In this document: positions 1-64,000 of the stretch, piece after piece
Position numbering within the stretch: the first letter of the stretch is position 1
Layout: the number at the start of each line of letters is the position of its first letter
From: Buxus sempervirens
Lineage: Eukaryota; Streptophyta; Magnoliopsida; Buxales; Buxaceae
Assembly (NCBI GenBank): GCA_947561395.2
Contig: OX387188.1
Span: 35,707,942-35,771,941 of the forward strand
Direction: 5' to 3'
DNA length: 64,000 nt
Program-made: the position numbers and the translations under genes
The notes under the pieces: model-generated
Told to the model about the DNA's origin: nothing
Databases searched by the model: none
The model's input: the letters and a program-made list of their open reading frames with translations, nothing else

Positions 1-141
1 GCTTGTTTGTTCCTTGGCAACTTCATTCTGCTTTTGATCACAGAAGCTTCTGCATTCGATTTTGAATAATAGAAAAATTCATAATGGTTTTTTTTTCTTA
101 CAAAGCTTAATAAAACATTTTGTGTAACTTCTTAAACACAG

Positions 142-1593
142 ATTGGTCCTCTCCGTTGTTGGCCGGGGGGTTTATGCCTTTCAAGGTCAATAGGAGATAT
201 GGATGTTGGGGAGTTCATAGTTCCTGTACCTTATGTTAAAAAAGTGAAGGTATTGGTCTTTTTCGTAAGCCCATACTATATACTTATTGATTTATATTTT
301 CATTTCAGGCATTTCTTGAGCTCATTATGATAGTTCTGAGCCTGATAGTTATATGCCTTTCAACAGTCCAAATTCTAACTTTGTTCATTTGTATATTAGT
401 TATCAAATGCCGGTGGAAGGCTCATAATTGCTTCTGATGGCATCTGGGATGCACTATCCTCAGAAATGGCTGCAAAGTCTTGTCGTGGATTGCCTGCAGA
501 GCTTGCTGCTAAGCAAGTAGTAAAGGTAATTTGTACTCATATTTCCCCTTGCTTGTCCTGTACTTGTTAGCACCAATTTCCCAATTGGTTCTGAAAGCCA
601 TTAGAAGCATGCAAAAGTTTGGATATGGCATCAGTAAATCATTCAAACTTTATTATTATTAACTTGATTTGATATGGCAGTAGTAGTCCTTTTCTGGCAG
701 GAGGAATTTGTTTATATTCTGCACATCGCCAATGTTCGGCTCCATTCAGGGCCTTCTTCAACTGTCACCAACCCAAACCTTCTCATTATTGCAATCCCAG
801 ACTCCTAGTTCTTCATTTAACATGTCTAAATGATTCCAAATGGCTTTCCTTTTTTTTTTCTTTTTTTGTTCCTGTCATGTTTAGCTTACCCACAGATGAT
901 TTCAGTTTTGCTAATTTCTTCTTTTCTTTTCTACCCTTGTCTTCTGTCCCAAAATTCTACTTAGTAAATTATGACTGTTAAATGGCTGCCTAATCAGTAT
1001 CATTTTATGGTAGATATTGATTTAAGTCAAATAAAAAGTGCATTCTAATTACATTATTGGATATTTCTTAGGAAGCATTGAGGACAAGGGGACTAAAAGA
1101 TGACACAACCTGCATTGTTGTTGACATAATTCCTCCTGGTTTCCCCATACCATCTTCACCTCCTCCGAAGAAGCAAAATAAGCTGAGATCACTCTTCAGG
1201 AAGAAGTCTCGTGATGTAAATAAATCAGCAAAGAAGTTATCGGCAGTAGGTATAGTGGAAGAGCTATTTGAAGAAGGCTCAGCAATGCTGTCAGAAAGGT
1301 TAATGTCTTTTCTTTCTCTTCTAATGTGCAAGTATTGTTAGATAAATTTTGTAGTTGTTTTGTATTCTTATTCTGTATTTGCATGCAGATTGGGAAATGA
1401 CACCCCTGTGGTGCAATCCACTTCTGGTCTTTTCACGTGTGCTATATGCCAAGTTGACCTTGCCCCAACCGAGGGGATCTCTGTTCATGCTGGTGCCATA
1501 TTCTCCATGAGCTCAAAGCCGTGGCAAGGTCCTTTCCTTTGTGCTGATTGCCGCAATAAGAAGGATGCAATGGAAGGAAAACGCCGTAGCTAG
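142..1593 (+). CDS. Protein phosphatase 2C, 3' exons (5' part outside window)
   Basis: Four exons can be followed: 142-249, 400-525, 1072-1298 and 1389-1593, with AG acceptors, GT donors and a continuous frame ending in TAG. The first reads IGPLRCWPGGLCLSRSIGD and continues to VPVPYVKKVK; the second contains the PP2C motif ASDGIWDAL; the third contains GLKDDTTCIVVDI, where the DD supplies conserved metal-binding aspartate. The tail has a basic SPPPKKQNKLRSLFRKK stretch and a CAICQVD...CADC cysteine-rich C-terminus. This arrangement resembles the plant PP2C group of probable protein phosphatases 2C 12/15 (from memory), so the product should be a Mg/Mn-dependent Ser/Thr phosphatase. The N-terminal catalytic half lies before base 1. 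It is not related to the receptor cluster and gives its left border. Confidence 0.93.
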
Positions 1594-2549
1594 TGGAGTT
1601 AAAAGTGGTACAGCCTGTTATTTCTTCCTCGTTTATTCTTTCCACCTTATTTTTTTTCTGGCCCCATTTTACCTGGCCAGGCAATTTCTGAATCTCAATG
1701 TAGTGTTTCACTCAAATGTACATGAAAGGTTGGAAAATAATTCAAAATGAGTTGCAGCATCTTTAAGTAAATCATTTTGTTCTCAGGTTAAAAGAACATA
1801 AATTTCGGAACTTGACAGACCGGTCCTGGTCTCGCCCTTTTAGCTTTTCACCATTTTTACAGCCTGCTATCTTCTTAAAAGCTTTCAAAAGTCTTCTTTT
1901 AATCCATCTTCTTAAGTCCTCTCTTGAGGCAAAGGATAACACGGACCGTACCAGGGAAACAGACTATCATTCCTTGCTCTTATTATTTTCCAATCCTCTG
2001 TACCTCACCATGACAATCATTATCTGCTTTCAGTATCTTCAGGGAACGACAACTAAAAATTCCTGGACTCTGGTAGGCTGTTCAACAGTGTAACCAAACC
2101 AGAAGGGTCTCGGTGCACGGATGGAAATATTCTACAGTGAAAATGCAAGTGCACACACGATTGACCGTAATGGTAGAGCCCTTCATCCTTGAAATTGCAC
2201 ATTCATATCCAAGTTGTGAACCCCATGGTTAAAGCCAATCAGATAAACATCATTATCGTTACAGGAAATGTAGATTTTTCCTTTGGGTCTGTGGATTGAC
2301 TATGGAATACAAGACTACAGATAAGGAAGACTTTGAAGTCTGCACGCTGCAGACGGTGTGAACACAGAAAGACTACCGCTCACAAGAAACTAAAGATTAG
2401 TGCGTGTGACAATTCAACAGAGTGCCGCGCTAGTCTGTCATCGCTAGGTCCGTTCACGCGTTGAAAAGTCCCAACCTTACTGTAATATGCATCGCTCGTT
2501 TTCCATACCTCGCAGAAGATTCAAGTCTCTGTGCTTCCACTCTCCAAAA
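1594..2549. other. PP2C 3' flank and upstream region of the first receptor exon
   Basis: No supported gene. The first part is probably the PP2C 3' untranslated region. From about 2215 to 2549 the sequence matches the upstream regions of the other type-A ectodomain exons (23636-23989 and 56356-56648), including the recurring motif GACAATTCAACAGAG near 2409. That stretch is therefore likely promoter plus 5' leader of the ectodomain exon starting at 2550. Confidence 0.6.
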
Positions 2550-3476
2550 ATGCATCCCCATGCCCCCTCAACATCCCTTCTCTTCGTAGGGACCTTCACC
2601 TTCTTCTTTCTGGGCGTTCCAATATCTCTGGGAAACGGTTATCCACGATACACAGAGTGCAGTACTCGTGAGTTCAAATGCGGAGCTATAAAGAACGTCA
2701 CTTATCCTTTCTGGGGAGGTGATCGACCGGATTTCTGTGGTCTTCGGGAGTTCGAGCTTAGGTGCAAAGACAACTATACTGTGATCGAGATGAAGTCCGT
2801 CCCATACCGCGTTCTGTCAATGAATCAAATCAACCGGAGTCTGGTAATAGCTCGACTGGACTTGTGGGACGAACCTTGTACGGAGAATTATAGAAGTACC
2901 ACACTTGATCAGAACCTCTTCTCCCAACCCTCCAATACTGGCAAGGTGGCTTTGTTCTACAATTGCAGCTTCTTCGACTTCTCAACCAATCCGATTCCGG
3001 GCTTCACGCTTAAGAGCAAATTCAGCTGTCCCATCGGGAATGGTGAGCGGAGGGATGCTTACATCGTACTCGAAGACTACATCTCGACCTTTAGAGCACT
3101 TGTAGATGGGACGATATGCCAGAAGAACATCGAAGTCCCAGTTCGAGAACCGGGTCTTGACGACCTCAGGCGAAATCCCGAGATAACGGTTCTGAACAGA
3201 GCTCTGAAGGGGGGTTTCGAGGTGGTGTACAATGATGGCATCATCGATGCGTGTTTTCGTCGGTGTGATGCGCCGGATGGGAGCTGTGGACGCAACTTGA
3301 CATCGCAACAACCCGTTTGCTTTTGCAGAGATCAGCCTTACCCACAAAGCACATGTCCTGGTTCTTCCTCACGATCATCAGGTACAGGTACGCAAGCCTT
3401 TGTGCCCTTTGACTTGTTTGATCACACTATAAAAGGCGATATCAGAAACTGCAAGGCTGCGTTTGCTGCTCTCTAA
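2550..3476 (+). CDS. LRK10-like receptor ectodomain exon E1 (type A), intact, no adjacent kinase
   Basis: The exon encodes a signal peptide (MHPHAPSTSLLFVGTFTFFF), a GUB_WAK_bind domain (about residues 37-100, with [17 protein letters not shown] and FELRC) and a WAK_assoc domain ending in GFEVVY...SCGRNL...[10 protein letters not shown]. Many cysteines and N-glycosylation sequons indicate an apoplastic, wall-facing domain. The start at 2550 is chosen because this MHPH methionine and its hydrophobic run are shared with other type-A copies; the frame stays open upstream to 2487. A donor after base 3381 (CAG|GTACAG) leaves phase 1, matching the kinase exons; a second donor after 3387 has the same phase. 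Unspliced, the frame stops at 3476. The next kinase exons (K1) begin 8.3 kb away, beyond two broken ectodomains. The product could be a receptor spliced to K1 or a secreted ectodomain-only protein. Confidence 0.85.
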   Translation: MHPHAPSTSLLFVGTFTFFFLGVPISLGNGYPRYTECSTREFKCGAIKNVTYPFWGGDRPDFCGLREFELRCKDNYTVIEMKSVPYRVLSMNQINRSLVIARLDLWDEPCTENYRSTTLDQNLFSQPSNTGKVALFYNCSFFDFSTNPIPGFTLKSKFSCPIGNGERRDAYIVLEDYISTFRALVDGTICQKNIEVPVREPGLDDLRRNPEITVLNRALKGGFEVVYNDGIIDACFRRCDAPDGSCGRNLTSQQPVCFCRDQPYPQSTCPGSSSRSSGTGTQAFVPFDLFDHTIKGDIRNCKAAFAAL

Positions 3477-3779
3477 AAATTTATAATTCGTAGAAAAATA
3501 GGTTATAGCACGCCTTAAAATAGGGAAAAAAAATGGTAAAAATGAGTGGCTCACTCTGTTAACGGTTACCCGGTGTATGATGGTGCCACCCTCATCGTTA
3601 CATGCTCTTCATTTGAAGAGATATAGGTTTAATTTTAGTCTTTGAGTTTTAGCTCCTAAGTTTTAGGGTTTAGTTTTGGGTTTTGGATTGGGATTATGAT
3701 CTTGTTCTAAATGAGCTGAGGTACTTCGTTCCGTCTTTTACATTTTCCATGAGGAAAAACTTGAGACCACACCTATCTG

Positions 3780-3990
3780 CGCCTTATATATTACTTTTGT
3801 TTTTTGACTTCTGAGTTCTGACTATTCTATCAACTGCAGCTTCCTAAAGGACCTCTCTTCATATGAACCTTTTAGATGCATGTGTCCCTTCACTTTTTGA
3901 GGTAAAGAGTAAGGTCAAATGCATCATCCCTGGATCTTGCCATTTTCCCTTTCCTTCCACCTTTGTTCCTGTCTTGATCCTCATCGTAAA
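3780..3990 (+). pseudogene. 5' remnant of a type-D ectodomain gene
   Basis: The stretch from a TATA-like TTATATATTA through CTTCCTAAAGGACCTCTC to ATGCATCATCCCTGGATC matches the upstream leader and signal-peptide start of the type-D ectodomain at 33565 (CTTCCTAAAGGTTTCTC ... ATGCATCAACCCCGGCTC). Only the leader and roughly the first 20 codons remain; then the match stops and a Copia gag relic begins. The same relic recurs after the other type-A exons (about 24580-24800 and 57880-58080), so it was present before the units were duplicated. Confidence 0.6.
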
Positions 3991-4009
3991 CCTTAAAATC
4001 ACTATTTTT

Positions 4010-4474
4010 CAAATCCATGATAACTTAAAATCATCCCTATGCTCGTTAATGGGCTTACCTTCCTTTCTCTGCCAAGTATAAAGCCTTTGCTTCACATACA
4101 AACGATTAGGGAGGGATTTTTGTCATATCAAGGCTCTCTAACTTGAGTCACAATTCTACCGCTGACTGTTTGTCTACAATCTAACATAGGGCTTCATTTT
4201 CCAAGCACAGTTGAATCACTCTGAGAGCTTTGGCATCAGGCTCTTCCTTCTCATCTTCTAACATCAAATCAGGTAATTCCTCCTTGCCCATCAAAGCTCT
4301 ATATGTAGGTTTTATTGTGTTAACAAAGCATGCATCTTCAGCAGCGATGGAAATGGGGCGGGTTTTGGAAAACCCTAACCCACCTCTACCTAAAGGGTTT
4401 AATTTAACCCATGCCAAACCTGCTCCTAACCCTATTGGGTTGGTAACCGTCGAAACCGTTTCCTTTGGTGCCAC
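4010..4474 (-). mobile_element. Copia gag relic in duplicated spacer
   Basis: Read on the minus strand this encodes IKPTYRALMGKEELPD...DAKALRVIQLCL, which resembles the N-terminal half of a Copia gag (the KALxxIxLCL pattern). The rest is scrambled and no LTRs, protease or polymerase are seen. The same relic occurs at 24820-25235 and 58080-58490, so it is an old passenger of the duplicated spacer rather than a recent insertion. The plus-strand open frames over it are shadows. Confidence 0.55.
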
Positions 4475-4919
4475 TCAGTGGGACTAGTGTGGAACGGATT
4501 GACAAAAGCCCCATTTCAATAGGGGCCCACACCCCATTTCATGAGATTTAACCTGTTTATTCCGTTTATTCCTCTCTACCATCAAACATCTCTATGCCTG
4601 GTGTGGGAACCCATTCTTCTGATGCCAAAATCCAGTGGTTTAGTAAAATCATTGACTGAGATGTGTTTTTGGGTATGGGCCTATTGAAATGGGGCATTTG
4701 TCCATTCGTTCAACGTTTGTACCACTGAGCAGAGGAAACGGTCTCATGGTGTTGTAGTCAACAGCAATTGCGGCACCCTACCCAAAAAAAAAAAAAAAAA
4801 AACAGCAATTGCTTTTTTTGGATGAAAAAATGGATATTTGATCACCCTTTGGAAAGTCGAAAGGAATAATTCAACTCTGTCTCTATCTAGAGTCTTACGA
4901 TAGCAAGGTGACAACAGCA

Positions 4920-5087
4920 TCTATACTATATATAAAGAGAAGAGGGGGAATATTCCTTCCAGATTCTGGCCCCCATTTTCTTTTTCCAAGCATTACCCTT
5001 CCAAAACAAAACAATCCCACACACTATTGTAACTACCTTGGCTGTTTATCAAAGTGGGCCCACGTTTTAGCGCGTGCAGCCCCCTAG
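4920..5087 (+). mobile_element. Small non-autonomous Helitron
   Basis: The 168-bp insert starts TCTATACTATATATAAAG and ends GCAGCCCCCTAG. It sits between A (4919) and T (5088) with no target duplication, as Helitrons do. The duplicated spacer in unit 2 (around 25720) keeps the empty site: GACAACAACATGTATTAAAATG there against GACAACAGCA-insert-TGTATTAAAATG here. It has no coding capacity. Related copies lie at 27830-28003 and 42108-42280 in the opposite orientation. Confidence 0.8.
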
Positions 5088-5972
5088 TGTATTAAAATGC
5101 GAGGACTTTTTAAGGAATATCTTAATTAGCGTGGGAGCCAGCACTCTGTTGCTTCGATAGCGTGGGAACCAACCCGATTCTACTCTCTTATTAGGGATAG
5201 AAATTGGGCCAAGTAAATTGGGCTTTGGTTTTGACTTGGCCTTAATTTTGGAATTAAAGTTGAATTTGAATTAGATTTGAGCTAAATTGGGTAAAGACAA
5301 GAAACTTAATTAAAGCTGTATATGATGTATATGCATACTTATTTACTTAGATATATGTGATATTTACCATTAAAGCATGAGTTATTATACCTTTTAATCC
5401 AATTGCTCATGAAAATTCGTATATTATCCTTTTTGTTCTATTTATTTATTTTTTTTGCAACCCTTCTCTATGCATGATACATTGCTAGTGTGCATCACTC
5501 GATGCACAGCAGTTCAATGCCAGTTTAAGAATTAAGGCTACAAGTTAATCAACCCGATAAAGCAACATGAGAGAAAACTTTTTGAGTACACCCGAAACTG
5601 CGAATGCACACACGATTGGGCCATACTGGTTGAGACCTTCATCCTTGAAATTGCGCACAACCATCGAAGTTGGGAGGAAAAAGGAAATGTCGATTTGGAG
5701 TCCGTAGGAATCAGAGACTAGGAAGTTTCTGCTCTTTTCTCCCAAAAAAGACAAATAGGACGTAGAAGTCCCTGCTTTCACACTACTACCATCCGTAGCA
5801 GTAATTTCTTACGACAATTCAACAGAGAGCCGCCTTAGTCTGTCGACAATTCAACAGAGATCGTCTTCCTCTTTGTTTCGTTTCTTTGAAAAGTCCCAAA
5901 TGTACTCTATATGCATCACTCGTTTTTCATCTCTCCCAGAATTCCCAGTCTTTAAGCTTCCACTCTACAAAA
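5088..5972. other. Spacer and upstream region of type-B ectodomain
   Basis: No supported gene. It is collinear with 25720-26591 in unit 2. The last part carries two copies of GACAATTCAACAGAGA (around 5813 and 5845) and is probably the type-B promoter and leader. Confidence 0.55.
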
Positions 5973-6771
5973 ATGCACCCCCATCTTCCTCCATCATTCC
6001 TTCTTCTCATTTGGACCTTCACCTTCTTCTTGCTGGGCGTTCCAATATCATTGTGTGACGATGATCCACAATACCAGGCGTGCAGCCGTGAGTTCAAATG
6101 CGGGGACATAGCAGAAGTCTTCTATCCTTTCTGGGGAGGTCCTCGGCCCGATTACTGTGGCCTTCCGGGGTTCCAGCTCCGGTGCGAAGACAACTCTGCT
6201 GTGATCGATATGAATTCCGTCCCACATCGCGTTCTGTCAGTCAATCTATTCAACCGGAGTCTGGTAATAGCTCGATTGGACTTGTGGGGCGATCCTTGCC
6301 CGGAGAATTATATTAATACAACCCTCAATCAGAGCCCCTTCTCTAATTCCTCAAGTAATGGCAACTTAGCTCTGTTCTACAATTGTTCCGGCGTCTCAAC
6401 TTTTCCGATTCCGGGAATACCGTTTCCGAACAAATTTAGCTGTCCTACCGGTAATGGTGAACAGAGCGATGCTAATTAAGAGAACTTGCAGATGATTATG
6501 AATGCAAGAACATCATCGAAGTCCCAGTTCGTGATATGGGTCTTGAAACCCTGAAGCGTAACACAACGGAACTGCCCACAGTTTTGAGGGAGGGGGTTCG
6601 AGGTGGCCGGTGTACGATATTGAGGACACCATCAATCATTGTTTGGAGTGTGCGGCTTCAGAAGGTATCTGTTGACGGCGCAACTCGACATCGCAAGAAC
6701 CAGTTTGCTTCAGAAGATCTGGGTGGTTTAGTAAAATCACCCAGATACTTGTCCTGCTTCATCGAGACCAG
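5973..6771 (+). pseudogene. Type-B LRK10-like ectodomain pseudogene E2
   Basis: It begins with the type-B signal peptide [20 protein letters not shown] and a GUB_WAK_bind domain ([23 protein letters not shown]). It follows the intact type-B exon at 26592 closely up to GNGEQSDAN, where about 30 bases are missing near 6478 and a TAA results. Downstream sequence is still recognisable (IEVPVRDMGLETLK, then further frame slips) and runs to a donor-like CAG|GTACGTAA after 6771. The product, if made, would end after about 168 residues and lack WAK_assoc. Confidence 0.85.
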
Positions 6772-8945
6772 GTACGTAACTCTTCGTGCCCTTTTAATTT
6801 GGTTTGATCATATAGTAAAGATGGATAACTCAGAAGCTACAAGGCCGCGGTTGGTAGTTCTTTTAGATTTATTTGTTGGTATACCAAACACTAAGCCGGC
6901 TTATAATTCAAAAATCTAAAATCTAGATTCTGTTTTTCCATTTTAAATCCAATGTACCTAAAACATTGGATTTTAGAATTTAATTATCAATGGGAATCCC
7001 CAGATACATAAGATGGCTCATTCTAACCACATCAAAATATAGGACAAATATCTCCTCTAAATGTGGATCCGTGAGGGTGCTTATGTGTATATATATACAC
7101 TATTGGGTGCATACTTTAATTATGTAGAAACTAGTTTGGGATGGTTATTAAAGTGATATAATATTCTTCCAAAGTTTTATTTCAGCATGCTTAGGAGTGG
7201 GGCCTTTAGGATATAGTTTTAAAAATTAGTTTGTTCCTGGAGGGAAAAAAATGGTGGGAAAGGAAGAAGAGGAGGAGAATATCCATCGACTTGGTCAATT
7301 AGGCGGAACTCAGATTTCTCGGGCAATATGAACCGGTATTGCTCGAGTGATCGATGGTAATTCGTTTAAAAGTGTTCTTTGGGCCGAATTGGTTTGTTTG
7401 GCCCAACTCATACCAACTCCGGTGATACTGAGTTAGTACGCCCGATTCAGTAAAGATGTACTTCGTCGGTAGCCCAAGTATCTGAAATGCCTTTTTTTTC
7501 TTTTCTGTTTTTTTAATGACCCAAACCTGCTTGTTTCACCCATTCAGATTGGCTCTGTAGCCAATAGTGGGTTGCCATGTCAGCAATCCACTATCGACGT
7601 TTCCATCTCTCATTGATTTTGAAAAATCTTTTCCTTTCTTACTTTTTTTTTTTTAATTGCATCTTATTGCGACGTCACCTGCTATGGCATTGGTCATGAG
7701 ATGTTGTCATGTGAGGCATCTCAAGGCCACTCTTTTTCACATGGGGCCCACTTGAAACCTTTATCGCAATGTAAAAACAGTGAACGGGAGATGCTCCGCA
7801 TGGCAGCATTTTACGATCAAAGCAAAGGGCAATTCGATAAACATGGCAGAAAATTTCAAGCCGTGTTAGCTAGGATAGACAGGATGACATTTACTACAGA
7901 AAATTTCAAGCCGGCGCGCCGCTAATTTCGCCAATTTCGCTAACATTTTGCCAGAATTTTGCTAATTTTGGCAAAATTTTGGCACGCCGACAATTCGCTA
8001 ATTGTTGTATTTGTATAAAATTATGTTAATTATATATATATTTTTAACTTATTTATGTTTTTTTTTTCAAAAATGGCATTTCGGCGGCACGCCGCCAATT
8101 TCGCTAAAAAACCTGTTTCGGGCCATTTTGCCGAAATTTCGCCCCCATTTTGTTTCGGCTGCCTAGCGGCGCACCAGGTGGCACCGAAAATTCAGTCCTT
8201 GACTACAGTGTTTTACTACATTGATCATTGTTGTAGTTGTTGGATTCGTGTTTTTCATTGTTTTGCCTGGGATGCTCCACTTGAAAAACACAAACTGTGA
8301 GTTCACTTGAAAAACACATAATGAGATGTTCCACACGGTATCATTTCACGTTGTGACCTATGAAGTGAAATTCCTTAGTTTATAAGTAATTGTTAAACTC
8401 GTAAATTTACCAATAAACTATTACTGCATCGTTATTGTAGTTCGTCTCGAGGATTTGATTCCATAATTTATTTGTGAAAAAGTAAATTTTATGACAATTC
8501 ATTGCATGGTTGTGGCACCCATAGGGCAAAAAGTCTGTTTCACTCCTGTTTGACAGGAAATGTTTATTTAATTTGCTTAGTTGCAGACTCTCGGTCGGAA
8601 TCTACCGTTGGTTCTCAGCCAGTTATTGTGGCTTTTGCCACAGTTCTGACATTTTTTACCCAAGACATAGTCGATCTGGTTGATGTTATAGTGGCTCTGT
8701 TCTTAAGTTTCTTCATGTTTCAATGGTCTAAATGTATATTCCGACAAGTTGTTTGTGGTTCTGTACTTTTGGTTTGTGTTCATGTAGATACGTAGGCTTG
8801 GCTTTTATAATTAAAAAAAAGAAAGTCTGTTTGAGTCGTTGGTAAGGCTTCTAGAAAAAGCCGCTTTAGTCTTTTCTTTATTATTATTATTATTATTTTT
8901 TTTTGTCAACAAATACTCTATTCGTATATTTATCCGATCTCCTGA
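6772..8945. other. Spacer between E2 and E3
   Basis: No supported gene. Parts at 7802-7875 and 8210-8945 match 59205-59386 and 60080-60395 in unit 4, so this is the duplicated type-C upstream region. About 7876-8205 is extra sequence with G/C-rich motifs such as CGGCGGCACGCCGCC; a related motif recurs at 20985. I found no clean termini for it. Confidence 0.5.
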
Positions 8946-8953
8946 CTCCGGAC

Positions 8954-9473
8954 TAGGGCTGGCAATGGGTCGGATATATATCCGAATCCGATCCGAAAAT
9001 ATAGATCCGCAGTTCGAATACGGATTTCGGATTTTGGATCCGACCGAATTCGGATCCGAATCCGAATCTGTCCATATCCAATCCGAAAAAGATCCGAACC
9101 GAAATCAACATATACTTTTCATTAAATCATTGGTAAACTTTGTATAAACTATGGTTGAACTATCCTTATTCATATCTTGTTTTAATATTTATATGACTCA
9201 TTAGTTTTGATAATTAAAATTTGCTTTAATAGTTAAACTTACCTTTTGAATTTTAAGTTCAAATCGGATCTAATTCGGATCGAATTCGGATTTCGGTTAT
9301 TTATTCGGTTGAATTTCGAATTCGGATACATTAAATAAATTCGGTTTCGAATTCGGATTCACATATAAAAGATCCGTCGGATTTCGGATCGAATTCGGAT
9401 ATCGGATTTTTATTTTCGGTTCGGATTCGGATCATGATATATCCATACCGTATTCGACCCGTTGCCAGCCCTA
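8954..9473. mobile_element. hAT-like non-autonomous element (520 bp)
   Basis: Termini TAGGGCTGGCAATGGG and CCCGTTGCCAGCCCTA form an imperfect inverted repeat. They are flanked by an exact 8-bp target duplication CTCCGGAC at 8946-8953 and 9474-9481, which is the hAT signature. The inside is filled with short direct and inverted repeats around the core ATCCGAATTCGGAT, typical of subterminal transposase-binding repeats. There is no transposase. It inserted in the upstream region of the type-C ectodomain E3. Confidence 0.85.
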
Positions 9474-9598
9474 CTCCGGACTACTCGTCCTCTTCGTTTC
9501 GTCTCGTTGAAACATTCCACGCTTCCTTCGTATGTACCAGTTGTTGTTCAAATTCCCAACAATTCTCTCTTCTCTGAGTTTCTTTCAATTCCCCAAAA

Positions 9599-9819
9599 AT
9601 GGATCCCCAGATCCTCGTCTGGACCTTCACCTTATTCTATCTGGGCGTTTCAATATGTCTGGGAAACGTGATCCACATTACACAGCGTGCAAGACTAGTG
9701 TGTTCAAATGCGGAGACGTACAGAACGTCTATTATCCTTTCTAGGAAGGTGATCGACCGGAATACTGTGGTCTTCCGGAGTTTGGGCTTAGGTGCGAAGA
9801 CAACTATACTGTGATCGAC
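9599..9819 (+). pseudogene. Type-C LRK10-like ectodomain fragment E3
   Basis: The start [19 protein letters not shown] is the type-C signal peptide seen intact at 60514. A frame-changing deletion follows after GGGAAACG (about 9668), then a W-to-stop change in the YPFWGG motif (TTCTAGGAAGG near 9740). Similarity ends abruptly after GTGATCGAC at 9819, before the WAK_assoc domain. It cannot supply an ectodomain to K1. Confidence 0.88.
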
Positions 9820-11724
9820 CCCAAAAGGATAATGAGCATATCCTTTTTTTTAAGAAAAAAAAACTTCTCTTCTTTCTTTTTTGGACGTGGCATATTGCAC
9901 CCCACGTCATTAGACTTTTCTGCATGTTGCATGGGGTCGTGCACCCTATCCATTTTTTTTGGACGTGGCAAACAATGCCACGTCATCAAATTTTTTATAC
10001 TAACAAACTTTGTAATTATATAAATTTCAAAAAATATGAATAAAAATATAACTTTTTTCTTCACCTTGTATTTATACAAACTTTGTTACATCTCATACTA
10101 TACTAGGGGATTGTGTGCTACATGCATAGCAAATTTGTGGGGCCCACTTAGATAAACAGCCCAATTTTAAGTCGATCACATGCCATTCTAATTGTTAGTT
10201 ACACAGATGTGGCATAACAACCCTGTAAAATGTAGTAAAGCTAAGGAGCGATATGGGCATGGATTGTCAGGCCCAAATCTCCCCTATTGGCTTTATGTTA
10301 GTATAAATATATCATTACAGTATGAACGCATCCTAGCTGGCACCCACTCATATGTCTTTCATTTGCAGTTTAATAAGAAAAGAAAAAAATGAAAGAAAAC
10401 TTGCAATATTTTACAATGTTATTACAAAAGTTGAACTAATTTTGAATTCCTAAATCCTACAATTCATAGGGAATCAGTAGGCTAGCTTTGTGCTCTCTGT
10501 TCCGTTTTGAACCTATTATTCAAGCAAACACAGTATTCCTCCATCTTCATCATTACTATGCTATAATATGGTCCACCATTCAATCAATATTTGCAATAAA
10601 GGCTGATTTTAATGCAACTGTGGCAGTAGATTGTGACCCTAATTTTGCTTCCACCAAAGTATCAAAAGAATCAATTTCTTCTTTACTTAAATATTTTACT
10701 TGTGAGGTGTTTATGTAAATTATCCGATGATGCACTACCAGTTGCTAGTTGTTTTCCCTTCCTACAAGTTATTACTTTCCAAGGCAATCATCTGACATTG
10801 GTGCATGTGCTTGGCTGCTTTATCCCACAACATGTTCATCAAAAGAGGGTGTTCAAGAGTTGTTTAATTTTGTCAACATCTGTGGTGCAAAAAATATATT
10901 CAAATTTTTTTTTGGATTGCCCCTAATAAACCTTCTAATCATACTAATTTAATTCTAGGATTCATAATGGTTGCTAAACACTATAAATGAGGCAGTTCTT
11001 CCTAATATTTTAAAATTTTTGCTTCCATTGTTGGATAAATGCTAACACAAATTGGTTTATTCCTATTAGGTTCAAAAATATAATTTCTATTATATAAATA
11101 TATTTAAAATGCATAGGAATGTTCGATAATAGGCAATGTTGCATTTTTTTGCTTTACAGAAATGTGTAAATATATCTTTCAGAGCATTTCATTCACTTAT
11201 GGTTCTATGCTTGTAAAGAAAGGAATGACCAGTATATCCAGACAAAATGAGGGGCTACACCTCATGCTTGCAGGAGCATCTCAATGTTAACTCATCCAGC
11301 ACTTGTTATCTGAACAAATGTCACAATTCAACACGAATTGGGCAGCCAATTATCTGTTTACCTCGTTAGCTGCTGAAAACTCTTTCCACATTGACATGAT
11401 TATGAGAAGTGTTCCAAGTGTCATGGATGAATGTCTATTTACTAATGTCAGCTGTGTCTACTACGAAAGGGGTATAGAAACAAAAAAAATAAGCCTGTTA
11501 GTCGTCTCTATCATTCCTTCTTTTCTCTCCTCAAGCTAAACTATTCTTACTGAGTCTGTGTCACTTTTTGCTATATTATGTCATTCCTCAACCTCGGTTC
11601 AGCCTTTTTATTTAGATATTTAATACACATGCACACACATTATATTTAGCGAGCATCTCTTGCGGTCTTTATGCTCACGTTAAATTCTTGTAGAGGATTG
11701 ATTTTTTCATAATTTTTACTGCAG
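9820..11724. other. K1 upstream (intronic) region
   Basis: No supported gene. 9820-10080 contains two copies of TTTTTTGGACGTGGCA but no recognised element. From about 10060 the sequence follows the first intron of the unit-2 gene (about 27790-29886), including CATGTCACAATTCAACACG-like stretches near 11320. It is therefore the former first intron of the K1 gene; the open frames in it are duplicated intron, not exons. Confidence 0.6.
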
Positions 11725-12989
11725 GGAATACTACTTCGAGGAGAAAACTTATAATAGGTACTGTGCACCTCAAGTTGAATTGTTAATATTTCTTGATTAA
11801 TATTTTTTGCAATTGTGCTTTGAATAATCCTATGTTTGCATTGTCACCACCTCTTTCTTTAACTACAGGCTTATCATGTGCTGCTGCTGCTGAAGCTGCA
11901 ATTCTAGTAGCTTTTATTTTCTTGTTTTGCTACTTGAGAAGTTTTGGGAAAAAAGCAATTGAGAACAAAATTTTTGAGGCACTTTTGAGGAATTATGGAT
12001 CCATCACTCCAAAAAGATATAGTTATTCAGACATCAAGTTAATGACCAACTCCTTCAAGAAAAAACTAGGCCAAGGAGGCTACGGTAGTGTCTACAAAGG
12101 AAAACTACATGACGGTCATCCAGTGGCAGTAAAATTCTTGAAAGAGTTGAAAGGAAATGGAGAAGAATTTATCAATGAGGTTGTGAGTATTAGTAGGACT
12201 TCCCATGTTAATATTGTCACTCTTTTGGGTTTCTGTTTTGACGGCCAAAAAAGAGCTCTCATCTATGAGTTCATGCCTAATGGATCTTTGGACAAGTTCA
12301 TATACGATAAGAAACCATTGATGTCAGATTGTCGCCTTGGTTGGGAAGCACTACACCAAATTGCTACTGGCATTGCTCGAGGACTAGAGTACCTGCACCG
12401 CGGTTGCAATACGCGCATTTTGCATTTTGACATAAAGCCTCATAACATTCTTTTAGATGAAGAGTTCTGCCCAAAGATTTCTGATTTCGGCCTTGCTAAG
12501 CTATGCACTAGAAAAGAGAGTTCTATATCAATGTTGGATGCAAGAGGTACCGTGGGTTACATGGCCCCTGAGGTCTTTTCTAGACAGTTTGGTCATGTCT
12601 CACACAAATCTGATGTCTATAGCTATGGAATGATGGTTCTAGAAATGGTTGGGGTTAGAAATAACACTGATCAAGTTACGGGTAATACCAGTGACGAATA
12701 TTTTCCACATTGGATTTACAGGCATCTTAATCTATCTGGCCATCTAGCTCTGCATGGAATTTCTACTGAGAAGGATGACGAAATAGCAAGAAAGATGGTT
12801 TTAGTGGGTTTGTGGTGCATACAAACTAATCCATCAGATCGGCCATCGATCAGCAAAGTGCTGGAGATGTTGGAAGGAGACCTTGAATCCCTGCAAATCC
12901 CACCCAAGCCTTTCTTATCTTCTCCTCCAAGATCACCAGCAAGTTCACCCACCAGATCAACCTCCTCAAAACAGTCTACAATATTGTAA
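11725..12989 (+). CDS. LRK10-like receptor kinase exons K1 (non-RD kinase)
   Basis: Two exons are supported. 11725-11757 (33 bp) encodes the stalk [11 protein letters not shown], and 11869-12989 encodes the transmembrane segment ([17 protein letters not shown]) and a full Ser/Thr kinase domain: [12 protein letters not shown] glycine loop, VAVKFL lysine, [12 protein letters not shown] catalytic loop, ISDFGLAK and [11 protein letters not shown]. The HRD arginine is replaced by phenylalanine, making it a non-RD kinase as in many plant immune receptors. The ATG at 11793 lies in the intron and is not a credible start. The nearest ectodomain (E3) is dead; the only intact upstream one is E1 (donor 3381), which would give 661 aa. 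Differences from the other copies include [11 protein letters not shown] where they read [11 protein letters not shown]. Confidence 0.9.
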
Positions 12990-13096
12990 GATATATTTTA
13001 TGCAAGATCAGTGTGTTTAACAGACTCCACTGAATGGAACAATAGTATAAAGATGCAAATTTTTTTCAACTGTAGACTGACAACCAAGCAGTTGCT

Positions 13097-13101
13097 CAAA
13101 T
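13097..13101. repeat. Target-site duplication of young Copia, left
   Basis: CAAAT immediately before the 5' LTR; the identical CAAAT follows the 3' LTR at 18470-18474. The empty site is preserved after K3 (GCTCAAATTTCATCCG at 39712). Confidence 0.95.
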
Positions 13102-13729
13102 TGTTGTGGTGTCCTGTCTCATAATGGGACCAGGCCCACATGTCTCTCAACTTCAGAAACGGCAGGTGATTGAAGTTGAAGAGGAAAACTGCTGAAGCCT
13201 AAAAACGGCAGAAACTAAAGCAACTTAATGCATGTATGCATTAAGTTGTTGTTGTTGTTACGTGTGGTTATGCCTATATAAAGGGGCATAGTCTTGGTCA
13301 TTCGATATGATCCAGAATTCATAGTTTTGAAGCACTTTTCAGAGAGAGAGAGAGAGAAGTGTAAGACAAGAATAGAGTTATTCTTGTCGGAGAAGCTATA
13401 TGTGAAGTGATCATCCACAAGTGCAGATTGATTCCAGCACAGCTGAAGTTTGAAATTGAGGTACTATTACAGTCCTCATACGGTACGGGTTTCCACCTTT
13501 TGTTTGGTGAAGTTATTTTGTAATCCAAGAGATGCTTTCCTCTTGAAGTTGTATTCCCATTATTTCATAGTGGAAGTTTATCTGGACTAGATCCCGTGGT
13601 TTTTCCCTTCACATTGGAGGGTTTTCCACGTAAAAAATCCCGGTGTTATTTTCTGGTTCCGTTCTTCCGCATTTGTTTTATTCTCATAATTTACACAGAG
13701 AGGGAAAAAGTGAGTTATTTTTCCCAACA
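13102..13729 (+). repeat. 5' LTR of young Copia
   Basis: It contains a TATA box (TATATAAA at 13275-13282), a 10-bp-armed inverted repeat CTTAATGCAT-GT-ATGCATTAAG about 50 bp upstream of it, a GTT microsatellite and a GA-repeat downstream. These mark the promoter and start of the R region. Confidence 0.93.
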
Positions 13730-13731
13730 AG

Positions 13732-13744
13732 TGTTATCAAAGCC
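13732..13744 (+). other. Primer-binding site of young Copia
   Basis: TGTTATCAAAGCC lies two bases after the 5' LTR and matches the initiator-methionine tRNA complement TGGTATCAGAGCC with two mismatches. The older copy in this window has TGGTATCGGAGCC, one mismatch. Confidence 0.75.
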
Positions 13745-13849
13745 CAGAGTTTGTGTACAAGGTACAGATACATTATCAATATAAGCAACCAAGTTGGTGT
13801 GCTTATCCTTGTACACAAGTTGTCAGACTTTTGTTCCCTGTGTTAAATT

Positions 13850-16800
13850 ATGGAGACCAGTACAAGTAGGATGGTTAGTCTCAATGGCTCCAACTGGATG
13901 ATTTGGAAAGCCAAAATGGAAGACCTATTATATTGTAAAGACTTGTACGCACCCATAGAGGGTGATACAACCAAGCCAGAAAATATGAAGGAAGATGAAT
14001 GGAAGAAACTTGATCGAAAAACTGTTGGGTTTATTCGGCAATGGTTAGATGATAGCGTTTTTCATCATGTTTCAAATGAATCCTCGGCATACTCCTTATG
14101 GAAAAAATTAGAGGGGTTATACGAGAGAAAGACTACAGGAAATAAGGCTTTCTTGACGAGAAAGCTAGTAAACCTTAAATACAAAGAAGGTAGTTCTATA
14201 TCAGAACACTTGAATGAAGTACAAAGCATTGTAAACCAACTCTCATCTATGAAGATGATTCTTGATGATGAATTACAAGCTTTACTACTTATGAGTTCCT
14301 TACCAGAAAGTTGGGAGACACTAGTTGTTTCTCTCAGTAACTCTGCACCAGATGGGGTTGTTACTATGAATCAAGTAACAAGTAGCTTGTTAAATGAAGA
14401 AACAAGAAGAAAATCCATGGGCTCTTCATATTCAGAAGCACTTATCACAGAAAATAGGGGGAGGTCTGAAAGAAAAGAAAGAGGCAATCGGTCAAATTCC
14501 AGGAGCAAGTCAAGGCCAAGAAAAGACCTTGTATGTTTTCATTGTGGTAAGAAAGGGCACATGAAAAGAAATTGCAGAAAGCTCAAGAAAGAGCAAGATA
14601 AGGAAAAAGATAAGCAAGGAAATAATGTCACCACTACAGCAGTCACGGATGGTGACATTATTTACTTCTCAAGTGAGCAAGAATGTTTAAGTCTAACATG
14701 TCAAGATACTGACTGGGTAATTGATACAGGTGCATCATTTCATGCTACTCCTAGAAAAGATTTTTTCACTTCTTATGATGCAGGAGATCATGGCGTTGTA
14801 AAAATGGGAAACAGTGGCGTTTCCAAAATTCTCGGCATAGGTGACATTCACATTAAAACCAATGTTGGTTGCAAACTGGTTCTCAAGGATGTGCGGCATG
14901 TACCAGATCTCCGTCTAAATCTGATCTCAGCAGGAAAGCTGGATGATGGTGGCTATGACAATCACTTTAGTAAAGGACAATGGAAGCTTACTAAAGGATC
15001 ACTTATAGTTGCAAAAGGGAACAAGTGTTGTACTCTCTACAAGACGAAGGCGCAGCCATACAAAAGTGAGGTCAACACAGTTGAAGTAGAAATGTCTACA
15101 GAGTTGTGGCACAAGCGACTAGGCCACATGAGCGAGAAAGGATTACAGATTCTTTCCAAGAAACAACTCCTCCCAGACATGAAAGGTACACATTTAAATC
15201 GTTGTGTTCATTGTTTAGCTGGTAAACAACATAGAGTTTCTTTTCAAAAGAATTCATGTAAAAGAAAAACGTATGTTTTAGATTTGATTTACTCTGATGT
15301 TTGTGGTCCTATGAAAGTCAAAACAATAGGAGGTGCTTCTTATTTTGTAACTTTCATAGATGATGCTTCTAGAAAAGTTTGGGCATATGCTTTGAAAACT
15401 AAGGACCAGGTTTTGGAGGTTTTTAAGCAATTCCATGTGAAGGTTGAAAGAGAAACTGGAAGAACTCTCAAATGCATCCGTACAGACAACGGTGGTGAGT
15501 ACATAGGTCCATTCGAAGAGTACTGTAGCAGTCATGGCATCAGGCATGAGCAATCAGTTCCCAAGACTCCACAGCACAATGGCATTGCAGAAAGGATGAA
15601 TTGTACCATTGTGGAAAGAATCAGGTGTATGTTATCACATGCAAATCTCCCAAGACCATATTGGGGTGAGGCCATGAATACCGCCGTGTACTTGATAAAT
15701 CGATCTCCTTCAAGACCTTTGAATGGAGATGTACCAGAAAGCATATGGACAGGGAGAGATGTGCCGTACCAACACCTAAAGGTCTTCGGCTGTAGAGCAT
15801 TTGTACATGTACCCAGGGATGAAAGGACAAAGCTTGATGATAAGACCAGGCAATGCATTTTCTTAGGGTATACAGACGAGAAGTTCAGCTACAAGCTCTG
15901 GAATCCAGTTGAAAAGAAGGTGGTTAGAAGCAGAGACGTTGTTTTCTTCGAAGACCAGACAATCAAAGATTTTGACAAGGTTGAAAATTCACAACCTTAT
16001 GTTGATGACCTCATTGATCTCGATATAGTTCCTTCACCCATGGCACATGATGATGATGGGGAAGAAGTTCGAGATCTCGATGGCACAGTTGGTGATGATG
16101 TTCCTGTAGAAGTTGCTGATTTTTCAGCACCACCAGAGCAAGAGGAGCAACCTCTTCCAGAACCATCAATAGAGCCTCAAATCAGAAGGTCTTCCAGACC
16201 GCCAAAGCCAACTCAAAAATACTCATCATTGGAGTATGTTTTGTTGACAGATGGAGGTGAACCAGAAAGCTACCATGAAGTTCAAGAAAGTGAACACAAG
16301 GCGCAATGGGTGGAAGCTATGCAAGAAGAAATGAACTCCTTACATAAGAACCACACTTATGACCTGGTAAAGCTACCAAAAGATAAAAAGGCACTTAAAA
16401 ACAAATGGGTTTTTAAGCTCAAAACAGAAGACAAGACCTCACAACCAAGGTACAAAGCAAGATTGGTTGTGAAAGGTTTTGGACAAAAGAAAGGTATTGA
16501 TTTTGATGAAATTTTTTCACCTGTTGTAAAGATGTCATCCATCCGAGTGGTGTTAGGTTTGGCCGCAAGCATGAACTTAGAAGTTGAGCAGCTAGATGTA
16601 AAAACAGCTTTTCTTCACGGTGACTTGGAGGAAGAAATATACATGGAGCAGCCAGAAGGGTTTAAAGTCAAAGGTAAAGAACACATGGTTTGTAAGCTGA
16701 GGAAAAGCTTATACGGGTTAAAGCAAGCCCCTAGGCAGTGGTACAAAAAGTTTGACTCTTTCATGACAGAGCATGAGTACACCAGAACAACTTCAGATCA

Positions 16801-17824
16801 CTGTGTTTTCATCAAGAAATTTTCTGATGGTGATTTTATTATTCTCTTGCTTTACGTTGATGATATGTTAATTGTTGGTAATGGTACTAACAAAATCACC
16901 AGGTTAAAGCAAGAATTAAGCAAGTCTTTTGACATGAAAGACTTAGGGCAAGCCAAACAAATCCTTGGCATGCAGATCTCTCGTGACAGGAAAACCAGAA
17001 AGCTGTGGTTGTCACAAGAAAGGTACATTGAAAAGATTCTTCAAAGGTTCAACATGCACAATGCAAAACCAGTCGGGTCACCACTTGCAGGGCACTTTAA
17101 GCTATGTTCCAGTCAATGTCCAACTACAAAGGAGGAGAAAGAAGAAATGAAGAAGGTTCCTTACGCCTCAGTTGTAGGAAGCCTCATGTACGCTATGGTA
17201 TGCACAAGGCCTGACATTGCACATGCGGTTGGAGTTGTTAGCAGGTTTCTAGCAGATCCAGGCAAAGAACACTGGGCAGCTGTAAAGTGGATTCTCAAAT
17301 ATCTCCGAGGTAAATCCAAAGAATGTTTGAAGTTTGAAGGTGACAAGCCGATACTAGAAGGCTACACAGATGCAGACATGGCTGGAGATGTGGACACTCG
17401 AAAATCCACGTCAGGTTATCTATTTACTTTTGCAGGGGGAGCAGTTTCATGGCAGTCCAAGTTGCAAAAGTGTAATGCCTTGTCAACTACCGAAGCAGAA
17501 TACATTGCAGCTACAGATGCATGCAAAGAAATGCTATGGATGAAGAGATTTCTTCAAGAACTAGACTTGAAGCAAGACAGATATGTCGTTTACTGTGACA
17601 GTCAAAGCGCCATCCATTTAAGCAAAAATGCCAGTTTTCATTCAAGGACAAAACACATTGATGTGAGGTATCACTGGATACGAGATGTCCTAGAAGAAAA
17701 GCAACTGCAACTAGAGAAGATCCATACCGATGACAATTTATCAGATATGATGACCAAGGCCCTTCCAAAAGATAAGCATGAACATTGTCGGAGCTTGTCA
17801 GGTTTGGGCAAGCCCTCTGTATGA
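13850..17824 (+). CDS. Copia gag-pol polyprotein, 1324 aa, uninterrupted
   Basis: One open frame encodes all Copia functions in order: gag (residues about 1-220), a CCHC zinc knuckle CFHCGKKGHMKRNC (about 229), aspartic protease DTGAS (about 293), the HHCC pre-integrase zinc motif (HKRLGH...CVHC, about 425-450), integrase with D (YSDVCGP, about 481), D (TDNGGEY, about 545) and E (GIAERMN, about 580), reverse transcriptase with YVDD (about 1002), and RNase H starting at DADMAGD (about 1173). It packages and reverse-transcribes the element RNA in the cytoplasm and integrates the cDNA in the nucleus. No stop or frameshift is seen, and all catalytic residues I can identify are present, unlike the second copy at 46653-54459. 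Confidence 0.97.
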   Translation: METSTSRMVSLNGSNWMIWKAKMEDLLYCKDLYAPIEGDTTKPENMKEDEWKKLDRKTVGFIRQWLDDSVFHHVSNESSAYSLWKKLEGLYERKTTGNKAFLTRKLVNLKYKEGSSISEHLNEVQSIVNQLSSMKMILDDELQALLLMSSLPESWETLVVSLSNSAPDGVVTMNQVTSSLLNEETRRKSMGSSYSEALITENRGRSERKERGNRSNSRSKSRPRKDLVCFHCGKKGHMKRNCRKLKKEQDKEKDKQGNNVTTTAVTDGDIIYFSSEQECLSLTCQDTDWVIDTGASFHATPRKDFFTSYDAGDHGVVKMGNSGVSKILGIGDIHIKTNVGCKLVLKDVRHVPDLRLNLISAGKLDDGGYDNHFSKGQWKLTKGSLIVAKGNKCCTLYKTKAQPYKSEVNTVEVEMSTELWHKRLGHMSEKGLQILSKKQLLPDMKGTHLNRCVHCLAGKQHRVSFQKNSCKRKTYVLDLIYSDVCGPMKVKTIGGASYFVTFIDDASRKVWAYALKTKDQVLEVFKQFHVKVERETGRTLKCIRTDNGGEYIGPFEEYCSSHGIRHEQSVPKTPQHNGIAERMNCTIVERIRCMLSHANLPRPYWGEAMNTAVYLINRSPSRPLNGDVPESIWTGRDVPYQHLKVFGCRAFVHVPRDERTKLDDKTRQCIFLGYTDEKFSYKLWNPVEKKVVRSRDVVFFEDQTIKDFDKVENSQPYVDDLIDLDIVPSPMAHDDDGEEVRDLDGTVGDDVPVEVADFSAPPEQEEQPLPEPSIEPQIRRSSRPPKPTQKYSSLEYVLLTDGGEPESYHEVQESEHKAQWVEAMQEEMNSLHKNHTYDLVKLPKDKKALKNKWVFKLKTEDKTSQPRYKARLVVKGFGQKKGIDFDEIFSPVVKMSSIRVVLGLAASMNLEVEQLDVKTAFLHGDLEEEIYMEQPEGFKVKGKEHMVCKLRKSLYGLKQAPRQWYKKFDSFMTEHEYTRTTSDHCVFIKKFSDGDFIILLLYVDDMLIVGNGTNKITRLKQELSKSFDMKDLGQAKQILGMQISRDRKTRKLWLSQERYIEKILQRFNMHNAKPVGSPLAGHFKLCSSQCPTTKEEKEEMKKVPYASVVGSLMYAMVCTRPDIAHAVGVVSRFLADPGKEHWAAVKWILKYLRGKSKECLKFEGDKPILEGYTDADMAGDVDTRKSTSGYLFTFAGGAVSWQSKLQKCNALSTTEAEYIAATDACKEMLWMKRFLQELDLKQDRYVVYCDSQSAIHLSKNASFHSRTKHIDVRYHWIRDVLEEKQLQLEKIHTDDNLSDMMTKALPKDKHEHCRSLSGLGKPSV

Positions 17825-17827
17825 GAC

Positions 17828-17838
17828 AGGAGGGGGAG
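17828..17838 (+). other. Polypurine tract of young Copia
   Basis: AGGAGGGGGAG lies just upstream of the 3' LTR and serves as the plus-strand DNA primer. It also overlaps the sequence just after the polyprotein stop. Confidence 0.8.
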
Positions 17839-17840
17839 TT

Positions 17841-18469
17841 TGTTGTGGTGTCCTGTCTCATAATGGGACCAGGCCCACATGTCTCTCAACTTCAGAAACG
17901 GCAGGTGATTGAAGTTGAAGAGGAAAACTGCTGAAGCCTAAAAACGGCAGAAACTAAAGCAACTTAATGCATGTATGCATTAAGTTGTTGTTGTTGTTAC
18001 GTGTGGTTATGCCTATATAAAGGGGCATAGTCTTGGTCATTCGATATGATCCAGAATTCATAGTTTTGAAGCACTTTTCAGAGAGAGAGAGAGAGAAGTG
18101 TAAGACAAGAATAGAGTTATTCTTGTCGGAGAAGCTATATGTGAAGTGATCATCCACAAGTGCAGATTGATTCCAGCACAGCTGAAGTTTGAAATTGAGG
18201 TACTATTACAGTCCTCATACGGTACGGGTTTCCACCTTTTGTTTGGTGAAGTTATTTTGTAATCCAAGAGATGCTTTCCTCTTGAAGTTGTATTCCCATT
18301 ATTTCATAGTGGAAGTTTATCTGGACTAGATCCCGTGGTTTTTCCCTTCACATTGGAGGGTTTTCCACGTAAAAAATCCCGGTGTTATTTTCTGGTTTCC
18401 GTTCTTCCGCATTTGTTTTATTCTCATAATTTACACAGAGAGGGAAAAAGTGAGTTATTTTTCCCAACA
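17841..18469 (+). repeat. 3' LTR of young Copia
   Basis: 629 bp, identical by eye to the 5' LTR except one inserted T. CAAAT follows directly at 18470-18474. Confidence 0.93.
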
Positions 18470-18474
18470 CAAAT

Positions 18475-19477
18475 TTCATCCGTTGCAAATTTCCACCCGG
18501 TACAGCAAGCATCATAAAATGTTGCACAGAATGGAACTCTCTCTCTCTCTGGAAAGTCTGCTTCAACTTCCATTTAAAAGTTCCATCAAAATTAAAAGAT
18601 GGAAAGAAACAGTAGAATTATCTGCTAAGCTAGCATTTTAACCCCCTTTCTATATTAGTCGCCAAGATCATTGATAACAGAAAATTTTTACCATTTACAG
18701 AACATAAAAGAATCTAGAATGACCTAAAGAATCATGCTTCAAGGAACAACGTAATCCCAAAAAATGGGATCAGGAATGCCAGGGTAGTCAAGAGATGTTA
18801 CCAGCGTAAATAAATTGCTGTGTGTGGGTGTCATCCTTGTTTTAATTGATCAGATGAGCGTTCCCTCAACCACAGCAGCAAATAAATTATGAAAAAAAAT
18901 GATGAATCACTTATATATCCCCCGAGTTTGCCAATAACATAAAATACTTCAGTCCAGGACAGAATGAAGATTGATTCAAATCACTCATGAACAAGTGAAG
19001 ATCCCCAATAAAATTACTCGTGAACAAATGAGATTCTCCAAATGAACTGCCACATTTGAAGCGGAATCCCCAGATTTCTAAATTCAAAGTATAATAAATT
19101 TCAAGGATTTTTGTCTGCCTTATCATGGTAATTTGATCTGGGTAGTCGTTGGTTTCAATGGAATATGACTTGACAATATTACCAATCTAGATCATCCAAT
19201 AATTTGGGACCTCTTGGCAGGTCATGCTACTAATCTTTAGCTTCTCGTGGGGTCCTATTGGCGTATGTATGTCTGCCTTCGTCCCATATGAGGGTGTCCA
19301 TCATAATCTTTCTTTTATAGCGTTTCTGTCAGACTTAAAGAATGCTAGTTTACCCGAGAAATAAATTCCGGCCATGCTTGTGCTTTTTGAGTAAATGCTT
19401 TTGAATAAGGTCAATGTAAGTTCTTTCTCAAGTGATTGGAACTATCTCAAATTCTGAGAGTAAAAGACAATATCTAA
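18475..19477. other. K1 3' flank, right of the Copia insertion
   Basis: No supported gene. It continues the 3' flank of the kinase gene and is collinear with 39718-40435 behind K3 and with the flank behind K2 (about 31830-32660). Confidence 0.6.
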
Positions 19478-19902
19478 GAGTCCGTGTGGTAATGTTTTTT
19501 TTTTTTTTAAACAGTTTGAAAACTATAAACGTTTCAAACTGTTTTTTGGTTTTTGAAAACAACTAACAAAAAGCCCGTTTGGTAAAAATTATTGTTTTTT
19601 GGATTTTTAAAAACAAATTACAAGAAACCTGTTTGGTAAAAATAATGAAAAAACAATTTAAGTCTTAAAATTATAAAATGCGTTGCAATAAAAAAACGAA
19701 TTAAGTGAATGCGAGCTTGGGCATTCCAAGAAACAGTATTCCTTTCAGGCATCTCTTCAAACAATTTCCTTGTAGACTACAGAATCACTTTCTTCAGCTT
19801 CTAACCAGCGCTCGAATCGAGTTCAAATATTCTCTATGTTGCGAATCCAATCTGAATCCCGAGCAATAACGCGGCCTTAAAGGAAAGAGAAAAATGGTTT
19901 GA

Positions 19903-20270
19903 TTGGAAGCAGAAGAGCAGACCTTTGTCAGAAACCCTATTGCATGCCACGTTTTTCCTTCGATTCTCTACTTCTCGTCATGTTATCAGACACTCTCGCT
20001 TCGAGCACGTTTGCGGGCCCTCAAAACTGGTTCTGACGGAGGGAGAGTTGGGAACCAAGATGCATACAAACCTGATTTGCTTAGAAAGCCAGTTGTCGCA
20101 CCGGTGGATGATATGACTCGCTTGCGAAGGAGGATTCTGATGACAATGACGTTGAGGGGAGGAGTTCCAAGCAAACAGAAGAAGAAGATTGGGTCGATTG
20201 GGAGGATCAGATTCTAGAGGACACCGTTCCGCTTGTTGGCATTGTTAGGATGATCCTTCAATCTGGAAAG
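19903..20270 (+). pseudogene. Captured gene fragment resembling the DCL (DUF3223) family
   Basis: The fragment reads RALKTGSDGGRVGNQD...KPDLLRKPVVAPVDD in one frame, then after a frame change near 20125 EEEDWVDWEDQILEDTVPLV and GIVRMILQSGK. It stops at what looks like a retained 5' splice site (GGAAA|GTAAGG at 20269). The acidic WVDWED plus VRMIL-SGK region resembles plant DCL proteins, which are plastid/rRNA-processing related. This assignment is from memory and moderate. The fragment lacks the rest of the domain and is frameshifted, so it is not a functional gene. Confidence 0.55.
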
Positions 20271-20499
20271 TAAGGTCTTTTCTCGAACTGATAATTGTGA
20301 AATGTGTGCCGAAAATGGGATTGTTTTGATTATTCCTGGTAATTTTATGTCGAATTAGTTTGAATTGGGTTAAGGTGCGATGGCAATTCCATAATGCCCT
20401 TACATAAATTCCCCGTGGAGCTAAACAATTGAATTGAAGACTTCGTTTGGATCTTTGTCCGATCGTTTAGTGTGGACGGATCCTTCAGTGTCTATATAT

Positions 20500-20715
20500 A
20501 GTTGAAGCACTTCAACCTTCCCACAACCATCAGCAGGAAGTAGCAGCAGAGCACGATGGTGAAGACGAAGAAGTTGAGGTTGAGGAGTACGATGGAGGAG
20601 AAACAGAAGCTGATGAAGAAGAAGAAGAAGAAAATTTTGGGGTTTTAGGGGAGAAGAAGTCGGAAGTCTCGCAAGTGGAGGAAGACGATGGGAGTCGGGG
20701 AGAATTCAAATAAAA
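20500..20715 (+). other. Acidic/lysine-rich repetitive stretch inside the Harbinger element
   Basis: A TATATATA box (near 20493) is followed by a GAAGAAG-rich stretch. Depending on frame it encodes a Lys-rich or a Glu/Asp-rich peptide (HDGEDEEVEVEEYDGGE). It may be a second captured fragment or low-complexity filler; I do not recognise it. Confidence 0.3.
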
Positions 20716-21089
20716 ATATTACAAAATTGCCATCGAAAAAAAATAAAAATAAAAACAGTTTTGCGTTTTCAAAAACCCACATTTTCAATTTTAAAAAACG
20801 GGGATGATTTTGAACCGTTTTTTTTTTTAAACAGTTTGAAAACGAAGAATACCAAATGTGTTTTTGGTTTTCTGTGTTTAAAAACTGAAAAATGGTTTTT
20901 CAACACATTACCAAACACCCTTTAATTGAAAGCTTGACCAATGCATTTGGGGCTACAAAGATTCTCTTATCCAAGGTTTACAGTTTCGGCGGCATGCCGC
21001 GAATTTCGGTACTGGGACCCCCGGCAATGCGTTTCGCCAGAGGAAATTGTTGGAACGCGCCCTCGTCGAAATGCCGACGGCGTGCCGAC

Positions 21090-21117
21090 GAAACCGAGCG
21101 AAATTTCGCTCGGTTTC
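21090..21117. repeat. 28-bp perfect palindrome
   Basis: GAAACCGAGCGAAA followed immediately by its exact reverse complement TTTCGCTCGGTTTC. Confidence 0.9.
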
Positions 21118-21147
21118 AAGCGGCTTTTTTTTTTTAAAACGAATCGT

Positions 21148-21176
21148 GCGCACGTGTGTGAATCGCACACGTGCGC
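21148..21176. repeat. Inverted repeat (11-bp perfect arms, 7-nt loop)
   Basis: GCGCACGTGTG (21148-21158) and CACACGTGCGC (21166-21176), 30 bp after the palindrome at 21090. Each arm contains a CACGTG E/G-box core. Confidence 0.85.
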
Positions 21177-21690
21177 GCGGCTTTTAATCGACCTACAAAA
21201 AAAAAAAAACAGGGGGAGAAAGGGGGGTGACGAACTAGTGTTTGGGGGGGGGGGGGACTTTTGGCCCGATTTTTGCATGGATTTAGGCTCATTTTTGGTC
21301 GTTTTTCATCATATAGCAAGATTAAAGTGGTTTGAGCCCAAGGTTTTGTGGATTTGGAGGAGATTAAAGCCACGTTCATCGCACACCTTGAGTAAGGTCG
21401 TTTTTTTCAAAATTTTTTTATCTAAAGCTTGTGGAATGTCTTGATTTCATTATATGTTGAAGTCTGACACCCGATCTACAGATGGGTGTTGGCGTTTTAT
21501 TTTTTGCACAAAAAATTTATTTTTAGCAATTATTTATATTTAAAAATGCATATAATTTTTTTTAATTCATTTAAATTACATAAATAATGTTTTGTTTTAT
21601 GATAGTTATCTATGTTATATGGGAACACGCAATCTACAAATGGGTACCCCCGGATTAATTTTTTAAAAATTTATTATTTTTTTAATTTTT

Positions 21691-22320
21691 AAATCCGAAA
21701 ATTGATATATTATTTATAAAATGAAGAAAAATAGATAAGTTGCCAAATTTAATTCATGAAATTGATTTATTTATTGTAGAATTATTTATTTTGAGAAATT
21801 TGAGTTTATATAATTTTTTTATGTATTTTTGATTTTTTGGAATTAATTAATCCGAAAATTAATTAATTATTAATAAAATTAGTAAAAAGAGATAAATACT
21901 CAAATTAAATTCATAAAATTGATTTATTTATTGTAGAATGATTTATGTTAAATAATTGGAGTTTATATAATTTTTTTTATATATTTTTGATTTTTTGGAA
22001 TTAATTAATTATTAATAAAATTAGTAAAAAAAGATAAATACTCAACTTAAATTCATAAAATTGATTTATTTATTGTAGAATGATTTATGTTAAGAAATCG
22101 GAATTTATATAATTTTTATGCAATTATATTTTTTTGAATTAAGTAATCCGAAAATTAGTTAATTATTCATAAAATTAATAAAAAAAATATAAGTACTCAA
22201 ATTAAATTCCTAAAGATAATTTGTTTATTATAGAACAATTTATTTTGAAGAATTAGAGGTTTATAATTTTTTATATAATTATGATTTTTCGAATTAATTA
22301 ATCCCAAAATTAATGCATGG
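21691..22320. repeat. AT-rich tandem repeat, about 150-bp period, four diverged copies
   Basis: The landmarks AATCCGAAAATT and GATTTATTTATTGTAGAAT recur with spacings of roughly 140-158 bp (the latter near 21763, 21921, 22061 and in altered form near 22213). It lies inside the LTR remnant. Confidence 0.7.
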
Positions 22321-23787
22321 CTTCAATGGTATGGCTAACAAGCCATGGCTTAAAGTCAACTCATATCAAACCTTTTAGTTCGTAGTGTCAATCACATACA
22401 ATTATTTTAATTTCATATAACCTTGGGGGTATGAAATTTCAGACGTGGATTTACATTTTAATAGAATATTGATTCCAACTTCTAACATGCCTAGTTATCA
22501 ATGTGGAATGTATGCTCTGCTGTGTTTAGCCATGTTTTGAGTGTAGTTATTTTGTCTTTGTAAAAACTATACTATAATTGCTTATACTATAATTGTCTGT
22601 GTTATCATTTATAAGAGCCAATGGTTATATGTTATCTCTGGTTACAATTATTTTGGTTCAAGAAAGACCTTTTTAAGCTTTGGGTGATTTTAGTGGATCA
22701 TGGGAATTGTGACAAATTCTATCTGTGTGGTCAATCGTATATAAGGAATTGGCACATTGACAAATAATGTAACCGTATATCTTTATCGTAGTGACTGCTC
22801 GTGAAGGATGACCATCTTAGTGATAAGTTAGTGCTCTTGGGGTTTGAGTCCCTAAGCTTTAAGGAAATAAGGTTGGGCGCTTGTGTCCTATGGGTTGAAA
22901 GCCCCTAAAACCACAAAGTACACGTGGAATTTATGAGAGTTTAATCCCGGCCTGCTGTATTAAAGTGGGATCCAAGGGCGGTTGATCCTAACCAAAAGTT
23001 GGATTGCTCTAGCCGGTGGGCTTGACTATAATTCCGATTAGATTTGACATATGAGTCATTAGAATAAAGACCCCATAATTGGGATTCTAATGAATTATTG
23101 TCATGTTTATGTTGAATGCTTAATATGTGAAACATCATGAATTATTGTGCAAAGTCTAATTATATCAATTCTATGCATAGTATAAAATTGATATTTTTTT
23201 AAATTTAATTGGCTGAAGATTTTACATTATTAATTCATGTAAATTAAAGTGATTCTTCTTACTGGGCTGTAAGCTCACCCATTTGTAGAAATAAACAATT
23301 TCAGGTCAGTTGCAGGACCAGAGTTAGAAGAAGTCTAAGTGAAAGTTCTTGAAGTTCTATAGCTAATAGTTTAATATTATTAGTATCTTTGGATTAAGAT
23401 GTTGTATGATTAAGGATTCATCTTATTTCAATTGGGTTTGTTAATTTAAGATTTTATGTTATGATGGGTTGTTGAAGACATTTTCTTGGATTTTATTAGG
23501 TAATATTACTATCATCTTGGGGATTGTGTTATTTTTATAAATTAGTGTAGATTGGTATCTTTAAGTCACGTTTCGGTGCTTTGCGATCATACTATTTTAT
23601 ATGACCGAATATCAAGGCGTGACATGAACCCCGTGGTTAAAGCCAGTCAGATGAACATCATTATCATTACAGGAAATGAAGATTTTTTCTTTGGGTCTGT
23701 GTATTGACTACGGAATCCAAGACTACAAATAAAGAAGACTTTGAAGTCTGCACGCTGCAGACGATATGAACTCCACAGAAAGACTAA

Positions 23788-23864
23788 CGCGGCTTTCTGT
23801 TGAATTGTCACAACTCACAAGAAACTAAAGATCAGTGTGTGTGACAATTCAACAGAGAGCCGCG
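23788..23864. promoter_or_regulatory. Inverted repeat in type-A upstream region (unit 2)
   Basis: Arms 23788-23812 and 23840-23864 pair in 24 of 25 positions around GCGGCTTTCTGTTGAATTG, with a 27-nt spacer. They lie 126 bp or more before the ectodomain ATG. The same structure precedes the intact type-A exon at 56649; E1 has only the right arm. Confidence 0.6.
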
Positions 23865-23989
23865 ATAGTCTCATCACTAAGATCAGTGTCCATTCGCGCG
23901 TTGAGAAGTCCCAACTATACTGTAATATGTATCCCTCGTTTTCCGTATCTCGCAGAAGATTCAAGTCTCTGTGCTTCCACTCTCCAAAA

Positions 23990-24433
23990 ATGCATCCCCA
24001 TGTCCCCTCATCATCCCTTCTCTTCGTATGGACCTTCACCTTCTTTCTGGGCGTTCCAATATCTCTGGGAAACGGTTATCCACGACACACAGCGTGCAGT
24101 ACTCTTGAGTTCAAATGCGGAGAAGTAAAGAACGTCTCTTATCCTTTCTGGGGAGGTGATCGACCGGATTACTGTGGTCTTCGGGAGTTCGGGCTCAAGT
24201 GCAAAGACAATTACTATACTGTGATCGAGATGATGTCCGTCCAATACCGCGTTCTGTCAGTGAATCAAATCAACCGGAGTCTGGTAATAGCTCGACTGCA
24301 CTTGTGGGACGATGCTTGTCCGTATAATTATATGAATACGACCCTTGATCAGAACCTCTTCTCCCAATCCGTCCAATCCTCATCGTTACATGCTCTTCAT
24401 TTGAAGAGATATAGGTTTAATTTTGGTCTTTAA
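23990..24433 (+). pseudogene. Truncated type-A LRK10-like ectodomain E4
   Basis: Intact signal peptide and GUB_WAK_bind domain ([23 protein letters not shown]) up to DQNLFSQS. At about 24378 the coding sequence jumps into what in E1 is 3' flank (CATCGTTACATGCTCTTC, 3594 in unit 1). A deletion of roughly 640 bp removed the whole WAK_assoc domain and the donor site. The frame runs on into noncoding sequence for 18 residues and stops at 24433. No splice to K2 is possible at the conserved site. Confidence 0.85.
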
Positions 24434-26591
24434 GTTTTATCTCCTAAGTTTTGGGGTTTAGTTTTGGGTTTTGGATTGGGATTATGATCTTGGGTTCTAA
24501 GTGAGCTGAGGTACTTTGTTCTTTGTCTTTTGTTACATTTTCCGTGAGGAAAAACTTTAGACCACACCAATCTACGCCTTATATATTACTTTTGTTCTTT
24601 GACTTCTGAGTTCTGACTATTCTATCAACTGCAGCTTCCTAAAGGACCTCTCTCTTCATATGAAGTTATGAACAATGAACCTTTTAGATGCATGTGCCCC
24701 TTCACTTTTTGAGGTAAAGAGTAAGGTCAAATGCATCATCCCTGGATCTTGCCATTTTCCCTTTCCTTCCACCTTTGTTCCTGTCTTGATCCTCATCGTA
24801 AACCCTAAAATCACTATTTTTCAAATACATGATAACTTAAAATCATCCCTATGCTCGTTAATGGGCTTACCTTCCTTTCTCTGCCAAGTATAAAGCCTTT
24901 GCTTCACATACAAACGATTAGTGAGGGATTTTTGTCATATCAAGGCTCTCTAACTTGAGTCACAATTCTACCGCTGACTGTTTATCTACAATCTAACATA
25001 GGACTTCATCTTCCAAGCACAGTTGAATCACTCTGAGAGCTTTGGCATCAGGCTCTTCCTTCTCATCTTCTAACATCAAATCAGGTAATTCCTCCTTGCC
25101 CATCAAAGCTCTATATGTAGGTTTTATTGTGTTAACAAAGCATGCATCTTCAGCAGCGATGGAAATGGGGCGGGTTTTGGAAAACCCTAACCCACCTCTA
25201 CCTAAAGGGTTTAACCCATGCAAAACCTGCTCCAAACCCTATTGGGTTGGTAACTCGTCGGAAACCGTTTCCTTTGGTGCCACTTAGTGGGACTAGTGTG
25301 GAACGGATTGACAAAAGCCCCATTTCAATAGGGACCCACACCCCATTTCATGAGATTTATCCTGTTTATTCCGTTTATTCCTCTCTACCATCAAACATCT
25401 CTATGCCTGGTGTACGTGGGAACCCATTCTCCTGATGCCAAAATCCGGTGGTTTAGTAAAATCATTGGCTGAGATGTGTTTTGGGGTATGGGCCCTACTG
25501 AAATGGGGCATTTGTCCATCCGTTCAACTTTTGTACCACTGAGCAGAGGAAACGGTCTCATGGTGTTGTGGTCAACAGCAATTGCGGCAAATTAATAAAT
25601 GGATATTGAACTTTTTTTTTGGATGAAAGAATGGATATTGGATCGCCCTTTGGGAAGTCGAAAGGAATAATTCAACTCTGTCTCTATCAAGAGTCTTACG
25701 ATAGCAAGGTGACAACAACATGTATTAAAATGCGAGGACTTTTTAAGGAATATCTTAATTGGCGTGGGAGCCAGCACGTCTAATCTGTTGCTTCGATGGC
25801 GTGGGAACCAACCCGATTCTACTCTCTTATTAGCTAGGGAAAGAAATTGGGCCAAGTAAATTGGGCTTTGGTTTTGACTTGGCCTTAATTTTGGAATTAA
25901 AGTTGAATTTGAATTAGATTTAAGCTAATGTTGGTAAAGACAAGAAGCTTAATTAAAGCTGTATATGATGTATATGCATACTTATTTACTTACATATATG
26001 TGATATTTACCATTAAAGCATGAGTTATTATCCTTTTTGTTCTATTTATTTATTTATTTTTGCAACCCTTCTCTATGCATGATACATTGCTAGTGTGCAT
26101 CACTCGATGCACAGCAGTTCAATGCCAGTTTAAGAATTAAGGCTACAAGTTAATCAACCTGATAAAGCAACATGAGAGAAAACTTTTTGAGTACACCGAA
26201 ACTGCGAATGCACACACGATTGGGCCATACTGGTTGAGACCTTCATCCTTGAAATTGCGCACAACCATCGAAGTTGGGAGGAAAAAGGAAATGTCGATTT
26301 GGAGTCCGTAGGAATCAGAGACTAGGAAGTTTCTGCTCTTTTCTCCCAAAAAAAGACAAATAAATAGGACGTAGAAGTCCCTGCTTTCACATTACTACCA
26401 TCCGTAGCAGTAATTTCTTACGACAATTCAACAGAGAGCCGCCTTAGTCTGTCGACAATTCAACAGAGATCGTCTTCCTCTTTGTTTCGTTTCTTTGAAA
26501 AGTCCCAAATGTACTCTATATGTACTCTATATGCATCACTCGTTTTTCATCTCTCCCAGAATTCCCAGTCTTTAAGCTTCCACTCTACAAA
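24434..26591. other. Duplicated spacer between type-A and type-B exons (unit 2)
   Basis: Collinear with 3620-5972. It carries the type-D leader relic (about 24580-24800), the Copia gag relic (minus strand, 24820-25235) and the empty Helitron site near 25720. The last 200 bp hold two GACAATTCAACAGAGA motifs before the type-B start. No gene of its own. Confidence 0.6.
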
Positions 26592-29500
26592 ATGCACCCC
26601 CATCTTCCTCCATCATTCCTTCTCTTCCTTTGGACCTTCACCTTCTTCTTGCTGGGCGTTCGAATATCATTGTGTGACCATGATCCACATTACCAGGCGT
26701 GCAATCGTGATTTCGAATGCGGTGACATTAAAGAAATCTTTTATCCTTTCTGGGGAGGTCCTCGGCCCGATTACTGTGGCCTTCCGGGTTTCGAGCTCCG
26801 GTGCCAAGGCAATTATGCTGTGATCCATATGAAGTCCGTCCCACATCGCGTTGTGTCAATCAATCAAACCAACTGGAGTATGGTAATAGCTCGATTGGAC
26901 TTGTGGGACGATCCTTGCACGGAGAATTATATTAATACAACCTTCAATCAGAGCCCCTTCTCTAATTCCTCAAGTAATGGCAAGTTAGCTCTGTTCTACA
27001 ATTGTTCCGGAACGATTCCGGAAATGATTCCGGGAATACCGTTTCCGAACAAACTTAGCTGTCCTACCGGTAACGGTGAACAGAGCGATGCTAATTACTT
27101 TGCGTACGGCGAATACATCTCGATCTTTAGAGATGCTGCAGATGATTATGAATGCAAGCACACGATCGAAGTCCCAGTTCGTAATATGGGTCTTGAAACC
27201 CTGAAGCGTGCAGAGGAGCTGCCCACAGTTTTGAGGGGGGGCTTCGAGGTGGTGTACGGTATTGAGGCCACCATCAATCATTGTTTGGCGTGTATGGCTT
27301 TAGAAGGTAGGTGTGGACGGCGCAACTCGACATCGCAAGAACCAGTTTGCTTTTGCAGAGACAGGCCTTACTCGGATACTTGTCCTGCACCAGGTACGTA
27401 ACTCTTCGTGCCCCTTTTATTTGGTTTGATCATACAGTGAAGATGGATAACTCAGAAGCTACAAGGCCGCGTTTCGTAGTTCTTTTAGATTTATTTGTTG
27501 AAAACCAGTACATAGCACGAGCCTTTGTGCCCTTTTAGTTTGATTGATCACATCGTAAAAATGGGTAACAGAAATTCCAACGCTCAGGATCTGGCACAGC
27601 ATGACCCGCAGCCGATTCCTTAGCAGGCTGACCAGTGCCGTGCTGTGTTATGGGCCAGGCTATTCTGGCCCATTTTGTAAAGAATTATTTAACTAAAATC
27701 AAATTCTAAAGATAACTTTTATTCGTAATATTTTTTTATATAAATATAAATTTCAAAAAATGTGAAAATAATAATATAACTTTTATATGTAACCTTGTAT
27801 TTATACAAACTCCGTTACATTTCATACTACTAGGGGGTTGCATGCGCGTAGAAAACGTGGGCCCACTTAGATAAACAGTTTGGTAGTTAATTTAAAATAG
27901 TGAGGGATTGTTTTGTTTGAGGAGGGTAATGTTTAGAAAAAGAAAAGGAGGGCAAGAATCTGGAGGGAATATTCTCCCCTCTTCTCTTTATAGATAGTAT
28001 AGATATCATGTCTTTAAAAATTGACTTTTATCCGTAACTTTGTAATTATATAAATTTCAAAAAATGTGAATAAAAATATAACTTTGTCTTTCTTAACCTT
28101 GTATTTATACAAACTTTGTTACATTTCAAAAAATGTGAATAAAACAACCCAATTTTAAATAGATCGCATGCCATTGTAATTGGTTAGTTACATTGATGTG
28201 GCATAACAACCTTATAAAATGTAGTAAAGCTGAGGGGCGATTTGGGCATAGATTCAAGGCCTAAATCTCACCTATTGGTTTTATATTAGTATAAATATAT
28301 CATTATAGTATGAACGCATCCTAACTGGCACCCACTCATACGTCTTTCATCTGCAGTTTAATAAGAAAAAAAAAAAAGGAAAGAAAACTTGCAATATTTC
28401 ACATTGTTATTACAAAAGTTGAACTAATTTTGAATTCCTAAAGCCTACAATTCGTATAGAATCAGTAAGCTTTGTGCTTTCTGTTCCATTTTCAACCTAT
28501 CATTCAAGCAAACACAATATTCCGCCATCTTCGTCATTAATATGCTATAATATGGTCCACCATTCAGCCACTCATACTAAAAGCCGATTTTAATGCAACG
28601 GTGATGGTAGATGGTGATCCTAACTTTGCTCCCACCAAAATATCAAAAGAATCAATTTCTTCTTTACTTAAATATTTTACTTGTGAGCTATTTATGTACA
28701 TTATTTGATGATGCACTACCAGTTGCAAGTTGTTTCCTTCTCCTAAAACTTATTACATTCCAAGGCAACCATCTTGACATTGGTACATGTGCTTGGCTGC
28801 TTTATCTAGCAGCATGTTCATCAAAAGAGGGTGTTCAAGAGTTATTTAATTTTGTCAACATCTTTGGTGCAAAAAATATATTCAATTTTTTCTATTGATT
28901 GCCTCTAATAAACATTCTAATCACCCTAATTTAATTCTAGGATTCATTATGGTTGCTAAACAATATAAATGAGGTAATTCTTCCAAATATTTTAAAAATT
29001 TTGCTTCCATTATTGGATATATACTAACACAAATTGGTTTATTTCTCCTACATTCAAAAATATAATTTATATTATATAAATATATTTAAAATGCATAGAA
29101 ATTTTGGATAATAGGCAATGTTGAATTTTTTTTTGCTTTACAAAAATGTGTAAACATATCTTTCAGAGCATTTCATTCACTTATGGTTTATTTCTCTTAC
29201 ATTCAAAAATATAATTTATATTATATAAATATATTTAAAATGCATAGCAATGTTGGATAATAGGCAATGTTGAATTTTTTTGCTTTACAAAAATGTGTAA
29301 ACATATCTTTCAGAGCATTTCATTCACTTATGGTTCTATGCTTGTAAAGAAAGGAAGGACCAGTATATCCAGACAAAATTAGGGGCTACACCTCATGCTT
29401 GCAGGAGCATCTCAATGTTAACTCATCCAGCACCTGTTATCTGAACAAATGTCACAATTCAACACGAATTGGACAGCCAATTATCTGTTTACTTTGTTAG

Positions 29501-31199
29501 CTGCTGAAAACTCTTTCCACATTGACATGACTGTGAGAAGTGTTCCAAGTGTCACATGGATGAATGTCTATGTGCTAATGTCATAGCTGGGAACTTCAGC
29601 TGTGTCTACTACAAAAGGGGTATAGAAACAAAAAATAAGCCTGTTAGTCCTCTCTATCATTCCTTCTTTTCTCTCCTCAAGCTAAATTATTCTTACTGAG
29701 TCAGTGTCACTTCCTGCTGTCTTATGTCATTCTTCAACCTCGGTTCAGCCTTTTTATTTAGATATTAAATACAAATGCACACACAGAATATAAATGGAAG
29801 AACCGATATATTTATATGAGCATCGCTTGTGGTCTTTCATGTTAAATTCCTATAGAGGATTGATTATTTCATGATTTTTATTGCAGGGAGTACTACTCGG
29901 AAAAAAAAACTTATAATAGGTATTGTGCACCTCAAGTTGAATTGTTAATATTTCTCAATTAATATTTTGTGCAATTTTGCTTTGAATAATCCTATGTTTG
30001 CATTGTCACCACCTCTTTTTTTAACTACAGGCTTCTTAGGTGCTGCTGGAGCTGCAATTATAGTCGCTTTTATTTTCTTGTTTCACTACTTGAGAAGTTA
30101 TGGGAAAAAAGCAATGCAGAACAAAATTTTCTTGTTTCACTACTTGAGAAGTTATGGGAAAAAAGCAATGCAGAACAAAAATGTTGAGGAATTTTTAAGG
30201 AATTATGGATCTGTCAGTCCAAAAAGATATAGTTATTCAGACATCAAGTCAATGACCAATTCCTTTAAGGAAAAACTAGGCCAAGGAGGCTATGGTAGTG
30301 TCTACAAAGGAAAATTACGTGACGGTTGTCCAGTGGCAGTGAAGTTCTTGAAAGAGTTGAAAGGAAATGGAGAAGAATTTGTCAATGAGGTTGCAAGTAT
30401 TAGTAGGACTTCCCATGTTAATATTGTCAATCTTTTGGGTTTCTATTTTGACGGCCAAAAAAGAGCTCTCATCTATGAGTTCATGCCTAATGGATCTTTG
30501 GAGAAGTTCATATATGATAAGAAACCATTGACGTCAGATCGTTGCCTTGGTTGGGAAGCACTACACCAAATTGCTACTGGCATTGCTCGAGGACTAGAGT
30601 ACCTACACCGCGGTTGCAATACGCGCATTTTGCATTTCGACATAAAGCCTCATAACATTCTTTTAGACGAAGAGTTCTGCCCAAAGATTTCTGATTTCGG
30701 CCTTGCTAAGCTATGCACTAGAAAAGAGAGTGCTATATCAATGTTGGCTGCAAGAGGTACTGTTGGTTACATTGCCCCTGAGGTCTTTTCTAGACAGTTT
30801 GGTCATGTCTCACACAAATCTGATGTCTATAGCTATGGAATGATGGTTCTAGAAATGGTTGGGGTTAGAAATAACACTGGTCAAGCTACGGGTAATACCA
30901 GTGATGAATATTTTCCACATTGGATTTACAGGCATATTAATCTATCCGGCCATCTAGCTCTGCACGGAATTTCTACTGAGAAGGATGAGGAAATTGCAAG
31001 AAAGATGGTTTTAGTGGGTTTGTGGTGCATACAAACTAATCCATCAGATCGGCCATCGATCAGCAAAGTGCTGGAGATGTTGGAAGGAGACGTTGAATCC
31101 CTGCAAATCCCACCCAAGCCTTTCTTATCTTCTCCTCCAAGATCACCAGCAAGTTCACCCGCCAGATCAACCTCATCAAAACAGTCAACAATATTGTAA
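26592..31199 (+). CDS. Complete LRK10-like receptor kinase gene E5-K2
   Basis: Three exons: 26592-27393, 29887-29919 and 30031-31199, giving 667 aa. The start is the conserved type-B ATG of [16 protein letters not shown]; the frame is open further upstream. The first exon encodes signal peptide, GUB_WAK_bind ([22 protein letters not shown]) and WAK_assoc (GFEVVYGIE...CGRRNS...VCFCRDRPY). The 33-bp exon encodes [11 protein letters not shown], and the last exon the transmembrane segment and non-RD kinase ([44 protein letters not shown]). Phases (1-1) agree at all joins. It should be a plasma-membrane receptor with a wall-facing domain; ligand unknown. Odd points: a 54-bp tandem duplication in the transmembrane region (30072-30179), and FYFDG where other copies have FCFDG. 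Intron 1 is 2.5 kb and holds a Helitron and a tandem duplication. Confidence 0.88.
27830..28003 (-). mobile_element. Small non-autonomous Helitron in intron 1 of E5-K2
   Basis: On the minus strand it starts TCTATACTATCTATAAAGAG and ends in CCCCCTAG; 174 bp, flanked by A and T without target duplication. It is related to 4920-5087 throughout (GGGGGAATATTC and GTGGGCCCAC landmarks shared). A 5'-side part also survives near 10108 in the K1 intron. Confidence 0.75.
29036..29331. repeat. Direct tandem duplication (about 148 bp x 2) in intron 1 of E5-K2
   Basis: Units 29036-29184 and 29185-29331 both run from GGTTTATTTCT(C/T)(C/T)TACATTC to ATTCACTTATGG with few differences. The K1 region has one copy (about 11050-11200). 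Confidence 0.85.
30072..30179 (+). repeat. 54-bp perfect tandem duplication in the K2 transmembrane exon
   Basis: [18 protein letters not shown] is encoded twice in a row (30072-30125, 30126-30179). This puts the inner half of the membrane segment and the basic stop-transfer sequence into the protein a second time. K1, K3 and K4 have one copy. The frame is kept. Confidence 0.95.
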
Positions 31200-33564
31200 G
31201 AATTATTTTATTTCAAGATCAGTCTATTTAATAGACTCCACTGAATGGAATCATGGTATACAGATGCAAATTTTTTCCAATTGTGGACTGTGTGACAACC
31301 ACAACAACAAGCATTATCAAAGAGATAACTAAGCAATTACAGAGGTCAATTTTGAAGCATCTGGCTTAATAACATTTTGACCACAACTCAAATTCTTGAA
31401 TATACTAGTAAGGCTGTTGCAAATGAACCTGAAATTATTTGATCAAAATAGCTTGTTAGCCCTTCCCAGGATTGTTGCAAGGGATTGAAATATTAATTAC
31501 AGTGTCCATGTTCAATACAAATTCCAACTATATCTGACAACTCTCATTTCGAAGATATTACTAAGAGAATCAGTTTCTTGCAACTCTTTACTATTAATTA
31601 GTTAAAATGAATCAGTATATTCCCTTAAGCAATAATGTATTTGCATACTGAAAATATTAAAAATCTTTATCTTCCAAGTTCGTTGGTAGCAGTCCAAAAT
31701 TATGAAAAGAGCATATGAATAATTCATGAGCATTCTTCATGAAATTTTAGTCAAAATATAATTCTAAGATCACTCTGATTTTCATGTAATTCTGTCATTT
31801 TAAAGATCCCACCAAACAGCTGTTCAAATCTCATCCGTAGTACATTTCAACCCAGTACAACAAGCTTCATAAAATGTAGCACAGAATAGAAACTTCCTCT
31901 CTTGAAAGTCTTTTTCAACTTCCAAATACAAGTTCTACCCAACAGATGGAAAGTAACAGTAGAATTATCTGCAAAGCCATCATTTTAACCCTCTTTTTAT
32001 ACAAGTTGTTGCCAAGATTATTGGTAACAGAAAATTTTACCATTAACAGAACATAAAAGAATCTAGAATGACCTAAAAATTATGCTTCAAGGAGCGATGT
32101 AATCCGAGACAGAGTGAAGGTTGATTCATATCACTCATGAACAAGTGAAAATCTCCAAATAAATTACTTGTGAATGAGTGAGATTCTCCAAATGAACTGC
32201 CATATTTGAAGCTGAATCAACAGGTTTCTAAGTTCAAAGCATACCAATTTTCAAGGATTTTTGTCTGCTTTATTATCAAAATTGATCGGGTGAATCATTG
32301 GTTTTATATGGAATGTGACTTGTTAATATGACCAATGTAGATCATCCAATAATTTGGGACCTCTTGGCCGGTCATGCTAATAATCTTTTGCTTCTCATGG
32401 GGTCCCATTGGCGTGTGTATATCTGCCTTTGTCCCATATGACAGTGTCCACCATAATTTTTCCATTTTAGTATTTCTATCAAATTTAAGGAATGCTAGTT
32501 TGCCTGAGAAATAAATTCAGGCCATGCTTGTACTTTTGGGTAAATTCTTTTGAATAAAGTCATTGCATGACATTTGTCAATGGGTTTATGCCTGATAAAT
32601 GCATGTAATTAAGTGCTTCCTCAAGTGATTAATGGAACTATCTCAAATTTTGGGAGTAATATATTTTAATTTAAAGCTTGACCAATGCATTTGGGGATAC
32701 AAAGATTATCTTATCAATGTTTCACTAATGCACAAAACAACTTTCCACAAAAGTAAACAGTGCTTTAACAAGTCAAAAATAAAAATAAGCACTCAATTAA
32801 GATGCACCAAATGTAACCCTGGGATGGCACAGGAAGTGAGATCAAATGCAATTGTTCTGACTCAGGTGCACTTCCCCGTCAACAACACAAGCCCTTTCTT
32901 TTTATTATAATATGAGAACAGAAAATTTTTTGCCTCTGCCCTATTGATTTCAAAGGTTTCTCCATGCTTCTTATTTTGCACGAACGTTAGCTTTAATTAT
33001 CCCTTCTAATTTTGTGAACCCAAAGTTCAATTATATTGTTCTTTGCTTTTATTGATCCAAGATTTGTTTACATTTTGGTATCCAATTAATTACATTTTGG
33101 TATCCAATTAATACATTTCAACAAATCCATTCTCCATCTTTTCTGGCTTGGTTTCATGATTTTTGGTCGTGCTGAAGTGGGTTTGTTTATACTTTTGACA
33201 AAGTTAACATTATTTTCTAAAGATTTACAGAAGCTTGTGTATTTGATTTGAAATAGCACTGGTCTTATTTGTCCTCAAAACATATAGCTGAAGACTTGAA
33301 AATTGACCGAACTGGTTACTACACCAGTTAATGTTGGTAAACTGGTGGAGTAAAAGAAACAGAGGCAAAGGATAATGGTGACTCCAATATGATGACTCAA
33401 AACCGTCACATCCAATACTCAACGGACCTGTCTCTGTCTCTGGTTTTGACTTTGAGCATTCTACCAGCTGCAACTTCCTAAAGGTTTCTCTTTTCTCTCC
33501 TTCATCTGAACCTTTCAGATGCATCATCCACTTCACTTTTGGGCCAAAGAGTAAGATCAAATTA
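31200..33564. other. K2 3' flank and upstream region of the type-D ectodomain
   Basis: No supported gene. 31200-32880 is collinear with the flanks behind K1 and K3. 33390-33564 carries the CTTCCTAAAGG...CAGATGCAT leader that is also found as a relic behind each type-A exon. Confidence 0.55.
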
Positions 33565-34641
33565 ATGCATCAACCCCGGCTCTTCCCGCTTTCACTAACC
33601 TTCCACCTTGCCATAATTATCATCTTCTCCTTCAGTCTTTCACTATCTTGGGGCAATGAAAACAAACAATCCACAGGCTGTGGACATCTATTGAGCTGTG
33701 GGAGCATAACACATGTGGGTTACCCTTTCTGGGGGAATGGTCGACCTGATTACTGTGGGCGTCCAGGGTTCTTTCTTAATTGCCTAGATGACCATGCACA
33801 GATACAGATCATGTCCCAAAAATTCAGAGTTTTGGAGATCAACCAAACAAACTCGATCATGAGAGTTGCCCGGATGGATTCTGGAATGTTTCATGTCTTG
33901 GGCAGTTCATTAACACCACCCTCGACTACACCCTCTTTGATTATGGTCCCAACAATGCAAACCTCACTATCTTATATGGTTGTAGTCGTACCACCGGCAA
34001 CAAGAGTTCAAAACCGGAAGAGAATCAGCTCAATTGTAATTCGAATTGCGGAATTGCGCTCTTTGTATTTGATAAAACTCTAAAGAATGATCAACTTGGA
34101 GACCTTGCCAACAGTACATGCAATCAGTGGCGGAATCACCTTAGAGCTAGAGGGGCAATTGCCCCCCCTAAAATTTTATTTTTTAATTTAAAATATATTT
34201 TTTCCTATATGTTTTAATTGAAATTTATGTTTTGCCCCCTCTAAAATTTCTGTTTTTCTCCCCAACTCATTAAAATTTTTATATTTCATGAGAAGTGTTA
34301 ATTGAAAATTTTTTTTGCCCTCTCAGATTTGGAGTCCTGGTTCCACCACTGCATGCAATGAGAGCGTGGTAGTTCCAGTTCTCCGAACAGCTGCAGAGTC
34401 AGTGACATCTAGTCCTTTAGATCTCCAAGCTGCTTTGAATGTGGGTTTCAACTTGAAGTATGGAGTCGAAATTAACCACAATGCATGTTCGCGATGTGTT
34501 GATTCTGGTGGAAGATATGGATATGATCGGCGTAAAAATGCATCCATCTGCTTTTGCAGTGATCAGGCTTATTCTTATTCGGTTGCCTGTCCTCAGACCG
34601 CGGGTACATATTTATGTGTAGATTCCAGTCAGTATATATAG
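33565..34641 (+). pseudogene. Type-D LRK10-like ectodomain pseudogene E6
   Basis: A clear signal peptide (MHQPRLFPLSLTFHLAIIII) is followed by GUB_WAK_bind (LSCGSITHVGYPFWGNGRPDYCG). A one-base deletion near 33880 (GATTCTGG where GATTTCTGG would keep frame) shifts the frame. The correct reading continues in another frame as FWNVSCLGQFINTTLDYTLF to LANSTCN, where a MITE (34125-34351) interrupts it. After the MITE the WAK_assoc part resumes (NESVVVPVLRTA...ICFCSDQAY). The exon therefore has two independent lesions. No kinase exon follows before the next ectodomain. Confidence 0.88.
34125..34351. mobile_element. hAT-like MITE (227 bp) inside E6
   Basis: Ends CAGTGGCGGAATCAC and GTTCCACCACTG (reverse complement CAGTGGTGGAAC) form an imperfect inverted repeat. 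It is flanked by the 8-bp duplication CATGCAAT at 34117-34124 and 34352-34359. Noncoding and AT-rich inside. Confidence 0.85.
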
Positions 34642-36143
34642 TGCTGTGTTCATTTTTGTGCTGGTTTATTTTCTCAAATCTTTGATTTGTTTCATGAACA
34701 TTTGGGAATGAGATCAACATCTTTGGTGCAACAATCACCATCAAATTTTCTTTTGATATAAAAGAAAACAACAAATTGACGATGATCAGTTGAACAATGA
34801 ATCTTAGACATAAAGTACTTGATGGCTTACTGATTTGACAATGTTCATAAGTGGTCATGATTTGTTTCTTTTTATAACTCCCCGATTAGTTCAAATTGAT
34901 TATACCAAGGATCAGTTCGATTGTATTCACCATACTTAAATTTTGCTCTTTTGATATAGTTTATCCTGACTAAACACATGCTTTTCCTTTTTCCACTTGG
35001 GAAGAATTCAAGGGAGTAATTCTGTCTTTCCATTGTAACTCTCCCCATGTCCAGTCCATGAATTTTCTAACATGTTAGAAAAGTCTAAAATCCTTAGGTC
35101 AATGTTGCTCATGTGCGATAACTTTCGTGATAACTTAAATACATATATATATTAAATAAATTAGTCTGAAGCACTCAAGGGGAAGGTAAGAGAATGCGTG
35201 AATTTATGAACTTCTAATTATTGAAGTTCCTGTACATTATGAACACTGGGAAAATGTTATTGTCAATTGAAGGAATCTTCAAAGATTCCTGTTGCTTGCT
35301 TGAATTTTACAAAAAAATTTTTAGTTTATTAGTGGAACCCAAGGGGAAAACATAAACAAACACAAAAACAGAAAATAATAAATAAATAAATAAAATGGAT
35401 CTCACTAGAATTAAAAACAAAAGTCAAACACAAACCACATGCATCATATTATCACCGAATTATTCTAATTCGGCACCTCCCTCCCCACCTCTATAGTCTT
35501 CCTCTATTATCTCATCTCTGTTGAGTTGCTTTATGTTGGGCCCTTTACTTTGCATATTTTAATACAATTTTAAAATATGAATTGAGGTTGTGTTAATTGG
35601 GACATTTTACTAAACATTAAAGAGATAAACAATGACCTGAAGACTACAATTATTAACACCCTTTGCTATTAATTAGTGCATCCAAGCTTTCTCTTTGCAA
35701 AAGTAAAACGTAGAGAGCAAAAGGAGATGGTATCCCCTGCAACTCACCAAATTAAAACAAAGAATTGAAGTAAGGATATTCTTTTTTTTTTATAATGAAT
35801 TGAAGGATATCAATTCTTTTGGTTTACTCCAGGGCTTTAATATGGTAATTACTCGGTTTGTGTAGGACGGTGGGACTGCTCAAGCCCCAGGGATTAGTCA
35901 GAGATGCGGGCAAAGCTAGCCCGGACATCCCGAGCTTGTTAAAAGACAAAAAAATTTGGCAACCTGCTTCCTCTATGGTAGGTGAGCTGGGGATCTTCGA
36001 TCACCGTCTACAAGTATGTAGGAATCATCTTCCTCTTTGTTTCGTTTCTTTAAGTCCGACTATACTGTATATGTACTCTCTACGCATCAGCCGTTCGTCA
36101 TATCTCCCAGAATTCCTAGTCTCTAAGCTTCCACTCCACAAAA
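34642..36143. other. Spacer with relic of an E8-type upstream region
   Basis: No supported gene. About 35230-35560 matches the upstream region of the ectodomain at 46178 (GAAGGAATCTTC, AACATAAACAAA, ACAGAAAATAA, CACTAGAATT landmarks in the same order), but the ectodomain itself is missing. An AATA microsatellite lies near 35377. The last 150 bp is type-B-like leader of the next gene. Confidence 0.5.
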
Positions 36144-39100
36144 ATGCACCCCCATCTTCCCCCATCATCCCTTCTTTTCACAGGGATCTTCACCTTCTTC
36201 TTTCTGGGCGTTCCAATAGCCTTGGGAGACAATGATGCATACGCGGCGTGCAGTCGTGTGTTCAAATGCGGAGACATACAGAACGTCTCTTATCCTTTCT
36301 GGGGAGGTGATCGACCGGCTTACTGTGGTCATCCCCAGTTCGGGCTCCGGTGCAACCAAGGCAACTATACCGTGATCGACATGATGTCTGTCACGTACCG
36401 CGTTCTGTCAGTGAATCAAATCAACCGGAGTCTGGTAATAGCTCGACCGGACTTGTGGGACGATCCTTGTACGTATAATTATATTAATACCACACTTGAT
36501 CAGAGCCTCTTCTCCCAATCCTCCAATACTGGCAAGGTGGCTTTGTTCTACAATTGCAGCTCCTGCAACTACTCAACCAATCTGATTCCGGGCGTATCGC
36601 TTAAGAACATATTTATCTGTCCCATCGGGAATGGTGAGGGGAGCGATGCTTGCTTCGTATACGACGAGTACATCTCGCCCTTTAGAGAAGTTGCAGATGG
36701 GACATGCCAGAAGAACATCGAAGTCCCAGTTCGAGAACCGGGTCGTGTCGACCTCAGGCGAAATCCCGATATAAGGGTTCTGCAGAGAGTTTTGAAGGAG
36801 GGTTTTGAGGTGGTCTACACTGAAGCCATCACCGATGCGTGTGTTAATTGTGGGGTTTCCGGTGGGAGCTGTGGACGCAACTTGGAATCTCAACAACCCG
36901 TTTGCTTTTGCAGAGATCTGCCTTACCCACAAACGTGTTCTGCTTCTTCCTCAGGATCATCAGGTACGCAAGCCTTTGTGCCCTCTAATTTGTTTGATCA
37001 CAATATTAAAATCGATTACTGAAGCTGCAAGGCTGCGTTTGGTAATTATTTATTTACTTTTTGCAACATTTCTCTATGATACATTGCTAGTGTGTATACC
37101 ATATCCATCTCCTCTGTCTGGAATGTTGAATCAAATGGGCTAATGCCAAATTGGTGTGCACAGCAGTTCAATGCCAATTTAAGAAATAAGGATACAAGTT
37201 CATCAAACTGATTAAGCAACATTTAAGAAAAAATTTGGGTACCTTTGGTGCACGGATGGAAATCTTCTGCAGCCAAATTGTGAGGTAGAGACCTTCATCC
37301 GTGAAATTGGGGGCAATCATCCAAGTTGAGGAAAAGAAAATGTTTTGATTTGGATTCTATTATCACTGGCATTTATCTATTATGATAATCATCCACCATC
37401 CATTACCTGTACTAAAAGCTGATCCCTTGCAACTGTGAATGGTGAAACCATTGTTAGATCACGTACCATGGCAACAATCACAGGATAATGACCCTGATTT
37501 TGCTTTTACCAGGCCAGAATGTCAAAATAATCCATTTCTTATTTACTTAAAAATTCTAATTGGGTGCTATCTATGTAGGTCATCAATTATGATGATGCAC
37601 TACCAGTTGTTAATTGTTTTCCCCTTCTAAAACTTTTTAAATTCCAAGGCAATCAAAAAAGGGGTGTTCAAGTGTCGTTTAGTTTTGTCAATATCTGTTG
37701 TGCACTAAATGTTCATTTTTTTTATTACATTTATTGCATCTAAAAACATTCTAATCCTATTGATTTAATTCTAGGATCTATTATGGTTGTGCACTAAATA
37801 TAAAGAGGTAATTCTTCTCAATATTTTAAAATTTTGCTTCCGTTGCTATATAGATACTAGCACAGACTGGTTTCTTTCTATTACGTTCAACAATACAACT
37901 TATATTCTATAATATATTCAAAATGCATGGGAATGTTGGATAATTAATCCCAAATAGAACTTTATTCCGTTGCTACCTTAGTTTATATTCGAGTTAAATT
38001 TTTGTAGAGAACTGATAATTTTATGATTTTTACTGTAGGAAGGAGATGGATAAGAAGGCTTAATTTTTCAATATTTTTCAATACAACTTATTTTATGATT
38101 TTTACCTCAAGTTAAATCGTTGGTATTTTTTATTTAATATTTTTCAATCATGATAAATAATCTATACCATTCTTACAATTGTGCTTTGAATTTTCCCTTG
38201 TGTCCTTAGCCACCACGTCTTTCTTTAACTACAGGCCTTCTTTGTGGTGCTTCTGGAACTGCAATTACAGTAGCTTTTATTATTTTATTCCGCTGCTTGA
38301 GGAAAGGAAAAATGGAGAACAAAAATGTTGAGGAATTTTTGAGGAATTATGGATCCATCACTCCAAGAAGATATAATTATTCAGACATCAAGTTAATGAC
38401 CAATTCCTTTAAGGAAAAACTAGGCCAAGGAGGCTATGGAAGTGTCTACAAAGGAAAATTACATGACGGTTGTCTAGTGGCAGTTAAGTTCTTGAAAGAG
38501 TTGAAAGGAAATGGAGAAGAATTTATCAATGAGGTTGCAAGTATTAGTAAGACTTCCCATGTTAATATTGTCACTCTTTCGGGTTTCTGTTTTGACGGCC
38601 AAAAAAGAGCTCTCATCTATGAGTTCATGCCTAATGGATCTTTGGAGAAGTTCATATACGATAAGAAACCATTGACATCAGATCATCTCCTTGGTTGGAA
38701 AACACTACACCAAATTGCTACTGGCATTGCTCGAGGACTAGAGTACCTGCATCGTGGTTGCAACACACGCATTTTGCATTTTGACATAAAGCCTCATAAC
38801 ATTCTTTTAGACGAAGAGTTCTCTCCAAAGATTTCTGATTTTGGCCTTGCTAAGCTATGCACTAGAAAAGAGAGTGCTATATCAATGTTGGCTGCAAGAG
38901 GTACCGTCGGTTACATTGCCCCTGAGGTCTTTTCTAGACAGTTTGGTCATGTCTCACACAAATCTGATGTCTATAGCTATGGAATGATGGTTCTAGAAAT
39001 GGTTGGGGTTAGAAATAAGGCTGATCAAGTTACAGGTAATACCAGTGACGAATATTTTCCATATTGGATTTACAGGCATCTTAATCTATCCGGCCATCTA

Positions 39101-39343
39101 GCTCTGCATGGAATTTCTACTGAGAAGGATGACGAAATTGCAAGAAAGATGGTTTTAGTGGGTTTGTGGTGCATACAAACTAATCCATCAGATCGGCCAT
39201 CGATCAGCAAAGTGCTGGAGATGTTGGAAGGAGACCTTGAATCCCTGAAAATCCCACCCAAGCCTTTCTTGTCTTCTCCTCCAAGATCACCAGCAAGTTC
39301 ACCCACCAGATCGACCTCATCAAAACAGTCTACAATATTGTAA
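36144..39343 (+). CDS. LRK10-like receptor kinase gene E7-K3 (exon 2 lost)
   Basis: Exon 1 (36144-36963) encodes a signal peptide ([20 protein letters not shown]), GUB_WAK_bind ([23 protein letters not shown]) and WAK_assoc (GFEVVYTEA...SCGRNL...VCFCRDLPYP), with donor CAG|GTACGC. The kinase exon (38235-39343) starts GLLCGASGTAITVAFIILFR and has [29 protein letters not shown] and GTVGYIAPE. The position of the usual 33-bp exon (about 38040-38072) is mutated: no donor and an in-frame TAA. Because that exon is phase 1-1, direct joining of exon 1 to the kinase exon keeps frame and gives 642 aa. The leader resembles type B while the body resembles types A/C, so exon 1 looks mosaic. Other oddities: SGFCFDG for LGFCFDG, and FSPKISDF for FCPKISDF. 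Confidence 0.82.
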
Positions 39344-40685
39344 GAATTATTTTTGTGCAAGATCAGTGTATTTAACAGACTCCACTGAATGGAGTCATAG
39401 TATAAAGATACAATTTTTTTTCAATTGTAGACTGTGACAACCACAACAACAAGCATTATCAAAGAGATATCAAAGCAATTGCACAGGTCAATTTCGAAGC
39501 AGTATATTCTCTTAAGCAGTAATGTATTTGTAGACTAAAAATATTAAAAATATGTATCTTCCAAGTTTGTTTGTGACAGTCCAAAATTATGAAAAGAGGA
39601 TATGAATAATTCATGAGCATTCTTCATGAAATTTTAGTCAAAATTTAATTCTAAGATCACTTCGATTTTCATGTAATTCTGTCATTTAAAGATCCAACCA
39701 AGCAGCTGCTCAAATTTCATCCGTTGCAAATTTCGGCCCAGTACAGCAAGCATCATAAAATGTCGCACAAAATGGAAACTCTCTTGAAAGTCTGCTTCAG
39801 CTTCCATTTAAAAGTTCCACCAAAAAGATGGAAAGAAACAGTAGAATGATCTGCAAAGCTAGCACTTTAACCCCCTTTCTATGCTAGTCGCCAAGATCAT
39901 TGATAACAGAAAATTTTTACCATTAACAGAACATTAAAGAATCTAGAATGACCTAAAAAAGCATGCTTCGAGAAACAATGTAATCCCCAAAATGGGATCA
40001 GGAATGCCAGGGTAGTCAAGAGATTTTACCAGCGTAAACAAATTGCTGTGTGTGGGTGTCATCCTTGACTGTGTGTGGGATCAGATGAGCACTCCCTCAA
40101 CCACAGCAGCAAATAAATTATGAAAAAGATGAATTACTTAGATATCCCTAGAGTTTGCCAATAACATATACTTCAGTCAAGGACAGAGTGAAGATTGATT
40201 CAAATCACTCATGAACAAGTGAAGATCTCCAAATAAATTACTCGTGAACAAGTGAGATTCTCCAAATGAACTGCCATATTTGAAGCCAAATCCTCAGATT
40301 TCTAAATTCAAAGTATAATAATTTTCAAACAATTACCAATCTTGTGGGTGTCATCCTGGTAATTGATCTGGTTAATCATTGGTTTCAAGTGACTGGAACT
40401 ATCTCAAATTCTGAGAGTAAAAGACAATATCTAATTGAAAGCTTGACCAATGCATTTGGGGCTACAAAGATTGTCTTATCAAAGTTTCACTCGTTCACAA
40501 AACGACTTTCCACATAAGTAAAAAGTGCTTTCAAAGTAAAAACAAGCACTCAATTAAGATTCGCCAAATGTAACCCTGGCACAAGAAGTGAGATATATCA
40601 AATGGATTATGGAATTTTCATGAGACCTAGGGCTAGGGTGAACTATTCTTACGTACATTTCTCCATCGGCCTTTATAATAACTAA
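39344..40685. other. K3 3' flank
   Basis: No supported gene. This is the uninterrupted version of the kinase 3' flank. It preserves the empty sites of the young Copia (39712) and of the Harbinger element (about 40425), which fixes the boundaries of both insertions behind K1. Confidence 0.6.
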
Positions 40686-41712
40686 GGCTCCATTTGTTTC
40701 GATGTAAAATCTAATGCAGAAAATGTTTTTAGCGAAAAATGGGGTTTTTCATGTGTTTGTTTCCATGTAAAATATAATACAGTGTAAAATGATTTTTCTA
40801 AAAGATAGCTATTTTCCGGAAAATGACTTACCATTGAAAATCCCGTATGTCATTTTCTGGAAAATGACATACCATTTAAATGTGGGTGCAACTCGGTTAT
40901 TTCGGGTTGAGGCCAACCCAATACCAAACCAAAAATATTTATAGTCGAACCAAACCGAACTGAATTGAAAACCGAACCGAAAATAAATAAGAAACCAAAA
41001 CCAAAACTGAACCGAACCGAATTCCATGAAATCAATTCTGTTCGGTTTGGTTCAGGTTAGTCCAACACATGCTTGTGCCCGAACTGAACCTGATTGAAAA
41101 CCAAACCGAAAATAAATAAGAAAACCAAAACCCAAACTGAACTGAGCCGAATTCCATGAAATCAATTCTATTTGGTTTGGTTTAGGTTAAACCAACACAT
41201 GCTTGTGCTCAAACAAGGGTATTGTTTGTAATATCCTCAAAGTTTAAAGTTAAACTTTCAAATTTAATATATATTCTATTATATATATAATATAAGGTAT
41301 TATATATATATAATATATTAGGTTGGTTTGGTTCGGTTTAGGCAAATATATGAATTCGGTTTGGTTTTGTTTAATCGAACATCCAACCCAAAACCAAACT
41401 GACTTGGTTCGGTTTAGAATTTTTGGACTGAAATTGAACCGAACAACTATCCACATCGAACCAAAGTCGGTTTAGGTTAGTTTTTTGGTGAACCGAACAG
41501 AGTTGCAACCCTATTTAAATGTATATATTTTTTGTTAAGTTTTCCTTTATTATTTTCATTTATTCCAAACATAAGAACATGAAAATTTCTCATTTTCAAC
41601 TCTATTTTCCATTGTCTGTCCAAACAGTTGAAAAACTTTGATTTTCCTGAAAATATTTTCCGACGTAAATGTTTTCCAAAAGAAAATGTTTTTCACCAAA
41701 ACAAACGGAGCC
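40686..41712. mobile_element. Tourist/Harbinger-like MITE split by a hAT element
   Basis: Ends GGCTCCATTTGTTT and AAACAAACGGAGCC are inverted repeats with one mismatch, flanked by TAA (40683-40685 and 41713-41715). Without the nested element it is about 390 bp, noncoding. Confidence 0.8.
40882..41512. mobile_element. hAT-like element (631 bp) nested in the MITE
   Basis: Flanked by the 8-bp duplication ATTTAAAT (40874-40881 and 41513-41520). Ends GTGGGTGCAACTC and GAGTTGCAACCCT are imperfect inverted repeats. The interior is full of GGTTTGGTTCGG and its complement CCGAACCAAACC, analogous to the repeat-packed element at 8954. Confidence 0.8.
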
Positions 41713-42107
41713 TAAAGGGGTTATACGCTTGTTGAAATTGGAAAACAAAAACGATAAGTTTCCTTTTTCCAAGTAAATTGTTACATAATAATTATTTATT
41801 TATATCTACATAACAAAATTCTATTAAAAACAAAATTTTTTATCTATTATAAATAGATAATGTATTTATTTGAATAATTATCTGCTTACATACTTATTTT
41901 AAATTGTGATAAAAATGTAAAAGGTAAAATAAAATATTATCTAAGCTTCAACAAAATCATTCGATTCGAACTATTAGGATTTGAAAAAGGTAATTACAAC
42001 TAAATGGGGTCTGTCCTTTGGGTAAAGGAAGCAATTAATTAAATCTTAGGGTTATCTTTAGAAAGTGAATGTCAGCAAGAATTCACACGGTTCATTCTAT
42101 AATAATA

Positions 42108-42280
42108 CTAGGGGAAGGGCATGCGCTATGCGCGTAGTAAAAAATTACATATTGGTAGGCAATTGGACATAATGTGTAAGTAGCTATGTGGGAGTTTAGA
42201 ATAAATAGAATTAAAGAAGCAGGGTACTTTGGGGATGGAATTTAAGTCTTCGCAGTTCCTTTTATAATAGTATGTATAGA
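42108..42280 (-). mobile_element. Small non-autonomous Helitron
   Basis: On the minus strand it starts TCTATACATACTATTATAAA and ends in CTAG, 173 bp, between A and T. Next to the CTAG end GCATGCGC-TA-TGCGCGT can form the short hairpin expected there. Confidence 0.7.
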
Positions 42281-42561
42281 TATGAAAAAATAATTACTAT
42301 AAAAGAATGAAATCAAAGAATTACTAAGGTGCATTCCCCATTAAGACAAGGCCTTTATATTTAATGTAATATATATTATGTACAATTATATGTTTATTCT
42401 ATATATATAATCATTAATACAAAAACTAAAAAATCCATCTCAGTAATTAAATCAATCAAATGATATAATCAAATTCTAAATTCTCATACACTAGATAATG
42501 ATTTTAAAAATCCAGTAGTAAAATCTGGAAAATCTAAACTTTAGAATCCAGGATTATAATT

Positions 42562-45480
42562 CTTTTTTTTATATGAAAACAGGAAATATATAAATAACTC
42601 ACAACATAGCTACTTGTCGATTACAATAGATCTAACAGCTGTTTTACCAAAGAAATCATCCAGAATAGCGGTACGAACTGGCTCCGGAGGATTTGAAACC
42701 CAAAAGCATGAATAAGCATCAAGTGTGAAATTAGCAAGCTGATCAGCGACACCATTTGCCTCTCTATACATCTTTAGAAATTTTACCGAGATGAAGAAAT
42801 TACTCAGGTGCTGCGCTTCTTGGATAAGAGATCCAATCCTCCAAGGTGTCTCAATCTTGTTGAGAAAAGCACTACCAACCGTATAAGAATCACTCTTGAT
42901 CTGAACTCTAGAAATTCTGCAGGCCAAAGCCATCTTTAATCCTTCCACCAGCGCTTGTGCCTCAGCAACCAATGCATTTGTGACCACAATTTTTTGCGCC
43001 AAAGCTCCCACAATCCGACCATCTTCATTCCTAAGGATTGCTCCAATGGCCGCCTGCCCAGTTGCTCCTCTTGCCGCTCCATCCACGTTGAGGGTGGTCC
43101 ACCCTGTCTTTGGCCTATGCCATCTGATGGTAATCTCCTCTTTCGCCGAGCCTTTACATCTTTGGTCAATTTCTGCAAGTTTTTTGGAGTCCTCCTGGAG
43201 GGACAAGAAAAGAGAAGAAGTGAGTTGCAATGAGGGTTTTAGGTTTTCAAAAATTACCTTGTTACGAGTAAGCCAAATTGCCCAGCAGAGGTTAGCCCAC
43301 GCAGCTCCCATCTGAGTGGCTTTTTCCTTACCCAGGTTCTGGTTGTCCATTATCACACTAAATACCCAATCCTTACAGTTCAGCGCCAGATGATGAGGGA
43401 TACGACCCCCACTCCACCAAACCAGATGGCCCTTGTGAACTCACACCTTAGAAAAAGATGATCACTAGATTCTTGCTCTTGAATACAAAGGGTGGACAAA
43501 TCAATCGGAACTCCGATTCTGTGGTGAAGAATGTCGTTTGTAGCATTTGCTCGATTGATACACTTCCACAAAAACATCCTTATCTTCTGTGGGCAAGGGA
43601 TCTTCCACAAGTTGAGCCATTTCCTGTTCTCAATAACACTTTCATCCACATGGGTTAGTAAACAATATGAAGAACAAACCGTGTATTTAACTGTACCTGT
43701 TCCTTCCCAAAGAATATTGTCCTTTTCTGAATATTTGTTTATTGGGATGGCCATGATGGATTCAGCAATGTTAATAGGCCAAAGTTCCTACAATCTTTGA
43801 ACATTCTAGCATCTAGACTCCTGGTCGATCAAATCAGAGATCATCAAATGTTGCTGCCCAACTTGTTGGATGGTCTGAAGTTGGTCTTCCGAGGGTCCCC
43901 AATTACTATCCATTATACAAATTTATCTCCCATTGGCTATGTTCCATCTTCTACCCACTTTCAACGTATCTCTGGATTTGCAAATGTGTTTCCATAACCA
44001 AGAATGGGAACTCCTGGGCTACGTTTGCAGGAAGCTTTCATCTAGACAGTACTTGCTTCTTACCAGTTTAATCCACATTTTATCTTCTTCCTTGGCAATT
44101 GCCCAAGCCACTTTAGCAAACATGGCTCTATTAATCATCTTGCAACATCGGATATTGAGCCCCCCGAGCCTCTTAGGCAAACAAATCTTCTCCCAGCAGA
44201 TAGAATGAAACGTTCTTTCTTTCTCTGGCTTGTGCCAGAAAAATTTTCTAGCTTCTCTATTGATTTTCTCTGCAATTATCTCCGGGATCTTCAAACAAGC
44301 CATATAATACTGAGCAGAAGAAATAAGAGCAGAATTTATCAAAGTAGTTCTCCCTCCTTGGGACAGCAGGTTAGCTTTCCAACCCACCAACTTGGCATTG
44401 ATTCTATCCACCAGCTCCTTAAAGTGTTTCGATTTTGGCACTTCCAAGAAGGTTGGAATTTCCAGGTACTTTCCAGGCCTTTTAGTAGGTCTCACCCCAA
44501 AAAATCTAGCCAAATTGCTTTTTTCCTGGCCCTTAACACAAGGACTCAGGAACAATTCAGACTTACCAGAATTAAAACTGTGCCCGGCAAGCTCACAAAA
44601 CCCAGTAACAATCTCATTAAAGTTTCTCAAGTTTCTGGAAGTAGCCCTACCAAACAGAAGTAAGTCATCGGCAAACATGAGATGACTGATTGGCTCAGCC
44701 ACTCTGTTAACCTTGATGCCATGAATGTAGTTGTTACTTTCAACTCTAAGTAACATTAAGGACATAATTTGTTGGGAGATGATAAAGATGTATGGGGAGA
44801 GGGGGTCACCCTGCCTAATCCCCTTGGTAGGATAAAATTTACGTCCAGGCTTACCATTCACAAGGATAGTATAGGAGACAGTTTTGATACAGTGCATGAT
44901 AAGCCTAATAAATCCAACATCAAATCCAAATACATTCAAAGCTTTTTCAATAAAATTCCAGCTAAGCCTATCATAGGCTTTAGTAAGATCAAGCTTCATG
45001 GCAAAGAGGCCTTTTTTACTGTTTTTCTTTTTTCCCTTGATGGTATGATAGATTTCTTGAGCCGCAATGATGTTTTCCTGAATGTTCCTACCCGGGACAA
45101 AGGCGCATTGGTGCGGGGATATTATTTTATTCATTAGGGGTCTCATTCTGTCCACTATAAGTCTAGAAATGATTTTATAGGCAAAATTGCAGAGACTAAT
45201 GGGCCTGTAATCCTACACCTTTCTTGGGTTATCAATTTTGGGGATGAGAGCAATATGGGTAAAATTGATATTGGTGTCAAAACTACCTCTCTCAAAACAG
45301 TCCTTGTCCATACTACACACATCATCCTTGATAACATCCCAATAGGACGAGTAAAACACACCCTGAAATCCGTTCGGGCCGAGCTCTTCAGTGCACCCAT
45401 TTTTTTGACAACCCCCCATATTTCCTTTGGAGTTGTCGGAGACACTGCTTGGTCGTCCCTCATGTAGATTTGACGTTATC
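42562..45480 (-). mobile_element. 5'-truncated, decayed LINE (L1-type with RNase H)
   Basis: Minus-strand order: start of the reverse transcriptase (ALIPKIDNPRKV-stop-DYRPISLCNF, 45260-45160), RT core (GIRQGDPLSPYIF, MFADDLLLFGR) 45155-44019, zf-RVT region 43754-43380 (LWKIPCPQKIRMFLWKCINR) and RNase H 43356-42610 (LNVDGAARGATGQAAIG, EAQALVEGL). The endonuclease half is missing (5' truncation near 45480). Several in-frame stops interrupt it: one in the KVSDFRP-like motif near 45210 and others between RT and zf-RVT. A short T run at 42562-42570 is the poly(A) tail on the other strand. No clear target duplication was seen. Confidence 0.88.
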
Positions 45481-46177
45481 TTGCTCCGATTTTTTTCCTT
45501 TTTTTTTTAATTCATTTTTGTTGTGGCATATTATATTTGGCACGAGGAAGACGCCATCGACTTTGTTTAATATTAATACCAAAAGGATGAACACGCCATT
45601 GACTTTGTGTAACACCAGATAGGACCTTGATTGATCTCTATTGTTACATGGTTACCCCTCCTCTGTAACAGTGGCGGAGCAATTCGTCTGAGATCTTTAG
45701 TCCTTTTCTTGTGTCAGTCTCCAATGGAGCTTGACACACATATACCTTGAATTGACTAGCTTTTCCATGTATTTAAAATCCCTTAATTAATTCAAGGAAA
45801 TATACAGCTGAAGATCTGAGAGGAATGGCTCCGTGCGCTTGCCAGGTGGGATGTCATTGTAGAAGGTTGGAGCTGTACACGTATCGAAGGTTTAAGCTTG
45901 ATGAACACAGGAAATGTTATTGTTAAGTGAAGGAATCTTCGAGCTTCTTGTTGCTTGATTGAACCACTTATGTTTTTTAAGTTTATTAGTGCTATCCAAG
46001 GGAAAAAACATAAACAAAACACAAGAACAGAAAATAAATTAATGGATTCCACTAGAATTCAAAACCAACCCCTTAAGCATTTTATATCACCAAATGACTC
46101 TTAAGTCCACACTTCTCCCTTCCCAACCTCTCGTCTTCCTCTGTTCTCTCATGTCTTCCCCATTTCTTGCATCCCAG
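45481..46177. other. Upstream region of the E8 ectodomain
   Basis: No supported gene. 45910-46130 has the same ordered motifs as 35230-35560 and is probably promoter/leader of E8. Confidence 0.45.
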
Positions 46178-47298
46178 ATGGATATTCAAAACTTCTTCTC
46201 TTCATTGATGAATACCATTCTTCTCACGGCCTTGATACAAAAAGCTCTATCAGCAAATCATCGATTTGAAACTTGTGTGCCTCGAAACTGCAGTAATGGC
46301 ATTACCTTAAGCTATCCTTTTTGGGTTTCTCGTGAACAAGAATCCTACTGTGGTTATTGGAGATCACCTGTAATGAGAAGGAGCCTGTGATTGAGATATC
46401 TAACGACGAATACATTATTAGAGATATCTTTTATTTGAACAACTCAGTTTTAGTGGCCAACTCCAGGGCCATCAGAGATGTCTGTCCCACTCCCATACAT
46501 AATATCAGCCTTGCTAACACTCCCTTTACTTATGGCTTCTACCATGCGTATCTTCACTTCTTCTACAATTGTACCACAGCTCCTCTCAAGTACCTTACTT
46601 ACCCAATTTCTTGTGCTAGCAATTCGAACCATCAGTCTTTTGCCGCATTTATTGTTGGGAAAAACAACTCACTTTTTCCCTCTCTGTGTAAATTATGAGA
46701 ATAAAACAAATGCAGAAAAATAGAAACCAGAAAAATAACACCGAGATTTTTTACATGGAAAACCCTCCAATGTGAAGAGAAAACCCACGGGACCTAGTCC
46801 AGATAAACTTTCACTATGAAATAATGGGAATACAACTTCAAGAGGAAAGCATATCTTGGATTACAGAATAACTTCACCAAATAAAAGGTGGAAACCCGTA
46901 CCATATGAGGACTGTAATAGTACCTCAATGTCAAACTTCAGCTGTGCTGGAATCAATCTGCACTTGTGGATGATCACTTCACATATAGCTTCTCTGACAA
47001 GAATAACTCTATTCTTGTCTTACACTTCTCTCTCTCTCTGAAAGTGCTTCAAAACTATGAATTCTGGATCATATAGAATGACTAAGATTATGCCCCTTCA
47101 TATAGGCATAACCACACGTAACAACAACAACAACAAAAAAACGCATACATGCGTTAAGTTGCTTTAGTTTCTGCCGTTTTGAGGCTTCAGCAGTTTTTCC
47201 TCTTCAACTTCAATCACCTGCTGTTTCTGAAGTTGAGAGATATGTGGGCCTGGTCCCATTATGAGACAGGACACCACAACAAAACTCCCCCTCCTGTC

Positions 47299-48750
47299 TC
47301 ATATAGAGTAGCCGCCCAAACATGACAAACTCCTACAATGTTCATGCTTATCTTTTGGAAGGGCCTTGGTCATCATATCTGATAAATTGTCATCGGTATG
47401 GATCTTCTTTAGTTGCAGTTGCTTTTCTTCTAGGACATCTCGTATCCAGTGATACCTCACATCAATGTGTTTTGTCCTTGAATGAAAACTGGCATTTTTT
47501 CTTAAATGAATCGCACTTTGACTGTCACAGTAAAAGACATATCTGTCTTGCTTCAAGTCTCGTTCTTGAAGAAATCTCTTCATCCATAGCATTTCTTTGC
47601 ATGCATCTGTAGCTGCAATGTATTCTGCTTCGGTAGTTGACAAGGCATTACACTTTTGCAACTTGGACTGCCATGAAACTTCTCCCCCTGCAAAAGTAAA
47701 TAGATAACCTGACGTGGATTTTTGAGTGTCCACATCTCCAGCCATGTCTGCATCTGTGTAACCTTCTAGTATCGGCTTGTCACCTTCAAACTTCAAACAT
47801 TCTTTGGATGTACCTCGGAGATATTTGAGAATCCACTTTACAGCTGCCTAGTGTTCTTTGCCTGGATCTGCTAGAAATCTGCTAACAACTCCAACCGCAT
47901 GTGCAATGTCAGGCCTTGTGCATACCATAGCGTACATGAGGCTTCCTACAACTGAGGCGTAAGGAACCTTCTTCATTTCTTCTTTCTCCTCTTTTGTAGT
48001 TGGACATTGACTGGAACATAGCTTAAAGTGCCCTGCAAGTGGTGACCCGACTGGTTTTGCATTGTGCATGTTGAACCTTTGAAGAATCTTTTCAATGTAC
48101 CTTTCTTGTGACAACCACAGCTTTCTAGTTTTCCTGTCACGAGAGATCTGCATGCCAAGGATTTGTTTGGCTTGCCCTAAGTCTTTCATGTCAAAAGACT
48201 TGCTTAATTCTTGCTTTAACCTGGCAATTTTGTTAGTACCATTACCAACAATTAACATATCATCAACGTAAAGCAAGAGAATAATAAAATCACCATCAGA
48301 AAATTTCTTGATGAAAACGCAGTGATCTGAAGTTGTTCTTGTGTACTCATGCTCTGTCATGAAAAAGTCAAACTTTTTGTACCACTGCCTGGGGGCCTAC
48401 TTTAACCCGTATAAGCTTTTCCTCAGCTTACAAACCATGTGTTCTTTACCTTTGACTTTAAACCCTTCTGGCTGCTCCATGTATATTTCTTCATCCAAGT
48501 CACCGTGAAGAAAAGCTGTTTTTACATCTAGTTGCTCAACTTCTAAGTTCATGCTTGCAGCCAGACCTAACACCACTCGGATGGATGACGTATTTACAAC
48601 AGGTGAAAAGATTTCATCAAAATCAATACCTTTCTTTTGTCCAAAACCTTTCACAACCAATCTTGCTTTGTACCTTGGTTGTGAGGTCTTGTCTTTTGTA
48701 TTGAGCTTAAAAACCCATTTGTTTTTAAGTGCCTTCTTATCTTTTGGTAG
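47299..48750 (-). pseudogene. Copia pol, C-terminal part (RT and RNase H), defective
   Basis: Continues the polyprotein after the solo LTR: LPKDKKALKNKWVFKL, RT with LLLYVDDMLIVG and RNase H to the end. Two nonsense changes relative to the young copy: TAG after SLYGLK (near 48398; glutamine in the intact copy) and TAG in KEHWAAV (near 47848; tryptophan in the intact copy). Confidence 0.9.
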
Positions 48751-51199
48751 TGTAGACACCTGATTTTTGCACCCCCAAAAATGCAAAAAATAAAATTTTC
48801 AATTAAAAAGTCAAACCCTGAGGGGCCTGAAATTTGACTTTTTGATCCAAAGAGAATTGGCCATCAAACTTCCTCTCATTGAAAAGATCATTTCAACACG
48901 GTTCTAACGCAACTGAGTTTGCCAGAATCCGAGTCCGGATGAGGAAGTTATGAGCCGGTCAAACTTTTGGGGAAGCGAAAGTTGACTTTTTGTTCGACCC
49001 CAATTCAACTGCCCAATTTGATCCCATTGGATAGAGCATTCCGAACCGATTCCAACGACACCAAATTTGCTAAAATCGGACATCGAACGGAAAAGTTATG
49101 GGCAGTTGAAGTTTCAAAGAAAGCTGCCCATGTGGCAAAATAGCAGCAAAAAGCAGAATAAATGAATTAAATAAATAAAATAATCATTTAATAAAAATAT
49201 CTTTGTTTTTTAATAATATTTTAATAAAAGAATCTCGTTTTTATAATAAAATAATCAAAAAATCAGATAAAAATCTTTAAATAAGTCAAATTTAATAAAG
49301 CATTTGAAATCCAGCATTTTAAAAACGTGCTGGACCGTATTTGAAGTACGGGCGAGGCATGCCCGTATTTCAAATACGGGCAAGCTTCTAGAAGGGGACG
49401 CGTGTCGCTGTACGGCGGGACACGCGTCCCGTACGGCCGATTTTGCGGGATTTGAAAATGTGCGATTTTACGGGCAAGGCATGCCCGTACTTCAAATACG
49501 GGCACGAAAATTTTGCCTATAAATAGAGAGGCCACCCCCCTCATTTGAACAAGTTGGTCCCCCATATGCCCCCACTCTCCGGTTTTGCTTTCTCCCACGT
49601 CCGAAACCCTGTCCAAATACACTCCCATTCCCAAGCTTAACTTTATCCCCAAAATACCCCCATGCTACTTAAACCATGCCTAATCCCTCTCTTTTAGCCT
49701 CCATTCAATTCCACCTTAGCAAACCTCTTTCAAAATCATCCTAAGAAAACCCGAAGGACGCGGAAGCGCTGCCGGAATTTTCGGAGAATCCATACATCAA
49801 CAAATCCAGAAGTAATAGTAGGGTAACATCTCTAATGGCTTCTTTCTTTTGATATACATGAAAATTCCTTCATATAAGTGACTTTGTATTCGTTCTTTTT
49901 TTATCTTATCACATGTTTACTAATCAACTTGTTTAGTTTTGGTGGAATCCTCCCATGCAAATGAGCAACATTCCATGAAATAAAGGATGAACCCATAGAA
50001 CAATAAAAAAGCAGTATTTTGATTAATGATGCTTGCAAATACAAAAGGAGTTTGTACTCCTTAGATCTTCCCCTGTAAATTCCCCCTTTCCCATTCTTGA
50101 ATTTGGCTGCAAATAATCAAGATAAAGTCTTGTTGCTTCAAGAAAAACAAAGGGAAGAAGGAAAAATGGCCTTTTAGGCCAAATGAAGGAAATGAAGGAT
50201 TCTGAAGACAGTGGAATCAGCCCAAACATTGAAGAACATTCCAAGAAGACCACAGAATTGATTCCGGTCGAAATTGGCACAAGAATGCAAGTTCGGATGA
50301 AAACCGTAAACTCAGAGCGGTTCAGGCGTGCCCGTAATTAATCTACGGTCTGGCCTGAACCGTATTAAAATTACGGTTTAGCCCAGACCGTGATTGAAAT
50401 ACGGTCACTCGATAAGGTAACTTAAAAAAGTAATTTTTCTAACCCGGTTCAATCTGACCCATTTAAACTTGACCCAATTAATTGGGCTTCTTGGATAATT
50501 CCAAGCCAATTCTTGAGATTGTGGGCCTAGGTGGGCCCACCAAGGCTTCGTGGGCCCTCCAATGGGGCCCACATCCCGAATGGCCTAACCAAGGCTCGTT
50601 TGGATAAACGGACTCAAGGCCACATGATTAACTGCCCGTGGGCCAAACCCAAGCCCAATGGGCCATAAAAAACTCAAACCCGATAAATTGTGTAAATATA
50701 AATAAACCTTCAAATCAAATAGCCAAAATCCAATAAGGGTTACCCAATAACCCGATTTGGGCCTTGGGCTTGACTTTAGCCCAACTTGGATTCCTCTGGG
50801 CCTTCCAACAGGGCCCATATTAGACCCGCCTCACTAATTGATAAAAAGATAAAATCAAATAAAAAAGGGGCCCACACCACCAGAGGGTCCCACCCAGACC
50901 AAATAAGTGTGCATGCTGGTTTAGGAAGGGTGAGACTTAAGTTGACTCAAGACCAAGGAGACCCACGGGACCTGTCAATCGACGGGGTGGGCTAGGGTGT
51001 CTTCGGACTTCCCTAGACGTAATCGAGAACTTACTCAGAACTCTAATAAGCCGCAGACCAGAAAATTAGGCCCGGATAGGTGCCATTTTGTGTCTGCCTG
51101 CACTTCTCAGGCAGTGGCGACTCCAAAACAGTCCCGAGGCTAGCATCACATCAGCATGCACCTCGTCGTGCGGCCCGAAATCGGGGTGCGCACAGGTAG
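48746..51199 (+). mobile_element. Solo LTR (2444 bp) with GGTAG target duplication
   Basis: The LTR occupies 48751-51194 (TGTAGACACC ... GGGGTGCGCACA, TG..CA ends) between GGTAG copies at 48746-48750 and 51195-51199. It has no open frame, no repeated terminus and no primer site, so a solo LTR of a large (probably Gypsy) family is the simplest reading. A TATA box TATAAATAG at 49518-49526 gives plus orientation, opposite to the Copia host. GTGGCGACTCC near the right end also occurs in plant Gypsy LTR regions. Confidence 0.8.
49360..49429. repeat. Two perfect hairpins upstream of the solo-LTR TATA box
   Basis: TGCCCGTATTT-C-AAATACGGGCA (49360-49382), then GGACGCGTGTC (49396-49406) paired with GACACGCGTCC (49419-49429). 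The motif GGCATGCCCGTA(T/C)TTCAAATACGGGCA occurs again just before the TATA box (49469-49503). Confidence 0.85.
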
Positions 51200-53710
51200 C
51201 TTTACCAGGTCATAAGTGTGGTTCTTATGTAAGGAGTTCATCTCTTCTTGCATAGCTTCCACCCACTGCGCCTTGTGTTCGCTTTCTTGAAGTTCCTGGT
51301 AGCTTTCTGGTTCACCTCCATCTGTCAACAAAACATACTCCAATGATGAGTATTTTTGAGTTGGCTTTGGCGGTCTGGAAGACCTTCTAATTTGAGGCTC
51401 TATTGATGGTTCTGGAAGAGGTTGCTCCTCTTGCTCTGGTGGTGCTGAAAAATCAGCAAATTCTACAGGAACATCATCACCAACTGTGCCATCGAGATCT
51501 CGAACTTCTTCCCCATCATCATCATGTGCCATGGGTGAAGGAACTATATCGAGATCAATGAGGTCATCAACATAAGGTTGTGAATTTTCAACCTTGTCGA
51601 AATCTTTGATTGTCTGGTCTTCGAAGAAGACAACGTCTCTGCTTCTAACCACCTTCTTTTCAATTGCATTCCAGAGCTTGTAGCCGAACTTCTCATCTGC
51701 ATACCCTAAGAAAATGCATTGCCTGGTCTTATCATCAAGCTTTGTCCTTTCATCCCTGGGTACATGTACAAATGCTCTGCAGCCGAAGACCTTTAGGTGT
51801 TGGTACAGAACATCTCTCCCTGTCCATATGCTTTCTGGTACATCTCCGTTCAAAGGTCTTGAAGGAGATCGATTTATCAAGTACACGGCGGTATTCATGG
51901 CCTCACCCCAATATGGTCTTGGGAGATTTGCATGTGATAGCATACACCTGATTCTTTCCACAATGGTACGGTTCATCCTTTTTGCAATGCCATTGTGCTG
52001 TGGAGTCTTGGGAACTAATTGCTCATGCCTGATGCCATGACTGCTATAGTACCCTTCGAATGGACCTATGTACTCACCACTGTTGTCTGTACGGATGCAT
52101 TTGAGAGTTCTTCCAGTTTCTCTTTCAACCTTCACATGGAATTGTTTGAAAACCTCCAAAACCTGGTCCTTAGTTTTCAAAGCATATGCCCAAACTTTTC
52201 TAGAAGCATCATCTATGAAAGTTACAAAATAAGAAGCACCTCCTATTGTTTTGACTTTCATAGGACCACAAACATCAGAGTAAATCAAATCTAAAACAAA
52301 TGTTTTTCTTTTACATGAATTCTTTTGAAAAGAGACTCTATGTTGTTTACCAGCTAAACAATGAACACAACGATTTAAATGTGTACCTTTCATGTCTGGG
52401 AGGAGTTGTTTCTTGGAAAGAATCTGTAATCCTTTCTCGCTCATGTGGCCTAGTCGCTTGTGCCACAACTTTGTAGACATTTCTACTTCAACTGTGTTGA
52501 CCTCACTTTTGTATGGCTGCGCCTTCGTCTTGTAGAGAGTACAACACTTGTTCCCTTTTGCAACTATAAGTGATCCTTTAGTAAGCTTCCATTGTCCTTT
52601 ACTAAAGTGATTGTCATAGCCACCATCATCCAACTTTCCTGCTGAGATCAAATTTAGACGGAGATCTGGTACATGCCGCACATCCTTGAGAACCAGTTTG
52701 CAACCAACATTGGTTTTGATGTGAATGTCACCTATGCCGAGAATTTTGGAAACGCCACTGTTTCCCATTTTTACAACTCCATAATCTCCTGCATCATAAG
52801 AAGTGAAAAAATCTTTTCTAGGAGTAGCATGAAATGATGCACTTGTATCAATTACCGAGTCAGTATCTTGACATGTTAGACTTAAACATTCTTGCTCACT
52901 TGAGAAGTAAATAATGTCACCATCCGTGACTGCTGTAGTGGTGACATTATTTCCTTGCATATCTTGCTCTTTCTTGAGCTTTCTGCAATTTCTTTTCATG
53001 TGCCCTTTCTTACCACAATGAAAACATACAAGGTCTTTTCTTGGCCTTGACTTGCTCCTGGAATTTGACTGATTGCCTCTTTCTTTTCTTTCAGACCTCC
53101 CCCTATTTTCTGTGATAAGTGCTTCTGAATATGAAGAGCCCATGGATTTTCTTCTTGTTTCTTCATTTAACAAGATACTTGTTACTTGATTCATAGTAAC
53201 AACCCCATCTGGTGCAGAGTTACTGAGAGAAACAACTAGTGTCTCCCAACTTTCTGGTAAGGAACTCATAAGTAGTAAAGCTTGTAATTCATCATCAAGA
53301 ATCATCTTCATAGATGAGAGTTGGTTTACAATGCTTTGTACTTCATTCAAGTATTCTGATAAATAACTACCTTCTTTGTATTTAAGGTTTACTAGCTTTC
53401 TCATCAAGAAAGCCTTATTTCCTGCAGTCTTTCTCTCGTATAACCCCTCTAATTTTTTCCATAAGGAGTATGCCGAGGATTCATTTGAAACATGATGAAA
53501 AACACTATCATCTAACCATTGCCGAATAAACCCAACAATTTTTCGATCAAGTTTCTTCCATTCATCTTCCTTCATATTTTCTGGCTTGGCTGTATCACCC
53601 TCTATGGGTGCGTACAAGTCTTTACAATATAACAGGTCTTCCATTTTGGCTTTCCAAATCATCCAGTTGGAGCCATTGAGACTAACCATCCTACTTGTAC
53701 TGGTCTCCAT
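51195..53710 (-). pseudogene. Copia gag, protease and integrase part, catalytically damaged
   Basis: The open frame from METSTSRMVSLNGSNWMIWK covers gag, zinc knuckle CFHCGKKGHMKRNC, protease, integrase and the start of RT. It then runs into the solo LTR and ends there at 51146. Compared with the young copy, the protease motif reads DTSAS instead of DTGAS and the integrase reads TDNSGEY and GIAKRMN, replacing the catalytic glutamate by lysine. The element would be unable to transpose on its own even without the insertion. Confidence 0.92.
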
Positions 53711-54721
53711 AATTTAACACAGGGAACAAAAGTCTGACAACTTGTGTTCAAGGATAAGTACACCGACTTGGTTGCTTATATTGATACTGTATCTGTACCT
53801 TGTACACGAACTCTGGGCTCCGATACCACTTGTTGGGAAAAACAACTCACTTTTTCCCTCTGTGTAAATTATGAGAATAAAACAAATGCGGAAAAACAGA
53901 AACCAAAAAAATAACACCGAGATTTTTTACATGGAAAACCCTCCAATGTGAAGAGAAAACCCACGGGACCTAGTCCATATAAACTTCCACTATGAAATAA
54001 TGGGAATACAACTTCAAGAGGAAAGCATCTCTTGGATTACAGAATAACTTCACCAAATAAAAGGTGGAAACCCGTACCGTATGAGGACTGTAATACCTCA
54101 ATGTCAAACTTCAGCTGTGCTGGAATCAATCTGCACTTGTGGATGATCACTTCACATATAGCTTCTCTGACAAGAATAACTCTATTCTTGTCTTACACTT
54201 CTCTCTCTCTCTGAAAGTGCTTCAAAACTATGAATTCTGGATCATATAGAATGACTAAGATTATGCCCCTTTATATAGGCATAACTACACGTAACAACAA
54301 CAACAACAACAACAAAAAATGCATACATGCGTTAAGTTGCTTTAGTTTCTGCCGTTTTGAGGCTTCAGCAGTTTTTCCTCTTCAACTTCAATCACCTGCC
54401 GTTTCTGAAGTTGAGAGATATGTGGGCCTGGTCCCATTATGAGACAGGACACCACCACATTTATCGCTAAGGAAACCGCAAAGCCTTTGATGCAAGAGAA
54501 GAGATGTCAGTCTGCGGTTACCGTGCCAATGGTCTTGGGTGGAAATGATTTTGAAAACGTATCGCGAATGGATTACATGGATTCTTTGAGGAGAGATCTT
54601 CTTTTGGAATGGGATGCAGGTAATTGCATTGAATGCGAGGTAAGCGGAGGGGTATGTGGATTTGATAACAACCAATTCCGGTGCTTTTGCGGCGATCAAA
54701 CCAATAGCGAGTACTGCTATG

Positions 54722-56348
54722 GTAAGCCCATTGATCTGTTCATGTTTTTGTTCATCTTCCCTAAAAATCATCAATTTCATCTTTTCCATTGAGATTAGGA
54801 TCTCACTCTGTTGTTTTCTCCTTGTTTTGCTCTCCACCTTAGTTTTCTTCCGTGAATGACCAAGAAATTTGGACTTTTTGAGTTGAAAATTTAGATTCAT
54901 GTGAAGGAAGGCACTTTGAAGAAGTGATTTTTTTTTTTTTTTTTACCTCTTTTACTTTCTTGAAAAATAGCTAAGGCTGTGATTGGGATTGTTTAATTAA
55001 GTGCTTAATTTAACTCATAACTTACTAGAGCTTTTCTTTTCTTTTCTTTTTTTTTAATATTATGTTTAAAGGATGTTTGGTTATGTTAGATGAGTAAATA
55101 CTTAGCCGTAATATGTTAGATGATTTCATCCAACAGTCCCAGATCCGTCTTGTACGTGGTTGAATAAGTTATAATGTTTTCTTCGTTACAACAAAAAAAA
55201 AAGTAAAGTATTAAGCGTAAGCAATAGAGAGGAAGGGGACGTTCTGAAGAGCTTCTCCTTCCGCTTATTTTTGAAGTAGGTGTTTATTCAACGGATTCGA
55301 CACCTAGTAACTTGGAACTCTACCTATCCTTGTAACTCCGTGACTCAGACCTAGTTACTAGCTTGTCATTACAAAATTATTATTAATATTTTAAATAAGA
55401 AAATAATAAAATATGTTTGAAATATATGAAAATTTTAAATAAAAATTAACAGTTTTTTATATTATTTTACGAGCAAAAAATATAGGTTATAAACCTAAAA
55501 AAGGAATAAATATAAAACTATAAAAAATTAATACATTAAAAGTTGAGATTTAGATTTGATAATTATTCTAAGATAGTTATAGATTTGAGGAGTTCTTATT
55601 CTCCATAATCTATAAAAACAAAGATATCTTTTGTTCTATATGCTATCTTTGTTCTTCATATCCAAAAATTGTTTTTAGATTTGAAGATTGCATTGGAAAA
55701 GAAACCTCCCATAGCTTTTAAATAAATGGTTCCACTATTATAGGAAACAAAAATATATATTGAAAATTAATTCTATATTAACATCTAAAAGAGTATCTAC
55801 AATTAATGGTTTCTTTAGAAAGTGTTTTTTTTAATCAACCGTATATTAGGCAAGCATTACAAGCTTGTTACTCAGACGATTTTCCAAAAAACTCGGACTA
55901 GTTTTCGAGTAAATTGTCCTAATAAACTGGTGAAGTTCTGATCAAACTTACCCTAGTTTTTAGGGCAAGTTTACCAGAACATTAACCTATCCAAGTAACT
56001 TGGCCGTGTATGCCGAATTCCTTCCTGGTTTTAAAACAGTGGTTATTATTACCCAAAAAAAAAATTACTGCGTCGTTTTTACGGTCCGTCGTCGAGGGTT
56101 TGATACCATAAGTTATTAGTAAATAAGAAAAGTTTATGACAAACCATTGCATGATTGTGGCATCCGTACGGCAGAAGGCTCTTTCACTCGTTCATAAGAC
56201 TTCTAGAAAAACCGCTTTAGTCTTTTCTTTATTATAAAAGGCCGCTTTAGTCTTTTCTCTATCATTATTACTTGTTTTTTGTCAACAAATGCTCTATTCG
56301 TATATTAATCCGATCTCCTGGCTCCTCTTCTTCTTCGTTTCGTCTCGT
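54722..56348. other. Spacer; right part is type-C upstream sequence
   Basis: No supported gene in 54722-56050; it is AT-rich with poly-T runs. 56060-56348 matches the type-C upstream region (8425-8960 and 60150-60410), ending at CTTCGTTTCGTCTCGT. There it switches abruptly to type-A upstream sequence. Confidence 0.5.
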
Positions 56349-56444
56349 CTATCTGTGTATTGACTACGGAATCCAAGACTACAAATAAAGAAGACTTTGA
56401 AGTCTGCACGCTGCAGACGATGTGAACTCCACAGAAAGACTACT

Positions 56445-56519
56445 GCGGCTTTCTGTTGAATTGTCACAACTCACAAGAAACTAAAGATTAGTGTGTGTGA
56501 CAATTCAACAGAGAGCCGC
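56445..56519. promoter_or_regulatory. Inverted repeat in type-A upstream region (unit 4)
   Basis: Arms 56445-56468 and 56496-56519 (GCGGCTTTCTGTTGAATTG against CAATTCAACAGAGAGCCGC), one mismatch, 27-nt spacer. It is the same structure as 23788-23864. The right arm is the GACAATTCAACAGAG motif found before type-A and type-B exons. Confidence 0.6.
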
Positions 56520-56648
56520 GCTAGTCTGTCATCGCTAAAGATTAGTGTCCGTTCACGCGTTGAAAAGTCCCAACTATGCTGTAAAATGCATCGCTCGTTT
56601 TCCATATCTCGCAGAAGATTCAAGTCTCTGTGCTTCCACTCTCCAAAA

Positions 56649-57527
56649 ATGCATCCCCATGCCCCCTCATCATCCCTTCTCTTCGTAGGGACCTTCACCT
56701 TATTCTTTCTGGGCGTTTCAATATCTCTGGGAAACGGTTATCCACATCACACAGCGTGCAAGACTAGTGTGTTCAAATGCGGAGACATACAGAACGTCTC
56801 TTATCCTTTCTGGGGAGTTGATCGACCGGCTTACTGTGGTCTTCGGGAGTTCGAGCTCCGGTGCAAAGACAACTATACTGTCATCGAGATGATGTCCGTC
56901 CCATACCGCGTTCTGTCAATGAATCTAATCAAACGGAGTCTAGTAATAGCTCGACTGGATTTGTGGGAGGAACCTTGTACGGAGATTTATAGAAGTACAA
57001 CCCTGAATCAGAGCCTCTTCTCCAAATCCTCCAATACAGGCAAGGTGGCTTTGTTCTACAATTGCAGCTTCCTCGACTTCTCAACCAATCCGATTCCGGG
57101 CGTATCGCTTAAGAACAAATTTACCTGTCCCATCGGGAATGGTGAGCGGAGGGATGCTTACTTCGTACCCGAAGACTACATCTGGGGCTCTAGAGAACCT
57201 GCAGATGGGATATGCCAGAAGAACATCGAAGTCCCAGTTGGAGAACCGGGTCGTGACGACCTCAGGCGAAATCCCGATATAACGGTTCTGAACAGAGCTC
57301 TGAAGGGGGGTTTCGAGGTGGTGTACAATGATGCCGTCATCGATGCGTGTGTTCGTCGGTGTGGTGCTTCCGATGGGAGCTGTGGACGCAACTTGACATC
57401 ACAACAACCCGTTTGCTTTTGCAGAGATCAGCCTTACCCACAAAGTACATGTCCTGGTTCTTCCTCACGATCACCAGGAACAGGTACGCAAGCCTTTGTG
57501 CCCTTTGACTTGTTTGATCATACTTAA
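56649..57527 (+). CDS. LRK10-like receptor ectodomain exon E9 (type A), intact, no adjacent kinase
   Basis: Signal peptide (MHPHAPSSSLLFVGTFTLFF), GUB_WAK_bind ([23 protein letters not shown]) and WAK_assoc (GFEVVYNDA...SCGRNL...[10 protein letters not shown]) are all open. The first of the two tandem donors seen in E1 is mutated (CCAGGAACAG), but the second, ACAG|GTACGC after 57483, remains and leaves phase 1. Unspliced, the frame stops at 57527. The next kinase exons (K4, 62254) lie 4.8 kb away beyond the intact E10 ectodomain, to which K4 clearly belongs. E9 may be an alternative first exon for K4, an ectodomain-only protein, or a recent orphan. One change from consensus: YPFWGV for YPFWGG. 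Confidence 0.83.
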   Translation: MHPHAPSSSLLFVGTFTLFFLGVSISLGNGYPHHTACKTSVFKCGDIQNVSYPFWGVDRPAYCGLREFELRCKDNYTVIEMMSVPYRVLSMNLIKRSLVIARLDLWEEPCTEIYRSTTLNQSLFSKSSNTGKVALFYNCSFLDFSTNPIPGVSLKNKFTCPIGNGERRDAYFVPEDYIWGSREPADGICQKNIEVPVGEPGRDDLRRNPDITVLNRALKGGFEVVYNDAVIDACVRRCGASDGSCGRNLTSQQPVCFCRDQPYPQSTCPGSSSRSPGTGTQAFVPFDLFDHT

Positions 57528-59386
57528 AAAGCGATCACAGAAACTGCAAGGCTGCGTTTGGTGCTCCCTTAAAATTTTATAATTGGTAGAAAAATAGGTT
57601 ATAGCAGCCCTTAAAATAGGGGGAAAAAATGGTAAAAATGAGTGGCTCACTCTGTTAACGGTTACCCGGTGTATGATCGTGCCACCCTCATCGTTACATG
57701 CTCTTCATTTGAAGAGATATAGGTTTAATTTTAGTCTTTAAGTTTTAGCTCCTAAGTTTTAGGGTTTAGGATTGGGATTATGATCTTGGGTTCTGAGTGA
57801 GCTGAGGTACTTCGTTCTTTGTCTTTTGTTACATTTTCCATGAGGAAAAACTCGAGACCACACCTATCTACGCCTTCTATATTACTTTTGTTCTTTGACT
57901 TCTGAGTTCTGACTATTCTATCAACTGCAGCTTCCTAAAGGACCTCTCTTCATATGAACCATTTAGATGCATGTGCCCCTTCACTTTTTGAGGTAAAGAG
58001 TAAGGTCAAATGCATCATCCCTGGATCTTGCCATTTTCCCTTTCCTTCCACCTTTGTTCCTGACTTCCTGTCTTGATCCTCATCGTAAACCTTAAAATCA
58101 TCCCTATGCTCGTTAATGGGCTTACCTTCCTTTCTATGCCAAGTATAAAGCCTTTGCTTCACATACAAACGATTAGTGAGGGATTTTTGTCATATCAAGG
58201 CTCTCTAACTTGAGTCACAATTCTACCGCTGACTGTTTATCTACAATCTAACATAGGACTTCATTTTCAAAGCACAGTTGAATCACCCTGAGAGCTTTGG
58301 CATCAGGCTCTTCCTTCTCATCTTCTAACATCAAATCAGGTAATTCCTCCTTGCCCATCAAAGCTCTATATGTAGGTTTTATTGTGTTAACAAAGCATGC
58401 ATCTTCAGCAGGGATGGAAATAGGGCGGCTTTTGGAAAACCCTAACCCACCTCTTAAAGGGTTTAACTCATGCCAAACCTGCTCCTAACTCTATTGGGTT
58501 GGTAACCCGTCGGAAGCCGTTTCCTTTGGTGCCACTCAATGGCACTAGTGTTGAACGGATTGACAAAAGCCTCATTTCAATAGGGGCCCACACCCCATTT
58601 CATGAGATTTATCTTGTTTATTCCGTTTATTCCTCGCTACCATCAAACATCTCTGTGCCTGGTGTGGGAGCGGATTCTTCTGATGCCAAAATCCGGTGAT
58701 TTAGTAAAATCACTGGCTGAGATGTGTTTTGGGGTATGGGCTCCATATTGAAATGGGGCATCTATGCATCCGTTCCGCGTTTGTACCACTGAGCAGAGGA
58801 AACGGTCTCATGGTGTTGTGGTCAGCAGCAATTGCGGCAAATTAATAAATGGATATTGAACCTTTTTTTGTGGATGAAAAAATGGATATTGGATCGTCCA
58901 CAAAAAAATGGATATTGGATCGCCCTTTGGGAAGTGGAAAGGAATAATTCAAAAGAGCTGTCATCATCTGTGTCTCTATCTATAGTCTTACGATAGCAAG
59001 GTGACAAATGTATTAAATGCGAGGGATGGGCCCAGCACGTCTAATCTGTTGCTTCGATAGTCGTTGGATGGGCCCATCTTCGGCAGTGCGACCAACCCGA
59101 TTCCACTCTCTTATTAGGGAAAGAAATTGGGCTTTGGTTTTGACTTGGACTTAATTTTGGAATTAAAGTTGAATTTGAATTAGATTTAAGCTAAATTGGC
59201 CGCATTTCACGATCAAAGTAAAGGGCAATTTGATAAACAGGGAAGAAAATTTCAACCCGTGTAGTCATTGGTTTCGTGTTTTTCATTGTTTTGCATGAGA
59301 TATTCCACTTGAAAAGCACAAATTGTGAACCCACTTGAAAAACACATCATAAGATGTTCCACAAGGTAGTATCTCACGCTGTGACC
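57528..59386. other. Duplicated spacer of unit 4, with B ectodomain deleted
   Basis: No supported gene. 57690-59195 follows 3594-5285 (type-D leader relic 57880-58080; Copia gag relic on the minus strand 58080-58490; no Helitron). At about 59200 (GCTAAATTGG|CCGCATTTCACG) it jumps to what is 7802 in unit 1, so the whole B region is missing. A short direct duplication of AAAAAATGGATATTGGATCG lies near 58880-58920. Confidence 0.6.
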
Positions 59387-60079
59387 TAAGGATGAGCAAC
59401 GGGCCGTGCCGGCCCGAGCACGGCACGCCAATGGGCCGGCAGGGCACGGTAGCATGCAATACACGTGTCGTGCCTGGCCGGGGTCCTGGCCCGTGCGCCC
59501 AGACGGGCTGGCCCGCGTGCGGGCCCGCTGGGCACGCTCCAACGGCAGGCCCACGTGCCAGCCCGTTATAGGCAAGCCCAATTAGTTTAAATACCTCAAA
59601 AATTGTTGATAGTAAGATTCGAACCTTGCCCAACAGACTGAAAATCTATTTCTTTAACCATTAGGACAGATCGACTTCTTGCAACAATAGTATCATAATT
59701 AAAATATTTTACCTAAAAATTAAGGATACCCCTTGATTGTTGAAACTCTTATATAATCATTTAAAGCTAAGAAAATAACTAAGTATAAATAAGCCCAAAA
59801 AACTGTTATAAAATCTCCAATTAAATATATTTGTTAAGTCCATGGTTTTTAATTAGACTACTTTAAGTCTTTAATAGGTGTAATTTATATTTTTTTGAGC
59901 AAAATCTATCCAAATATGTGTAAAACAATTTTGTGAATAATAAAAATATTTTTCAGAATTTTTTAATGATTTTTTTGAATTTTTTCTTTATTTTTTTAGA
60001 AAAATTAAGTTTAATGCACGGCCTGGTGCCGGGCCTGGGTTCTGGAAAAACGGCGCGGCCGGCCCACCGCCCATCCCTA
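59387..60079. mobile_element. hAT-like non-autonomous element (693 bp)
   Basis: Flanked by the 8-bp duplication CTGTGACC (59379-59386 and 60080-60087). Ends TAAGGATGAGCAACGGGCCG and GGCCCACCGCCCATCCCTA are imperfect inverted repeats. The empty site is seen at about 8350 (GTTGTGACCTATGAAG). The GC-rich ends carry GGCCGG/GGCACG repeats, and the interior has a tRNA-like segment. Confidence 0.83.
59605..59675 (-). pseudogene. tRNA-Ser-like sequence inside the hAT element
   Basis: On the minus strand: GTCGATCTGTCCTAATGGTT (acceptor start, D arm with A-box), AGATTTTCAGTCTG where the anticodon arm should be, then GGTTCGAATC (B-box/T arm) and TATCAAC pairing with GTCGATC in 5 of 7 positions. The D arm, anticodon stem and T arm match the plant tRNA-Ser pattern, but most of the long variable arm is missing and the anticodon loop is altered. 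It is a pseudo-tRNA or a tRNA-derived piece, not a working tRNA gene. Confidence 0.55.
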
Positions 60080-60513
60080 CTGTGACCTATGAAGTGAAAT
60101 TCTTTAGTTTATAAGTAATTATTAAACTTGTAAATTTACCAATTAACTATTACTGCGTCGTTATTACAGTCTTACAGTCCGTCGTCGAGGATTTTGATTC
60201 CATAATTTATTAGTAAATAAGTAAATTTTATGACAAACCATTGCATGGTTGTGGCATCCGTAGGGCAGAAAGTCTCTTTCACTCCTTCATAAGACCAGAC
60301 TTCTAGAAAAAGCCGCTTTAGTCTTCCTTTATTATTATTACCTTTTTTCTTTAGTCAACAGATACTCTATTTGTATATTTATCCGAATCTCCTGACTCCT
60401 CTTCCTCTTCGTTTCGCCTCGTTGAAACATTCCACGCTTCCTTCGTATATACCAGTTGTTGTTCAAATTCCCAACAATTCTCTCTTCTCTGAGTTTCTTT
60501 CAATTCCCCAAAA

Positions 60514-63512
60514 ATGGATCCCCAGATCCTCGTCTGGACCTTCACCTTATTCTTTCTGGGCGTTCCAGTATCTCTGGGAAACGGTTATCCACCACACACA
60601 GCGTGTAGTACTCGTGTGTTCAAATGCGGAGACATACAGAACGTCACTTATCCTTTCTGGGGAGGTGATCGACCGGCTTACTGTGGTCTTCGGGGGTTCG
60701 AGCTCCGGTGCAAAGACAACTATACTGTCATCGAGTTAAGTTCCATCACATACCGCGTTCTGTCGGTGAATCAATTCAACCGAAGTCTGGTAATAGCTCG
60801 ACTGGACTTGTGGGAAAATCCTTGTACGGAGAATTTTATTGATACCACCCTGAATGAAAGCCTCTTCTCCCAATCCTCTCATACTGGCAAGGTGGCTTTG
60901 TTCTACGATTGCGGCTCCTTGGACTCAGTCAATCCGATTCCGGGCATATCGCTTAAGAACAAATTTAGCTGTCCCATCGGGAATGGTGAGCGGAGGGATG
61001 CCTACTTCGTACCCGAAGACTACATCTCGAGCTTTAAAGCAATTGTAGATGGGACGATATGCCAGAAGAGCATCGAAGTCCCAGTTCGAGAACCGGGTCG
61101 TGGCGAGCTCAGGCGAAATCCCGAGATGACGGTTCTGCAGAAAGCTTTGAAGGGGGGTTTCGAGGTGGTGTACACTGATGCCGTCATCGATGCGTGTTTT
61201 CGTCAGTGTGGTGCTCCCGATGGCATTGGGAGCTGTGGACGCAACTTGACAACGCAACAACCCGTTTGCTTTTGCAGAGATCAGCCTTACCCACAAAGTA
61301 CATGTCCTGCTTCTTCCTTACGATCATCAGTTACAGGTACGCGAGCCTTTGTGCCCTTTGACTGGTTTGATCTCACTGTAAAAAGCGATAACAGTAACTG
61401 CAAGGCTGCGTTTGCTGCTATCTTAAAATTTATAATTGGTAGAAAAAGAGGTTATGGCACGCCATAGCGGGGAAAAAAGTTTGCAAAGATGAGTGGCTCA
61501 CTGTTACCGGTTACCCGGTGCATGGTGGTGCCACCATCGTAGGCTCATGCTCTTCATTTGAAGAGATATAGGTTTAATTTTAGAGTCTTTAAGTATTAGC
61601 TCCTAAGTTTTAAGCGTAGTTTCGGGTTTTGGATTTGGATTATGATCTTGTTTTTTGAAATCAAACTTCGAATTACTGCTTTTTAAATTCTAAAATCCTT
61701 TTTGTGGATATTTGATTTTAGGATTTATTTTTATTTGTATAAAATCTAGAATCTTACTTTGTTGACCATTACCTTGATTATTAACACAGATTTTGTACTT
61801 TGTGTGTTAACGCAAGACACACAAAGTAGAATCTTACCTTGTGCACCTAAAAACTGTGGTAATGGCATTAGTATAAGATACCCTTTTTGGCTTTCTCATG
61901 AACAAGAATCCTACTGTGGTTATCCGGAATTGGAGATCACCAGTGATGGGAGCTGTGGACGCCAGTGTTTGACGCGAGCTAAACTATTCTTACTGAGTCT
62001 ATTAGTCCTCTCTATCCTTCCTTTTTTCTCTCCTCAAGCTAAACTATATATTCTTACTGAGTCAGTGTCACTTCCTGCTGTCTTATGTCATTCCTCAACC
62101 TCGGTTCAGCCTTTTTTTTTTAGATATTAAATACAAATGCACACACACATTATAAATGGAAGAACCGATATATTTAGATGAGCATTGCTTGTGGCCTTTA
62201 TGCTCCTGTTAAATTCTTGTAGAGGATTGATTATTTCATGATTTTTACTGCAGGGAGTACTACTTTGACAAGAAAACTTATAATAGGTACTGTGCACCTC
62301 AAGTTCAATTGTTAATATTTCTTGATTAATATTTTGTGCAATTGTGCTTTGAATAATCCTATGTTTGCATTGTCACCACCTCTTTCTTTAACTACAGGCT
62401 TCTCAAGTGCTGCTGGAGCCGCAATTATAGTAGCTTTTATTTTCTTGTTTCGCTACTTGAGAAGTTTTGGGAAAAAAGCAATTGAGAACAAAAATGTTGA
62501 GGAACTTTTGAGGAATTATGGATCCATCACTCCAAAAAGATATAGTTATTCAGACATCAAGTTAATGACCAAGTCCTTTAAGAAAAAATTAGGCCAAGGA
62601 GGCTACGGTAGCGTCTACAAAGGAAAATTACATGACGGTCATCCAGTGGCAGTAAAATTCTTGAAAGAGTTGAAAGGAAATGGAGAAGAATTTATCAATG
62701 AGGTTGTGAGTATTAGTAGGACTTCCCATGTTAATATTGTCACCCTTTTGGGTTTTTGTTTTGACGGCCAAAAAAGAGCTCTCATCTATGAGTTCATGCC
62801 TAATGTATCTTTGGACAAGTTTATATACGATAAGAAACCATTGACGTCAGATCGTCGCCTTGGTTGGGAAACACTACACCAAATTGCTACTGGCATTGCT
62901 CGAGGACTAGAGTACCTGCACCGCGGTTGCAATACGCGCATTTTGCATTTTGACATAAAGCCTCAAAACATTCTTTTAGATGAAGAGTTATGCCCGAAGA
63001 TTTCTGATTTCGGCCTAGCGAAGCTATGCACTAGAAAGGAGAGTGCTATATCAATGTTGGTTGCAAGAGGTACCGTGGGTTACATTGCCCCTGAGGTCTT
63101 TTCTAGACAATTTGGTTATGTCTCACACAAATCTGATGTATATAGCTATGGAATGATGGTTCTAGAAATGGCTGGGGTTAGAAATAACACTGATCAAGTT
63201 ACGGGTAATACCAGTGACGAATATTTTCCACATTGGATTTACAGGCATCTTAATCTATCTGGCCATCTAGCTCTGCATGGAATTTCTACTGAGAAGGATG
63301 ACAAAATTGCGAGAAAGATGGTTTTAGTGGGTTTGTGGTGCATACAAACTAATCCATCAGATCGGCCATCTATCAGCAAAGTGCTGGAGATGTTGGAAGG
63401 AGACCTTGAATCCCTGCAAATCCCGCCCAAGCCTTTCTTATCTTCTCCTCCAAGATCACCAGCAAGTTCACCCACCAGATCAACCACATCAAAACAGTCT
63501 ACAATATTGTAA
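60514..63512 (+). CDS. Complete LRK10-like receptor kinase gene E10-K4
   Basis: Exons 60514-61336, 62254-62286 and 62398-63512 give 656 aa. Exon 1 encodes the type-C signal peptide [26 protein letters not shown]_bind ([23 protein letters not shown]) and WAK_assoc (GFEVVYTDA...SCGRNL...[10 protein letters not shown]). The first tandem donor is lost (CAGTTACAG), so the donor is ACAG|GTACGC after 61336. The 33-bp exon encodes [11 protein letters not shown]. The last exon encodes the membrane segment [14 protein letters not shown] and a full non-RD kinase ([44 protein letters not shown]). Substitutions relative to the other kinases: PQN for PHN in the catalytic loop, NVSLDKF for NGSLDKF/NGSLEKF, MLVARG for MLAARG. 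Expected role: plasma-membrane receptor sensing a wall or apoplastic ligand. Confidence 0.9.
61780..61965 (+). pseudogene. E8-type ectodomain fragment in intron 1 of E10-K4
   Basis: Encodes [20 protein letters not shown] and [15 protein letters not shown], the GUB_WAK_bind motif of the E8 subtype. It is then joined directly to GATGGGAGCTGTGGACGCC, a snippet of the type-A/C WAK_assoc domain, before kinase-intron sequence begins. It has no start or complete domain: a recombination relic. Confidence 0.75.
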
Positions 63513-64000
63513 GATTTATTTTATGAAAGATCAGCGTGTTTAACAGACTCCACTGAAGGGAATCATAGTATAAAGATGCCAATTTTTTTCAATTGTAGAC
63601 TGTGTGACAACCACAACAAGAAGCATTATCAAAGAGATATCTTAGCAATCATACACAATTTTGAAGCATCTGGCTTAATAACTTTGACCACATCAACTCA
63701 AATTCTTGAATATACTAGTAAGGCTGTTGCAAACAAACTTGAAATTATTTGATCAAAATAGCTTTGTTAGCCCTTCCCAAGAGTCATGCAAGGGATTGAA
63801 ATTTTAGAAACTGAGACCCCTTGCTAATCCAAAGCAGATCTCATACCTGACTTTCCAACTAAGTTTCACGGAGGGTGATGGACCTGCGCGCCACACAAAG
63901 TATTATATCTTCTTTCAGAGAGATCACGTAATTTACAATGAATTGAAAGAGTACTCTCTGTTGTGGACTTTACCAAACAATTCTGCATCAAGGGAGATAT
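63513..64000. other. K4 3' flank
   Basis: Collinear with the flank behind K2 (31200-31480) up to about 63800. The remainder is unrelated to the other flanks, and no gene is seen. Confidence 0.5.

What the first reader, a model, noticed from the sequence alone, without database searches (positions are those of the whole stretch)
2550..63512. Modular receptor array: several splice-compatible ectodomain exons per kinase module
Seen: ectodomain exons of types A, B and C all end at a donor leaving phase 1, and all kinase modules begin in the matching phase. Shared spacers give the order A-(D relic)-B-C-kinase in unit 1, A-(D)-B-kinase in unit 2 and A-(D)-[B deleted]-C-kinase in unit 4. At least one intact ectodomain survives per kinase, but it is a different type each time (A for K1, B for K2 and K3, C and A for K4). 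Inference: either alternative ectodomain exons share one kinase, or units are remodelled by recombination so that any ectodomain can become the partner.
Basis: partly seen in the sequence, partly recalled or inferred. Interest (0 to 1): 0.75.

Follow-up and report, generated by a model that had tools for sequence, protein, structure and literature searches.

The report
Plant receptor array swapping sensor exons
A stretch of plant chromosome carries a tandem array of cell-surface receptor genes in which outer sensor exons, their promoters and the inner kinase parts have been mixed and matched by recombination, and some kinases still have two or more intact sensor exons in front of them that could share them by alternative splicing.

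Summary
The window is part of an LRK10L-type receptor-kinase cluster in a 676-Mb plant genome. The splice geometry is real: all 17 intact ectodomain exons found in 260 contiguous kb end at a phase-1 GT donor, matching the kinase modules. Corrections: the K3 ectodomain has a B-type promoter but an A/C-type body, and only one of the window's four units (A4+C4 before K4) keeps more than one intact ectodomain. Elsewhere five precede one kinase and two another, and three precede one on another chromosome.
Remodelling is strongly supported: three promoter/body chimaera types (p 6e-13 to 2e-18), one 4-kb kinase module behind two different ectodomains, and an exon 8.5% diverged between flanks 1.2% diverged.
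Sharing of one kinase is not shown in this plant. It is supported by a Rhododendron isoform pair (last 386 residues identical, N-terminal parts about 67% identical), by two-promoter AtLRK10L1 and by constraint on a distal exon. Verdict: a multi-first-exon receptor array; RNA junctions are the missing test.

The parts
2550..3387 (+). A1: intact A-type ectodomain first exon (signal peptide, GUB_WAK_bind, WAK_assoc), phase-1 donor at 3387 (3381 also possible)
5973..6829 (+). B1: broken B-type ectodomain exon (frame-shifting indels)
9599..9818 (+). C1: truncated C-type ectodomain relic
11725..11757 (+). K1 mini-exon, 33 nt
11869..12989 (+). K1 transmembrane + kinase exon
23990..24380 (+). A2: truncated A-type ectodomain relic
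26592..27393 (+). B2: intact B-type ectodomain first exon, phase-1 donor; 8.5% diverged from e239 while flanks differ by 1.2%
29887..29919 (+). K2 mini-exon, 33 nt
30031..31199 (+). K2 transmembrane + kinase exon
33571..34575 (+). broken D-type ectodomain exon
36144..36963 (+). E3: intact ectodomain first exon, B-type upstream region on an A/C-type body, phase-1 donor
38235..39343 (+). K3 transmembrane + kinase exon; mini-exon upstream has lost its donor
46189..46647 (+). 5' part of an F1-type ectodomain relic, cut off from its 3' part by a Copia element
54499..54696 (+). 3' part of an F1-type ectodomain relic
56649..57483 (+). A4: intact distal A-type ectodomain first exon of unit 4, phase-1 donor
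60514..61336 (+). C4: intact proximal C-type ectodomain first exon of unit 4, phase-1 donor
61838..61949 (+). F1-type ectodomain fragment (97% identical) between C4 and K4
62254..62286 (+). K4 mini-exon, 33 nt
62398..63512 (+). K4 transmembrane + kinase exon, candidate to be shared by A4 and C4

Best explanation
This is a multi-first-exon receptor array of the LRK10L family. Each ectodomain exon is a self-contained cassette: own upstream region (presumed promoter), start codon and signal peptide, a GUB_WAK_bind/WAK_assoc sensor, and a phase-1 donor. Each kinase module is a constant cassette: phase-1 acceptor, usually an in-frame mini-exon, and one TM+kinase exon. A transcript started at any ectodomain promoter runs through downstream ectodomain exons, which as first exons need no acceptor, and splices to the next kinase module (inferred). 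Unequal crossing-over, gene conversion and module duplication keep recombining promoter, sensor and kinase (shown from sequence), and many cassettes die (shown). Where two or more intact cassettes precede one kinase (A4 and C4 before K4 in the window; F1 and F2 before K10, and five before Y1, outside it) they are predicted to share it as alternative first exons (not shown). Ectodomains evolve at dN/dS around 1 or somewhat below and kinases mostly at 0.25-0.5 (shown), which fits a recognition receptor kept diverse outside and constant inside (inferred).
For: Structure: 5 of 5 window models open; 17 of 17 intact ectodomain exons phase 1; mini-exon of 30 or 33 nt in 12 of 14 LRK10L2 modules. Recurrence: of 16 kinase modules in 260 kb, 3 have two or more intact ectodomains in front, 8 one, 5 none; a C6 sample has three before one kinase. 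No kinase remnant in 8 spacers by blastn; tblastn gave only weak hits, E 0.19-1. Constraint on the distal F1 exon: 17 of 769 differences against 52 of 610 in the F1-F2 spacer, p=9e-8. Recombination: E3, e13, e55 chimaeras, p=6e-13, 9e-15, 2e-18; Y module 95.7% identical over 4 kb behind e20 and behind e55; B exon island, p=1e-14. Comparative: Rhododendron isoform X2/X3 with identical last 386 residues; 9 of 196 retrieved proteins with two or more ectodomains and one kinase; AtLRK10L1 two transcripts from two promoters.
Against: No RNA data. In the window only 1 of 4 units has two intact ectodomains; in 260 kb 3 of 16. Nearest-neighbour ectodomain and kinase types mostly go together (A/B/C with K1, K2, K4, K13; E3-type with K3, K7, K9, K14; F with K6, K10), as whole-unit duplication predicts. 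dN/dS near 1 in the A/C group gives no proof of purifying selection there, and A1/A4 exons diverge no less than their flanks. The isoform status of the Rhododendron pair rests on the source's naming.
Confidence: 0.68

Rival explanations
1. Ordinary birth-and-death of tandem genes: one ectodomain per kinase is the working gene, and extra ectodomain exons are transient leftovers of unequal crossing-over that are not spliced to the kinase.
For: 8 of 16 kinase modules have exactly one intact ectodomain and 5 have none; broken exons are common (B1, D, A2, C1); ectodomain and kinase types mostly co-occur.
Against: Distal F1 kept at 2.2% divergence beside an 8.5% spacer; five intact exons before Y1 and three on C6; Rhododendron isoform pair.
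Confidence: 0.27
2. Distal ectodomain exons make secreted, kinase-less receptor-like proteins by reading through the donor (soluble co-receptors or decoys).
For: Reading frames run on past the donor: about 30 codons in A1, 14 in A4, 43 in C4.
Against: Tail length is not conserved (about 2 codons in B2, 19 in E3) and donors are well matched in all but the F2-type exons.
Confidence: 0.12
3. The exon-limited divergence of B-type exons comes from a local mutational process (exon-targeted hypermutation) and not from old lineages kept by selection amid conversion.
For: Synonymous sites diverge too (dS 0.13; 8 of 96 fourfold sites) and most private changes (64 of 98) are not found in the A/C exons compared.
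Against: E3/e249 and A1/A4 exons diverge about as much as their flanks, so it is not general to ectodomain exons. 34 of 98 private changes match an A/C allele where 18 to 22 are expected by chance, pointing to some templated exchange.
Confidence: 0.07

Closest known systems
LRK10L2-type receptor kinases (LEAF RUST 10 DISEASE-RESISTANCE LOCUS RECEPTOR-LIKE PROTEIN KINASE-like 2.x)
   Same: Same domains and order; the listed full-length database homologues carry this name or a generic kinase name.
   Different: They are annotated mostly as one ectodomain and one kinase (102 of 196 retrieved proteins); 9 of 196 have two or more ectodomains and one kinase.
Arabidopsis AtLRK10L1 (At1g18390), transcripts L1.1 and L1.2
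   Same: One kinase gene, two promoters, two transcripts (PMC10573068 and PMC12479429, passages); a mini-exon subject to alternative splicing is the subject of Shin et al. 2015, seen only as a title in reference lists.
   Different: Two transcripts there; here up to five candidate first exons and a locus-wide array. Whether the two Arabidopsis ectodomains differ was not read.
Cucumber CsLRK10L1/CsLRK10L2 cluster (PMC7649820, sections 20 and 29)
   Same: Duplicated ectodomain first exon joined to a different kinase; the authors call it domain reshuffling.
   Different: Two genes; no multi-ectodomain unit and no promoter/body chimaeras described in the sections read.
Arabidopsis OAK receptor-kinase cluster (PMC3136440, passages)
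   Same: Hypervariable tandem receptor-kinase array with conversion and discordant promoter and ectodomain histories.
   Different: Malectin-like ectodomains; one ectodomain per kinase in the passages read.
Vertebrate Pcdh and UGT1 variable-first-exon clusters (PMC1885805, passages)
   Same: Tandem variable first exons with signal peptide and recognition domain, followed by constant exons; conversion is frequent in Pcdh.
   Different: Vertebrate; more than a dozen variable exons in Pcdh alpha/gamma and about a dozen in UGT1. Here at most five intact, and the constant modules are themselves duplicated and swapped; splicing not shown.

Membership tests
LRK10L2-type receptor-like kinase | GUB_WAK_bind and WAK_assoc ectodomain | tested here: met
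   Both Pfam domains above cut-off in A1, B2, E3, A4, C4
LRK10L2-type receptor-like kinase | TM segment and Ser/Thr kinase in the 3' exon | tested here: met
   K1 by Pfam; 14 modules by a kinase profile, K8 and K11 in pieces; TM judged by eye from sequence
Variable-first-exon (Pcdh/UGT1-like) cluster | Tandem homologous first exons, each with its own start codon and compatible donor | tested here: met
   17 intact exons, 17 of 17 phase 1
Variable-first-exon (Pcdh/UGT1-like) cluster | Several intact first exons before one set of constant exons | tested here: inconclusive
   Met for 3 of 16 kinase modules in 260 kb and for a C6 sample; not met for window units 1, 2 and 3
Variable-first-exon (Pcdh/UGT1-like) cluster | Own promoter for each first exon | tested here: inconclusive
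   Distinct conserved upstream types A, B and C; promoter activity not testable
Variable-first-exon (Pcdh/UGT1-like) cluster | mRNAs joining each variable exon to the same constant exons | not testable with these tools
   No RNA of this plant; one annotated isoform pair in Rhododendron

The most novel reading that the evidence does not exclude
Plants have a protocadherin-like recognition-receptor architecture: up to five alternative ectodomain first exons (C10), and at least three on another chromosome (C6), each with its own promoter, are spliced to one shared kinase. Promoter, sensor and kinase cassettes are continually reshuffled between units while selection preserves sensor diversity against homogenising conversion.
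Probability: 0.42. Interest if true: 0.85.

Novelty: new variant of a known kind. Interest (0 to 1): 0.62.

Why it matters
Receptor-kinase surveys usually count one ectodomain per kinase gene. If ectodomain exons share kinases, then gene counts, orthology calls and single-gene knock-outs in LRK10L clusters are misread, and fused or truncated gene models in databases have a biological cause. The locus is also a testable case of how a tandem array keeps sensor diversity while recombination homogenises the rest: the exon-limited island at B2/e239 makes a clear prediction for population data.

Tried and rejected
Typing E3 as B: rejected on body sequence. Lost kinases between consecutive ectodomains: no blastn match in 8 spacers, tblastn only weak hits at E 0.19-1. 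A single donor for the B2 or e239 exon: none seen among the other B-type exons of the 260 kb. Conversion from A/C exons as the main source of B differences: only partly, 34 of 98 private changes match an A/C allele, 18 (random sites) to 22 (same sites) expected. Soluble-decoy reading: tails not conserved. Three further pairs with near-identical kinase ends but ectodomains under 75% identical (P0064/P0071, P0107/P0115, P0131/P0137) were rejected as isoforms because their kinase ends differ at a few residues. Run test: 9 of 15 pairs reached p of 0.01 or less, uncorrected, and the test includes the upstream stretch where promoter types differ, so it does not point to conversion in each pair. Whole-genome counts of kinases and WAK_assoc exons were not obtained because the search machine was busy. 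The species was not identified: among the 120 listed hits, those covering at least 90% of the query are at most 53% identical. Paper searches listed no plant receptor array described in title or abstract start as several ectodomain first exons sharing one kinase; only open-licence PMC papers are covered, the lists are capped, and I read passages or sections of six papers only. Dropped before counts: broken B1 from the indel count (2 of 6 exon indels multiples of three); e183, e199 and e234 from the 17 intact exons because their 5' ends or start codons are lost.
Full report
What the region is. The window is G000:C10:35707942-35771941 of a 676-Mb plant genome with 111 GUB_WAK_bind matches (a lower bound), many of them in clusters on contigs C10, C6, C11 and C9. 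Ectodomain exons carry GUB_WAK_bind and WAK_assoc, and the 3' exon scanned (K1) carries a kinase. A joined model (C4-K4) matches full-length plant proteins, many named LRK10L 2.x.

Gene anatomy. Exon 1 holds the signal peptide and the whole ectodomain and ends at a phase-1 donor. A 33-nt mini-exon follows, then one TM+kinase exon. A mini-exon of 30 or 33 nt is present in 12 of 14 LRK10L2 modules of the 260 kb; K3 has lost its donor and K11 is disturbed. As its length is a multiple of three, K3 keeps the frame when the mini-exon is skipped. Five window models of 642-667 aa are open throughout. Shared phase is a family property and says nothing by itself about exon sharing.

Census. In 260 contiguous kb of C10 (one 200-N gap) I mapped ectodomain and kinase segments with profiles built from homologues. 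Seventeen ectodomain exons are intact from start codon to donor and 17 of 17 are phase 1. The first listing of donors considered phase-1 sites only; scanning every GT near the chosen site gave the best score in phase 1 in 17 of 17 and at the chosen site in 16 of 17. There are 14 LRK10L2-type kinase modules (K8 and K11 broken) and 2 modules of another kinase type, Y1 and Y2, whose kinases I take to be LRK10L1-type (recalled, not scanned). Counting intact ectodomains in front of each of the 16: five for Y1, two each for K4 and K10, one for eight modules, none for five. On C6 a 20-kb sample has three ectodomain exons with start codon and a phase-1 donor, plus a more divergent ectodomain frame, in front of one kinase of the Y kind. 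So several intact ectodomains per kinase is real and recurrent but is the minority state, and in the window it holds for unit 4 only.

Are the extra exons alive? The distal F1 exon differs by 2.2% between the Y1 and K10 units while the F1-F2 spacer differs by 8.5% (17 of 769 against 52 of 610, p=9e-8). Indels between intact exons are multiples of three in 22 of 22 cases, in flanking stretches in 20 of 104; this is partly circular because intact exons were chosen, pairs overlap, and for the F pair the flanks include the neighbouring F exon. dN/dS is 0.51-1.71 in 28 A/C pairs, 0.66-0.81 in 3 B pairs, 0.45 in the F1 pair, 0.59-0.80 in 3 F2 pairs, and 0.25-0.49 in 37 of 38 kinase pairs with dS under 0.6, with one at 0.71. 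Blastn found no kinase module sequence between consecutive ectodomains in 8 spacers, while the K4 control was found; tblastn gave only weak hits.

Recombination. The 120 bp upstream of A, B and C exons are only about 49-71% identical between types and 82-96% within types, so they mark promoter types. E3 (and e188, e249) has a B-type upstream region on an A/C body; e13 has a C-type upstream region on a B body; e55 has a C-type upstream region on an A1-like body. Tests at sites where the two chosen parents differ give p=6e-13, 9e-15 and 2e-18 for E3, e13 and e55 (parents were chosen after seeing the comparison). A1 and e55 share a run of 83 polymorphic sites, p=0.0005, the floor of 2000 permutations. 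Kinase modules move too: a 4-kb module, 95.7% identical, lies behind e20 (F2) in one place and behind e55 in another. Kinases pair K1 with K4 (support 0.99) and K2 with K13 (1.00), whereas the A1 exon groups with e55 and e234, the latter from the K13 unit (support 0.80 and lower); sequence downstream of A1 is likewise closer to e234 than to A4.

An island of divergence. B2 and e239 sit in sister units (K2/K13). Their flanks differ by 1.2% (13 of 1067) but the exon by 8.5% (67 of 787, p=1e-14), and fourfold sites by 8 of 96 (p=1e-4). Dense differences run from 32 bases after the start codon to the donor. B1 against B2 is similar: exon 10.9%, upstream 1.5%, though 107 bases downstream differ by 5.6%. 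E3/e249 and A1/A4 do not show it. My preferred reading is that conversion or crossing-over homogenises units while selection keeps old ectodomain lineages; no donor was found among the B exons held.

Evidence for sharing from other plants. Two proteins of a Rhododendron (name cut off in the listing), P0079 (isoform X2) and P0047 (isoform X3), bear the same product name and the same longest-contig length. They share their last 386 residues exactly, starting about six residues before the likely mini-exon, and are 67% identical in the N-terminal part. That they are isoforms of one gene rests on the source's naming. Nine of 196 retrieved proteins, a top-hit sample and not a random one, have two or more ectodomains and one kinase, as gene finders would produce at such loci. 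Papers state that AtLRK10L1 makes two transcripts from two promoters (PMC10573068 and PMC12479429, passages). Cucumber CsLRK10L1/2 show an ectodomain exon duplicated and joined to another kinase (PMC7649820, sections 20 and 29).

Verdict. The arrangement would work like a vertebrate variable-first-exon cluster (PMC1885805, passages), but membership in that kind is not established because transcripts were not available.

Noticed in passing
13101-18469: Copia-type retrotransposon with one long open frame and two LTRs 99.84% identical over 630 bases, inserted about 110 bases past the K1 stop codon: a young insertion.
   Followed up: partly
46652-54462: Second copy of the same Copia element on the other strand, broken into pieces, separating the two parts of an F1-type ectodomain relic.
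   Followed up: partly
42610-45212: Reverse-transcriptase-like and RNase H-like frames on the minus strand, looking like a LINE-type element (judged by eye).
   Followed up: no
30031-30200: K2 has a duplicated juxtamembrane stretch ([17 protein letters not shown] twice); its sister K13 shows the same extra sequence in the alignment.
   Followed up: no
C10:35838392 (outside the window): K12, an open kinase module with no ectodomain segment between it and the preceding broken kinase K11.
   Followed up: no
L041-L042 (C6:43472001-43492000): Separate cluster on another chromosome with three ectodomain exons and a divergent fourth frame before one kinase.
   Followed up: partly
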